Below are positions 1 to 64,000 of a stretch of DNA of 64,000 nucleotides, one piece after another. Origin of the DNA: Arenicola marina. Its lineage: Eukaryota; Annelida; Polychaeta; Arenicolidae. The notes beneath the pieces are model-generated. The model worked only from the letters and a program-made list of their open reading frames with translations, ran no database searches and was not told the DNA's origin. The position numbers were made by a program, and so were the translations under genes. Each line of letters starts with the position of its first letter. Position 1 is the stretch's first letter. The stretch lies in assembly GCA_964019135.1 (NCBI GenBank), contig OZ025250.1, forward strand, positions 53,195,357 through 53,259,356, in the 5' to 3' direction.

Positions 1-472
1 GCATGTGGTCCGTTCGATGAGACTGTTGGAAGCGTTGTATTTTGAGCCCAATCATCGATGTTTACAGTTCTACGACAAACGGAGCACCATTGTCCTCACC
101 TACTCAGTCCATATAAGGAGCGTTGTTACGTAACCATAGATACCGCGCGCAGACACGCGCGTCATGATGATTATTACGTCATACGACATGGAAAACCCCG
201 CGCAACACATTAGATCGCCTGACATTGACAGTCACTCATGAGACAACCACATTCTGGTTTATCAACTGCCTATAGCCGCTCATACATTACATAAATCTAC
301 TCGGATGGTTATAATTCGGATATGCACATAACTTCAGCGGTTATTTGTGCTTCCAATGACAGCTTTAGCCGATCTTGTGTGTGAGGCGAGTGAAGGCAAA
401 CAACCGGAAGAGCATAGGTATCCCTGTCTCGTGGGGTCTCGATAAGATCCCGAAGTGACTGTACAGCCCTAT
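1..472. other. Unassigned left edge, no homology to the duplicated copy
   Basis: No gene is recognised. Homology between the gene A region and the gene C region stops near position 472, inside what should be intron 2 of gene A. On the minus strand an open frame runs on from intron 2 to about 309 (about 54 extra codons), but it follows a good splice donor at 508-507 and is probably chance or the edge of an unrelated insertion. Confidence 0.35.
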
Positions 473-508
473 CAACTTCCATCTTGGCATAACGATGCGA
501 ATACTCAC

Positions 509-1216
509 CAGGTGGCCCTTCCTTTCTGGCGCACTGCAGGAGATCCTCGTGCGGCATGGTAACGTAGGGCAGAGTTCGAGCCATGATGCGGATAAAACTA
601 GTTTGTGACGTCAGAGCCTCTCTGTGAGATACCGGGAGGCGATATTTCGTTCCGGTCTCGTCAATCTTAACGATGTCGGACAGAGCCATGTGATCTAGCC
701 ACTCCTTAACATATCTGGATCAAGAGAACTGGCACTGAGGCGAGACAAACCTTCGTCATAAAGTATATATGTGACATTGCGGGAATACATTGTCTTGTCC
801 GCCTTGTATATAATATATAATAATTATTAAAATGATCACTCACAAAGAATATGTAGATACATTTATTAGGATAATTCTGATCGGGCACAGCAGCTGGCGG
901 GCCTCGCGGAGTTCACTCGACAAATAAGTCGTGTGCGCTAATATAAATAGACCATTCTGGTGGCCTCGAATCTGGGATGAAAGAAAAACTATTTTAAAAA
1001 CAAAGCTTAAATTGTTTCTCACCTCTCCTTGCAGGAGGCGCGTTCAGCAATCTCCGCGGCAGTTAACATGGTGTCCACCTGGGCCATGATGTTAAAGAGG
1101 CCAAGGTCAAGGCCGAATGATAAGTTCAGCGTGGTGTAGGCGGACAAGACGATGTCCTTGATCCTGTCACTGAACGCCTTGCTCGCTGCGTCTGTTGTCT
1201 GACTTCCCTCTGCCAT
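509..1216 (-). CDS. Rv2258c-like SAM-dependent methyltransferase A, exons 1-2 only (partial at left edge)
   Basis: Two coding exons are in the window: exon 1 complement(1023..1216), ATG in ACCATGG context, donor GTGAGA; exon 2 complement(509..714), acceptor CAG at 717-715, donor GTGAGT. The exon lengths (194 and 206 nt) and phases equal those of intact genes B and D. They encode the N-terminal helical/winged-helix-like domain (start MAEGSQTTDAASKAF; exon 2 contains YVKEWLDHMALSDIV and a TMPHEDLLQCARKEGPPG end). The SAM-binding half (exons 3-4) would lie left of the window; the 500 bases before the edge do not contain exon 3. Whether the gene is complete cannot be told: homology to paralogue C ends at 472 in intron 2. 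The two exons show no frameshift or stop. Gene C is its duplicated partner. Confidence 0.8.
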
Positions 1217-1289
1217 GGTCAACTCGATTGGTTTTGTTCTGCCACGAAAGAGGACAAGCGTGAAAAAGCACAGTCTCTTTTTGTGCGCC

Positions 1290-1360
1290 GTACCAATCAC
1301 CGAATCAGGCTGTCAATCATTCACTGACGTCACTGCTGCTTTTATCCAATCATGTGGTGG
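1290..1360 (-). promoter_or_regulatory. Candidate promoter of methyltransferase A
   Basis: Read on the minus strand, this stretch holds an inverted CCAAT motif (about 1346-1350), a TATA-like GGATAAAAG (1339-1347) and a perfect CRE palindrome TGACGTCA (1325-1332), 75-135 nt before the ATG at 1216. The same arrangement is kept upstream of gene C (40950-41020) but is absent from genes B and D. Functional assignment is inference. Confidence 0.4.
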
Positions 1361-1849
1361 AAAAGGGTCTTCCACGTGCCTTAGATCGGACAAACAAGTC
1401 CGACAAACAAAGCAGCATGTCACTTTGTTGTCAGTTTCAGAGATGAGTTTTTTCACCTGTACCTACCATCAGCTATGATTGTCAATTTCATACTCACGAC
1501 TAAAGAAAAAGGACTCGTGGGCGTGGGCGGTGCTTAGTGTCGGAGTGTGGATTGGTCTTTTGTGCAGATCAAAAGTGGGCAACGAAGATTACATGTGGTT
1601 ACTCGGGGTTATCTAGACTTATGCCACGGCTAATAACCTACATTAGACGAGTACACATAGGGATTAGACCGTTCCAGATACCCCAGGCGACATCTATCGT
1701 AAAAAATAGACACTGCGTGTTTCGGGCTAGAAAACCGATTCTCGCATGCGTTTACCATGCATGCGTATGGGGTTGGTTCAGGTGCCCGGTTTCAACATTT
1801 CTTTTGTCAGGGGCAGGTTGGTTCTATGGCATTGGCATTTCTTGGCAAG

Positions 1850-2395
1850 ACAAGGTAAAAAATGCCGACGTGTTAGCCAGGGCCCCATACCGAGCATTCT
1901 TGCTCTTGTAAAACAACGACGTCTTTGTTGGCTTGGACACGTTCATCGAATGCAAGATGAACGCATTCCAAAGAGTTTGCTCTACGGTGAGCTTGCCGAT
2001 GGCAAAAGGCCAACTGGACGGCCAAGGCTTAGGTTTAAGGATGTTTGCAAGCGTGACATGAAGGCTTTCGGCATCGATACAAATTCTTGGGAGGACCTAT
2101 CATTCGAAAAGAGGGAATGGTTACGTGTCGTGCGTGAGGGAATGGCCCACCACGACGGGCTCTGGTTTGAAAAACTGGACTTGAAACGCCAATCTAGGTA
2201 CCCAGTGAGTATGAACCAAGACCTATCGACAGGTCATCGATGCGACGACTGCGGGAAGCTCTGTCGGTCACAGATAGCCTTGTTCGGTCAAAAGCGCAGA
2301 TGCCGCGACGCAAATCGTATCAGTTGAAATCTAGCAAAGGTGCGAAATCCATCGTCTTTCGTAGACGGACGGATGCCAACAATCCTCCACCTGGT
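1850..2395 (+). mobile_element. 5'-truncated LINE 3' end (ORF2 C-terminus)
   Basis: An open frame to the stop at 2325-2327 encodes the typical C-terminal tail of a non-LTR retrotransposon ORF2: a RRLCWLGHVHRMQDERIPK segment, LLYGELADGKRPTGRPRLR, a KDxxKRDMKAFGID segment, and a terminal cysteine motif (CDDCGKLC...RRC). The 3' tail carries a small hairpin (cgtctttcgtagacgg). No RT domain is present, so the copy is strongly 5'-truncated and dead. It replaces the sequence found at about 41490-41930 in the paralogous C unit, so it arrived after those units separated. The clade is not assigned; the tail resembles those common in invertebrate LINEs. Confidence 0.75.
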
Positions 2396-2631
2396 TCTTA
2401 AACTAGTATATTTGGATAGCCGAGATAGTCATCTGTACAAACCGTTTTTTTGCTTTTAGAAAACACTCTGTTAACCTATGGCAAACTGTTGAAAGTGATG
2501 CAGCTATAAGTCAGTACCAGCCTTTTGCGTGCTAGGCAGCGCAGAGCGAGCTGTAGTGCATTCGAACCACGCGCCTGCCGTGAACCCTTTATGTTGGCGC
2601 TATGACAAGTGCGCCTTCTGAGCCTGTGCAC

Positions 2632-2824
2632 TATGGCACGCCAAACACGACTTTGTAGCTTGTTAAAACAAGCATCGGCGAATGTAAAACACGCAACGCC
2701 GAATGAAAAACAAGCATCAACGAATGAAAAAGAAGCAACAAAGAATGAAAAACAAGCATAGACGAATGGATTTTGACACTCAAAAAAATAAAACGAGCAA
2801 CTAATTCGTGTTTGGCGTGCCATA
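2632..2824. mobile_element. MITE with 19-bp perfect terminal inverted repeats and an internal 20-bp tandem repeat
   Basis: The ends are perfect inverted repeats: TATGGCACGCCAAACACGA (2632-2650) and its complement (2806-2824). The interior holds about five imperfect units of 20-21 bp of the type aaaacaagcatcgacgaatg. The paralogous site in the C unit (near 42230) is empty and reads straight from tgtgcac into cgaagtaaag. A short GCAC flanking repeat may be the target duplication. There is no coding capacity. Confidence 0.8.
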
Positions 2825-3493
2825 CCGCACCGAAGTAAAGTGACCCACTGGCGTCCCTTCAGCGACGCCATTTTTTCACCGTACACTGTTTACCAGCAGT
2901 AGTAAAACTATTACCGCCTCCCCGCCTCCGCCTCTTCCGTGGCGCCCAAAACTGTCCCCCATCATCCATGTCTGTCGGCATCATGCAATATCAGCTCATC
3001 CACCACCACACGCATCACCACTGTACCGAGTATGGAAAGCGTCACAGTTGGTCACCTCATCAAAATACAGTATTCAGCGCACGTTCGGTGATAGCGCGAG
3101 CTGACATGGACGACTTGCCAAGCAGAGCCACAGCATTGCAAACTGTGTATAGTCGCATGAAATGTAGATTGTAGGGACGTTCTGATTAATGTACTCCAGA
3201 TTGTTGACACACCAGCCGCTGTGGGTTGATCACGGTAGTTTTAGTCATTCAACTTCTAAGCAAATGCTGTCCAGTCAACCGGTTTATGTACAAGGCTTAT
3301 AAGAGGTTATGCTTGCAAATACGGTGTACACGTTGGGCAATTATGTAATGTACCCTGGCGTGCATCTAGCAGCAACACTACGTTAACCTGCAACCGCTGT
3401 GGGTGTCAGTGCTTACAACGCCACGCTATCCTGGCCGAAGAGTAAAACACATAAGAACAGAGAAGCTGTTAACATGACGGAATGCCTACTCAC

Positions 3494-3524
3494 CAGCCTC
3501 TCCCGAATAGCCTTCTGCACCCTC
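3494..3524 (-). other. Conserved exon-like block with splice signals upstream of methyltransferase A
   Basis: On the minus strand a pyrimidine-containing tract ending in gacag is followed by 31 nt (GAGGGTGCAG to GAGAGGCTG) and a consensus donor GTGAGTAG. The same 31-nt block recurs at 42820-42850, in altered form at 15694-15716 and 53525-53547, and at 26443-26473, each time upstream of a methyltransferase unit. It could be a non-coding 5' exon of the array genes or an exon of an unrelated small gene. 31 nt is not a multiple of three. Transcript evidence is lacking. Confidence 0.35.
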
Positions 3525-3991
3525 CTGTCAAAAGAGCGAACACAGCACTCAGGGGGATGTGTGACGGAACTTTGTCCTATGGCACGCGGAAGCTGCATAA
3601 ACCCCACCATTAGTTGATACTTACAAATCATTTACGCATATATGCAAATCGTCTATCGATGTCGAAGTGTGCGCACAAAAAACTGACAAATCTCCAAATA
3701 CGTGTCGCGAATGTCACCAATTGCAATGCAACACTTAATAGTGAACACAACAGAACACTGAATATAGCAGGCAGGTTGTTCTTTGGAACTTCAGCCGTGA
3801 TTTTAGGAAATATAAGGTGTTGAAGCGGATGTGCGCGCTCGGTGGCAGCCATTGTGCGCGTGGCGTACCCCATGGTCCTGGCCTTCAGCAGAGCTTTCTG
3901 CTATTGACCAGATTTTTTTTCTGTGTTACAATATCGTATTTTTATTATCAAGTACAAGCTTATAAGCTTAGGCTTCGGCTTCAGCTTTTAT

Positions 3992-6230
3992 TACTGACAG
4001 AAGTTCTGTCAGTATACTGCTTTATTCGGTTTGTAAATTTGTTTGTTTGTGTGTTTGTTTATTCGCTCGATACAGGTCGCAATTCAAAACCTACGGTCAT
4101 CAAACTTCACAGAAAGAAAGATTTGGGAAATAGCCCGGCTAAGTTCGTTAATGGCATATGTAGGTCAAAGGTCAAGGTCACAACGATTTTTTGAAAAAAA
4201 ATCGTAGAACGCGAATATCTCCGTTAATATTAGAGCTAGAGATCTCGGACAAGTTTCACAACGTGCTACACTTTATAGCGCATATTTCGGGTAATGTTTA
4301 CTTTTTGATGCGTCATGCTCATTTTTGAGCAAAATGACGTTTTCTGTTTTTTGAAAAAGGAATAAAATGACCTTGAACAGTTTTCTTATAGTTTGACCCA
4401 TTTAAATTGAAGATATCGCTCTCAGTCTCCAGCCGGGGGCCTCCCTGGTGTAGTGGTTAGCGCACTAGACCGCAGATCAATAGGTCCTGGGTTCGAATGC
4501 GGACTCGGGCACCTAATCTGGGGCATGTTTCATTCCTTCATCCTTCATCGTCTCGGGAGGTTCCTTGGCCCAATTTAGCCTGTATGTGCACAAAAGTGGC
4601 CTAAAACACCAACATTCCATTCCATTCCAGTCTCCAGCCTCTCATAGAAATATGAATGACAATAATTTCTGTCAAATCTGAGATTTTTCGTATGCGTCAT
4701 ATGACGCCACGACGACGTCACTTCCGGTACATAGAAAAAATCGTCAAAAATCGAAAAAAAATGTGGGAATTGCGTCATTTTGTAGGGAATAAGGTTTCTA
4801 GTTTAACGTATTAAGAAAAACAATATGTTCCAATCTTACTTCCGGTTCCAGGGGCGATGGCATTTCCTATGGGACTTCCAATGTTAAAGCCGTCTATCTC
4901 TCATGCTAGGAAAATTTGTTTGCCGCGTATTTCAAAGGTGCCTAAGTCCTACAGTGTCAGGATTTTTTCTTCAGTTAAACATGGCACCCAGTAGCCTCGG
5001 TGCTTACTAGAAAAAATTTGGGCAAATAATGACGTCATAGGAATTTTTTGAAATTTGCCCCATTGTGAAAGATAGGAATTTTTGGTGCTTGCAGGGGCTG
5101 CCACGGGCGTCCCATTAGAGTTATCGCCCTAGGCTTGCAGTTGTAGATGGATATTATTAGAATAAGTCATCAACTGTAAACATGGTGACATAGCCCAATA
5201 ACTTTTTGGTATATAGTCAAACGAACTTAACATAGGACCCTATGGAGATTATCAATCTTCCTTCCATATGACGTGCTTCCGATTGAGCGATCTTACTTTG
5301 CTTCACTATTGGGAGAGATGTGGACGAGTGCAAGAGACCTAGGGTGGGTCGACGGCGAAGGCTTGTCTCAGTTTCGTTTCCATGGCAACCGAAGATTTGC
5401 CCAATGATAAAGTATACAAATTCCGTTTAATTTAGAAAATTCGTCAAAATTCGGAAAAACAAGCTAGAGCTTAGATCTTTGCGGATTATGGTAGGGAATA
5501 TACGTATCTAGATCACTATTGGCAGCAAAACATTATTCTTCTTTTCATCTTGACTGCAGAGTCCTTTCTTCGTCTGTTTTTTTTTCATTTATCCGTAATG
5601 ATGAAGAATAGCAATTTTTGGTAATTAGGTCAAGCCATATCAGAAGAGCTGACAATCCTACCGCCGTTCTAGTCAACGTTTTTGATTCATAGTACAAAGG
5701 TTTGTGTTTTGGTATTTGGACGTCGTCGTGCGTCATGCCATGACGTCAGCATGACGTGATGACGTCATAATTTGGTAAATGCCATTACTCGCCTATTATA
5801 CGTCATAGCGACTTCCGGTTTGTTTGAGGTTAAACCTTATACCAAGGGACAACTGGTGGTATGCGTAACTTTCTTGGCGGTATTGAAGCGTGTGCGTCAA
5901 AAATGACGTCCAAGTTTACGTTACCCGACTTAATCGCGAGATCCTCTACGTTGCAACTACTTAGGCACTAGCTAAAATCACTAGGTACATAAGCAGGTAA
6001 AGTGAAATAAAATTGAAGCTAATTTGTTCATTTTTGTAAGCGTCAGTGACGTCATGTGACGTCACGTTGACGTTTCGATGGCAACGGAACTAAGCCCAAA
6101 GTTAAAGTATAGAGAGTCTAGCCAAATTGGAAAATTCAATAAAAATCAGGTGAAGAGAGAGAGAGAGAGAGGAGCTGTACGACATGGGTGCAAGTTACTT
6201 CTGTCAGTCCCATTCAGCCTACGGCTTATT
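3992..6230. mobile_element. About 2.2-kb non-coding insertion with short terminal inverted repeats
   Basis: This block interrupts DNA that is continuous in the other copy (near 43310). It begins with ACTGACAGAAGT (3993-4004) and closes with ACTTCTGTCAGT (6197-6208), a 12-bp inverted repeat; the exact right border is uncertain because about 20 extra bases follow. It has no substantial open frame. Internal landmarks (ggtcaaaggtcaaggtcaca near 4165; aacataggaccctat near 5228) recur at about 27.8-28.0 kb, so it belongs to a dispersed non-autonomous family. A SINE is nested within it (4435-4627). Confidence 0.65.
4435..4627 (+). mobile_element. tRNA-derived SINE with 12-bp target-site duplication
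   Basis: The head is tRNA-like, with an A box (tggtgtagtggttagcgc, about 4446-4463) and a B box (gggttcgaatgc, 4489-4500). A tRNA-unrelated body follows, ending in cattccattccatt. It is flanked by direct repeats CAGTCTCCAGCC at 4423-4434 and 4628-4639. The tail segment (tctcgggaggttccttggccc) recurs as fragments near 13580, 21120 and 17560. Confidence 0.88.
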
Positions 6231-6587
6231 TTATATCGTGTACTTTTACGGCTACAATGTATTATGCAACCCCTTTATATGACAATATAGATATTATTAT
6301 TATTGTGCAAATTATGGTGCAGTTTTTGACACTACCTCTTTTTATCGCGCACATATATTAGCACACATATGCGGTCGGACCCGGCATCCCAGACATCACT
6401 AACAGACCGAATAATATATGACTTATTGTCTCTTAGAAGCAAGTAAAAAGCACGTGATGGTGTCCATAATAGTGGCTGAGGGATGGATGCAAACCGCAGG
6501 GATCTGCAGTGTGTGCTGAGATTGGCTCACTGACTGAAGCCAGAAAGAGAATTTAGACACAAATAACCGGCAAATTACTTTCGCCGT

Positions 6588-7620
6588 TTGTTGGCCAGCG
6601 ATTTATTGATAAGGGTAAAAAGCTGCACGATGCGCGTACACCCCCGCCTATTCCTTTCTCCGGCGTCGGGTCCCAGCGCGTATGAGCCATATATCAGGCT
6701 GGGATCAGGTAACAAAGACTTCGGGACTCCATCTTCTGGCTGTTTCTACCATCACCTTCATTGGCCAACGTGCCAAGCCGCCACACCCAATCGGTCTCAT
6801 ATCTAACGACTGTTTGGATCCAACTGAGGATTATCTACTAGCTGATAACAATGTAGCTGAGAGTTCATTTTTCTGTGTAAATATATGATGATTGTTGACA
6901 CGCCAAAGCAACATTAGCTCAAATTATGTCCTCACTTATATTACAGTTATAACGCTCAACTATGAGGGTGGAATGATATAAGATAGTGAATTTTAAGAGA
7001 GATGAAAGTTACGTCATATCAAAATACACTCTCAAGTGCGCGCGATTCCCATTTGGACATTTTATTGTCTTTAACTTCAACATTATATGTCCATAGATGC
7101 ATACAGCATCAAAGCTCACATGTCAATCTTGTCATAGAGTGAATTCCAATAACGCTAACATGCAATGATATCAAAACTAAACAAGCACCACTCTCCTAAT
7201 TTATTCTATGCGTTTTTAATTAATTTATATAATTATTACAAGTAGAAGGTCGTGTCAACTAATACAATAGCATTAAATCTGAAGGCGTCTAAAATCGCAT
7301 AATCTGACCCAAACCGTCCTATAGCCCCTTCAATAGTCAATCGTTGCCATGGTGACATCACGTGGAATAATGATAGATGATGTCACGCACAAACGCATTG
7401 TGATTATATATTTAAACGGCCCGCCAAGCTGCCACGTTTCTTGGTGACGATGTACTGATATAAGTACTGGTATTGTCCAGAAAAGGCGACCGGCTGACAA
7501 GATATGGGTACGCTTGTAAGCGCTAAACATTTTGCTTCGAACGTTGTATGCAAAAGTTAAATAAAAGACATGTTAACACCCAGGAGATATGTTAGGTAAA
7601 CTGAATTTATATTCAACTTT
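6588..7620. other. Conserved 3'-flank block of the methyltransferase unit (B), no gene seen
   Basis: This 1-kb AT-rich block lies downstream of gene B. It is nearly identical to 43673-44700 (downstream of D). Diverged copies are at 25400-25780 and 63088-64000. Short open frames exist but are not conserved in frame between copies, so I call it a non-coding paralogous flank. A GA microsatellite (about 6149-6168) lies just upstream. Confidence 0.6.
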
Positions 7621-7820
7621 AATAATACTACTAGCGCGTTTTGAATGGCGTGAGACATTTTATTGGACCTTTATCAACCAGTGGCAGCCCTTCATTTTCA
7701 TTATCCGCCCTCGGCCTAGCGCGCCTCGGGGACATAATGAAAATTGGCGGGCTGCTCCAGCTTCATGTACGGCCAAGAAAATTGCCTAACGGCCCGGTAA
7801 CTCGCCCTATTGTTATATTG
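7621..7820. mobile_element. Long-TIR palindromic MITE abutting the stop codon of gene B
   Basis: Two inverted arms of about 75-80 bp (left: ctagcgcgttttgaatggcg...gcagccc; right: gggctgctccagcttcatgt...caatag) surround a GC-rich centre. The right edge lies within a few bases of the gene B stop codon (7821-7823). On the minus strand the far arm supplies AATAAA at 7664-7659, about 157 nt after the stop, the first good poly(A) signal. Relatives are at 21895-22082 and 25780-25870, with half-arms near 8.9 and 39.4 kb. Confidence 0.75.
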
Positions 7821-10814
7821 TCAGCAAGATGATTTAATTCCGTGCAAGAGAACATCGCCAGACGCCAACGATGTGACGGCGATGGGGGTGAAGCCGGCAG
7901 CCTGCATGAGGACCCCAAGGGCCTCTCGGCCCACACAGGCCCCGAGGGCCTGGCTTCCCTCCAGCGCCATAGAGGCCGGGACACAATGATACAGGCTCAG
8001 CGGCAGCATCATCCTTCCTTTCTCTCGCTCAGCCGGGATCTGCAGTGATTCGTATTTATTGGTCTGTATGTCAAACTCGATCACGGCGCAACGCCCTCCC
8101 GGCTTCAAGCAGCGAAGGGCTTCTGTCAGGGCTCGCGACGCCAAGGGGATGTCGTGTAGAGCGTAAAGCATGTAGATGAAATCAAACTTCTCGCTCCAGT
8201 CCGGAGGCCGAGCGGAGGCGTCGCCCTGGACGAACTTGATGTTTGCCAGGTTCGATTCCTCAGCCTTCTTGGTTGCTTTGAAGACGGACGGTTCGACGAT
8301 ATCGATGCCGGTCACGTGACTTTTCGGATATCGTCGAGCGAACTCCAGAGCGACTTCACCGAAACCGCAGCCCATGTCGCAAACAGAGATGCCTTTTTCT
8401 GAAAAATAAATTGTACCAAAATTTCTATATCAATTCCGCATAAAAATGTCACTATAACAAATGCAAACACGGGGACCGACCAGGCCACATCTTCCGATTA
8501 CAGGTAGAATCTCATATTACAATCGCGAATTATACTCCAAAGACCTGACGACCGAGGGATGAATGAAAGCCATTAACTTGAATGCTGCTGCCATACCAAG
8601 GTGAGTCTCAATGTCGGGGATGTTCTGGACAAATCCGTCCAGTAATTGACGTTCTGGTTGGTCTCTCATATCGCCCATGATTTCCCGAAACATCCTCTCA
8701 ACAGCACTGAACGGAAGGCCTGGAATACAATGTATGCATACAAAGCCATTGTCATCTTGGACGGTGACTTTAACGCAGGTTTCAGCGAAAAGTTCAACAC
8801 ATTCACTCGGGGCCGACCAGGTAGCTCAATGGGCTAGAGCGCCAGCATTGAGTGCTCTGCTCACATGAGACCGAGACGGAGAAAATGAAGGACTGCTACA
8901 GATTGATAAAGGGCCAATAAAATGCTTAACGTAATGCAAAACTTGCACTATTACTATTAGATATATTAGGAGTTAAATTTAAATTCTAGTTTACCTCACA
9001 TATGTGCTGGGTCTCCTTGCTTCTTTGGTTTAACTCTCGCATATCACATTCTAAGTAAAATGTTTAGCCTTCCTAGACCTTGTGAACCAATCGCCTTGCA
9101 CCTTATCATTTATTAGATGTCACTATATATCGACCATGAAACGGCTCGCGCAGCTAGAAAACTAGCCGGTTAGGCGGGCCGTTTAAATCCATCACCACAA
9201 TCACCATAATTCTTTTGTGCGTGACGTCATGTTTTATTGGTCTACGCCATGTAACTATGGCAAGGATTGACTATTGAAGGTGTCACATGGCGGTTTGGGT
9301 CAGATTGCAGGCTTTTAGCGGCTTTCAGATTTTATGCTATTGTACTAGTTGACACGACCATCAACGTAATAATAAGTAATAATATAAGTACATAAAATGT
9401 TATATATGGGTGCTTAGGCTTGAGCAGATGAAGGCTAGCATGATCAAATGATCTCCTGGGCCAGTAACATGGGGGTGGATGAAACCATGCCCCAAACCTG
9501 GCCACTATCCCATAAACCAGAGAGACTTTTAAATACAGTATACCGAAAAAGAAACTTACTTTGCAAATATAAAACTTATAAAAATGAATAAACATAACAA
9601 CTAATCAACTTCCGTCTTGGGATAACGATGGGCATACTCACCAGGTGGTCCTTCCTTCCTGGCGCACTGTAGTAAATTAAATATATTATACCCCCCCCCC
9701 CCTACCCCCCAAAACAAATTATCTTGCCATAATAATTTTAAAAAAACACAATAATAATTAAACGTAATTAGGCACAACAACGAATCAATTCAATAATAGA
9801 ATAATGCCGGGAGTACAAACCTGGTGGCCCTTCTTTTCTGGCGCACTGCAGGAGATCCTCGTGCGGCATGGTAACGTAGGGCAGAGTTCGAGCCATGATG
9901 CGGATAAAACTATTTTGTGACGTCAGAGCCTCTCTGTGAGATACCGGAAGGAGATACCTTGTTCCGGTCTCGTCAATCTTAACGATGTCGGACAGAGCCA
10001 TGTGATCTAGCCACTCCTTGACATATCTGAATCAAGAAAATTGGCATTGAGGCTAGACAACCCTCGCCCTAAAGTAAATATAAGTGGGGCTGCATCGTCT
10101 TGTCCGCCTTGTATTTATATGTATAGATATTAAAATAATCTCCTAGAACGAATATATAGATACATTTATTAGCAGATTTTTCAAAAGGTCTGCTGGCCAG
10201 AGCGGTCGTAGCTTGAAATGTTGAGGGGTATATAATGGTGGCAAAATGAATGGGAATTTATACATAGCAGAATTGAAACGGGAATGGCATAGTCCGTTCA
10301 TCTTGTGTTAGACAAGCACATTTTAAGCTATACATGCCATATAGCGTCTGTGGGGAGGATCGTGAGCCAGAACGGAGCCATGCCCCGGAGTAACGCCCTA
10401 ATCTTGATTTTTTGAATTCTGAACGAGATTAGATATTAACACAATGGGGCGGCACGGCGGCTGACTGGCCTCGCGGAGCTCACTCGACAAATAATGTGTG
10501 TGCGCTAACAACTAGATCATTCGGGTGAGCTCGAATGTGGGATGAAACAAACACCTTTTTAAAAAACAAAGGGTTAGGGTTAGGCTTAGGGTTAGGTTTA
10601 GGGTTGAAATTGGTTCTCACCTCTCCTTGCAGGAGGCGCGTTCAGCAATCTCCGCGGCAGTTAACATGGTGTCCACCTGGGCCATGACGTTAAAGAGGCC
10701 AAGATCAAGGCCGAATGATAAGTTCAGCGTGGTGTAGGCGGACAAGACGATATCCTTGATCCTGTCACTGAACGCCTTGCTCGCTGGGTCTACTGCCTGT
10801 CTTCCCTCTGCCAT
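7821..10814 (-). CDS. Rv2258c-like SAM-dependent methyltransferase B (intact, 4 coding exons, 366 aa)
   Basis: Exons: complement(10621..10814), (9821..10026), (8597..8719), (7821..8398); phases fit and total 1101 nt with stop. Residues about 10-110 form a helical/winged-helix-like N-terminal domain. Motif I VCDMGCGFG (about 180-188) is the SAM-binding glycine loop, GID (about 205-207) the acidic strand-2 end, QGDA (about 232-235) the adenine-side motif, and RCLKPGGR a post-motif typical of class I methyltransferases. This matches the small-molecule Rv2258c-like family; the substrate is unknown. No signal peptide or membrane segment, so cytosolic. The start is ACCATGG. Exon 2 uses a weak donor GTTTGT because its 3' end has been duplicated (see 9642-9672). 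A MITE touches the stop codon. D is its near-identical duplicate; B differs from C and D at FIYMLYAL, where those have FIYMRHAL or a close variant. Confidence 0.92.
8808..8970 (+). mobile_element. tRNA-like head joined to a MITE half-arm, in intron 3-2 of gene B
   Basis: It starts with a tRNA-like stretch (ggtagctcaatgggctagagc, an A-box-like motif) and runs into gactgctacagattgataaagggcc...aatgcaaaacttgcactatt, which is the right arm of the long-TIR MITE family. The same arrangement stands at 45889-46051 and, better preserved, at 39326-39510. It lies in the intron between exons 2 and 3. Confidence 0.55.
9642..9672 (-). repeat. Relic duplicate of the 3' end of exon 2, with its original donor
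   Basis: About 31 nt matching the end of exon 2 (GCGCCAGGAAGGAAGGACC) followed by the consensus donor GTGAGT used in gene A lie about 150 nt beyond the working exon 2 end (9821). The DNA in between (9673-9820) is AT-rich with a C-tract. The same relic is present in gene D near 47514-47544. It indicates a local duplication or insertion at the exon 2 boundary before the B/D split. Confidence 0.65.
10571..10605 (+). repeat. Interstitial telomere-like TTAGGG tract in intron 1 of gene B
   Basis: About five TTAGGG-type units, two of them variant (gcttagg, tttaggg), sit in intron 1 just next to the exon 1 donor. The same tract is present in gene D (48443-48478). Gene A and gene C intron 1 lack it. 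Confidence 0.8.
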
Positions 10815-10879
10815 GGTCGGCTCAATAGGTTCTCTGCCACGAAAGAGGACAGACGTAAAAAGGCACAGATCGTTTTTGA

Positions 10880-11140
10880 GGGTCATGCAAATTATGAATA
10901 TCAAAAGAGGGCAAGGAACATGCGGTGAAGGGAAAGAGGGGGAAGGGGGGGAGGGCGGAGGAGGGGAGTGGTAAATGGGAAAAAAGTACCATCGGTTTAA
11001 CTAAGACGCTTTAAAGCTGACGATCGGGTGAGGGAGGGGGGGGGGGGAGTCGGTTCTACATAACATAACATAACAACAGAAAATGCTGTAACAGAGAAAA
11101 CAGTTAAATTCTGACGTTTTACCCCCAAGGGGTCACGCGG
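10880..11140. other. Upstream region of gene B with promoter unlike A/C
   Basis: Homology to gene A's 5' flank stops about 65 nt before the ATG (near 10880) and resumes near 11140 (tcgagtcatgccacagctaataac). The replaced stretch contains an ATGCAAAT octamer (10884-10891), G-rich runs and a poly-G tract (11036-11048). Gene D carries the same replacement. No TATA box is clear. Confidence 0.4.
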
Positions 11141-11264
11141 GATTATTTCGAGTCATGCCACAGCTAATAACTTAAACATGAAGCGCCCTCCCCCCACACC
11201 CCGTCGTCGGTTTCTGTCCCGCCCCGCGCGAGTATCAATTAGAGATTGGGCGGGCGAGACTTAT

Positions 11265-11462
11265 CTGCCCGCGCCCGCCCCGCACCCGCGTCCCAAGCCC
11301 CTTTGCGGCCCGCGCCCACCCCGCGCCCACAATAACCTGCCCGCGCCCACCCCGCACCCGCAACGACTTGCCCACGGGCGCACGCGCCCGCACAGAGCTG
11401 CCCGCGCCCGCTCCGCGCCCACAATAACCTGCCCGCGCCCGCCAAGCGCCCACAACGACTTG
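11265..11462. repeat. GC-rich minisatellite (cccgcgcccacaataacctg type)
   Basis: Tandem imperfect units of 20-30 bp of the type cgcgcccacaataacctgcc. The duplicate at 49138-49351 has one more unit. The long GC-rich open frames over it on both strands are composition artefacts. Confidence 0.75.
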
Positions 11463-12641
11463 CCCAAGGAATTATGGCATTATGTGCCATAATTCCGTTT
11501 GTTGGCTTCAGCACTGGTCCCAAGGTGAACCTTTCACCTTGCAGCTATGACAAGTGCGCTTTCTGAGAGCAGGAATGTCACCCACTCACGCGTCCTTTCA
11601 GCGACGCCATTTTTCACCGTGCATTGTCTGCCAGCAGCAGTAGAACTATTACCGCCTCCCCGCTTCCACCACCGAACACGGTCAACCATTATCCACGTCG
11701 TCAACAAAAAATATCAGCTCATCCACCGCCAAACTCATCACCACTGTATTGAATACGGAGAGCGTCACAGCTGGTCTTCAAAATAAACTACGGTATTCAG
11801 GGCTGCGATGTTTGGCAACACACCGAAGTAAGCATCAGGCCCTTTAACATGGAAATTATGTCATCACCAGGCCGCTAAAATGTCGAATATCGAACAAAAT
11901 AGCATAACTAGAGCTACAAAGTATGAAGTATCAAATGTGGAAGTAAAAGAGGAAGTAAGTCATCCGGATAGCGCGAGCTATGCTGGTTACCCGCACAAGT
12001 CATCGCTATCGGGGTACAAAGTCCCCGATCCGGTACAAGTTGGGATTCAAGCCAGGGGGTTGATGAGGCATCGCTACGGCCTCCAATGGGGTCCCGGGCC
12101 CGCGCGGGGGCGGGTGGAGTCTGGGGTGGGGGCACAACGGGGGAGACATAAACCATTGCGCCGCCCAAATTATTCCTTTTTCACATGTTTTCTCTTTCCC
12201 CGGGGCAGAAACATTTTCTCTTCATCTGCCCATCTAAGACTAAAAATTTGTGGCTTTCTTTCCTTTTGTTCTCGCATATTCCCATGATTATCACTTATCG
12301 ACCTGCATCCGCCCCTGTTTAAGATATGTGTACACCACCTATATAATATGTAGTAAGCAGTAACCTCCGGGATTCGGGATAACTGTTTAATTATCTACGT
12401 GAAGCGATAACAACTTAGTATTATGTTCGGGATTTGCTCTCCTATCTTTTATTTACTAAACCACGTGGGCCAAATCTACATACTGGTTGGGTGTCGTCTT
12501 TTCTTTACAAATCCGATATCCATGCTTTTGCGAGTGGAATAATATCAAACTTCACGATCTGTACACCCCCCGACACATCTTGACTGCATTACACCAGAAA
12601 AGGCCCGGTTTTTGGACTGACGATTCTAACATCCCTAAACC

Positions 12642-12714
12642 TAGCCCCAGTTCTGTGGCTGTAGACGGGCCCTGTCAAATTTTTGCCCGTCCTACAGCCA
12701 CAGAACTGGGGCTA
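12642..12714. mobile_element. 73-bp foldback element with 8-9 bp target duplication
   Basis: The inverted arms tagccccagttctgtggctg and its complement enclose a short loop; the inner acgggc/gcccgt also pairs. It is flanked by CCCTAAACC on both sides. The duplicate locus (about 50541) has a single uninterrupted ccctaaaccc, so it is a clean empty site. An 8-9 bp duplication fits a hAT-type non-autonomous element (inference). Confidence 0.85.
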
Positions 12715-12780
12715 CCCTAAACCCACCGCTCACTTAGGCTTGGACTGCGTGTGGCACGGCGCTCGTCTGCCCTATAAACA

Positions 12781-13700
12781 ACAACTTCCACGTGGATACT
12801 TAGCTATTCGTGACGTGACGTCCCAGCCCCCAATAGCAGTGGTAAGGATTGGGAGGGGGGGGGGGGGGGGTTGCGAAGTCACACACCGGTGACCTCATAC
12901 ATATTCTTAGAGCACGCTGATCTAGCAAGTACGGGCAAACAAACGGCTTGAAGCTGAGGCGCGCATGGTTAAACCCAATGGGAGTATGGCGGCCTCGGAT
13001 GTTTTTCCTTTGATAAAACTATCACAGGACCACGTTCCTGGAGTCATATTTAATGGTGTTGAGACAATACTTAACAACACTCATGTACCGGTTTATTTTG
13101 TTTACGTTATAAATAAAAAGATCACTGCATATATAGTCAATAACAGTAAGAGCACCGAAATGTACACCGACCATAGGATCAAGTATAGTTAACGTACCGT
13201 CTGCAATTGAAACGCGCAATGCTCTGTACCCATCTCTTTTGACCCTGTACGGTTATATAGAGGTGCAAGCATTATACAGCCTCCCTGTTTCTCAATGGGG
13301 TGGGCGTGCCCGGTGGTCACTTCATACGATATTGTTATTATACAGATTTATGTCGCGCTGAGGCCGATACAGTATCAGCTTGGGTGGTGGCAGGAGGGTG
13401 GGGCGGAAACAATGTACATAGTTATCCAGGCACTGCGAGGGGGCGCAATGCTCGATATAAGGGGGGGGGGCAGCAGCCGTTGTTCGCCTAGGTTTAAGAG
13501 CCTATGTGCCCCTACTCCACCCATCCGTTGTCACCCCCCTTCCCCCCCCCCCATCCAGTTTCATCCAACTTTATTTCATTGTCCCGGGAGGTTTCTTGGC
13601 CCAAGTCTTTTTTTATCTGCAAGCCGCATTTCACATGTTTTGTCTTAGACCTTAGCATTATATATCGTGGTTCTTTTATGCACATGTTATGTTGCTGAAC
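12781..13700. repeat. Internal older duplicate block, copy a
   Basis: This block, starting ccacgtggatacttagctat and ending near a SINE-tail-like tcccgggaggtttcttggccc, is repeated with divergence at 20335-21250. Poly-G and poly-C runs (12855-12870, 13460-13470) lie inside. No coding exon is recognised. The following block 13695-14340 likewise recurs at 22885-23590. Confidence 0.7.
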
Positions 13701-15002
13701 CTGAAGCTGATATGGACATCACCGCAGATTACGTGGAAGTGGTGTCACTTGAGTATATCACAATATATTTTGTCTCACAACTTAAAATCGAGAGTACCGG
13801 GAATATGTCTTAGGCCACCAGATAGTCATGTAAGTATACATTTTCTAGTGCATCCTTCGGGCTTCCAAATAAAAGCATATCGGGAAAGTTGTCTTGAGCT
13901 TTTACCCCACACATAAGATAACTTAATCAATGGTTCTTGGAAGTTAATCAGGCCCCACACAACAAGTACTACAGCCCTAACTTAGCTTGTGCACCCCCCG
14001 CCCCCCTCCGGGCGCGTCCGCCTACGACCCTCCTACCAGATCCCTTTACAGTACAGTGATAACATAATTTTATTGATGTTAGTTGAATTTTGTAGATTAA
14101 AATAAATAACTCCCTAAATATCTCGCGCACTGATCTACCTAATTCATCGTGCGGGTCTCAACTGTCTGACTTCCTGGCCTGCTCGTGTAAGTAGCAATAC
14201 GTGGCTTCTTGCGTGAGTGTGTATGTGGCGGGGGGGGGGGGGGGGGGAGGCAGGGGGCGGGGGGCAAGGGGGGGCTCTTGTGTGGTCAAGATATGATTGT
14301 AAAGTAACCCATCCCCTTAACAAATATTCCACTCAAAGAATTTTTGGTAGATTTTGGAAGTGCGACTCCTAGATACTAGATAAGAGAGGAGAGAGAATAA
14401 CGGGGTTGACTACTATTACAATTTGTTTTGGGTAAATGCTTAGGTTGCCCGGACTAAAATGTAAAGGTACATGCGCGTGTGATGTGGTGCTTATGAGCAG
14501 CTTGCCGCGACTGCATAAGGATAAAAAAATAGCCTAACCGGCCAATCTAGACGTCTGCTTTTTCGAGTACGGCTGGTGATAGCGCGACCTGAACGAGACG
14601 TATTGCCAAGCAGCGCTGCAGCGTTGCAAACTCGATATCGGTGCATAAAACATAAAATAGATTGCAGGGACGTTCAGAGTAATGAACTCCACATTGTTAA
14701 CAAGGCGGCCATGGTGTGTTCATCGTGGTAGTTTTGTCATTCAACTTCTAAACAGCTGCTACCCAGTCAACCGGTTTATATACAAGGGTTATCGCTAACA
14801 AGATGCTATGCTAAAAATACGGCGCAATGTTCGCTGGCGTGCATCTAGCAGCAAAACTACGTTGACCGGCGGCCCTTGCATGTGTCAGTGCTTGTAACAC
14901 GACGCGACCCTGGATGAAGAGTAAAACCCACTGGGTTTTATTCAGATTGTTCTCTCAAGGCATTATTTTGCTCTAGTTTAGTGTGTTTGAGTCCTCGCAA
15001 GA

Positions 15003-15189
15003 CATGGGCGGATCCAGAGGTGGGGGGGGGGGGGCGATCCGGCCCCGCCCCCCCCCCTTTTACGGCCGAAATTTATACAATTTATACCATTGAACATATG
15101 AAAACCATAACCGGCCCCCTATCCAGCATATCTATCCAGTATACCTGAAACCCGCTCCCCCTTATGCATATTTTCTGGATTCGCCCCTG
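15003..15189. mobile_element. hAT-like MITE with about 16-bp imperfect TIRs
   Basis: The left end CATGGGCGGATCCAGAGG and the right end, read inverted, CAGGGGCGAATCCAGAAA are imperfect inverted repeats of the CAGGGGCGGATCCAG type. No clear target duplication is left. It has long G and C tracts in the centre. Its duplicate is at 52834-53014. Confidence 0.6.
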
Positions 15190-15469
15190 TAAAACGACAT
15201 TTCCGCGTCGTGCCCCTTTGACATTAAGTTACACGTAAAATCCGGAACTCAGGTGGATGTAAAGCCTCCGAGTAAACTAATTTATTAACCCAACGGATGG
15301 CTTTGTTGTAGCTGCTCACGTGACACACATATAGTATAAGACTATATACATGTACATGGTTTGTTTGTTTAGATAGCAGTTTAGAATAACCCCCAACTCT
15401 TTAGAAGAAATCCATAGGATCTATTCCCTGCACGGACATATATTTTCCACTGAGGAATTCACATAGGCA

Positions 15470-15616
15470 GTGTGCCTGTTTTCCAATTGCCAATAAAATA
15501 TGTTTAAACTATATAGTTTCCACTGGCGGGATTCGAACCAGATGCCAACCTGTTCGTGTGACCTAGAAGATCGTAGACGAGTGCAACCAACAATAGTCTA
15601 TCGAGCTACCTTCCAG
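15470..15616 (-). mobile_element. tRNA-derived SINE remnant (minus strand)
   Basis: On the minus strand an A-box-like GGTAGCTCGATAG (15610-15598) and a perfect B box GGTTCGAATCC (15539-15529) are followed by a tail containing ttggcaattggaaaac. Spacing and a long anticodon-arm region argue against a functional tRNA. Related copies: 23692-23770, 53295-53439, 61401-61479; a tail-only fragment lies near 28817-28862. Confidence 0.6.
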
Positions 15617-15693
15617 GTTGCAACTGCAAAATATACTTCCCAATGGCAAAATATCGACATGGGAAACTGTTAACATAGCAGAATGTCTACTCA

Positions 15694-15716
15694 CCAGTAT
15701 AGCCTCCTGCACTCTC
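15694..15716 (-). other. Diverged exon-like block upstream of gene B
   Basis: This is the counterpart of the 31-nt block at 3494-3524, shortened to 23 nt, still between a CAG acceptor and a GTGAGTAG donor on the minus strand. Its duplicate is at 53525-53547. Confidence 0.3.
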
Positions 15717-16194
15717 CTGGCTGACACAAAGCTTCTGTCGGGGCAGGCGTTTGGTCCCTGTATTACATAACATGAGTAAGAAATACGTGATTGCAGGGTC
15801 CCGGACTAGGAATAAACGTTGTCCTATGGTACGCGGAAGCTGCATAAGCCCCGCCATTAGTTGATATTTACAAATAATGTATGGATATATGTAAATCGTT
15901 CATAGATATCGAAGTGTCCGCACCAAAAAACCGACTAATCGAGCCAATGCCTTGCAATACTGAATAATGAATACAACACTGAAGAATACAGGTGGGTCCC
16001 ATCTTACCGTTATTTGGGGGACCTACTAGGCGTTGAAGCGCTTGTTCAGAATTATATAACCTGTTCGTATTTAGATCAGGCCGTGTTATCCCGGGGCCTT
16101 CATCATAGCTTTCGCCTATTGGCCTGATGCAGTTTCGGATAGTGGTCAGATAGTGCATCAGATAATTTCGTCCTGTCTCTTATGAAAAAGTACA

Positions 16195-16320
16195 ATGGTA
16201 TACCATGATAAATAGGCATGGTACTTTGGCGGAGGTAAATACCATGGTATACGATAGTATTTGATACCATGATTTACTAGGGTACTTTGGCGGAGGTATA
16301 TCATGATATACGTTTCAACC
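16195..16320. repeat. Short tandem repeat with GGTACTTTGGCGGAGGTA core
   Basis: The core ggtactttggcggaggta occurs twice (near 16218 and 16281, period about 63 bp), each time next to palindromic taccatggtata-type motifs. The duplicate is near 54020-54140. Confidence 0.65.
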
Positions 16321-16644
16321 TACCCCCCCCCCCCCCCCGTACCCCCGTTTCAAGCTGCTTTTTCTGTTTCACATACCTTATGACCGCTATGGCGCCTCAT
16401 ACAGCACTCTGGTTGAGCGCAGTTGGGTCGACGATCAGGCCAAGAGGCGATGGGTGTGGGTGTAGGGGGCAGAAAGTGTGTGTGTGGGGGCGGCGGGGGG
16501 GGGGGGGGGCGGGAGGGGGAGGGGGGTTGCCGGTGTGATTGACAGCGAGGAACGAACCGATTTTTTTAAAGCACGGTGTGTCTCTCCGGTGGGTAGTTAT
16601 CACGCCCTGACTGCACGCTCGAGCAATGTCCGCTCGGCACTGTG

Positions 16645-17070
16645 GGCTCTCGCCCCTATACCGCCCCTAACTGTGGGCACTCGTCCCTCCACCGCACCTG
16701 ACTGAGGGCACTCGCCCCTCCACCGCCCCTGACTGGGCACTCGCCCCTCCACCGCCCCTGACTGTGGGCCCTCGCCCCTCCACCGCTCCTGACTGTGGGC
16801 ACACGCCCCTCCACCGCCCCTGACTGAGGGCACTCGCCCCTCCACCACCCCTCACTGTGGACCCTCGCCCCTCACCGCCCCTGACTGAAGGCACTCGCCC
16901 CTCCACCGCCCCTGACTGAGGGCACTCGCCGCTCCAACGCCCCTCACTGTGGGCACACGCCCCTCCACCGCCCCTGACAGAGGGCACCCGCCCCTCCACC
17001 ACCCCTCACTGTGGACCCCCGCCCCTCACCGCCCCTGACTGAAGGCACTCGACCCTCCACCTCCCCTCAC
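16645..17070. repeat. 31-bp minisatellite, about 13-14 units
   Basis: Units resemble ggcactcgcccctccaccgc plus ccctgactgag. The other copy of the duplication (54444-54787) has only about 11 units, so the array is a likely VNTR. Open frames on the minus strand through this array (GEGRVPSVRGGG-like) are repeat artefacts. Confidence 0.9.
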
Positions 17071-17239
17071 TGAGGTCACAAGATCCCATGTCTTTCTTCG
17101 TAAAGAGTAGGGGGTTACCCCGGGGACATGGCTCCACTCTTCCTTCTCCCATTGACGCGATATGACCAACAGTGGTTAAAGCGTCCTGAATAACCAACCA
17201 ACCCAGTGGCACAATGAAACCTGCTTAGCCCATGTGTTC

Positions 17240-18330
17240 TCAAAAGTGGCATAACGCACTGTTATCTCGATCTCTTCAATGCCTTACACCCAACTACTGC
17301 AATACCCGGGCGTAATATACATAGTTCAACATGTTTCTTTATAATTCAGGAGTTCTTCATAGTGTAAATATTGCTATTATAAGCCTGCTGCGTGCATCAT
17401 TACTGTGTGAGTGATCATGTGGCAATGTATTTGGCTCAATTACGGAGCAGAGAGAACTACAAAACTTGTAACAAGATGTGGGTTTGCACCCCCCCCCCCC
17501 CTCATCTGGTGAAAATATCATCCTACCTCAATTACATTATCACGGCAGGTTTGGGGCCTGATTTTTAACATGCATGTGCATAAAAGTGGTCTAAAACAAA
17601 ACAGATTCACTGTCATTTCAACAAAATTTCATTTCACTGTCATATCTATGTTGTCGGTCCCAGTTTGCATCCCCATAAGATGTTTCTGGAAGAATCTCCT
17701 TAGATGAACTGACAAATATTATAGCTTGAGCACACTGTTTTCAAGATCAGTTTATTCCGCTTCGCAGAATTAAGTCTAAGAACTTAGCATGTTTGATGTC
17801 ATATCGGCGTCTAGGGACGGCCAGAGATACTGCGTACTTCATAATAACTCTAAGGTCATAGGCTGCTGACTTTCCATTCAAAGCTTCAAAACCAATTGAC
17901 ATCTGCTCAAAGCTGCTTTTTTGATTAAAGTGTTAACATTTTGCACCCAACTCGGCAACTCTTTCTTAACTGTCCACAAGCTACATTACTTAATAGTATT
18001 CATATATGAGACATGGTTTACAAGATGAGGTCACAAGCTTCACAATATGATATAGATTGCCTCTGTTTATTCACATGGCAAGCCTGTAAAATGATATCCT
18101 CTACAGTGTTAAACAAATTGTCCACTCCAGAACAACATGTACATCTATTCTTTGTGATGTGGCAAGGTACTTTAAATATCAAGAGTAGTTGATGTAATTA
18201 CTTCACACACTATCTGACAAAACAGTCACTGTTTGCTATACACAAGGACATGTTCCTAGACACTGGAGTGTTGACTGGCACTAGAATAATACCATATCAG
18301 AATGCTGAAGAGCGCAAAGTATTATGTTTT
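17240..18330 (-). pseudogene. Possible decayed coding fragments of unknown protein
   Basis: Two minus-strand open stretches of about 60 codons stand out from the AT-rich background: 18018-18197 (contains NRCTCCSGVDNLF and SYCEACDLIL) and 17747-17932 (contains FEQMSIGFEALNGKSAAYDL and VPRRRYDIKHAKFLDLIL). They are in different frames, have no start, and the first is shifted by a one-base loss in the other copy (near 55860). They may be the remains of a host gene or of a transposon protein; I recognise neither. A SINE-tail-like fragment lies at 17530-17640. Confidence 0.3.
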
Positions 18331-18459
18331 TCAACAGTTACATCATTATTTTTAGGATTTTATGTCTTATCATTATAGTTTATAACATAAAGTCATATTG
18401 TTGTATGAAAAATATATCTGTTTTGTATTGGTTTAAGAAATATGAAAGCTGTCCAAAAA

Positions 18460-18990
18460 AAATATTGTCCTGGAGAGGACATTTGGTCAAAAGCGTGATG
18501 TATAGGTGACATCAACCAAAAATGTATATTTCAAGAGTAGGATTATGTCTGATCTTTCTAAAGAGACCAATTCTTCTGCATTTGGAAATATAACAAAGTA
18601 TTCAATAGAGTGACTGATCTACCAGTTATCGATAATCGGTGTCCTGGAGAGGACACACTTTTAACGGAAAATCAACAAGCCTCAAAAATAACTTGATGAT
18701 GATAACTCACATATTCTTTCCAAACCAATTGCCATGTATGAACCATCAGTTACGTCCTGTATATGATGCTGACAAAGCTCTAGTACAGATTGCCAATTTA
18801 ACTAATTTTGCAGGGATGCATTGTTGGTGAGAGGACATTCAAGTTTTTATTTAACGGAAATGACATTGCTATTGAGAATGCCCATAATTTAGTTATTCCT
18901 GGGCCGAATTACATCAAATAACTTGCTTCATATTGTTGACTGCATGAGTGATAATAGCATTTATCACAAATGGACATTCATTAACGGATA
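18460..18990. repeat. Spaced repeats of gtcctggagaggaca / ttaacgga motifs
   Basis: The motif GTCCTGGAGAGGACA (GTCCT/AGGAC pair) occurs at 18467-18481 and 18641-18655, with degenerate forms near 18823-18838 and 18970. The last three are followed by tttaacggaaa-like sequence. Spacing is roughly 145-180 bp. It looks like an old degenerate tandem array. The duplicate lies at about 56170-56700. Confidence 0.5.
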
Positions 18991-19229
18991 TCTTTTAGAA
19001 TATGCACAAAACTGAAATGAGACTCAAAATTGATTTTAAAATGCATGTAACTGTTGAAGTTGTGGAGAAATAATTAGTAGAATTTCATGAAAATGCTTCT
19101 GGAGATTGCCCGTTATGGCATCTATCATATAAAACCATAGCAAACATAGCAGGGCCATTAATTGATCTGCCAAAGCGGGAAGAACCTGTTTCTGCTAAAA
19201 TGCTCGGTTAACGTGAAATTGCCCCCTTA

Positions 19230-20030
19230 CTGCTCACCACGGTCCCTCACTGCCCTCCACGGTCCATCACTGCCCTTCATGGTCCTTCACGGCTCTTCAC
19301 GGTCCCTCACTGCCCTACACGGTCCTTCACTGACCACCACGGTCCCTCACTGACCTTCACGGCCCTCTACTGCCAGCCTCTGCTCTCAGCTGCCCTCTAT
19401 CGTTTTTCATCGCCCACCACTATTCCCCAAAACCCACCACTGTGCCCCATCGCCAACCACTGTTTGTCACTACCTTACACTTCTCCACCGCCCTGTGGCA
19501 TCCCCCACGGCTACCCAGCCCACTACTTTGCACTATTACCCACCATCACCCCCTACCATTCACTATCCCCCATGATTACCCAAGCCACTACCATTCACTA
19601 TCCCCAACGACTACCTAACCCACTGCCTTTCACTTTCCTCCACGACTACCAAACTCACTACCTTTTACTTTCCCCCACGACTACCCAACCCACTACCTTT
19701 CTCTGTCCTCCACGACTACCCAACCTACTACCTTTCTCTATCATCCACGACTACCCAACGCACTACCTCTCTCTCTCCTCCACGACTACCCAACCCACTA
19801 CCTTCCACTATCCCCCACCACTCTCACCTATCCCCTACCACCACCCACTACCTTCCACATTCCCCCATCACTTTCACCTAACCCCCACCACTCCACCACC
19901 CACTACCTTCCACATTCCCCCAGCACTGTCCTTTAACCCGCTCGAATACCCACCACTGTCCCCCATCGACTACCACTATCACTAACCGCCAACCATTACC
20001 CACCACCGCCCGCTACCCCCCACCGTCGAG
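19230..20030. repeat. CT-rich minisatellite region
   Basis: There are two arrays: cacggtccctcactgccct-type units of about 20 bp (19237-19375), then cacgactacccaacccacta-type units of 31-33 bp (19560-19830), grading into related c-rich units to about 20030. The 173-codon frame across it is a repeat artefact. Its duplicate is 56937-57727, of nearly the same length. Confidence 0.85.
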
Positions 20031-20334
20031 CCATTTTACGCTCGATAAGCTCATACCAGTCTTTCAAAGAAAGCAATCTTCAGAGATTTATTCCCGACTA
20101 TCTCCTGTTATAGTCGGGATGTTTCCGCTCCAGCGATGGCAGCCGTGACTGTAGCTGCGACCGACGCCCCACAGCAACGTAACAGCAACACTCAATTTCA
20201 GATAACGCGGGGCCGCCATTACAATGTCCATTGGTTTTGTATTAACAATTCTTCCCAACTTTGAACCCCATCTGCATTTATGTCAGGCGGGTAGAGATGG
20301 TGGGTGATGTATAGTGGCTGATCCAAGGCTTCTT

Positions 20335-21250
20335 CTTCTGCCACGTGGCTACTTAGCTATTCGTGACGTCACGTCGCAGCCCCAAATAGCAGAGGTCAGG
20401 ATTGGAGGGGAGGGGGGGGGGGTCGTCACACATCGGTGACTTTTTAGCGCACGCTGATCTTGAAAGTACAGGCAAACAAACGGCTTGACGCTGAGGCGCG
20501 CATGGTTATCCCAATGGGAATATGGCGGCCTCGGATGTTTTTCCTTTGATAAAACTATCACAGGACCACGTTCCTGGGGCGATATGTAATGGTGTTGAGA
20601 CAATGCTTAACAACACTCATGTACCGGTTATTTTGTTTACGCTATGAATGAACAGATCACTGCATATATATTCAGTAACAATAATAGCTCCGAAATGAAC
20701 ATCGACCCCAGGAGAAAAAATAATAATCTTACCGTCTGCAATTGAAACGCGCAATGCTCTGTACCCCACCTCTTTTGACCCTGTACGGTTGTATAGAGGG
20801 GCAAGGATTACACAACCTCCTTGTTCCTCAATGGGATGGGCGTGCGCGGTGGTCGCTTCATACGAGATTATACAGTTTTGTGGTGCGCTGAGGACGATAC
20901 AGTATTAGCTTGGGTGGTGGCAGGAGGGTGGGCCGGAAACAATATACATTGTTAACCAGGCACTGCGAGGGGGGCCCAATGTTCGATATAATGGGAGGGC
21001 GGGGGGGGGGGGGGCAGCCCTTGTTTGCTTAGGTTTAGGAGCCTGTGCGCCCCTACCCCAAATGTCCGTTGCCCCCCCCCCCACCCCAATCCAATTTCAT
21101 CCAACTTCAGTTCACGGTCCCTGGAGGTTTCTTTTGGCCCAATTATATTTATATTTTTGTCTGCAAACCGTATTTCACATGTTTTGTTTTTAGACCTAAG
21201 CATTATACATCGATTTCTATATTATGCACATGTTATGTGGCTTTTTTGAC
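20335..21250. repeat. Internal older duplicate block, copy b
   Basis: This is a diverged copy of 12781-13700 (same ccacgtgg..acttagctattcgtgacgt start, same ggtggtggcaggagggtggg core, same SINE-tail-like end). A 9-bp stem hairpin (cccgactat...atagtcggg) lies just before it, at about 20093-20118. Confidence 0.7.
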
Positions 21251-21734
21251 ATCTGTTCTTATTTGCTTGTTTTGGAGTGAACTTGTAACGTGCCGACGGG
21301 GTGTCATGTTGTGGCGACTGCGCAGATATACTTGTCTTGGTAGGGGTTGTGGCTTAAAGTCTTCGGTTCAGCATTTTTACTATTTGGCTATCGGTTTAAC
21401 GGCATTTCGCATTCAGACAAGTTCAATATTGTAACCAGCAAACATAAAATGAAGCAAATGCAAATATACTGTTCCAGTATTTATTTATAGACACTTTTAA
21501 GCCCTTGATACAGGATATAAAACAATCCACACTGCACGCCTGATCCCAACCAAAACTATACACTATTCCGGTTATATCCTGCCCCTGCGACCTCTCTCCA
21601 CTAATAAATGTACACTTGATAAAACCAACTTCACAGCTATCTCACCATAAAGCATAAGGCTGAAAAACCAGTCGAACTCACTGAAGCCGCGGCTACTGGG
21701 GCAAGCCTGTAGCAAGTAGGATCCCTGGAGTCTT

Positions 21735-21890
21735 CTTCACTGGTAATTAATAGGACCCTACAAAAACTAATGGCACCATACAGTAACTACTAGCACCCTA
21801 TAGTAACTAATAGGACCCTACGGTAACTCATGGCACCTCACAGAACTTCATAGTAACTAATAGCACCATCCAGTAACTAGTAGCGATAAT
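21735..21890. repeat. About 20-bp minisatellite (taactaatagcaccctacag type)
   Basis: Seven or eight imperfect units, ending just left of the MITE at 21895. The duplicate is at about 59450-59590. Confidence 0.75.
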
Positions 21891-21894
21891 ATGA

Positions 21895-22082
21895 CAATAG
21901 CGCGAGTTTGCGGGGCGTTAGGCAATTTTATTGGCCCGGCATCAAGCTGTAGCAGCCCGCCAATTTTTATTATCGGCGAATAATGAAAACAGTTGCCTAG
22001 TTGCACTGTGGGCTGCTACAGCTTGATGAAGGGCCAATAAAATGCCTAACGCCATGCAAAACTCGCGCTATTACTATTATTA
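21895..22082. mobile_element. Long-TIR palindromic MITE
   Basis: The arms aatagcgcgagtttgc...ttggccc and gggccaataaaatgcctaacg...ctcgcgctatt are inverted over about 65-70 bp. It is the best-preserved member of the family that also touches the stop codons of genes B and D. The duplicate is at 59597-59786. Confidence 0.8.
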
Positions 22083-23691
22083 GTTGAGTTGAATTTAAAT
22101 TTTAGGCGTTGACTTGTCTCTGCTACTTTGGTTTAATTTCCGCAGGCAACAACCAAAGTAAAGCATTTTGGGACTGACTGTCCGCAAATCGTAAGCCTCT
22201 CCACACATAGTTGGCCAGTCGCCTTTTTATACCATATGTATCGTTGCCAAGAAACATGGCACGTGCAACTAGGCAACTAGTCGTGGAAGCGGGCCATTTA
22301 AAGCTATAACTACAATTCTTTTGTGCGTGACGTCATTTTTCATTGTTCTATGCAGCGTCGCTATGGCAAAGATTGTCGATTGCATGGGTAGCAGGGCCGT
22401 TTAGGTCAGAATACAGCATATTAGAGGCCTTCAGATGTAATGCCATTGTACTAGTTAACAGGACCACCAACTCGTAATAATGGGCGATAATCAAAGTAAC
22501 CGTATACCTAGGCTAAAAAATAGAACTAAAATACGACTGGCTACACTTCAAAGTCCTGGAGAAACCTGCTAAATAACCTACATAAAAAGATACCTAAACT
22601 GTTCATAAAAATACTCATGTTAAAAACCTTTGATGATCTATTCTTCTTTATCTAAACTTTCTCTCTCTCTGTTTCCTCTTCTGGCGGAAGTTTGCAAAAC
22701 CAATCTCACCCACGCCCCTACCGATTTACCATCCTACTTCCTGTCCTGCTACCCTAAGTCCCCCTAGCGAGCGCTCGTCTACCTATCCTGACTTACGCTG
22801 CCGCTATTCGCTAGGTGGCGCCACTAAACTTGTAAGTCGGCGCGAGAAGGGGCCTGGCCGTTACAAACTCATGCATAGCAGCAAAGAAGAAAGCTGATAT
22901 AGACATCACCACAGATTACGGGAAGTGGCGTCACAGGAGTATATCACAATATATCTTGTCTCACAACTTGCAATCAAGGGTACCGGGTATATGTTTTAGG
23001 CCAGATGGTCATGCCAGTAAACATATTCTAGTATGCATCTTTCAGGCTTCCCAATAAAAACATATCTGAAAATTTCAGTCGCCTTGAGCCTTTTCCCCAC
23101 ACATAAGATCACTTGATCAATGGTTCTTGGAAGTTTATGAAGCACCACACAACAAATACTACAGCCCCAACTTAGCTTGTGGACCCCCCCCCCCCGAGCG
23201 TGTCCGCCTACGACCCCCTACCACATTCCTCTACAGTGTAAAATGTGCTGGTGCTCAAGCGTGCAGTGGAGATGAAATATTCGATCATTGGTGACGCTCG
23301 AAGAACAAAACACGATTTTTATCAGATGTTAGTTGTATTTTGTAGATTAAATAACTCCCTAAAAATCTCGCGCATTGATCTACCTATGGCATGTAAGTCA
23401 CAATTCATCGTGCGGGTCTTAGCTGCCTGACCTCCCGGCCCTTGCGTGTAAGTAAAAAACGGGGCTTCTTGCGTAGGTGTGTGTGTGGGGCGGGCGGGGG
23501 GGGGGAGGTGTGGCTCTTGTGGGGTAACGATACGATACGATACGTAACCCATCCCCTTGACATATATATTCCACTCAAAACCATTTCGGTAGAGTTTGGA
23601 AAATGCGACGCCTGGATACTTAAGGGATGAGAGAAAAAAAACAGGTTTGACGGTTTTGGTATTGCCTGCACACACAAATAATTTTTTACTT

Positions 23692-23770
23692 ACGGGATTC
23701 GCACCAGGGATTAACCGGCCCAGCTGACTCAGAAGAGCGCACTCGACAATAGCCGATCGTCCCACCTTCC
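23692..23770 (-). mobile_element. tRNA-derived SINE remnant
   Basis: A minus-strand tRNA-like head with B-box-like GGTGCGAATCC and an A-box region matching the element at 15470-15616. It sits at the equivalent place of the older duplicated block. Confidence 0.55.
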
Positions 23771-24479
23771 ATGTACCAGTTAACTACAAAATATACTTCC
23801 CAGTTGGATAATCTCTAGCAGTATCTGCTGGATCCATAAAAGGAGTGCGGTCTGGGACTGCACTTCCAAAACATGGATTAACTGTTATTCACTCACCAAA
23901 TGGTCAGATAGTGCATCAGATAATTCCGCCCTGTGTTCCTGTCTCACAGTTGTACCCGGCCCCTATATACGGCGATCTGTAACGGCTAGGGTATGAATCT
24001 TTGGCAAACCGCTTGGTCTTTCAATTTGGAATATCTATTATGATATGCATATTTTCTTCGGGTTTAACTGAAAATTCTAGCGTTTGAGTTATGTTTGAGT
24101 GATGTTGGAGTTATGTTTCGATTCGGTCGGGCGTTGTTACTGAACGGGATGTATTGGTGTGTAGCATACGGAATCGCTCGGGATAAGAATGGAGGATAGT
24201 GTTCTTCTTGAGCACTTTCGATTTATTGAAGCTTAAATACACATAGCGAAGTCAAAACGTTGAGGGCTCGTATCCCGCTTATTTCCCGATTATGCTGAGA
24301 ATTCCTCTACCGTTAGATTCTCCCATCTAAAGATGTCCGATGTTGTATTCCCGACTCAGGCTTAGTGTTCCTGAGTTGGACAATCATTATAATGTCTGGT
24401 GGTCGGCACTCATCGCTATCAACCCTCCCAAGTGGCTCAGAGATCGTTATCACTCTGCCCATGACACCGGTTCAGCACG

Positions 24480-24592
24480 GCTATTTATAGGTGCGCGACC
24501 AGGTCACGTGACGACTCACGCAATTCTTTAGCTCAAGCTAGTTTTGCAAAAGTGCTTGAGCTCCGTGATATTGTATGAGTGATTATAACCAG
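24480..24592 (+). promoter_or_regulatory. Candidate plus-strand promoter and first coding exon
   Basis: A TATA-like CTATTTATAG (24481-24490) is followed by a CACGTG E-box inside GGTCACGTGAC (24505-24510), a 9-bp stem hairpin agctcaagc/gcttgagct (24530-24562), and ATGAGTGATTATAACCAG (24574-24591, MSDYNQ) directly before a consensus donor GTAAGTAT. It is fully kept in the duplicate at 62178-62289. No downstream exon could be identified, so this is only a candidate. Confidence 0.3.
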
Positions 24593-25399
24593 GTAAGTAT
24601 CTAGACTGCTATCGATGTTGTTATCATGCCGAAATATTAAAATGTAAAATGTCAACACGTTTGCTAAACGGTACCGGCCCCCATTATCGCCCACCCCTTT
24701 GCACTTGACAACGACTACAATCCCGGTAACCCCTATCGATACAGGTCCTTTCCGTCCGCATTGGTTATTTTTTTATATCTTACATATTCAGAAACATCGT
24801 ATTTGTTTCAATATAGCTGTTTCAATTAGTCTTTTGGCACCCAGGAGGTATAGGGGTCACCTAATGTCTCGGTCTATAACAAATACTCCATACCCTTCGG
24901 TGAATGGTGAATTCCCAAGGATTAGGAAGATTGGCCTGGGGGCCGTATTCATAATCGCCACTAGGGCCAAGTGGACGATTTGTCTAGCGATTATCGGGTT
25001 TAAAATACATTAGTCACACAAGAAGTGGGTTTACTGAATTAGATTGTCTGAATTGAAAATTTTATTAAAGAGGGTATTTTAATCATGAACACCATCAACA
25101 CGAACTGGTGAGGCTGAGACGAAAATGCACTTATCGTGCGTAACTTACGAGAGGATTACGGCAACATGGTAAGTAGTGTATACGTCTATTATCAACATGT
25201 AGACCACTCTTTTTGGGTTGGCTCAAACAGCCAATTCGTGGTTCGACCCCCACATGTGCAAATGCTTGTGCCGCTTTGCAATCCTTGGTTTTTATATTAT
25301 CATAGATTATTCTGTTAGACTGGTAATTTGGTAGGCGATCGGTAAAATGGTGTTCTTCTACGTCATCAAACTGTGGTCCGTATTGCATGGACATCGACA

Positions 25400-25780
25400 C
25401 AAATTCGTGGTCTTGTGGGGGTGTATTCATGGCTCTCTCGGGCGCCTATGAGCCATGTCTCAGGGTAGGCTCACGTAACAAAACGGAGACTTGGAGACTC
25501 CATCGTCTGGCTGTTACAACCATCATCTTCATAATGTTGCTGGCCGGCGTGCTAAGCCGATACCCCCAGTCGGTCTCGTACCTTTTAACTGTTTGGAACC
25601 AACATAAGATAATCTAATTGCTAAACAATATAGCTGAAGATCTGAAGTAAGAAGCAATTTTGCTGTGCAAATATATTATGACATATATTATGTTCCCGGC
25701 AAGACAGACATCATTTTATTGACAGATTTCAATATCCCACGCTTTCTCAATTTTAATATGGTCGATTACCAACCTTGTGG
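25400..25780. other. Diverged 3'-flank block of a lost methyltransferase unit
   Basis: It resembles 6650-6890 (tatgagccat..tcagg.t.gg.tca.gtaacaaa, then a catcttcat and cccagtcggtctc stretch). In the other duplicate copy the same block continues into further gene-B-like flank (63470-64000). Here it breaks at 25780 into a MITE fragment (25780-25870). Confidence 0.55.
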
Positions 25781-25872
25781 CATTTTATTAGGCAGTTTAT
25801 CGGCCCTTCGTCAACCAGTAGCAGCCCTTCATTTTCATTACACGCACTTAATGAAAATTGGCGGGCTACTAG

Positions 25873-26191
25873 TGTAGCGAATTTGCATTGGGGAACTAGC
25901 GGAATGATAAATAGTACGGCATATGAGAAGTAGCGTAATTGTAGGAATAAGTAGGACGGTAGGGGGCAGCGCATCGCCAGGGCACCTCGCACACCCTCTC
26001 AGCGGCAATGCGCGTCTGGTTGAGTTAACCCGGAATAAATCACTTGAATCATAACCACTTTCTTATTATCCGATTGCTGGGTTGTTTAAGCTAAGTTTAA
26101 CTAATGCAACCGAGAATGCTTAATTATATCGCGGCTTAAAACGCCCCTTTCCTGACATAAAATCAAAGACATACACCTTTGGCACGCTACA
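25873..26191. mobile_element. LTR-like fossil
   Basis: About 319 bp with TGTAGC...GCTACA ends and an internal AATAAA, followed by a primer-site-like ttttggtgacagcg that is repeated in variant form downstream to about 26290. It fits a fossil LTR of a Ty3/gypsy-type element, old and incomplete. Confidence 0.4.
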
Positions 26192-26293
26192 AGTTTTGGT
26201 GACAGCGATACGAGTTAGCCACATACACCCCCCGGCACGCTACAATTTTGGTGGCTGTGGTGGGATTTGGCCACACACACACTAGGCACGCTA

Positions 26294-26336
26294 ATCACAC
26301 CGGCCCCCAAGGCCTGGCTCCCCTCCAAGGCCATGG
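26294..26336 (-). pseudogene. Relic of methyltransferase exon 4
   Basis: The minus strand reads MALEGSQALGAGV, matching MALEGSQALGACV in genes B and D. Only about 40 nt survive. Together with the flank block at 25400 and the exon-like block at 26443, it marks a unit that was almost wholly deleted. Confidence 0.6.
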
Positions 26337-26442
26337 AATATATTTTTTTAGTAAGCGTTAGGCGTGAGTAATGCGTGAGCTATGCTGCGGCAATTGTTCG
26401 CCCTGAAAATGGAAGAACGACACTGTTAACATAGCGAATCAC

Positions 26443-26473
26443 CAGACTCCTCAGAAAAAGCTCCTGCACCCTC
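26443..26473 (-). other. Exon-like block copy in the deleted unit
   Basis: 31 nt matching 3494-3524 (GAGGGTGCAG start, CTG|GTGA end on the minus strand), here with weakened splice signals. Confidence 0.3.
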
Positions 26474-26487
26474 CCGGCTGACACAGA

Positions 26488-26837
26488 GGGCGCATTTCTT
26501 TGGTAACCCGGGTGTATCCCTGCGGTGGACCGAATACGCACATTACGCATCGGTCCACCGCCCGGCACTTGTTTCACCCGGGCATGGGTGCGTGCGCATC
26601 CATTCGGCATGCCGATGTGCCCCGTTCAAAACAGCACGGGACATTTGGGAGAAGATGGCGGCTGATTGAAAGGTGCTGAGAGTAGGTTGGTTCCAGTGCC
26701 ACCTACGTGCACCGGATGTGAACGGTGTATGCATTTCATTGAAATAGACATATCCCTGTCGGCACACCCGGAAGTTCCCTGTCACGTGTTGCGGGTCCCC
26801 GGGCGGGATACCGAACCTGGCCCAAAGAAATGCGCCC
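26488..26837. mobile_element. MITE-like element with 16-bp perfect TIRs
   Basis: GGGCGCATTTCTTTGG (26488-26503) and its exact complement (26822-26837) bound 350 bp. The interior contains smaller hairpins (cggtggaccga/tcggtccaccg). It directly follows the relic exon-like block. No clear target duplication. Confidence 0.65.
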
Positions 26838-26839
26838 AC

Positions 26840-27590
26840 TGCTAGTCTCCGGTTTGTGTAACTGCGTTTGGGATCCAAACAATGGAGTGGATGAGTGCGA
26901 CAGACTTGGCTGTAGAGTCCCGGCGGCGGGTAACCTGGTCTGCTTTACCCAGTGTCCTCCACCTTCACCCTCACCACTAAGCCCCCGCCCCCTCCCGACA
27001 CACACGCACAAACACACATACACACACCGCAATCTCCCACTACATAACCTCACGACACGCTCCGTGACCCTGGCTAGGAGTGACTCATTGGTGAGTGACT
27101 TTGGCCTATGGCGCGTGACCTGTGCAATAGCAAACTATTGGCTGCTGATTGACAGAAATTTACGAATATCTGCAAATATGTTATAGATACCTGCTAATCA
27201 TTAACAGTTACCAGACCAGTATCATACAGATAACACGAGATCTGTGAGATAAACACGATTAGCTAGGATTCCTTTGACGTCGTCTTTTAAAGTAGGCAAT
27301 AACAGAAGCATTAGCACAAGTCAAATTGAAATGAGTAAAATGAAATTGATGAGGCAGATATGTAGATAGGATGATGCAATTTTGACGACAACCTCATAGC
27401 GTAACGGGTAAGTATCACATTGGCACGAGCTACATCGTATATGAACAAAAATGTGTAAGCTGCCGATCTAAGCGCATGGCAGACAGAAAGTTGGTTCATT
27501 TATCAACGCCTAAGAAATAGCTCCCCATTATGAATTATGATGCAATGGCTTGTCATAGACTGGCACTGATATCTAGCTTTGGATGACTGC
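26840..27590. other. No gene seen; CA-rich stretch
   Basis: A cacacac-rich stretch (27000-27040), and a segment near 27110-27190 that resembles the array flank near 3600 (attggctgctgattgacag, tatctgcaaatatg). Nothing else was recognised. Confidence 0.4.
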
Positions 27591-27657
27591 ACATAGGGCT
27601 CACCTGTAATTATGATGTAAAATCTTCGATTTTACGGCATCTATCACTACGTTGGTT

Positions 27658-27697
<40 letters not shown>

Positions 27698-28060
27698 CTC
27701 TGTAGTTCGCGAAACGTAACATTTCGTTCTGTAACTTTACCCATAGATAGGTATCCGAAATGGCTCGGTCAAGTTCGTCAGCGGAGTATGTAGGTCAAAG
27801 GTCAAGGACACAGGATTTTTTTTTGCTTGTTTCATAAATACTGGTAGATAGGACCAAAAATCGGGAGAGTCGCTATAACGTTCACAGTTTTCATTTAATG
27901 ACGCTGTACATTATGTCACGTATTGAACCCGTAGGTAACTTGTATCACGTCTTTGAATTTTGCAAATCGCCAAGTAGTTTGTCTGCAAAAAATTGCTAAA
28001 CTTTAACATAGGACCCTACGAGAGCTATTAACTATTAAAAACAGCTGGCCGACCTCAATG
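27590..28060. mobile_element. Fragment of the same non-autonomous family as 3992-6230
   Basis: It shares the landmarks tatgtaggtcaaaggtcaag and aacataggaccctacg with the 2.2-kb element. It contains a (TG)n microsatellite (27662-27696). A third, shorter relative with gtctgtctgtctg repeats and aaggtcaaggtcac lies at 33790-34160, just upstream of the membrane-protein gene. Confidence 0.55.
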
Positions 28061-28439
28061 ATATGTGGCCGGGGACTCGTCACTTGGCTTATCGAGATGT
28101 TAACACAGCGCGGCTCGCTAATCTTATCATAAGAACATTACAGCGAGGACCTTCACTGTCGCGAGCGGTGCCAGTGACCGCGGTGCCAGTGTAGGCACAC
28201 TGTTGTGGGCGGCGGAGCGGGGGAGGGGTGGTTGAAGCTGGGGTGGTGGGATGATTCAGTTGGTTGCTATGAAAATGTGCATGGTAGGGATGTAGAAACT
28301 AGAAATGTAGACCGAAAATAAATAAACGGGCAGTTTGATTTTAGCTGTCCACCGAGCGAAATCGTTGAGCCTAGGGCGAAACTAAAGAGTGACTTTTACT
28401 TTTTGGATGGTGCCAACAATTGAGAGGATGCTCACTATA

Positions 28440-29345
28440 GCGACAGTTTTAGAGCTGCTGGATCTGAAGGGTCAATATGTATATGAGGTATCAACTATAG
28501 ACCTGAGGGGTCAATCTGGATATAAGGTGTCAAATCTGGATCTGAAGGGCCACATATGTCACAGTCAAGTCAATTTTTAAGGTCAAGGTCATTGTAGTGG
28601 ACCGAAGACATAATCCGGATTTTACATTTTACGTCATTCTCACCCTACGAGTGACGCAATCTCGTTATTTAAGCGGTACCCCTTAAATATTTAACGGCTA
28701 CCCCTCAATGTTAAAGGGCATTCCATAATTTCAAGTGACACCCCTTAATTTTACCCACTCACAGAACGAGTTTCATTCAATGCTGCTAAAAGAAGGAATT
28801 TAGCAAAAGGAATTTGTATAGGAAATGCCTGTTTTCCGATTGCGTAAATAAAAATATTTTTAAACTAAAAGAAGGATTTTCATTGGCACAAATTAAGGGG
28901 TATGTGTTTCTTGTAACGTTAAGGGGGTATCGCTTCTTTCGAACCGGTCACGATGCGCGAGACCGGCTGAGGCGGCTGAGACTGAAATCAGAAACACTTT
29001 AGCCTAGTCGCCCTTAATCTGATGTCAATGTGATACAGTATGGCAGCAGCTGGGCTTTTGTTGATGTACTTGGTTTTTCCCCCTTTATCAGGACCCTTAA
29101 CGGTTCTGGAACCGAGCACGGATCTGGCGCGTAGGATACCCTAGCACACCCTAGCGATGCTTAATGGCAGCATATGTTACAAGCTTTGTCATTGGTCAGA
29201 AGTAGGAGGTATGAACGCAATCTAGAATGGTCTAGTCAGAATCAGAAGGGTCAAATCGGTATCCGACGGGTCAATTTGCAAGCTAGGGGTCAAATCTCCA
29301 TCAAGCGGCTCCAATCGGGTTCTGATTGGGTCAATTTGGATTTGA
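28440..29345. repeat. Two clusters of about 24-bp units with a GGGTCAA core
   Basis: ggatctgaagggtcaatctg-type units recur at 28455-28555 and at 29220-29340. Between them are acccctt(a)a units (28660-28750) and an inverted aaggggtat pair near 28895-28930. A SINE-tail-like fragment is at 28817-28862. No coding sequence was recognised. Confidence 0.5.
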
Positions 29346-29479
29346 GCAATCAACTATATGATGTCATACGAAAGCTATACGTTTACGAATATATTCGCCC
29401 GATACATCAACAAAACGGAAAATATATGCTGTCTGTCAGCGTAAATATAAGAAAATTCGATAGAGTTCGATAATGGTTG

Positions 29480-30920
29480 TAAGGGTCTGCGGGATGCCAC
29501 TATGAATTTTGAACTACATCTGGCTAAAATTGGAATCATTGGAATATTGACTGTATATTCATTACAGTAGTCCATCAAAGTACTTCAACAGATCCAGCTC
29601 TTCGTAAGTCATGACGGTATTGAATTACATCGACTATTGTCATTAATAATTATTCAATTGATTATCGGTTATTTACACTCAAGCGCATGTACGATATATG
29701 TATACTGTCACCGTGCCGCTAATTCAGGATGTTTTGGTCGTTGGCAGATAATCGGTGCTGGATATGGTATGGTAGATATTTGCTATGAACCTTAAAGCCT
29801 CAGGGTTGTGTTCTATGTGCAACATCGACATTAGAAAATAGCAAAACAGCTCGATATGCAACTATAAAACTTGTGGTTAATTGATATCAATGGCCAAGCA
29901 TGTGTGGAATATAGACACCATTTTTTTCGATAATTCAAAGAATGATTTTTATTTGTATTTGACCTCTTTAGTTTTGGCGGCAAAGAGCTAGATTAGTAAA
30001 TTAAATAGCTGCTGTAGGCGAAATAGTATCCCATGGGGTATGGATGAATATCTACATATTTTTATTACGGGGTTCATTATAAGTAGGGTTTTGAGTAAAA
30101 TGTTTATTCGAACTTAAATTTAAATGATTTTAGCCCTTTCCTGTAAGAGAAATCTTCACCCATGGGGTCCGAATAAATATTAAATGTTCAAATATTTCAT
30201 TGTGAGGCCAGTTAGGGATAGGTCTGTAAGTCAAAACTAAACTAGCACAAGGGATCGAAGTGCATGTTGTCGGTTGTGGAGTGAGACCGGGGTTTATTCA
30301 ATATCAAACACGATAGTGAGGTTCAACAATTATCACTACCGCCACCTAGCGAACATATCACAAGAGCATTATTCATAACGTCATGCATACAAGCCAATCA
30401 CACATCCATTCACAACTGTCATTACGCAAACAGTATCAACGTAATCAGCACAACGCTGATTGGCTAAAATGCTGGACGCTGGTTGATTGACAATTTCCAA
30501 TCGTGAAGTTGATCGGAAGTTATGCGTGGAAAACCGGCCCTCTAATTGCATAGTTAGCCGAAATTTGGATTTGTTGCAACGAACTTTGCTACGTAGGGCT
30601 ATTGCATCATGTGAACCGGTCCGTACCATGTACCCGGTGGGCCATGTTACAGGGCCACGCAGTTTCGGTCACATAGAAGGGAATACCACGAGAACATAAC
30701 ACGTCTTAGACAACGGATGTCTACACACTGCATCAAAGCTCACCTGTCAATCTTGTGACATCATCAGGGAATCTCTAAATAACGCTCAGATGAAAAACTC
30801 TCAGAAATAAACCCGTTGGACCTCACGTTTGCTATTTTGACGAAGCCGTTTATATGGATATCGTGAAAAAAAACCTGTAAACTCCCATTAAAACAAATTC
30901 TTATTTATTTATCTTCGCTA
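29480..30920. other. No gene seen
   Basis: AT-rich DNA with only short frames. A fragment near 30740-30810 (catcaaagctcacctgtcaatcttg) resembles the gene B flank at about 7110-7150. Nothing else could be supported. Confidence 0.4.
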
Positions 30921-30924
30921 AACA

Positions 30925-31280
30925 GGGAAGGCACGCATTATATTGAGGTAGATCGATATGTTAACACGGTCGTGGATCCTCCGGGCAAGGCGCCAATCGC
31001 ATTCAGAGAAAAAGTGAAGGCGGAGTTAGATCGCATGGCTAGCGATGAAATGATTGCCCTCATTGGGTGAGTAGTCACTTTGTCGTTGAAACGACAATAG
31101 GGACGCCAAAGCATCTGAAAGGAGGGTCTGGAAGGAGTAAATGGCGACAAATTTTCCAAAATCGACACTGAAGACTGAAGGCTATCAAACGGGAACACCA
31201 CCCTGTGCGTACGATCGAGAGAGCTGTATCTCGCATGCCAAGTGCTAAGATGTTGGCGAACAACCAGTTCAAGACCCTAT
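30925..31280 (+). mobile_element. Ty3/gypsy pol fossil (reverse transcriptase region)
   Basis: Plus-strand translation shows the segment before the RT domain typical of Ty3/gypsy pol (a DPPGKAPIAFREKVKAELDR-like run) and a fragment of the following RT region. The fossil is short, old and broken in several places. Confidence 0.6.
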
Positions 31281-31689
31281 GCGTCAAATGGGTCACTGAA
31301 GCTTCTATAACCCACCAGGCACACTTATAGGGGTCGGGAACACGCACCAGGCAGACCCCACCCCTATACGTAGTGACTGGCTACACATCCCCCCATACAC
31401 CCCAACGCCCCACCCCGCAACGCAAACACACGTATCAGGACTGGAAAACAAGGCTAATGACCTCGCCTTACGCATTATTATAGTCAATGTCTATCGATGC
31501 GTTTTATTGACTAGAATATCGGTTTGCATGGCGCAGGGTACATTAACATTTACATTGACAAGTGAATGTGATCGTTGCGCATTCAATCAAAAGTAACGAT
31601 TGTTTTTAGTCATTTTGGTACGAAAAGATTTCATTCTTTTATTAATCGAGCCCGTGGAGGACGTCAGTGGAAACAACGGGAGAGGATAA

Positions 31690-32330
31690 TTGTTTGTCAC
31701 TGTCGCTTGCTGCTGATGATAGTCAGGTTGAGGAAGTTGACGAGGAAGACGGCGCTTCCGGATTCCATATGTAAGAGGACCAAGGTCCAGTGCAGGACAC
31801 CCGGACGCTCAAAGAGGAGGGATGTTCTCCAAACGTTCAGGGCCGAAGATGAGAGCGATGGAGTGCCACCGGGAAAACTTGGGTGATGCGGTCACAAGGC
31901 ACGAGGGGATGAGAGCGAGGCCGATGACGACGAAAACGAGGCTGGGGGTGCCCCACAGGGAGAGGAAGGGCGCCACGCAATCCACGGCGTCCAGACAGAT
32001 GTGCATCGTGGCCACGGACAGACAGCACCTCGTGATTGGCTGGCGACGGCGCCTTGCTCCACGGCCGCCGCCAGAGGATCAACTCATCCTCGTAGGACAT
32101 CCCGATGCGGATCTCCAGCAGCAGTCCCGGATCTCCAGTTGGCTGATCTGGCGGCCTCCCATCTCGAGACAGACGACGGAGAGATCCTGGACTCAGTCCA
32201 GAGGGGATCGTCCCTCCGGATGCGGTCGTAGAAACAGGAACTGGATCCCCAGAATGCAGCACATGGCGAGGTCGAAGCCCCCCGTGAAAACACGTACCAG
32301 GCAGATCCGGATATATCGCATCAGCTACAG
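31690..32330 (-). pseudogene. Inverted, decayed copy of the membrane-protein gene at 34228
   Basis: The minus strand matches 34384-35280 in pieces: FDLAMCCILGIQFLFLRPH, RIGMSYEDELILWRRPW, a KAPSPANHEVLSVRG piece, MHICLDAV-D-APFLSLWG, PKFSRWHSIAL, and a last segment around position 31690-31800. The order is conserved. Frames shift between the pieces, internal segments are missing (for example the helix after LSVRG and the loop before TESPK), and there is a stop in the first loop. It lies 2 kb from the intact gene in opposite orientation, so it is an inverted duplicate. Overlapping plus-strand frames are shadows. Confidence 0.75.
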
Positions 32331-32416
32331 TTACCCTTGGAACACAGGAACTTTAATACTACGGCACAGCACGGCAAGCAAAGACTCCCATTATCGCTCA
32401 GGTAAACACTGAAGTC

Positions 32417-32770
32417 ATGGCCAGCAATAAAACGCCCAAACAATGGCAGTTAACAAAGAAGGAGTCCATAACTTCATTTGAGAACTGGCGCCAGAATCTA
32501 ATGTATATTTTGTCATTGGACCCAAACTTTGCACCTTTTCTGGAAGATTCATTCACATGGCAAAAGAAATCAGCTACCGCCCCATTGAGAGGTTTAACTA
32601 ATGACAGTGAATCAGTACCAGCAGCAAACAGGAAAACTGCTGCACAGAAAAACGCCCAACTGGAAATCATGCTTGGTCAGATTGCCAATTACTGTTCAAT
32701 AATATCAAGAAATTCTATACTGAAACAGTCTATCTCGCTACAAGACAAAGCAATCTGCGACTTCCTCGAT
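32417..32770 (+). mobile_element. Ty3/gypsy-like gag fossil
   Basis: An open stretch beginning MASNKTPKQWQLTKKESI and containing QLEIMLGQIANY resembles the gag N-terminus of invertebrate Ty3/gypsy elements. Only the N-terminal part remains, without a nucleocapsid region or LTRs. It is an incomplete fossil. Confidence 0.5.
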
Positions 32771-32819
32771 ATGCGCGATATCACCTTTAAGGCGTTTTTT
32801 CGTGTCCTGCTTTAAAATG

Positions 32820-33780
32820 TCCTAATCTTGGAGATTCGATATTGCTCTTCCTAATTCTCGGGGATTAGCGACTCAGACTCAGACTCAGACCCCCCCCCCC
32901 CGCTCCAGCCAACAATTATGTACAGCTTCCTCAGACACAGCAAATTACCCATGCACGCAGACTGATAATAAGAAAATAATACTGACTTACTGACCCAGAT
33001 TTCACTAACCAGAACCATATGCTACTCTAACATTGCCTAGACAGTTACTTACCTTGCTTAACTTCGCTCCACATAAAATGATAGCCATCGCAATGATCAT
33101 TCGTAAGAAGGTAAATTGATATAACAAGGCTTACCCCCGGGGACACATTTTCCTTACCAGTAGGGCCAAAAAGCGAAGCGTTAACTCTCGCCAATTTAAT
33201 TTTAAAGCGTAAACTTTCGGTGCAGATCGCGATTAGCTATTTTGGTTTTACACCCGCCATAACATGGTAGTTTAAGGTTGGCAGGATCATCAGGTAATTA
33301 TAAATACAGTAAATTAAAAGCGAAAGTGACCAAACAGCATATGGTGCAACCCATATATGGCGTGTCTGTATACCATGTGCAATTTAATTTATATATACCC
33401 GTCCACATAAAATTGTTTACTGCCAAGTACCTGGTTGTTGTGTATATCAAAGGTGGCTCCGTTGGTTTATACACCGCACCACCCCACCACTCCACCACCA
33501 CAGTATGCCCTACCTCTGCCCCAAGGTCCATTCCCTTGTCAATGAGAAAGTGAAGGCAATTCGATACCGTTTGCCCTGCTAAACGATCCTCTAGTCAGTA
33601 AAATACATTAATAGGCATTGATTACGATATTGTTTACGGTCTGGCTGAGATTATTTGCATTTGTCACCACTCCTCGCGCGTGTGTTTGTTTGTGTTTCCG
33701 GGCAAGGATTGGGGGTGGGGGGGGGGGGAGTAGCCAGTCACTTCCTCTGGGGAGGGAAGGGGCGGGTGTACAACGGATTA
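32820..33780. other. No gene seen
   Basis: AT-rich and simple-sequence DNA (C-tract near 32890, G-tract near 33720). The frames present are short and unconvincing. Confidence 0.4.
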
Positions 33781-34227
33781 AGTGACGCATTTTTATGTCG
33801 GTGTGTTCGGTTAGTCTGTGTGTCTGTCTGTCTGTCTGTGTGTCTGTCTGTCTGTAACGTAACGCATTATCTTTCGAATGCCTTAGGAGATCGACTTACA
33901 AATTCACAAAAAGATGCGGAATGGCAATCGTCAGGAGTTCTTCGAAATTCGCCTAAGCACTGAAAGATAGGAGCAAAAATCGGGAAAATGGTCTCAATTC
34001 CTCCGTGAAGGGTACAAGTGAGACAAATGTCACCTGGCGTAATACATGACATCAGCAATTGGGCACGAATAACTCACGAATAAGTCACGCTTCCAAGGTC
34101 AAGGTCACAGCAAGGTCAAGGTCACGAAATACGTTTTTCCGCGTAATTCCGTTAATATCGCGTATAGTGCTTGTATGTTAGTAGGTTTCGAAGCATGTCA
34201 CACGTCGGGTTATAAATACGAGAGTGA

Positions 34228-35295
34228 GTGAAGCCACGCCACGCCGTCTGCACCAGCCTGGTGGCGACCTCTTACGTCCGACTGAGGAGGCTCCGGCGAC
34301 GCCTTACTGGGTGGTGTCGGGATGATGCTGTGTCCGGATCAGACGGCGCCTGGCGTAATCAGGTAGGGCGTCAGCGGGACGCCGCGGAGCTGATGCGATC
34401 CATCCGGATCTGCCTGGTGCGTGTGTCCACGAAGGCCTTCGACCTCGCCATGTGCTGCATCCTGGGGATCCAGTTCCTGTTTCTACGACCGCACCCAGAG
34501 GGACAATCTCCTCGGGACTTGTTCCGGGATCTCTCCGTCGTCTGTCTGGTGATTAATGACAGCCAGATCAGCCATCTGGAGATCTACATCTGCTCGGTGG
34601 GACTGCTGGCGGCGATCCGCATCGGGATGTCCTACGAGGATGAGCTGATCGTCTGGCGGCGGCCGTGGGGCAAGGCGCCGTCGCCAGCCAATCACCAGGT
34701 GCTGTCTGTCCGCGGCCAGCTCTACATCAGTCTCGGCGTCTTCACGACTACGATGATCCTGTTTTCCTGCAAGGTCTCCACCATCGCCAGCGGAATGCAC
34801 ATCTGTCTGGACGCCCTGGATCGCCTGCCGCCCTTCCTCTCCCTATGGGGCCCCATCAGCCTCGTTTTCGTCGCCATCGGCCTCGCTCTAGTAATGAGCC
34901 TCGCTCTTATTCGCGCATGGAGCTCGGCGCAGGTTCTCACCTTCACCCTGCCGCCATTTACGCTATCGCGCGCGCACGCCTCGCGTCACGTGACCGTTGC
35001 CATGGACTCAGACGAGGACAAGGCGCCGGGACCGCCCAGCAAGGACAGTGGCGCTCCCACGTGCATGGTAACCGAATCACCCAAGGTGTCCCGTTGGCGC
35101 TCCATCGCTCTCATCTGGATGATGGTAGCCTGTATCTGGCTTCCTTGGGCCCTGAACATGGGGACAATCTCCGCCCTCTTCGAGCGTCCGGGCGTCCTGC
35201 ACTGGACCTTGGTCCTCTTACATATGGAATCCGGATGCGCCGTTTTCCTCGTCAACCTCCTTAACCTGACCATCATCAGCAGCATGCGAAAATGA
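34228..35295 (+). CDS. Putative multi-pass membrane protein, possibly GPCR-like (355 aa)
   Basis: This single long open frame has about six hydrophobic segments: about 67-87, 115-132, 164-190, 203-229, 292-312 and 325-352. A hydrophilic acidic/proline loop (about 259-285) precedes a helix with CIWLP (302-306), which recalls the CWxP motif of class A GPCR helix 6. A DRL triplet (198-200) recalls DRY, but NPxxY is absent and helix assignment is unclear, so I do not assign a family. Residues 1-50 are arginine-rich and lack a signal peptide; homology to the inverted pseudogene starts only near residue 53 (AELMRSIRI), so the true start or an upstream exon may differ. Codon use is GC-rich and coding-like, unlike the AT-rich flanks. 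A simple-repeat element lies directly upstream. Confidence 0.6.
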   Translation: MKPRHAVCTSLVATSYVRLRRLRRRLTGWCRDDAVSGSDGAWRNQVGRQRDAAELMRSIRICLVRVSTKAFDLAMCCILGIQFLFLRPHPEGQSPRDLFRDLSVVCLVINDSQISHLEIYICSVGLLAAIRIGMSYEDELIVWRRPWGKAPSPANHQVLSVRGQLYISLGVFTTTMILFSCKVSTIASGMHICLDALDRLPPFLSLWGPISLVFVAIGLALVMSLALIRAWSSAQVLTFTLPPFTLSRAHASRHVTVAMDSDEDKAPGPPSKDSGAPTCMVTESPKVSRWRSIALIWMMVACIWLPWALNMGTISALFERPGVLHWTLVLLHMESGCAVFLVNLLNLTIISSMRK

Positions 35296-35299
35296 CACT

Positions 35300-35995
35300 G
35301 ATTAAAACACCTTCTCGCACTCACTTGGCTTTGGACCGCTATGTTACCAGTTTCTGTAAGTTCCAAGAGACTATTGCTTGATATATAGGCATCGAATGGC
35401 ATATTATCACGAATAGGATATTAAGGCAGGGCGAACTGTTCCGCCCCAGGCCTGCCTTTGGCACTTACGTTCTCTAAATTCACCCCGCAATATGCGACTA
35501 GGTATTTGCGAGAAAATACGTTGCATTGTCAAACTAGGCTTCTCGAATTACGATATTAAGGGTTGCCATATATGGCGGCATCCCACCACTGTAATAGTGT
35601 ATAGTGCCCCCATCCAAAGTGAGAATTTGGGCAGGCGATTTGGGATTGCCTCCTGCGTTTTAATTGTAAATCCTGAATTATTTTGTATATCAACTGATTT
35701 TTACTGTGTATCGTTTTCTTTAATGATCGATACGAATAACGATAATAATAATAGCAATGTAGAATAACCGCAGCATTTTGTGTTTTACCTGCCTTGCAAT
35801 GTACTGTAATGTCATGCTTTCATTGGGGACCTGAAATTTTGTCTCTTGATGGAAAAAAAAAAAAAAATTAAAACAATACCGCAGCAGTGACATGACAATT
35901 TTCCTCTAGATATGTTACCTCCAGCTGCCATCCTATTCCAGTAATGACCAATGGCCAGGATGAAAAGGTCATTTCGCCGCATTTCTCCAGAAAAT
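35300..35995. other. No gene seen downstream of the membrane-protein gene
   Basis: AT-rich DNA with a 14-base A-run near 35853. It may include the 3' UTR of the preceding gene, but no canonical AATAAA is convincing close to its stop. Confidence 0.35.
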
Positions 35996-36425
35996 CAAGA
36001 AAAATTTACAGAATCGTTCCACCATCAAAAGATCAATCTACACGGTAGGTCGACCACTGGATCGGCAATATTTACCCATCATTCAAATTCTTATTTCCGG
36101 GCGACATTTTGATACGACGCTCATATTTGCAATCTAAAGGACAAGCCAGGGGACTCATCCGAAACCGAAACCGTGAATGAAGAGAGAATTCTGAACGAAA
36201 GTATGACACTACTTAAACATTTACATAATCTTTCCATCATCAAAAGATCCATCTACACGGTAGGTCGACCACTGAATCGGCAATATTTACCCATCATTCA
36301 AATTCTAATTTCGGGGCAACATCTTCATACGGAGATCATATTTTCAATCTAAAGGACAAGCCAGGGGACTCATCCGAAACCGAAACCGTGAATGAAGGGA
36401 GAATTCTAAACAAAAGTATGACACT
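35996..36425 (+). repeat. Two-copy tandem duplication, 215-bp unit
   Basis: ccaccatcaaaagatcaatc...gtatgacact (to 36210) is followed at once by a diverged second copy ending at 36425. Both contain ggtaggtcgaccactg and gactcatccgaaaccgaaac. A long T-run (36560-36583) follows. No coding frame. Confidence 0.85.
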
Positions 36426-36589
36426 GATTTATTCACGGACAGTCAAATCAGGGTACAAAATGAAACAGACGGCACATTTATACTGGCACAACTTCATAAG
36501 CACATGGCCGTTGCCAAAATATACGCTGAAACTGTAAACGAATGAAACGGTGCGCTGGCTTTTTTTTTTTTTTTTTTTTTTTTTAGGTG

Positions 36590-37350
36590 GGCAAACCGTT
36601 GAAACCGGTTTCAAAAACGGTGTCGGTTTCCCGTCGGTTTGATGTAAATCGAACACGCCCTGAGGGTTCCGCGGCCTCAGAAACAGTCAAACCAGCTCTC
36701 TAGATAGTTGCACGGTTTCGAGCAAACCGGTTTGACGTGAATGTGTCATTTTCAGCCATTTCGCTATCACCACAACATACGTTGCAGCATCACAGTGTTG
36801 GCAAATGAAACTGAAATCACTCGAGCAGATATGAAAGCTAAACAACTGTAACATTGCGCTAACGGGGTGAGAGAGACACATACACACTGATAGCTGGGGA
36901 AGTCGTTATTAATTGTATCTGTAATTATGAAGCGAGATGTGAGTGACGGCGTGCTGCCGGCGCAATCCAATAAGTAGAGAATAATAACGCAATAATTCTA
37001 TATACCATATATATACATATATATATATGCATGAAATAAGTACCATAGATACACTACTAGCAAGAATAACAGATACAGGGCTATATACAAGTTACCTGTA
37101 ATATGAAGTGAGATGTTAGCGCCGGCGTGTTACCTGCGCAATCCTCACACATAATCTGCGGGGGGTTGCTAGTCTCGCAAACATAATACGGGAAATTAAA
37201 AAAAGGAAAAGGGAGATGAGAACAATGGCCAATGAGTGGAAAGGTATGATAAACAATATTGAGTGCCCCCTAGCGAATGTAGGGGTAGTAGCTATGGACA
37301 TAAGGAATGTCTTTTGGGCTTTTTTCTTGTTTGTTTTAACGTTCAAAGAA
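36590..37350. other. No gene seen
   Basis: Repeated aaccggttt-type motifs occur at 36597-36740 and an AT microsatellite at about 37000-37030. Two similar aagcgagatgtgag/aagtgagatgttag segments (36930, 37107) suggest an old short duplication. Confidence 0.4.
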
Positions 37351-37535
37351 AAGTAAATAAAGTAAATAAAGTAAACCGTATATCCCGGGATTGCTATCAT
37401 AGTACCATTTTCTCCAAATCGAGGGATAAACATGGAAATAAAAATAAAATAAATAAAGTAAATAAAGTAAACCGTATATCCCGGGATTGCTATCATAGTA
37501 CCATTTTCTCCAAATCGAGGGATGAACATGGAATG
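37351..37535 (+). repeat. Two-copy tandem duplication, 96-bp period
   Basis: gtaaataaagtaaaccgtat...ccaaatcgagggat is present twice (gtaaaccgta at 37371 and 37467), almost without change. The open frame running through it on the minus strand is a shadow. Confidence 0.85.
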
Positions 37536-37691
37536 CGCATGCCTCCCGCTCCATGAACTATATCTATACTCAAATTCATTAATGCCGTTCACACTCCTTT
37601 TGGCCGATATCTTCGTGAATATTGGAGTAATCACCGAGATATTTTCTGACTGGTAGCACTGAACTAAGACCCAACAGATTTACACTTACTT

Positions 37692-37974
37692 TCCTCTCTT
37701 TGCGAATTATTTCTTTCTGTGTTATCCAAAGAAATATTCCATATGATGAAGCTCCATTGACCACAAACGTCAGCCATTTAACAAACTAAAACAAGGAGCG
37801 TGCGCGAATGGTTGCCATTGGATGCAATTGAGACAATGAATACAGTACACGTCATAACAAGCACGTGCTCCTCCTTTTAGCTTATTAAGAGGCAGACGTT
37901 TGTGGTCAATGGAGCTTCATCATATGGAATATTTCTTTGGATAACACAGAAAGAAATAATTCGCAAAGAGAGGA
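37692..37974. repeat. Perfect 79-bp inverted repeat with 125-bp spacer
   Basis: The left arm 37692-37770 (tcctctctttgcgaattatt...) and right arm 37896-37974 are exact complements. The outer edge of the right arm is the exact point where exon 4 of pseudogene C stops. It is a breakpoint signature or a foldback element. The spacer has no coding content. Confidence 0.9.
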
Positions 37975-40875
37975 TACAGTGATACAGGCTCAGCGGCAGA
38001 ATCATCCTCCCTAATTGCCGCTCAGCTGGGATCTGCAGCGATTCGTATTTATTAGTGTTTATATCGTATTCGGCCGCAGCCCAACGCCCTCCCGGCTTCA
38101 AACAGCGGAGAGCTTCTGTCAAGGCTCGCGACGCCAAGGGGATGTCGTGTAAAGTGTGCCGCATGTAGATGAAATCAAACTTCTCGCTCCAGTCCGGAGG
38201 CAGAGCGCAGGCGTCTCCCTGGACGAACTTGATGTCTGCCAGGTTTGATTTCTCAGCCCGCTTGGTTGCTTTGAAAACGGACGGCTCGACGATATCGATG
38301 CCAGTCACGTCACCTTTCGAATAGCGTCGAGCGAACTCCAGAGCGACTTCACCCAAATCGCAGCCTATGTCGTAAACAGAGATGCCCCCTTCTGGAAAAT
38401 AAAATGTACCGAAATCTCGATGTCAATTCCACATAAAAATGTCATTATAACAAATGCAAACACGCGAACCGACAGCGTAGCATCTTCCGACTAGAGGTTG
38501 CATCTCATATGACAATCGAAAGATATTCACCAAAGAGCTGACGACGGAGGGGAACGCCACATTTCAGAAATGGCTGTATAGCTGTGTTCATCCGTAAACC
38601 GGTAACAAAAATACGTAAGCGCCGGTAGCACGACCCTACGAACAAGGGTTTCTCGATCTTTGAGGCCCTTGCTTCATCCACCGCTATCACAGCCCACGAA
38701 GAGTGAACCAAATAGTGTATTTCATTTCAACGATTGTTGGCCAAAACGGCTTTAGCTAACATTATGCTCATGTGTGTATCCGGCTACAGGCAGAGTATTT
38801 GAAGCTCGCCAGCAACCAGGTAGGTCGTTGACACACATCATTATTAATGTAAATTATAATTGTATATATGGAGCCGTGGAAAGGAAACCAGAAAGTAGCT
38901 TACAGATCAAACAGTTGTATAATGGGTGAAGTAGTGGGTAATACGTTGAATGGACTAACGAATCCCCCCTGCTGCGGGAATGATCATAGAACGATTTGAT
39001 CTTCAGGCAGAAACAAATATCTATAGAAGCACAGATAATGTTAATAATTTTCTGTTCAGAATGCAAATACTATTGCTCGAATTAAGCCATTTAACGTGAA
39101 TGTCGCTGTCATACCAAGGTGCGCCTCAATTTCGGGGATGTTCTGGACAAATCCGTCTAGTAATTGATGTGCTGGTTGGTCTCCCATATCGGCTTTTATC
39201 TCCCGAAACGACCTCTCAACAGCACTGAACGGAAGGCCTGGAATACAATGCATGCATACAAAGCCATTGTCATCGTGCACGGTGATTTTAACGCAGGTTT
39301 TAGCGACTAGTTCAACACATTCACTCGGGGCCGACCCGGTAGCTCAGTGGGCTAGAGCGCTCGCATTGAGTGCTCTGGTCACCTGAGACCGCACTCGGCT
39401 TTGCGGCAGCGTGCGGATAATGAAAATGAAGGGCTGCTACAGATTGATGAAGGGCCGATAAAATGCCTAACGTAATGCAAATCTCGCGCTATTGCTATTA
39501 GATATATTATGTTAAATATAAATTCTAGTTTACCTCACGTATGTGCTGGATCTCCTTGCTTCTTTGGTATAACTCTCGCATACCACATTCGAAGTAAAAA
39601 ACCACAATCACCACAATTATTTTGTGCGTGACGTCATGCTTCATTGTTCTACGCCATATAACTATGGCAACGATTGATTATTGAAGCTGTCACATGGCGA
39701 TTCGGGTCAGATTGTAGGCTTTCAACTGCCTTCTGATTTTATGACATTGTACTAGTTAACACGACCATCAACTCGTAATAATAAGTAAATAATGTTAAAA
39801 AAAATTATGCATGGGTGTTGATAGCATGAACGAGATGCAAATGCAAATATCAAAACTTATACAAAAGAAAATCAATTAAACAGAATTAAACATTACAACT
39901 AATCGACTTCCATCTTGGCATAACGATGCGAATACTCACCAGGTGGCCCTTCCTTTCTCGCGCACTGCAGGAGATCCTCGTGCGGCATGGTAACGTAGGG
40001 CAGAGTTCGAGCCAGGATGCGGATAAAACTACTTCGTGACGTCACAGCCTCTCTGTGGGATACCAGAAGGCGATATTTCGTTCCGGTCTCGTCAATTTTC
40101 ACGATGTCGGACAGAGCCAGGTGATCTAGCCATTCCTTGACATATCTGGATCAATAGAACTGGCATTGAGGCGAGACAAACCCTCGTCATAAGTATATAT
40201 GTGACATTGCGGGAAAACATCGTCTTGTCCGCCTTGAATATAATATATAATATATATTAAAATGATCACTCACAAAGAAAATGTAGATACATTTATTAGG
40301 ATAATTTCCAAGTTTTCTGGCCGGAGCGTTCCTAACTTCAATCATTTAAGGGCATATAGCGGTGTCAAAATGAATTAAAACGAGATTGGTATGGTCGGTC
40401 CATGGGCGTTGAGTTGCACACTTTGAACTATAAATGCCTTCGTCGGCCAGAGCGGAGCCATGTTCTGGGGGTAACCCCCTACTCTTCAGTTCTTTATCCT
40501 GCACGAGCATAGACATTAACACAATGAGGCGCAAACCGCCAATTTCGGGCACAGCAGCTTTAGGGCCTCGCGGAGTCCACTCGACAAATAAGTCGTGTGC
40601 GCTAATATAAATAGACCATTCTGGTGGCCTCGAATCTGGGATGAAAGAAAAACTATTTTAAAAACAAAGCTTAAATTGGTTCTCACCTCTCCTTGCAGGA
40701 GGGGCGTTCAGCAATCTCCGCTGCAGTTAACATGGTGTCCACCTGGGTGATGACGTTAAAGAGGCCAAGGTCAAGGCCAAATGATAAGTTCAGCGTAGGC
40801 GGACAAGACCATATACTTGATCCTGTCACTGAACGCCTTGCTTGCTGCGTCTATTGTCTGACCTCCCTCTGCCAT
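37975..40875 (-). pseudogene. Rv2258c-like methyltransferase C, broken copy
   Basis: Four exon homologues keep the array's splice sites: complement(40687..40875), (39940..40145), (39115..39237), (37975..38391). Exon 1 has a 5-nt deletion relative to gene A (after LSAY), which shifts the frame. The SAM motif I reads YDIGCDLG where B and D have CDMGCGFG, losing a glycine of the loop. Exon 4 is cut off after LPLSLYHC at the edge of a perfect inverted repeat; the last 52 residues are missing and the frame runs on into unrelated sequence to 37877. The remaining exons are open (for example MGDQPAHQLLDGFVQNIPEI in exon 3). It is closest to gene A in exons 1-2 and upstream DNA, as expected for the duplicate of A. 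Confidence 0.85.
39326..39510 (+). mobile_element. tRNA-like head plus MITE arm in intron 2 of C
   Basis: This is the best-preserved version of the element at 8808-8970: ggtagctcagtgggctagagc, then gcggataatgaaaatgaagg and gctgctacagattgatgaag into the MITE right arm. Confidence 0.55.
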
Positions 40876-40949
40876 GGTCGACTCAACAGGGTCTGTTCTG
40901 CCATAAAAGAAGACAAGCGTGAAAAAGCACAGTCTCCTTTTGTGCGCCG

Positions 40950-41020
40950 TACCAATAGACCGATCCAGACTGTCAATCATTCACTGACGTCACTGCTGCT
41001 TTTATCCAATCATGTGGTGA
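40950..41020 (-). promoter_or_regulatory. Candidate promoter of C, same layout as A
   Basis: CRE TGACGTCA at 40985-40992, TATA-like GGATAAAAG complement at 40999-41007 and an inverted CCAAT at about 41006-41010. Conservation with gene A is the only support for function; the gene behind it is broken. Confidence 0.35.
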
Positions 41021-42819
41021 AAACAGGTCTTCCACGTGGCTTAGATCGGACAAACAAGTCCGACGAACAAAGCAGCATGTCACTTTGTCAGTTTCAGAGA
41101 TGAGTTTTCTCACTTGTACCTACCATCAGCTATGATTGTCAATTTCATACTCACGACTAAAGAAAAATGGACTCGTGGATGTGGGCGGTGCTTAGTGTCG
41201 GAGTGTGGATTGGTCTTTTGCGCAGATCAAAAGTGGGCAACGAAGATTACATGTGGTTACTCGGGGTTATCTCGAGTCATACCACGGCTCATAACTTACA
41301 TTAGACGAGTACACATAGGGATTAGACCGTTCCAGATACCCCAGGCAACATCTATCGTAGAAATAGACACTGCGTGTTTCGGGATAGAAATCCGATTCTG
41401 GCATTCGTTTACCATGCATGCTTATATGGTTTGTTCAAGTGCCTGGTTTCAACGTTTCTTATGTCAGGGGTAGGCTGGTTCTATGGCATTGTTATTCCAA
41501 GAACAAACACACAAGATGTCTCTATCAACTTTCCTGTAAGTATTATAATGTATAGTGGTATCAGTTTTGCGGTCCTATCTGTTAGACTCCCCGTTCAACA
41601 ATGCCTGGATCCTACGCAACAAGGCTTGTCCCACAGGAGTAACTTCAAATTCGCATTGAAAGGACAGTGTATGACGGTCCATATCCGCACTTTATAACAA
41701 CTTATAATCGATACACATCGAGTACCAAGTTATGTATTATGTACAATATATATTCCTGAATTAGATTTTTAATATATCGAGACAAAATATACGCCAGAAC
41801 GAACATTATTTCCGCACTGAATAACGTCAGAACCGGGAATATGACCAGTTTTATGCTACGCACATCGCGGTAAAAGTAATTACATTCGCTGGTTGGCATT
41901 TATATACAGCAATTTTCGCGGCTTATATGCCCCCATCTCGTTCTTATACTGGTGTCCTTTGATAGCCAAGATAGTCATCTGTGCAAAGCGTTTTTTTTAC
42001 GAAAACACCCTGTTAACCAAAGACTAACTGTTGGAGATGATGCAGCTATAAATCAGTATCCGCCTTCTGCGTACTATGCAGCGCACCCGAAACACGCGCC
42101 TGCCAGAATTCTCCCTGGAACTGTCTATCATATGCCATAATTCCGTTTGTTGAGAGGCTTCAGCACTGGTCCAAAGGTGAACCCTTCACGTTGGCGCCAT
42201 GACAAGTGCGCCTTCCGAGAGCATGTGCACCGAAGTAAAGTGACCCACTCGCGCGTCCTTTCAGCGATGCAATTTGTTCACCGCACACTGTTTGACGGCG
42301 GTACCAAAACTATTACCGCCTGCCCGCCTCCACCTTTTGCGTGACACCCAAAATGGCCCCCATCACCACTGTACCGAGCATGGAAAGCGTCACAGTTGGT
42401 AACCTCATCAAAATACAGTGTTCAGAACACGTTCGGTGACACCGCGAGCGGACCGGGACGTATTGCCAAGCAGCGCTACAACGTTGCAAACTGTATATAG
42501 TCGCATGAAATGTAGATTGTAGAGACGTTCAGAGTAAGGTACTCCAGATTGTTGACCAGCTGCTGTGGGTTGATCATGGTAGTTTTAGTCAGTCAACTTC
42601 TAAGCAAATGGTGTCCAATCAACCGGTTTATGTACAAGGCTTATAAGAGGTTATGCTTGCAAATACAGTGAACACGTTTGGCAGTGATGTAATGTACGCT
42701 GGCGTGCATCTAGCAGCAACACTACGTTAACCAACAACGCTTACAACGCAACGCGAAACTGGCTGAAGAGTAAAACACAGGAACAGAGAAGATGTTAACA
42801 TGAGGGAATGCCTACTCAC

Positions 42820-42850
42820 CAGCCTCTCCCGAACAGCCTTATGCACCCTC
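42820..42850 (-). other. Exon-like block upstream of C
   Basis: 31 nt with acceptor-like gacag and donor GTGAGTAG, matching 3494-3524. Confidence 0.35.
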
Positions 42851-44701
42851 CTGTCAAAAGAGCAAAACACAGCACTGAGGGGGACGTGTAACGGAACGTT
42901 GTCCTATGGTACGCGGAAGCTGCATAAACCCCACCATTAGTTGACACAAATCATTTACGTATATATGCAAATCGTTCATAAATGTCGAAGTGTGTGCCAA
43001 AAAAATATCGCACACATGCGAGTCACGAATGTCACAAATTGCAATGCAACACTAAATAGTGAATACAACAGAACACTGAATATTGCAGGCAGGTTATTCT
43101 TTGGAACTTCAGCCGTCATTTGAGGAAATATAAGGTGTTGAAGCAGATGTGCTCGCTCGGTGGCAGCCATTGTGCGCGCGGCGTACCTCATACTCCTGGC
43201 CTTCAGCAGAGCTTTCTGCTATTGGCCAGATTATTTTTCTGTGTTACAATATCGTATTTTCATTATCAAGTACAAGCTTATAGGCTTATGCTTCGGCTTC
43301 AGCTTTTATTATTTTATTATTTTATATCGTGTACTTTTACGGCTACAATGTATTATGCAATCCCTTTATGTGACAATACAGATATTATTATTATTGTGCA
43401 AATTATGGTGCAGTTTTTGACACTACCTCTTTTTATCGCCCACATATATTAGCACACATATGCGGTCGGACCCGGCATCCCAGACATCACTAACAGACCG
43501 AATAATATATGCCTTATTGTCTCTTAGAAGCAAGTAAAAAGCACGTGATGGTGTCCATAATAGTGACTGAGGGATGGATGCAAACCGCAGGGATCTGCAG
43601 TGTGTGCTGAGATTGGCTCACTGGCCAGAAAGAGAATTTAGACACAAATAACCGGCAAATTACTTTCGCCGTTTGTTGGCCAGCGATTTATTGATAAGGG
43701 TAAAAAGCTGCACGATGCACGTACACCCCCGCCTATTCCTTTCTCCGGCGTCGGGTCCCAGCGCGTATGAGCCATATATCAGGCTGGGATCAGGTAACAA
43801 AGACTTCGGGACTCCATCTTCTGGCTGTTCCTACCATCACCTTCATTGGCCAACGTGCCAAGCCGCCACACCCAATCGGTCTCATATCTAACGACTTTTC
43901 GGAACCAACAGAGGATTATTTAATAGCTGATAACAATGTAGCTGAGAGTTCATTTTTCTGTGTAAATATATGATGATTGTTGACACGTCAAAGCAACATT
44001 AGCTCACATTATGTCCTCACTTATATTACAGTTATAATGCTCAACTATGAGGGTGGAATAATATAAGATAGTGAGAGAGAGATAAAAGTTACGTCATATC
44101 AAAATACACTCCCAAGTGCGCGCGATTCCCATTTGGACATTTTATTGTCTTTAACTTCAACATTATATGTCCATGGATGTATACAGCATCAAAGCTCACA
44201 TGTCAATCTTGTCATAGAGTAAATTCCAAATAACGCTAACATGCAATGCTATCAAAACTAAACAAGCACCACTCTCCTAATTTATTCTATGCGTTTTTAA
44301 TTAATTTATATAATTATTACAAGTAGAAGGTCGTGTTAAGTAATACAATAGCATTCAATCTGAAGGCTTCTAAAATCGCATAATCTGACCCAAACCGTCC
44401 TGTAGCCCCTTCAATAGTCAATCGTTGCCATGGTGACATCACGTGGAATAATGATAGATGACGTCACACGCAAATGCATTGTGATTATATATTTAAACGG
44501 CCCGCCAAGCTGCCACGTTTCTTGGTGACGATGTACTGATATAAGTACTGGTATTGTCCAGAAAAGGCGACCGGCTGACAAGATATGGGTACGCTTGTAA
44601 GCGCTAAACATTTTGCTTCGAACGTTGTATGCAAAAGTTAAACAAAAGACATGTTAACACCCAGGAGATATGTTAGGTAAACTGAATTTATATTCAACTT
44701 T

Positions 44702-44901
44702 AATAATACTACTAGCGCGTTTTGAATGGCGTGAGACATTTTATTGGACCTTCATCAACCAGTGGCAGCCCTTCATTTTCATTATCCGCCCTCGGCCTAG
44801 CGCGCCTCGGGGACATAATGAAAATTGGCGGGCTGCTCCAGCTTTATGTACGGCCAAGAAAATTGCCTAACGGCCCGGTAACTCGCCCTATTGTTATATT
44901 G
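44702..44901. mobile_element. Long-TIR MITE abutting the stop codon of gene D
   Basis: Duplicate of 7621-7820. It supplies AATAAA (minus strand, 44745-44740) about 157 nt after the D stop codon. Confidence 0.75.
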
Positions 44902-47900
44902 TCAGCAAGATGATTTAATTCCGTGCAAGAGAACATCGCCAGACGCCAACGATGTGACGGCGATGGGGGTGAAGCCGGCAGCCTGCATGAGGACCCCAAG
45001 GGCCTCTCGGCCCACACAGGCCCCGAGGGCCTGGCTTCCCTCCAGGGCCATAGAGGCCGGGACACAATGATACAGGCTCAGCGGCAGCATCATCCTTCCT
45101 GTCTCTCGCTCAGCCGGGATCTGCAGCGATTCGTATTTATTGGTCTGTATGTCAAACTCGACCACGGCGCAACGCCCTCCCGGCTTCAAGCAGCGAAGGG
45201 CTTCTGTCAAGGCTCGCGACGCCAAGGGAATGTCGTGTAGAGCGTGCCGCATGTAGATGAAATCAAACTTCTCGCTCCAGTCCGGAGGCAGAGTGGAGGC
45301 GTCGCCCTGGACGAACTTGATGTTTGCCAGGTTCGATTCCTCAGCCCGCTTGGTTGCTTTGAAGACGGATGGCTCGACGATATCGATGCCGGTCACGTGA
45401 CTTTTCGGATATCGTCGAGCGAACTCCAGAGCGACTTCACCGAAACCGCAGCCCATGTCGCAAACAGAGATGCCTCTTTCTGAAAAATAAATTGTACCGA
45501 AATTTCTATATGAATTCCGCATAAAAATGTCACTATAACAAATGCAAACACGGGGACCGACCGGGCCACATCTTCCGATTACTGGTAGAATCTCATATTA
45601 CAATCGCGAATTATACTCCAAAGAGCTGACGACCGAGGGATGAATGAAATCCATTAACTTGAATGCTGCTGTCATACCAAAGTGGGTCTCAATGTCGGGG
45701 ATGTTCTGGACAAATCCGTCCAGTATTTTATGTTCTGGTTGGTCTCTCATATCGGCTTTCATTTCCCGAAACATCCTCTCAACAGCACTGAACGGAAGGC
45801 CTGGAATACAATGTATGCATATAAAGCCATTGGCATCTTGGACGGTGACTTTAACGCAGGTTTCAGCGAAAAGTTCAACACATTCACTCGGGGTCGACCC
45901 GGTAGCTCAATGGGCTAGAGCGCCCGCATTGAGTGCTCTGCTCACCTGAGACCGAGACGGAGAAAATGAAGGACTGCTACAGATTGATAAAGGGCCAACA
46001 AAATGCTTAACGTAATGCAAAACTTGCACTATTACTATTAGATATATTAGGAGTTAAATTTAAATTCTAGTTTACCTCACATATGTGCTGGGTCTCCTTG
46101 CTTCTTTGGTTTAACTCTCGCATATCACATTCTAAGTAAAATGTTTAGCCTTCCTAGATCTTGTGAACCAATCGCCTTGCACCTTATCATTTATTAGATG
46201 TCAGTATATATCGACCACCCATTTGGTTCCCCCACCCATTTCCGACGTGTCTCGGTATCCATTACGAAACAGCAATGATTTGTTCCAACCACGGTTGATG
46301 AAAACGTATTCTCGCAATTGCTTCTTGTGGAGGACGATTCGTGCTTGGAACAGACTGCCTGGTGATGTAAGAGAATCTACATCCATTGACTGTTTCAAGT
46401 CTTCATATAAGACGTTATACTTCCAACCATGCAACAAGTTGTATAATATGTTCTCCGGTCACGGCGCCATCCAGCTTAGCAGACTGCGTATGGGCCTAAG
46501 TGGTCTCAAGGGCCGCAGACACAAATATGGTTTTGTTAGTGATAACATATGTGAATACTGTCTGACACAACCTGAAGATACTATCCACTATATACTTAAG
46601 TGTCCGGCCTTTACAGCACACAGAAACCGACTTTGTGAAGACCTATCCTTTCTAGAACTGTACAATGTAAGACTAATCCCAACTACCAAAAATAATTGTG
46701 ACATCCTATGCGACCTGCTCCTCCACGGTTCATCTGCATTTACCATTGAAGATAACACATCAATGTTTCAATCTATTATGCGCTACATAGTCAGTACCAA
46801 ACGTTTCTCGTGATAATCTTTTCCTAAGATGTTATACTGATTCTTGCCCTACTGATCAATTATGTCACATGATTGATTTGTTTCTGTATTTGCATTGCTG
46901 CTGATCAATTTACATTTCTGTTTGTTCTTTCCGAGGTGAACATTAATATGTGAATTCGCTGTTGTGAACCTCGTAAAATAAATAAAGTTTATATATATCA
47001 ACCAAGAGATGGCTCGCGCAGCTAGAAAACTAGCCGGTTAGGCGGGCCGTTTAAATCCATCACCACAATCACCATAATTCTTTTGTGCGTGACGTCATGT
47101 TTTATTGTTCTACGCCATGTAACTATGGCAACGATTGACTATTGAAGATGTCACATGGCGGTTTGGGTCAGATTGCAGGCTTTTAGCGGCTTTCAGATTT
47201 TATGCTATTGTACTAGTTGACACGACCATCAACTCGTAATAATAAGTAATAATATAAGTACATAAAAATGTTATATATGGGTGTTTAGGCTTGAGCAGGG
47301 GATGAAGGCTAGCATGATCAAATGATCTCCTGGGCCAGTAACATGGGGGTGGATGAAACCATGCCCCAAACCTGGCCACTATCCCATAAACCAGAGAGAC
47401 TTTTAAATACAGTATACCGAAAAAGAAACTTACTTTGCAAATATAAAACTTATAAAAATGAATAAACATAACAACTAATCAACTTCCGTCTTGGGATAAC
47501 GATGGGCATACTCACCAGGTGGCCCTTCCTTCCTGGCGCACTGTAGTAAATTCAATATATTATAGGCCCCCCCCACCAAAAAAAAAATTATTTTGCCATA
47601 ATAATTTTTAAAAAAACCAATAATAATTAAACGTAATTAGGCACAACAACGAATCAATTAAACAATAAAATAATGCCGGGAGTACAAACCTGGTGGCCCT
47701 TCTTTTCTGGCGCACTGCAGGAGATCCTCGTGCGGCATGGTAGCGTAGGGCAGAGTTCGAGCCATGATGCGGAAAAAAAAACTATTTTGTGACGTCAGAG
47801 CCTCTCTGTGAGATACCGGAAGGAGATACCTTGTTCCGGTCTCGTCAATCTGCACGATGTCGGACAGAGCCATGTGATCTAGCCACTCCTTGACATATCT

Positions 47901-48687
47901 GAATCAAGAAAATTGGCATTGAGGCTAGACAAACCCTCGCCCTAAAGTAAATATAAGTGGGGCTGCATCGTCTTGTCCGCCTTGTATTTATATGTATAGA
48001 TATTAAAATAATCTCCTAGAACGAATATATAGATACATTTATTAGCAGATTTTTCAAAAGGTCTGCTGGCCAGAGCGGTCGTAGCTTGAAATGTTGAGGG
48101 GTATATAATGGTGGCAAAATGAATGGGAATTTATACATAGCAGAATTGAAACGGGAATGGCATAGTCCGTTCATCTTGTGTTAGAGAAACACATTTTAAG
48201 CTATACATGCCATATAGCGTCTGTGGGGAGGATCGTGAGCCAGAACGGAGCCATGCCCCGGAGTAACGCCCTAATCTTGATTTTTTGAATTCTGAACGAG
48301 ATTAGATATTAACACAATGGGACGGCACGGCGGCTGACTGGCCTCGCGGAGCTCACTCGACAAATAATGTGTGTGCGCTAACAACTAGATCATTCGGGTG
48401 AGCTCGAATGTGGGATGAAACAAACACTGTTTTAAAAAACAAAGGGTTAGGGTTAGGCTTAGGGTTAGGTTTAGGGTTGAAATTGGTTCTCACCTCTCCT
48501 TGCAGGAGGCGCGTTCAGCAATCTCCGCGGCAGTTAACATGGTGTCCACCTTGGCCATGACGTTAAAAAGGCCAAGATCAAGGCCGAATGATAAGTTCAG
48601 CGTGGTGTAGGCGGACAAGACGATATCCTTGATCCTGTCACTGAACGCCTTGCTCGCTGGGTCCACTGCCTGACTTCCCTCTGCCAT
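44902..48687 (-). CDS. Rv2258c-like SAM-dependent methyltransferase D (intact, 4 coding exons, 367 aa)
   Basis: Exons: complement(48494..48687), (47690..47898), (45678..45800), (44902..45479); 1104 nt with stop, all phases consistent. The domains are as in gene B: winged-helix-like N-terminus, SAM loop VCDMGCGFG, GID acid, QGDA, CLKPGGR. Compared with B it has one extra residue in exon 2 (SFFFRIMART for SFIRIMART, from an in-frame expansion of an A-run), QIDET for KIDET, MAKVD for MAQVD, and keeps FIYMRHALHDI where B has FIYMLYALHDI. Intron 2 is longer than in B because of a LINE end (46218-46991). It has the same weak exon 2 donor GTTTGT, the same telomere-like tract in intron 1 and the same MITE at its stop codon. 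Likely cytosolic; substrate unknown. Confidence 0.92.
46218..46991 (+). mobile_element. 5'-truncated LINE 3' end with 13-bp target duplication
   Basis: The frame to the stop at 46811-46813 encodes an ORF2 C-terminus: YPLRNSNDLFQPRLMKTYSR, WRTIRAWNRLPGDVR, then LSRLRMGLSGLKGRRH and a C-x2-C-x8-H-x4-C motif (ICEYCLTQPEDTIHYILKC). The 3' end is aataaataaagttt. Flanking repeats TATATATCGACCA (46205-46217) and TATATATCAACCA (46992-47004) are the target duplication. The matching site in gene B (about 9118-9150) is empty, so it inserted after the duplication, or was lost from B. Orientation is opposite to the host gene. Confidence 0.85.
47514..47544 (-). repeat. Relic duplicate of exon 2 end in gene D
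   Basis: Counterpart of 9642-9672, with the consensus GTGAGT donor. Confidence 0.6.
48443..48478 (+). repeat. Telomere-like tract in intron 1 of gene D
   Basis: Same five TTAGGG-type units as at 10571-10605. Confidence 0.8.
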
Positions 48688-49137
48688 GGTCGGCTCAATA
48701 GGTTCTCTGCCACGAAAGAGGACAGACGTAAAAAGGCACAGATCGTTTTTGAGGGTCATGCAAATTATGAATATCAAAAGAGGGCAAGGAAGATGCGGTG
48801 AAGGGAAAGAGGGGGAAGGGGGGGAGGGCGGAGGAAGGGAGTGGTAAATGGGAAAAAAGTACCATCGGTTTAACTAAGACGCTTTAAAGCTGACGATCGG
48901 GTGAGGGAGGGGGGGGGGGAGTCGGTCCTACATAACATAACATAACAACAGAAAATGCTGTAACAGAGAAAACAGTTAAATTCTGACGTTTTACCCCCAA
49001 GGGGTCACGCGGGATTATTTCGAGTCATGCCACAGCTAATAACTTAAACATGAAGCGCCCTCCCCCCACACCCCGTCGTCGGTTTCTGTCCCGCCCCGCG
49101 CGAGTATCAATTAGAGATTGGGCGGGCGAGACTTATC

Positions 49138-49351
49138 TGCCCGCGCCCGCCCCGCACCCGCGTCTCAAGCCCCTTGGTGGCCCGCGCCCACCCCGCGCCC
49201 ACAATAACCTGCCCGCGCCCACCCCGCACCCGCAACGACTTGCCCACGGGCGCACGCGCCCGCACAGAGCTGCCCGCGCCCGCTCCGCGCCCACAATAAC
49301 CTGCCCGCTCCGCGCCCACAATAACCTGCCCGCGCCCGCCAAGCGCCCACA
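49138..49351. repeat. GC-rich minisatellite, duplicate of 11265-11462
   Basis: It has one extra ccgctccgcgcccacaataa-type unit compared with copy 1. Confidence 0.75.
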
Positions 49352-52300
49352 ACGACTTGCCCAAGGAATTATGGCATTATGTGCCATAATTCCGTTTGTT
49401 GGCGTCAGCACTGGTCCCAAGGTGAACCTTTCACCTTGCAGCTATGACAAGTGCGCTTTCTGAGAGCAGGAATGTGACCCACTCACGCGTCCTTTCAGCG
49501 ACGCCATTTTTCACCGTGCATTGTCTGCCAGCAGCAGTAGAACTATTACCGCCTCCCCGCTTCCACCACCGAACACGGTTAACCATTATCCATGTCGTCA
49601 AAAAAAAAATCATCCACGTCCTCATTAAAAGATATCAGCTCATCCACCGCCAAACTCATCACCACTGTGTTGAATACGGAGAGCGTCACAGCTGATCTTC
49701 TAATCAAAATACAGTATTCGGGGCTGCGATGTTTGGCAACGCACCGAAGTAAGCATCAGGCCCTTTAACATGGAAATTATGTCATCACCAGGCCGCTAAA
49801 ATGTCGAATATCGAACAAAATAGCATAACTAGAGCTACAAAGTATGAAGTATCAAATGTGGAAGTAAAAGAGGAAGTAAGTCATCCGGATAGCGCGAGCT
49901 ATGCTGGTTACCCGCACAAGTCATCGCTATCGGGGTACAAAGTCAAGTACAAGTTGGGATTCAAGCCAGGGGGTTGATGAGGCATCGCTACGGCCTCCAA
50001 TGGGGTCCCGGGCCCGCGCGGGGGCGGGTGGAGTCTGGGGTGGGGGCACAACGGGGGAGACATAAACCATTGCGCCGCCCAAATTATTCCTTTTTCACAT
50101 GTTTTCTCTTTCCCCGGGGCAGAAACATTTTCTCTTCATCTGCCCATCTAAGAGTAAAAATTTGTGGCTTTCTTTCCTTTTGTTCTCGCATATTCCCATG
50201 ATTATCACTTATCGACCTGCATCCGCCCCTGTTTAAGATATGTGTACACCACCTATATAATATGTAGTAAGCAGTAATCTCCGGGATTCGGGATAACCGT
50301 TTAATTATCTACGTGAAGCGATAACAACTTAGTATTATGTTCGGGATTTGCTCTCCTATCTTTTATTTACTAAACCACGTGGGCCAAATCCACAGACTGG
50401 TTGGGTGTCGTCTTTCCTTTACAAATCCGATATCCATGCTTTTGCGAGTGGAATAATATCAAACTTCACGATCTGTACACCCCCCGACACATCGAGACTG
50501 CATTACACCATAAAAGGCCCGGTTTTTAGACTGACGATTCTAACATCCCTAAACCCACCGCTCACTTAGGCTTGGACTGCGTGTGGCACGGCGCTCTTCT
50601 GCCCTATAAACAACAACTTCCACGTGGATACTTAGCTATTCGTGACGTGACGTCGCAGCCCCAAATAGCAGTGGTAAGGATTGGGAGGGGGGGGGGGGGG
50701 GGTTGCGAAGTCACACACCGGTGACCTCATACATATTCTTAGAGCACGCTGATCTAGCAAGTACGGGCAAACAAACGGCTTGAAGCTGAGGCGCGCATGG
50801 TTAAACCCAATGGGAGTAAAGCGGCCTCGGATGTTTTTCCTTTGATAAAACTATCACAGGACCACGTTCCTGGGACGATATGTAATGGTGTTGAGACAAT
50901 ACTTAACAACACTCATGGACCGGTTATTGTGTTTACATTATGAATGAAAAGATCACTGCACATATAGTCAATAACAGTAAGAGCACCGAAATGTACACCG
51001 ACCACAGGATAAAGTATAGTTAACGTACCGTCTGCAATTGAAACGCGCAATGCTCTGTACCCACCTCTTTTGACCCTGTACGGTTATATAGAGGTGCAAG
51101 CATTATACAGCCTCCCTGTTTCTCAATGGGGTGGGCGTGCCCGGTGGTCACTCCATACGATATTGTTATTATACAGATTTATGTCGCGCTGAGGCCGATA
51201 GAGTATCAGCTTGGGTGGTGGCAGGAGGGTGGGGCGGAAACAATGTACATAGTTATCCAGGCACTGCGAGGGGGCGCAATGCTCGATATAAGCGGGGGGG
51301 GCCAGCAGCCGTTGTTCGCCTAGGTTTAAGAGCCTATGTGCCCCTATTCCACCCATCCGTTGTCACCCCCCCCACCCCCCCATCCAGTTTCATCCAACTT
51401 TATTTCATTGTCCCGGGAGGTTTCTTGGCCCAAGTCTTTTTTTATCTGCAAGCCGCATTTCACATGTTTTGTCTTAGACCTGAGCATTATATACGTGGTT
51501 CTTTTATGCACATGTTATGTTGCTGAACCTGAAGCTGATATGGACATCACCGCAGATTACGTGGAAGTTATGTCACTTGAGTATATCACAATATATTTTG
51601 TCTCACAACTTAAAATCGAGAGTACCGGGAATATGTCTTAGGCCACCAGATAGTCATGTAAGTATACATTTTCTAGTGCATCCTTCGGGCTTCCAATTAA
51701 AAACATATCGGGAAAGTTCAGTTGTCTTGAGCTTTTACCCCACACATAAGATAACTTAATCAATGGTTCTTGGAAGTTAATCAGGCCCCACACAACAAGT
51801 ACTACAGCCCTAACTTAGCTTGTGCACCCCCCGCCCCCCTCCGGGCGCGTCCGCCTACGACCCTCCTACCAGATCCCTTTACAGTACAGTGATAACATAA
51901 TTTTATTGATGTTAGTTGAATTTTGTAGATTAAAATAAATAACTCCCTAAATATCTCGCGCACTGATCTACCTAATTCATCGTGCGGGTCTCAACTGTCT
52001 GACTTCCTGGCCTGTTCGTGTAAGTAACAAGACGTGGCTTCTTGCGTGAGTGTGTATGTGGCGGGGGGGGGGGGGGGGAGGCAGGGGGCGGGGGGCAAGG
52101 GGGGGCTCTTGTGTGGTAAAGATATGATTGTAAAGTAACCCATCCCCTTAACAAATATTCCACTCAAAGAATTTTTGGTGGATTTTGGAAGTGCGACTCC
52201 TAGATACTAGATAAGAGAGGAGAGAGAATAACGGGGTTGACTACTATTACAATTTGTTTTGGGTAAATGCTTAGGTTGCCCGGACTAAAATGTAAAGGTA

Positions 52301-52833
52301 CATGCGCGTGTGATGTGGTGTTTATGAGCAGCTTGCCGCGACTGCATAAGGATAAAAAAATAGCCTAACCGGCCAATCTAGACGTCTGCTTTTTCGAGTA
52401 CGGCTGGTGATAGCGCGACCTGAACGAGACGTATTGCCAAGCAGCGCTGCAGCGTTGCAAACTCGATATCGGTGCATAAAACATAAAATAGATTGCAGGG
52501 ACGTTCAGAGTAATGAACTCCACATTGTTAACAAGGCGGCCATGGTGTGTTCATCGTGGTAGTTTTGTCATTCAACTTCTAAACAGCTGCTACCCAGTCA
52601 ACCGGTTTATATACAAGGGTTATCGCTAACAAGATGCTATGCTAAAAATACGGCGCAATGTTCGCTGGCGTGCATCTAGCAGCAAAACTACGTTGACCGG
52701 CGGCCCTTGCATGTGTCAGTGCTTGTAACACGACGCGACCCTGGATGAAGAGTAAAACCCACTGGGTTTTATTCAGATTGTTCTCTCAAGGCATTATTTT
52801 GCTCTAGTTTAGTGTGTTTGAGTCCTCGCAAGA

Positions 52834-53014
52834 CATGGGCGGATCCAGAGGTGGGGGGGGGGCGATCCGGCCCCGCCCCCCCCTTTTACGGCCGAAATTT
52901 ATACAATTTATACCATTGAACATATGAAAACCATAACCGGCCCCCTATCCAGCATATCTATCCAGTATACCTGAAACCGCTCCCCCTTATGCATATTTTC
53001 TGGATTCGCCCCTG
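52834..53014. mobile_element. hAT-like MITE, duplicate of 15003-15189
   Basis: Same ends. It is six bases shorter, from shorter G and C tracts plus one lost base elsewhere. Confidence 0.6.
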
Positions 53015-53294
53015 TAAAACGACATTTCCGCGTCGTGCTCCTTTGACATTAAGTTACACGTAAAATCCGGAACTCAGGTGGATGTAAAGCCTCCGAGTAA
53101 ACTAATTTATTAACCCAACGGATGGCTTTGTTGTAGCTGCTCACGTGACACACATATAGTATAAGACTATATACATGTACATGGTTTGTTTGTTTAGATA
53201 GAAGTTTAGAATAACCCCCAACTCTTTAGAAGAAATCCATAGGATCTATTGCCTGCACGGACATATAGTTTCCACTGAGGAATTCACATAGGCA

Positions 53295-53439
53295 GTGTGC
53301 CTGTTTTCCAATTGCCAATAAAATATGTTTAAACTATATAGTTTCCACTGGCGGGATTCGAACCAGATGCCAACCTGTTCGTGTGACCTAGAAGATCGTA
53401 GACGAGTGCAACCAGCAATAGTCTCTCGAGCTACCTTCC
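53295..53439 (-). mobile_element. tRNA-derived SINE remnant, duplicate of 15470-15616
   Basis: The B box GGTTCGAATCC is at 53364-53354 on the minus strand. Confidence 0.6.
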
Positions 53440-54443
53440 AGGTTGCAACTGCAAAATATACTTCCCAATGGCAAAATATCGACATGGGAAACTGTTAACA
53501 TAGCAGAATGTCTACTCACCAGTATAGCCTCCTGCACTCTCCTGGCTGACACAAAGCTTCTGTCGGGGCAGGCGTTTGGTCCCTGTATTACATAACATGA
53601 GTAAGAAATACGTGATTGCAGGGTCTCGGACTGGGAATAAACGTTGTCCTATGGTACGCGGAAGCTGCATAAGCCCCGCCATTAGTTGATATTTACAAAT
53701 AATGTATGGATATATGTAAATCGTTCATAGATATCGAAGTGTCCGCACCAAAAAACCGACTAATCGAGCCAATGTCTTGCAATACTGAATAATGAATACA
53801 ACACTGAAGAATACAGGTGGGTCCCATCTTACCGTTATTTAGGGGACCTACTAGGCGTTGAAGCGCTTGTTCAGAATTATATAACCTGTTCGTATTTAGA
53901 TCAGGCCGTGTTATCCCGGGGCCTTCATCATAGCTTTCGCCTATTGGCCTGATGCAGTTTCGGATAGTGGTCAGATAGTGCATCAGATAATTCCGTCCTG
54001 TCTCTTATGAAAAAGTACAATGGTATACCATGATAAATAGGCATGGTACTTTGGCGGAGGTATATACCATGGTATACGATAGTATTTGATACCATGATTT
54101 ACTAGGGTACTTTGGCGGAGGTATATCATGATATACGTTTCAACCTAACCCCCCCCCCCCCCCGTACCCCCGTTTCAAGCTGCTTTTTCTGTTTCACATA
54201 CCTTATGACCGCTATGGCGCCTCATACACCACTCTGGTTGAGCGCAGTTGGGTCGACGATCAGGCCAAGAGGCGATGGGTGTGGGTGTAGGGGGCAGAAA
54301 GTGTGTGTGTGGGGGAGGGGGGGGGGGGGGTTGCCGGTGTGATTGACAGCGAGGAACGAACCGATTTTTTTAAAGCACGGTGTGTCTCTCCGGTGGGTAG
54401 TTATCACGCCCTGACTGCACGCTCGAGCAATGTCCGCTCGGCA

Positions 54444-54787
54444 CTGTGGGCTCTCGCCCCTATACCGCCCCTAACTGTGGGCACTCGTCCCTCCACCGCA
54501 CCTGACTGAGGGCACTCGCCCCTCCACCGCTCCTGACTGGGCACTCGCCCCTCCACCGCGCCTGACTGTGGGCACTCGCCCCTCCATCGCGCCTGACTGA
54601 GGGCACTCGCCGCTCCACCGCCCCTGACTGAGGGCACTCGCCGCTCCACCGCCCCTCACTGTGGGCACACGCCCCTCCACCGCCCCTGACTGAGGGCACT
54701 CGCCCCTCCACCACCCCTCACTGTGGACCCTCGCCCCTCACCGCCCCTGACTGAAGGCACTCGCCCCTCCACCGCCCCTCACTGAGG
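54444..54787. repeat. 31-bp minisatellite, about 11 units
   Basis: Counterpart of 16645-17070, shorter by two to three units. Confidence 0.9.
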
Positions 54788-56936
54788 TCACAAGATCCCA
54801 TGTCTTTCTTCGTAAAGAGTAGGGGGTTACCCCGGGGACATGGCTCCACTCTTCCTTCTCCCATTGACGCGATATGACCAACAGTGGTTAAAGCGTCCTG
54901 AATAACCAACCAACCCAGTGGCACAATGAAACCTGCTTAGCCCATGTGTTCTCAAAAGTGGCATAAAGCACTGTTATCTCGATCTCTTCAATGCCTTACA
55001 CCCAACTACTGCAATACCCGGGCGTAATATACATAGTTCAACATGTTTCTTTATAATTCAGGAGTTCTTCATAGTGTAAATATTGCTATTATGAGCCTGC
55101 TGCGTGCATCATTGCTGTGTGAGTGATCATGTGGCAATGTATTTGGCTCAATTACTGAGCAGAGAGAACTACAAAACTTGTAACAAGATGTGGGTTTGCA
55201 CCCCCCCACCCACCTCATCTGGTGAAAATATCATCCTACCTCAATTACATTATCACGGCAGGTTTGGGGCCTGATTTTTAACATGCATGTGCATAAAAGT
55301 GGTCTAAAACAAAACAGATTCACTGTCATTTCAACAAAATTTCATTTCACTGTCATATCTATGTTGTCGGTCCCAGTTTGCATCCCCATAAGATGTTTCT
55401 GGAAGAATCTCCTTAGATGAACTGACAAATATTATAGCTTGAGCACACTGTTTTCAAGATCAGTTTATTCCGCTTCGCAGAATGAAGTCTAAGAACTTAG
55501 CATGTTTGATGTCATATCGGCGTCTAGGGACGGCCAGAGATACTGCATACTTCATAATAACTCTAAGGTCATAGGCTGCTGACTTTCCATTCAAAGCTTC
55601 AAAACCAATTGACATCTGCTCAAAGCTGCTTTTTTGATTAAAGTGTTAACATTTTGCACCCAACTCGGCAACTCTTTCTTAACTGTCCACAGGCTACATT
55701 ACTTAATAGTATTCATATATGAGACATGGTTTACAAGATGAGGTCACAAGCTTCACAATATGATATAGATTGCCTCTGTTTATTCATATGGCAAGCCTGT
55801 AAAATGATATCCTCTACAGTGTTAAACAAATTGTCCACTCCAGAACAACATGTACATCTATTTTTGTGATGTGGCAAGGTACTTTAAATATCAAGAGTAG
55901 TTGATGTAATTACTTCACACACTATCTGACAAAACAGTCACTGTTTGCTATACACAGGGACATGTTCCTAGACACTGGAGTGTTGACTGGCACTAGAATA
56001 ATACCATATCAGAATGCTGAAGAGCGCAAAGTATTTTGTTTTTCAACAGTTACATCATTATTTTTACGATTTTATGTCTTATCATTATAGTTTATAACAT
56101 AAAGTCATATTGTTGTATGAAAAATATATCTGTTTTGTATTGGTTTAAGAAATATGAAAGCTGTCCAAAAAAAAATATTGTCCTGGAGAGGACATTTGGT
56201 CAAAAGCGTGATGTATAGGTGACATCAACCAAAAATGTATATTTCAAGAGTAGGATTATGTCTGATCTTTCTAAAGAGACCAATTCTTCTGCATTTAGAA
56301 ATATAACAAAGTATTCAGTAGAGTGACTGATCTACCAGTTATCGATAATCGGTGTCCTGGAGAGGACACACTTTTAACGGAAAATCAACAAGCCTCAAAA
56401 ATAACTTGATGATGATAACTCACATATTCTTTCCAAACCAATTGCCATGTATGAACCATCAGTTACGTCCTGTATATGATGCTGACAAAGCTCTAGTACA
56501 GATTGCCAATTTAACTAATTTTGCAGGGATGCATTGTTGGTGAGAGGACATTCAAGTTTTTATTTAACGGAAATGACATTGCATAATTTAGTTATTGCTG
56601 GGCCGAATTACATCAAATAACTTGCTTCATATTGTTGACTGCATGAGTGATAATAGCATTTATCACAAATGGACATTCATTAACGGATATCTTTTAGAAT
56701 ATGCACAAAACCGAAATGAGACTCAAAATTGATTTTAAAATGCATGTAACTGTTGAAGTTGTGGAGAAATAATTGGTAGAATTTCATGAAAATGCTTCTG
56801 GAGATTGCCCGTTATGGCATCTATCATATAAAACTATAGCAAACATAGCAGGGCCATTAATTGATCTGCCAAAGCGGGAAGAACCTGTTTCTGCTAAAAT
56901 GCTCGGTTAACGTGAAATTGCCCCCTTACTGCTCAC

Positions 56937-57727
56937 CACGGTCCCTCACTGCCCTCCACGGTCCATCACTGCCCTCCATGGTCCTTCACGGCTCTTCACG
57001 GTCCCTCACTGCCCTACACGGTCCTTCACTGACCACCACGGTCCCTCACTGACCTTCACGGCCCTCTACTGCCAGCCTCTGCTCTCAGCTGCCCTCTAAT
57101 GTTTTTCATCGCCCACCACTATTCCCCACCACCCACCACTGTGCCCCATCGCCAACCACTGTTTGTCACTACCTTACACTTCTCCACCGCCCTGTGGCAT
57201 CCCCCACGGCTACCCAGCCCACTACTTTGCACTATTACCCACCATCACCCCCTACCATTCACTATCCCCCATGATTACCCAAGCCACTACCATTCACTAT
57301 CCCCAACGACTACCTAACCCACTGCCTTTCACTTTCCTCCACGACTACCAAACTCACTACCTTTCACTTTCCCCCACGACTACCCAACCCACTACCTTTC
57401 TCTGTCCTCCACGACTACCCAACCTACTACCTTTCTCTATCATCCACGACTACCCAACGCACTACCTCTCTCTCTCCTCCACGACTACCCAACCCACTAC
57501 CTTCCACTATCCCCCACCACTCTCACCTATCCCCTACCACCACCCACTACCTTCCACATTCCCCCATCACTTTCACCTAACCCCCACCACTCCACCACCC
57601 ACTACCTTCCACATTCCCCCAGCACTGTCCTTTAACCCGCTCGAATACCCACCACTGTCCCCCATCGACTACCACTATCACTAACCGCCAACCATTACCC
57701 ACCACCGCCCGCTACCCCCCCCCCCCC
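56937..57727. repeat. CT-rich minisatellite region, duplicate of 19230-20030
   Basis: Nearly the same length and unit order; the closing C-run is longer here. Confidence 0.85.
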
Positions 57728-59596
57728 GTCGAGCCATTTTACGCTCGATAAGCTCATACCAGTCTTTCAAAGAAAGCAATCTTCAGAGATTTATTCCCGA
57801 CTATCTCCTGTTATAGTCGGGATGTTTCCGCTCCAGCGATGGCAGCCGTGACTGTAGCTGCGACCGACGCCCCACAGCAACGTAACAGCAACACTCAATT
57901 TCAGATAACGCGGGGCCGCCATTACAATGTCCATTGGTTTTGTATTAACAATTCCTCCCAACTTTGAACCCCATCTGCATTTATGTCAGGCGGGTAGAGA
58001 TGGTGGGTGATGTATAGTGGCTGATCCAAGGCTTCTTCTTCTGCCACGTGGCTACTTAGCTATTCGTGACGTCACGTCGCAGCCCCGAATAGCAGTGGTC
58101 AGGATTGGAGGGGGAGGGGGGGGGGGGTCGTCACACATCGGTGACTTTTTAGCGCACGCTGATCTTGAAAGTACAGGCAAACAAACGGCTTGGCGCTGAG
58201 GCGCGCATGGTTAAACCCAATCGGAATATGGCGGCCTCGGATGTTTTTCCTTTGATAAAACTATCACAGGACCACGTTCCTGAGGCGATATGTAATGGTG
58301 TTGAGACAATGCTTAACAACACTCATGTACCGGTTATTTTGTTTACGCTATGAATGAACAGATCACTGCATATATATTCAGTAACAATAATAGCTCCGAA
58401 ATGAACATCGACCCCAGGAGAAAAAATAATAATCTTACCGTCTGCAATTGAAACGCGCAATGCTCTGTACCCCACCTCTTTTGACCCTGTACGGTTGTAT
58501 AGAGGGGCAAGGATTACACAACCTCCTTGTTCCTCAATGGGATGGGCGTGCGCGGTGGTCGCTTCATACGATATTATACAGTTTTGTGGTGCGCTGAGGA
58601 CGATACAGTATTAGCTTGGGTGGTGGCAGGAGGGTGGGCCGGAAACAATATACATTGTTAACCAGGCACTGCGATGGGGGCCCAATGTTCGATATAATGG
58701 GAGGGTGGGGGGGGGGGGCAGCCCTTGTTTGCTTAGGTTTAGGAGCCTGTGCGCCCCTACCCCAAATGTCCGTTGCCCCCCCCCCACCCCAATCCAATTT
58801 CATCCAACTTCAGTTCACGGTCCCTGGAGGTTTCTTTTGGCCCAATTATATTTATATTTTTGTCTGCAAACCGTATTTCACATGTTTTGTTTTTAGACCT
58901 AAGCATTATACATCGATGTCTATATTATGCACATGTTATGTGGCTTTTTTGACATCTGTTCTTATTTGCTTGTTTTGGAGTGAACTTGTAACGTGCCGAC
59001 GGGGTGTCATGTTGTGGCGACCGCGCAGATATACTTGTCTTGGTAGGGGTTGTGGCTTAAAGTCTTCGGTTCAGCATTTTTACTATTTGGCTATCGGTTT
59101 AACGGCATTTCGCATTCAGACAAGTTCAATATTGTAACCAGCAAACATAAAATGAAGCAAATGCAAATATACTGTTCCAGTATTTATTTATAGACACTTT
59201 TAAGCCCTTGATACAGGATATAAAACAATCCACACTGCACGCCTGATCCCAACCAAAACTATACACTATTCCGGTTATATCCTGCCCCTGCGACCTCTCT
59301 CCACTAATAAATGTACACTTGATAAAACCAACTTCACAGCTATCTCACCATAAAGCATAAGGCTGAAAAACCAGTCGAACTCACTGAAGCCGCGGCTACT
59401 GGGGCAAGCCTGTAGCAAGTAGGATCCCTGGAGTCTTCCTCACTGGTAATTAATAGGACCCTACAATAACTAATGGCACCATACAGTAACTACTAGCACC
59501 CTATAGTAACTAATAGGACCCTACGGTAACTCATGGCACCTCACAGAACTTCATAGTAACTAATAGCACCTTCCAGTAACTAGTAGCGATAATATG

Positions 59597-59786
59597 ACAA
59601 TAGCGCGAGTTTGCGGGGCGTTAGGCAATTTTATTGGCCCGGCATCAAGCTCTAGCAGCCCGCCAATTTTTATTATCGGCGAATAATGAAAACAGTTGCC
59701 TAGTTGCACTGTGGGCTGCTACAGCTTGATGAAGGGCCAATAAAATGCCTAACGCCATGCAAAACTCGCGCTATTACTATTATTAG
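59597..59786. mobile_element. Long-TIR MITE, duplicate of 21895-22082
   Basis: Arms as in copy 1, with few substitutions. Confidence 0.75.
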
Positions 59787-61400
59787 TTGAGTTGAATTTA
59801 AATATTAGGCGTTGACTTGTCTCTGCTTCTTTGGTTTAATTTCCGCAGGCAACAACCAAAGTAAATCATTTTGGGACTGACTGTCCGCAAATCGTAAGCC
59901 TCTCCACACATAGTTGGCCAGTCGCCTTTTTATACCATATGTATCGTTGCCAAGAAACATGGCACGTGCAACTAGGCAACTAGTCGTGGAAGCGGGCCAT
60001 TTAAAGCTATAACTACAATTCTTTTGTGCGTGACGTCATTTTTCATTGTTCTATGCAGCGTCGCTATGGCAAAGATTGTCGATTGCATGGGTAGCAGGGC
60101 CGTTTGGGTCAGAATACAGCATATTAGAGGCCTTCAGATGTAATGCCATTGTACTAGTTAACAGGACCACCAACTCGTAATAATGGGCGATAATCAAAGT
60201 AACCGTATACCTAGGCTAAAATATAGAACTAAAATACGACTGGCTACACTTCAAAGTCCTGGAGAAACCTGCTAAATAACCTACATAAAAAGATACCTAA
60301 ACTGTTCATAAAAATACTCATGTTAAAAACCTTTGATGATCTATTCTTCTTTATCTAAACTTTCTCTCTCTCTGTTTCCTCTTCTGGCGGAAGTTTACAA
60401 AACCAATCTCACCCACGCCCCCTACCGATTTACCATCCTACTTCCTGTCCTGCTACCCTAACTCCCCCTAGCGAGCGCTCGTCTACCTATCCTGACTTAC
60501 GCTGCCGCTATTCGCTAGGTGGCGCCACTAAACTTGTAAGTCGGCGCGAGAAGGGGCCTGGCCGTTACAAACTCATGCAAAGCAGCAAAGAAGAAAGCTG
60601 ATATAGACATCACCACAGATTACGGGAAGTGGCGTCACAAGAGTATATCACAATATATCTTGTCTCACAACTTGCAATCAAGGGTACCGGGTATATGTTT
60701 TAGGCCAGATGGTCATGCCAGTAAACATATTCTAGTATGCATCTTTCAGGCTTCCCAATAAAAACATATCTGAAAATTTCAGTCGTCTTGAGCCTTTTCC
60801 CCACACATAAGATCACTTGATCAATGGTTCTTGGAAGTTTATGAAGCACCACACAACAAATACTACAGCCCCAGCTTAGCTTGTACACCCCCACCCCCCC
60901 GAGCGTGTCCGCCTACGACCCCCCTACCACATTCCTCTACAGTGTAAAATGTGCTGGTGCTCAAGCGTGCAGTGGAGATGAAATATTCGATCATTGGTGA
61001 CGCTCGAAGAACAAAACACGATTTTCATCAGATGTTAGTTGTATTTTGTAGATTAAATAACTCCTTAAAAATCTCGCGCATTGATCTACCTGTGGCATGT
61101 AAGTCACAATTCATCGTGCGGGTCTTAGCTGCCTGACCTCCCGGCCCTTGCGTGTAAGTAAAAAACGGGGCTTCTTGCGTAGGTGTGTGTGTGGGGCGGG
61201 TGGGGGGGGGGGGGTGAGGGGTGGCTCTTGTGGGGTAACGATACGATTCTAAAGTAACCCATCCCCTTGACATATATATTCCACTCAAAACCATTTCGGT
61301 AGAGTTTGGAAAATGCGACGCCTGGATATTTAAGGGATGAGAGAAAAAAACAGGTTTGACGGTTTTGGTATTGCCTGCACACACAAATAATATTTTACTT

Positions 61401-61479
61401 ACGGGATTCGCACCAGGGATTAACCGGCCCAGCTGACTCAGAAGAGCGCACTCGACAATAGCCGATCGTCCCACCTTCC
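61401..61479 (-). mobile_element. tRNA-derived SINE remnant, duplicate of 23692-23770
   Basis: Same tRNA-like head with GGTGCGAATCC. Confidence 0.5.
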
Positions 61480-62177
61480 ATGTACCAGTTAACTACAAAA
61501 TATACTTCCCAGTTGGATAATCTCTAGCAGTATCTGCTGGATCCATAAAAGGAGTGCGGTCTGAGACTGCACTTCCAAAACATGGATTAACTGTTATTCA
61601 CTCACCAAATGGTCAGATAGTGCATCAGATAATTCCGCCCTGTGTTCCTGTCTCACAGTTGTACCCGACCCCTTATACGGCGATCTGTAACGGCCAGGGT
61701 ATGAATCTTTGGCAAACCGCTTGGTCTTTCAATTTGGAATATCTATTATGATATGCATATTTTCTTCGGGTTTAACTGAAAATTCTAGCGTTTGAGTTAT
61801 GTTTGAGTTATGTTTCGATTCGGTCGGGCGTTGTTACTGAACGGGATGTATTGGTGTGTAGCATACGGAATCGCTCGGGATAAGAATGGAGGATAGTGTT
61901 CTTCTTGAGCACTTTCGATTTATTGAAGCTTAAATACACATAGCGAAGTCAAAACGTTGAGGGCTCGTATCCCGCTTATTTCCCGATTATGCTGAGAATT
62001 CCTCTACCGTTAGATTCTCCCATCTAAAGAAGTCCGATGTTGTATTCCCGACTCAGGCTTAGTGTTCCTCAGTTGGACAATCATTATCATGTCTGATGGT
62101 CGGCACTCATCGCTATCAACCGTCCCAAGTGGCTCAGAGATCGTTATCACTCTGCCCATGACACCGGTTCAGCACGG

Positions 62178-62289
62178 CTATTTATAGGTGCGCGACCAGG
62201 TCACGTGACGACTCAAGCAATTCTTTAGCTCAAGCTAGTTTTGCAAAAGTGCTTGAGCTCCGTGATATTGTATGAGTGATTATAACCAG
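62178..62289 (+). promoter_or_regulatory. Candidate promoter and first exon, duplicate of 24480-24592
   Basis: The TATA-like box, CACGTG, hairpin, MSDYNQ frame and GTAAGTAT donor are all unchanged. Confidence 0.3.
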
Positions 62290-63087
62290 GTAAGTATCTA
62301 AACTGCTATCGATGTTGTTATCATGCCGAAATATTAAAATGTGAAATGTCAACACGTTTGCTAAACGGTACCGGCCCCCATTATCGCCCACCCCTTTGCA
62401 CTTGACAACGACTACAATCCCGGTAACCCCAGGTCCTTTCCGTCCGCATTGGTTATTTTTTTATATCTTAAATATTCAGAAACATCGTATTTGTTTCAAT
62501 ATAGCTGTTTCAATTAGTCTTTTGGCACCCAGGAGGTATAGGGGTCACCTAATGTCTCGGTCTATAACAAATACTCCATACCCTTCGGTGAATGGTGAAT
62601 TCCCAAGGATTAGGAAGATTGGCCTGGGGGCCGTATTCATAATCGCCACTAGGGCTAAGTGGACGATTTGTCTAGCGATTATCGGGTTTAAAATACATTA
62701 GTCACACAAGAAGTGGGTTTACTGAATTAAGTTGTCTGAATTGAAAATTTTATTAAAGAGGGTATTTTAATCATGAACACCATCCACACGAACTGGTGAG
62801 GCTGAGACGAAAATGCACTTATCGTGCGTAACTTACGAGAGGATTACGGCAACATGGTAAGTAGTGTATACGTCTATTATCAACATGTAGACCACTCTTT
62901 TTGGGTTGGCTCAAACATCCAATTCGTGGTTCGACCCCCACATGTGCAAATGCTTGTGCCGCTTTGCAATCCTAGGTTTTTATATTATCATAGATTATTC
63001 TGTTAGACTGGTAATTTGGTAGGCGATCCGTAAAATGGTGTTCTTCTACGTCATCAAACTGTGGTCCGTATTGCATGGACATCGACA

Positions 63088-64000
63088 CAAATTCGTGGTC
63101 TTGTGGGGGTGTATTCATGGCTCTCTCGGGCGCCTATGAGCCATGTCTCAGGGTAGGCTCACGTAACAAAACGGAGACTTGGAGACCCCATCGTCTGACT
63201 GTTACAACCATCCTCTTCATAATGTTGCTGGCCGGCGTGCTAAGCCGATACCCCCAGTCGGTCTCGTACCTTTTGACTGTTTGGAACCAACATAAGATAA
63301 TCTAATTGCTAAACAATATAGCTGAAGATCTGAAGTATGAAGCAATTTTGCTGTGCAAATATATTATGACATATATTATGTACCCGGCAAGACAGACATC
63401 ATTTTATTGACAGATTTCAATATCCCACGCTTTCTCAATTTTAATATGGTCGATTACCAACCTTGTGGAGTTATCCATTATGAATGCACATATTAGCGAT
63501 TATTATAGATGAGCTGCAGTAGACTTGCCAGATTCTTCCTAGACATACAGGTAACTTGATACTTTAGTCTAGAATAGTACAACTTTTTCAATCCAGAAAT
63601 AGTTTCGATCTCCCTTTTAGGTTTTACATATATGACATATAATGCCCGGATAGTAGGGTGGAATGATATTCTGAGTGATTTTTTTCCTGAATTTTAAGAG
63701 GGATGAAAATTACGTCAGAGCAAAATACCCACGTGCGTAAGATTTCCATTATCTAATTTCAGGGTCTTTAACTTCAACATTATATCTTTATATACGCCAT
63801 AAAAGCTCACATGTCAATCTTATCGTAGAGTAATTTCTAAATAACGCTAACATGCAATGCTCACAGAAATAAACAAGCACCATTCTCCTAATTTAATGTA
63901 TGCCTTTTTGAGTAATATACATAATTAGTCTGAATTGATGGTTGTGTTAACGATTACAATATCATTAAATCTGAAGGCTGCTAAACTCGTATAATCTGAC
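63088..64000. other. 3'-flank block of a further methyltransferase unit beyond the window
   Basis: 63088-63300 resembles 6650-6890, and 63650-64000 resembles 6965-7310 (ggtggaatgatat, gtctttaacttcaacattat, gctcacatgtcaatctt, aataacgctaacatgcaatg, ctgaaggc). In units B and D this block ends about 300-500 bp before the MITE and the stop codon of a methyltransferase gene. Confidence 0.65.

Follow-up and report, generated by a model that had tools for sequence, protein, structure and literature searches.

The genome of the annelid Arenicola marina carries a tandem array of ten copies of a methyltransferase gene whose predicted products resemble mycobacterial Rv2258c. Family and array taken together, it is nearly certain that these are Rv2258c-like genes multiplied by repeated duplication of a segment of about 35-38 kb in the annelid host. 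The wider explanation, in which the array encodes methyltransferases of the Rv2258c/RIPS-1 type that act on a small molecule, perhaps a thiol, is judged fairly probable as a whole. The gene type is already known from some animals, and the annelid array is a new example of it.

Extent and structure of the array

The window analysed here is a 64-kb stretch (C3:53195357-53259356, C3 being contig OZ025250.1) of an 867-Mb genome. The array is longer, covering about 190 kb (C3:53192805-53382910) on a single strand, the minus strand, and continuing rightward past the window edge. Six of the ten copies (A, B, D, F, H and J) are open and encode proteins of 363-367 aa; the other four (C, E, G and I) are broken. 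All ten have four recognisable exons with GT-AG at all three introns, which bears out the common four-exon structure that a sequence-only reading had described for four copies. The common phases it also described hold for seven copies (2-1-1) and fail in C, E and G, where exon lengths disturb the frame. Its count of two intact copies is right for the window, where B and D are complete and open, A is partial and C is broken, all on the minus strand. Its further claim, a tandem expansion in an animal genome, is supported by the ten copies and by the protein identity among the six open ones (84.6-99.5%), and the sequences point to a recent, lineage-specific expansion. The mitochondrial gene order of the host is of the annelid type.

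Copy A contributes two exons to the window: exon 1 (1023..1216, start codon 1214-1216), which encodes the first part of a winged helix and ends at a GTGAGA donor in phase 2, and exon 2 (509..714, phase 1), which encodes the remainder (PF21320, 3.6e-7) and whose last base is position 509. Exons 3 and 4 lie to the left of the window, at C3:53194111-53194233 and from 53193376 down, and are open. Copy B consists of exon 1 (10621..10814, from the gene model), exon 2 (9821..10026, donor GTTTGT), exon 3 (8597..8719, starting at the ttccag/GCCTTCCG junction) and exon 4 with the stop codon (7821..8398), which contains the class I methyltransferase domain (PF13847, 3.3e-24); the open protein has 366 aa. 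In copy D the gene model gives exon 1 at 48494..48687, with the start codon beginning at 48687, and exon 3 at 45678..45800; exon 2 (47690..47898) again has a GTTTGT donor, exon 4 with the stop codon (44902..45479) contains the methyltransferase domain (PF13847, 1.3e-25), and the open protein has 367 aa. Copy C has a frame change in exon 1 (40687..40875; 189 bases, compared with 194 in open copies). Its exons 2 (39940..40145) and 3 (39115..39237) follow the gene model, and exon 4 (37973..38391) is truncated, its final part being absent; at the break point there is an inverted repeat of 108 nt (37692-37799 / 37867-37974).

Exon 3 begins directly after ttccag with GCCTTCCG (GLPFSAV...), at position 45800 in D. 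A start at the in-frame ORF further upstream (ATGSTPSECVELF...; 45598-45906 in D) was considered and rejected. This upstream stretch is intronic, because its two halves are in different frames in A and J, nothing in the Rv2258c alignment corresponds to it, and exon 3 of the C9 paralogue begins at the corresponding GLAYSSV.

The segmental duplication is visible within the window. Its left copy (6226..25780, in blocks 6226-9136, 9124-12641, 12715-16987 and 16734-25780) contains B, and its right copy (43317..63468), about 37.1-37.9 kb downstream, contains D; the two are 96.2-98.1% identical. Rfam gave no match on the window, and none of the nine other window ORFs had a Pfam match.

An alternative is that the array consists, in part or largely, of haplotypes of one locus placed side by side in the assembly. 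The units holding C/D, E/F and G/H are 98.1% identical over the longest block (15.0 kb) and 92.4-99.3% over the listed blocks, and much of this similarity falls within the range of allelic difference seen in marine invertebrates. Three alike units, however, are more than the two haplotypes of one. At the protein level, A and J share 84.6-90.4% identity with the remaining open copies and B shares 94.3-94.6% with D, F and H, while exon 4 of I is 82% identical to that of D. With three alike units and distinct A, B, I and J, such an artefact would at worst lower the copy number and the array would stand; we consider this explanation improbable.

Domains and fold of the predicted proteins

The predicted protein of about 366 aa starts with a winged helix, encoded by exons 1-2. 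Exon 3 supplies a short linker, and exon 4 a class I methyltransferase domain dependent on S-adenosylmethionine (SAM). In the spliced D protein, Pfam detects HTH_65 (PF21320) at the N terminus (residues 27-100; 3.8e-17, 62.7 bits) and Methyltransf_31 at residues 177-288 (3.5e-25, above the cut-off). The spliced paralogues C9b and C8 likewise have both domains above cut-off, HTH_65 scoring 49.6 and 41.1 bits, respectively (cut-off 24.1). The exon 4 sequences of B, C and D each score above the cut-off for PF13847.

A sequence search of the PDB, with a query carrying 35 surplus residues at exon 3, gave Rv2258c (5f8c) as the best match (E 5.8e-32), followed by TnmJ (4.1e-16). The fold comparison covered the methyltransferase half, exon 4. 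The AlphaFold model of this exon of D (mean pLDDT 88.8) has six Rv2258c chains as top matches (TMq 0.89-0.91, rmsd 1.4-1.8), and then TnmJ (0.84). Since bacterial family members are present in the AlphaFold alignment, the fold match does not count as evidence separate from the sequence match. Rv2258c is the nearest solved structure by sequence and by the fold of exon 4. Pfam, the PDB search and the exon 4 fold thus uphold the assignment made by the sequence-only reading, and the open copies are predicted to encode a winged helix plus class I methyltransferase of the Rv2258c family.

Rv2258c (5f8c, 5f8e, 5f8f) has the same winged helix and class I methyltransferase layout and is the best sequence and fold match, but it is bacterial and 29% identical in the methyltransferase domain. 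TnmJ (8g5s), the second-best match, aligns over both halves, but it is also bacterial, with 24% identity in this domain.

Sequence conservation

In nine of the 15 pairs of open copies, those including A or J, which are the older pairs, dN/dS is 0.26-0.35. By this measure the open copies are under purifying selection in the older pairs. The SAM motif D-x-G-x-G-x-G is kept in five of the six open copies (A, B, D, F and H); J has EIGCCFG for D-x-G-C-G-x-G. At the invariant D208, copy A carries E. Conservation across at least 80% of 78 bacterial rows marks 75 columns, the start M included, and the open array copies match 50-54 of them. Several columns invariant in all 78 bacterial rows differ in the array, among them (numbered by D residues) 128 F>A, 131 G>E, 254 D>H or Y and 262 P>A. 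Given these changes, the substrate may have shifted.

Paralogues and origin of the family

Paralogues on contigs C9 and C8 are 28-42% identical, and the three intron positions and their phases are common to three loci. The view that the introns show a well-settled gene is thereby supported. Further methyltransferase matches occur on C1, C5, C11 and C17. None of these is among the six PF21320 genome-search matches listed, which all lie on C3 and omit the C8 and C9 paralogues as well, so that the former may yet belong to the family.

Bacterial relatives were numerous, 171 being recognised among 284 pattern-matched stretches; scans of viral contigs found no viral relatives. An unrooted tree was built from eight genome proteins and 78 bacterial rows (78 of 80 kept loci, from the 171 relatives). 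The genome proteins formed a single branch (100/100) on a long stem with no bacterial row inside, and no bacterial donor was visible in this tree. The highest identity between the eight proteins and the 78 rows was 33.8%.

These data bear on whether a bacterial gene entered the annelid lineage late and then expanded. The wide distribution of the family in bacteria would fit such a transfer, as would the many animal groups without a homologue in a published survey (PMC9548181). The low top identity, the introns common to three paralogous loci at 28-42% and the long-stem branch free of bacterial rows all argue against it, as do the homologues published for nematodes, lancelet and echinoderms (PMC9548181). 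Late transfer followed by expansion is accordingly rated very improbable, and any recent bacterial transfer was rejected as unlikely on identity, common introns and tree. The sequence-only reading had allowed for an old horizontal origin; nesting within a bacterial clade is not seen in the unrooted tree, and a much older transfer, predating the animals or falling early in their evolution, is possible. Homologues are published for certain animal groups and missing from others (PMC9548181), which speaks against an acquisition private to one lineage and equally against a family common to all animals. Contamination was rejected as well: the genes contain introns, the locus sits at 53 Mb in a contig of 60 Mb, and two other contigs carry relatives whose introns are the same.

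Predicted substrate and role

We take the Caenorhabditis elegans protein RIPS-1 to carry an HTH_65 winged helix. RIPS-1 looks to be of the same kind as the array proteins, a likeness drawn from length, domain position and the published span of its homologues to mycobacteria. Two reports state that it affects thiol/sulfide responses (PMC9548181, PMC9090326). According to the first, it has 365 aa with PF13847 at 175-283, a thiol or sulfide substrate is a possibility raised, and homologues span bacteria, mycobacteria included (PMC9548181). The 2022 survey names homologues in lancelet, echinoderms and nematodes and none in annelids, an orthologue being a protein with 30% identity or more across 90% or more of RIPS-1 (PMC9548181). 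RIPS-1 (R08E5.3) and copy D are alike in size (365 and 367 aa) and in the place of the methyltransferase domain (175-283 and 177-288). Several close paralogues of RIPS-1 (R08E5.1, R08F11.4, K12D9.1) exist in C. elegans, and the array is also multicopy; the contrast is between a nematode and an annelid array of ten with pseudogenes and 35-38-kb duplicated units.

By analogy with RIPS-1, the array enzymes would methylate a small molecule with SAM as the donor, a thiol or sulfide being the most likely acceptor, and the array would raise the capacity for neutralising H2S or other thiols. A thiol substrate is the leading candidate, held with less than even confidence. More tentatively, annelids may keep RIPS-1-type thiol/sulfide S-methyltransferases, amplified here to ten genes with at least one diverged copy (J), as a dedicated detoxification capacity supplementing mitochondrial sulfide oxidation. 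The kind of reaction proposed is that of MddM1, MddM2, MddH and human TMT1A/TMT1B, described as SAM-dependent H2S/methanethiol S-methyltransferases (PMC12904073). MddM1 and MddM2 were rejected as members of the same family: at 204-210 aa and of UbiG/UbiE type, they are, by this description, too short for the two-domain layout (PMC12904073).

Alternatively, enzymes of this same family could methylate oxygen, nitrogen or carbon of a specialised metabolite, such as a defensive or signalling compound, in the manner of TnmJ, a natural-product enzyme of bacteria. TnmJ is the second PDB relative by sequence and fold, RebM, NovO, CouO and MitM are near fold matches (a likeness general to the catalytic domain), and the array has the changes at bacterially invariant columns. 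Yet in flanks of 1.5 kb beside the bacterial homologues, where 64 of 214 ORFs were scanned, 108 families were matched, and the 25 of these that were listed include no recurrent biosynthetic family. The commonest matches listed were AraC-type regulators and DJ-1/PfpI domains (5/64 each), and a phenazine-biosynthesis-like protein was a single match among those 25 families. The sole animal member found with a known phenotype, RIPS-1, acts in the thiol/sulfide response (PMC9548181, PMC9090326). The earlier suggestion of natural-product methylation thus finds no specific support in these neighbours or in RIPS-1, and a specialised-metabolite acceptor seems doubtful.

RIPS-1 homologues of marine invertebrates are published but uncharacterised, with none in annelids (PMC9548181). 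The several open copies of this young array are natural variants, nearly identical to one another, that could be used to find the substrate of such a methyltransferase; the array is also a place to ask whether amplified SAM-dependent thiol methylation accompanies sulfidic or low-oxygen life. Induction by HIF-1 and H2S would be expected of RIPS-1 orthologues. Upstream of the genes, HIF-type RCGTG sites are not enriched in nine of the ten copies, at 3-5 per kb against a background mean of 3.4; copy A, with 10, is the sole copy above the 95% value of 7.

Extent and structure of the array

With the exons of copy D as queries, 200 kb of contig C3 and 20 kb of C9 were searched; a whole-genome search with D was also run, the counts of which are lower bounds. 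Ten copies of the Rv2258c-like methyltransferase gene (A to J, left to right) were found on the minus strand of C3:53192805-53382910. The sequence-only reading had described four copies in tandem; the array is real and the family was correctly called, but the array is larger than that reading reported. With exon 3 corrected, six of the ten copies are open without an internal stop: A and B (366 aa), D, F and H (367 aa) and J (363 aa). Broken copies C, E and G have a shorter exon 1 with a frame change and a truncated exon 4; in E and G the length of exon 3 also differs, and E carries a stop in exon 4. In the remaining broken copy, I, exon 2 contains one stop and exon 4 has lost a short piece.

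All three introns are bounded by GT and AG in all ten copies, with lengths in the open copies of 308-7411, 759-1889 and 198-1203 bases for introns 1, 2 and 3. Exon 2 ends at a GTTTGT donor in B, D, F and H and at GTGAGT in the remaining six. In B, D, F and H the 3′ end of exon 2 is repeated ~140 bases farther downstream (minus strand, window 47552-47517 in D and 9678-9643 in B). The repeated piece is followed by GTGAGTA, the GTTTGT donor of the main exon being weaker, and judging from the sequence it is a possible alternative exon.

Growth of the array and selection

Self-comparison of the array (matches of at least 1,500 bases) revealed alike blocks reaching 15 kb. The B and D units are 96.2-98.1% identical at offsets of 37.1-37.9 kb, and E/F and G/H 93.2-99.3% identical at 35.8-38.0 kb. 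For C/D and G/H, offset by 98.6-98.9 kb, identity is 98.1% over the longest block and 92.4-99.2% among the blocks listed. The offset blocks indicate that a unit of ~35-38 kb was copied repeatedly. In each of the units C/D, E/F and G/H, one gene is broken and the other open. Some of these units may be alternative haplotypes, but not all three can be.

In nine of the 15 pairs of open copies, those involving A or J, dN/dS is 0.26-0.35. Values of 0.51-0.57 were obtained for B versus D, F and H, and of 0.60-0.91 for the three pairs within D, F and H, the latter calculated on only 3-6 differences and so uninformative. Purifying selection kept the older copies, and the array itself is recent, a tandem expansion of an already known type of methyltransferase.

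Protein family and paralogues

Spliced D and its paralogues C9b and C8, encoded on other contigs, all score above the Pfam cut-offs for HTH_65 and Methyltransf_31. A 402-aa version of D, with 35 residues too many in exon 3, had no NCBIfam match at cut-off among the matches listed (25 of 47). In a PDB sequence search with this version Rv2258c was first (5.8e-32) and TnmJ second. The methyltransferase exon of D, exon 4, was modeled alone with AlphaFold from an alignment of 42 rows (40 bacterial and two window frames), with a mean pLDDT of 88.8; six Rv2258c chains lead the fold matches of the model, and TnmJ ranks seventh.

Of the three paralogues, two lie on C9 (20.21-20.23 Mb) and one on C8 (23.49 Mb). 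Their identity to array copies or to one another is 28-42%, measured on the whole protein or on the methyltransferase exon. Exons of C9b end at the same places as those of array copies, with phases 2-1-1 (read by eye), and the same holds for C8, where the start of exon 3 was read as TTCCAG|GATCA. The introns are therefore older than the split of these loci. In C9a (L027, C9 ~20216890-20217440), exon 4 lacks the region with the SAM-binding motif, which its tandem neighbor C9b retains. In the C8 gene (L036, C8:23487801-23495800, minus strand), intron 2 carries a minisatellite longer than 3 kb, one frame of which is open for ~1,180 codons and is probably a spurious giant ORF.

Relation to bacterial homologues

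D, C9b, C8 and a part of Rv2258c were aligned, and the alignment was used to scan 84,980 prokaryote species, one genome per species. The scan yielded 284 stretches, 171 relatives and finally 80 kept loci from many phyla, a sample skewed toward loci that fit two peptide patterns. Two loci (L088 and L115) were too short, and 78 entered the tree. The highest identity between any of the eight genome proteins and any of the 78 bacterial rows is 33.8%, and no close bacterial source of the array genes is present among these rows.

A maximum-likelihood tree was built from 86 rows. One branch, with support of 100/100, separates the eight genome proteins (A, B, D, F, H, J, C9b and C8) from all the bacterial rows. 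This branch is present in 100% of 200 bootstrap trees, with convergence of 0.989 (0.99 wanted) and a program warning that long branches meet there. A quick tree without C8 gave the same grouping (SH-aLRT 100). The tree is unrooted and so neither shows nor excludes ancient transfer.

Among 64 scanned ORFs beside bacterial homologues, five match AraC-type helix-turn-helix and five DJ-1/PfpI domains, a hint, from sequence matches, of a putative recurrent regulator next to the methyltransferase.

Possible function

RIPS-1 (R08E5.3) of C. elegans is described in passages of PMC9548181 and PMC9090326 as the target of DTT-resistance screens, 365 aa long with PF13847 at 175-283. Comparing RIPS-1 by length and domain position, we concluded that the array probably encodes RIPS-1-type enzymes. 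DTT is raised as a possible RIPS-1 substrate in a passage of PMC9090326, and methylation of thiols or sulfide would be our leading guess for the array enzymes. Against it, array residues differ at columns invariant in the 78 bacterial rows, and the SAM motif is altered in J.

A passage of PMC9548181 places RIPS-1 homologues in nematodes, bacteria, mycobacteria, archaea, one fungus, lancelet, starfish and sea urchin and, by its authors' criteria, none in plants, insects, flatworms, annelids or vertebrates. By title and abstract start, none of the open-licence papers listed by our searches deals with Rv2258c-like or RIPS-1-like genes in annelids; Rv2258c is named in 11 papers, PMC10784701 among them. 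The array is ordinary in kind, and it occurs in a phylum where the published survey had found no homologue.

Other sequence features

The tRNA-like stretch GGTAGCTCAATGGGCTAGAGCG occurs on the plus strand at window 8820-8841, 39338-39359 and 45901-45922 with 0-1 mismatch (chance expectation 0.00). In B, C and D it lies in intron 2, antisense to the gene and ~100 bases ahead of exon 3; our guess is a tRNA-derived SINE remnant. An inverted repeat in several pieces (window 31695-32326 and 34388-35297) has arms 85-93% complementary and 2-3.3 kb apart, and long ORFs there on both strands are without a Pfam match. Minisatellites with 35-base (window 19445-19927 and 57144-57626) and 10-base spacing (19204-19432 and 56903-57131) recur in the left and the right copy of the segmental duplication; the long ORFs accompanying them look spurious. 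Elsewhere, weak Methyltransf_31 exon matches in C17:13815158-14001885, as three pairs at 13.82, 13.92 and 14.00 Mb, suggest another putative tandem methyltransferase array.

The window corresponds to C3:53195357-53259356 of an assembly that comprises 867,369,267 bases in 762 contigs. Contig C762 (15,942 bases) is the mitochondrion: its COX1 frame contains 13 TGA codons and is open under the invertebrate code, with ATA and AGA at sites that we take to be M and S in other animals. ORFs on a single strand gave the order cox1-cox2-atp8-cox3-nad6-cob-atp6-nad5-nad4L-nad4-(rRNAs)-nad1-nad3-nad2, with genes named by eye and the two rRNAs placed by position around tRNA-Val. The major non-coding stretch lies between atp6 and nad5. 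From these features an annelid is the most likely host: according to passages of PMC2639372, the departures from the bilaterian order found in C762 are the annelid pattern, while Clitellata, Maldanidae and Terebellidae have a major non-coding stretch in this position.
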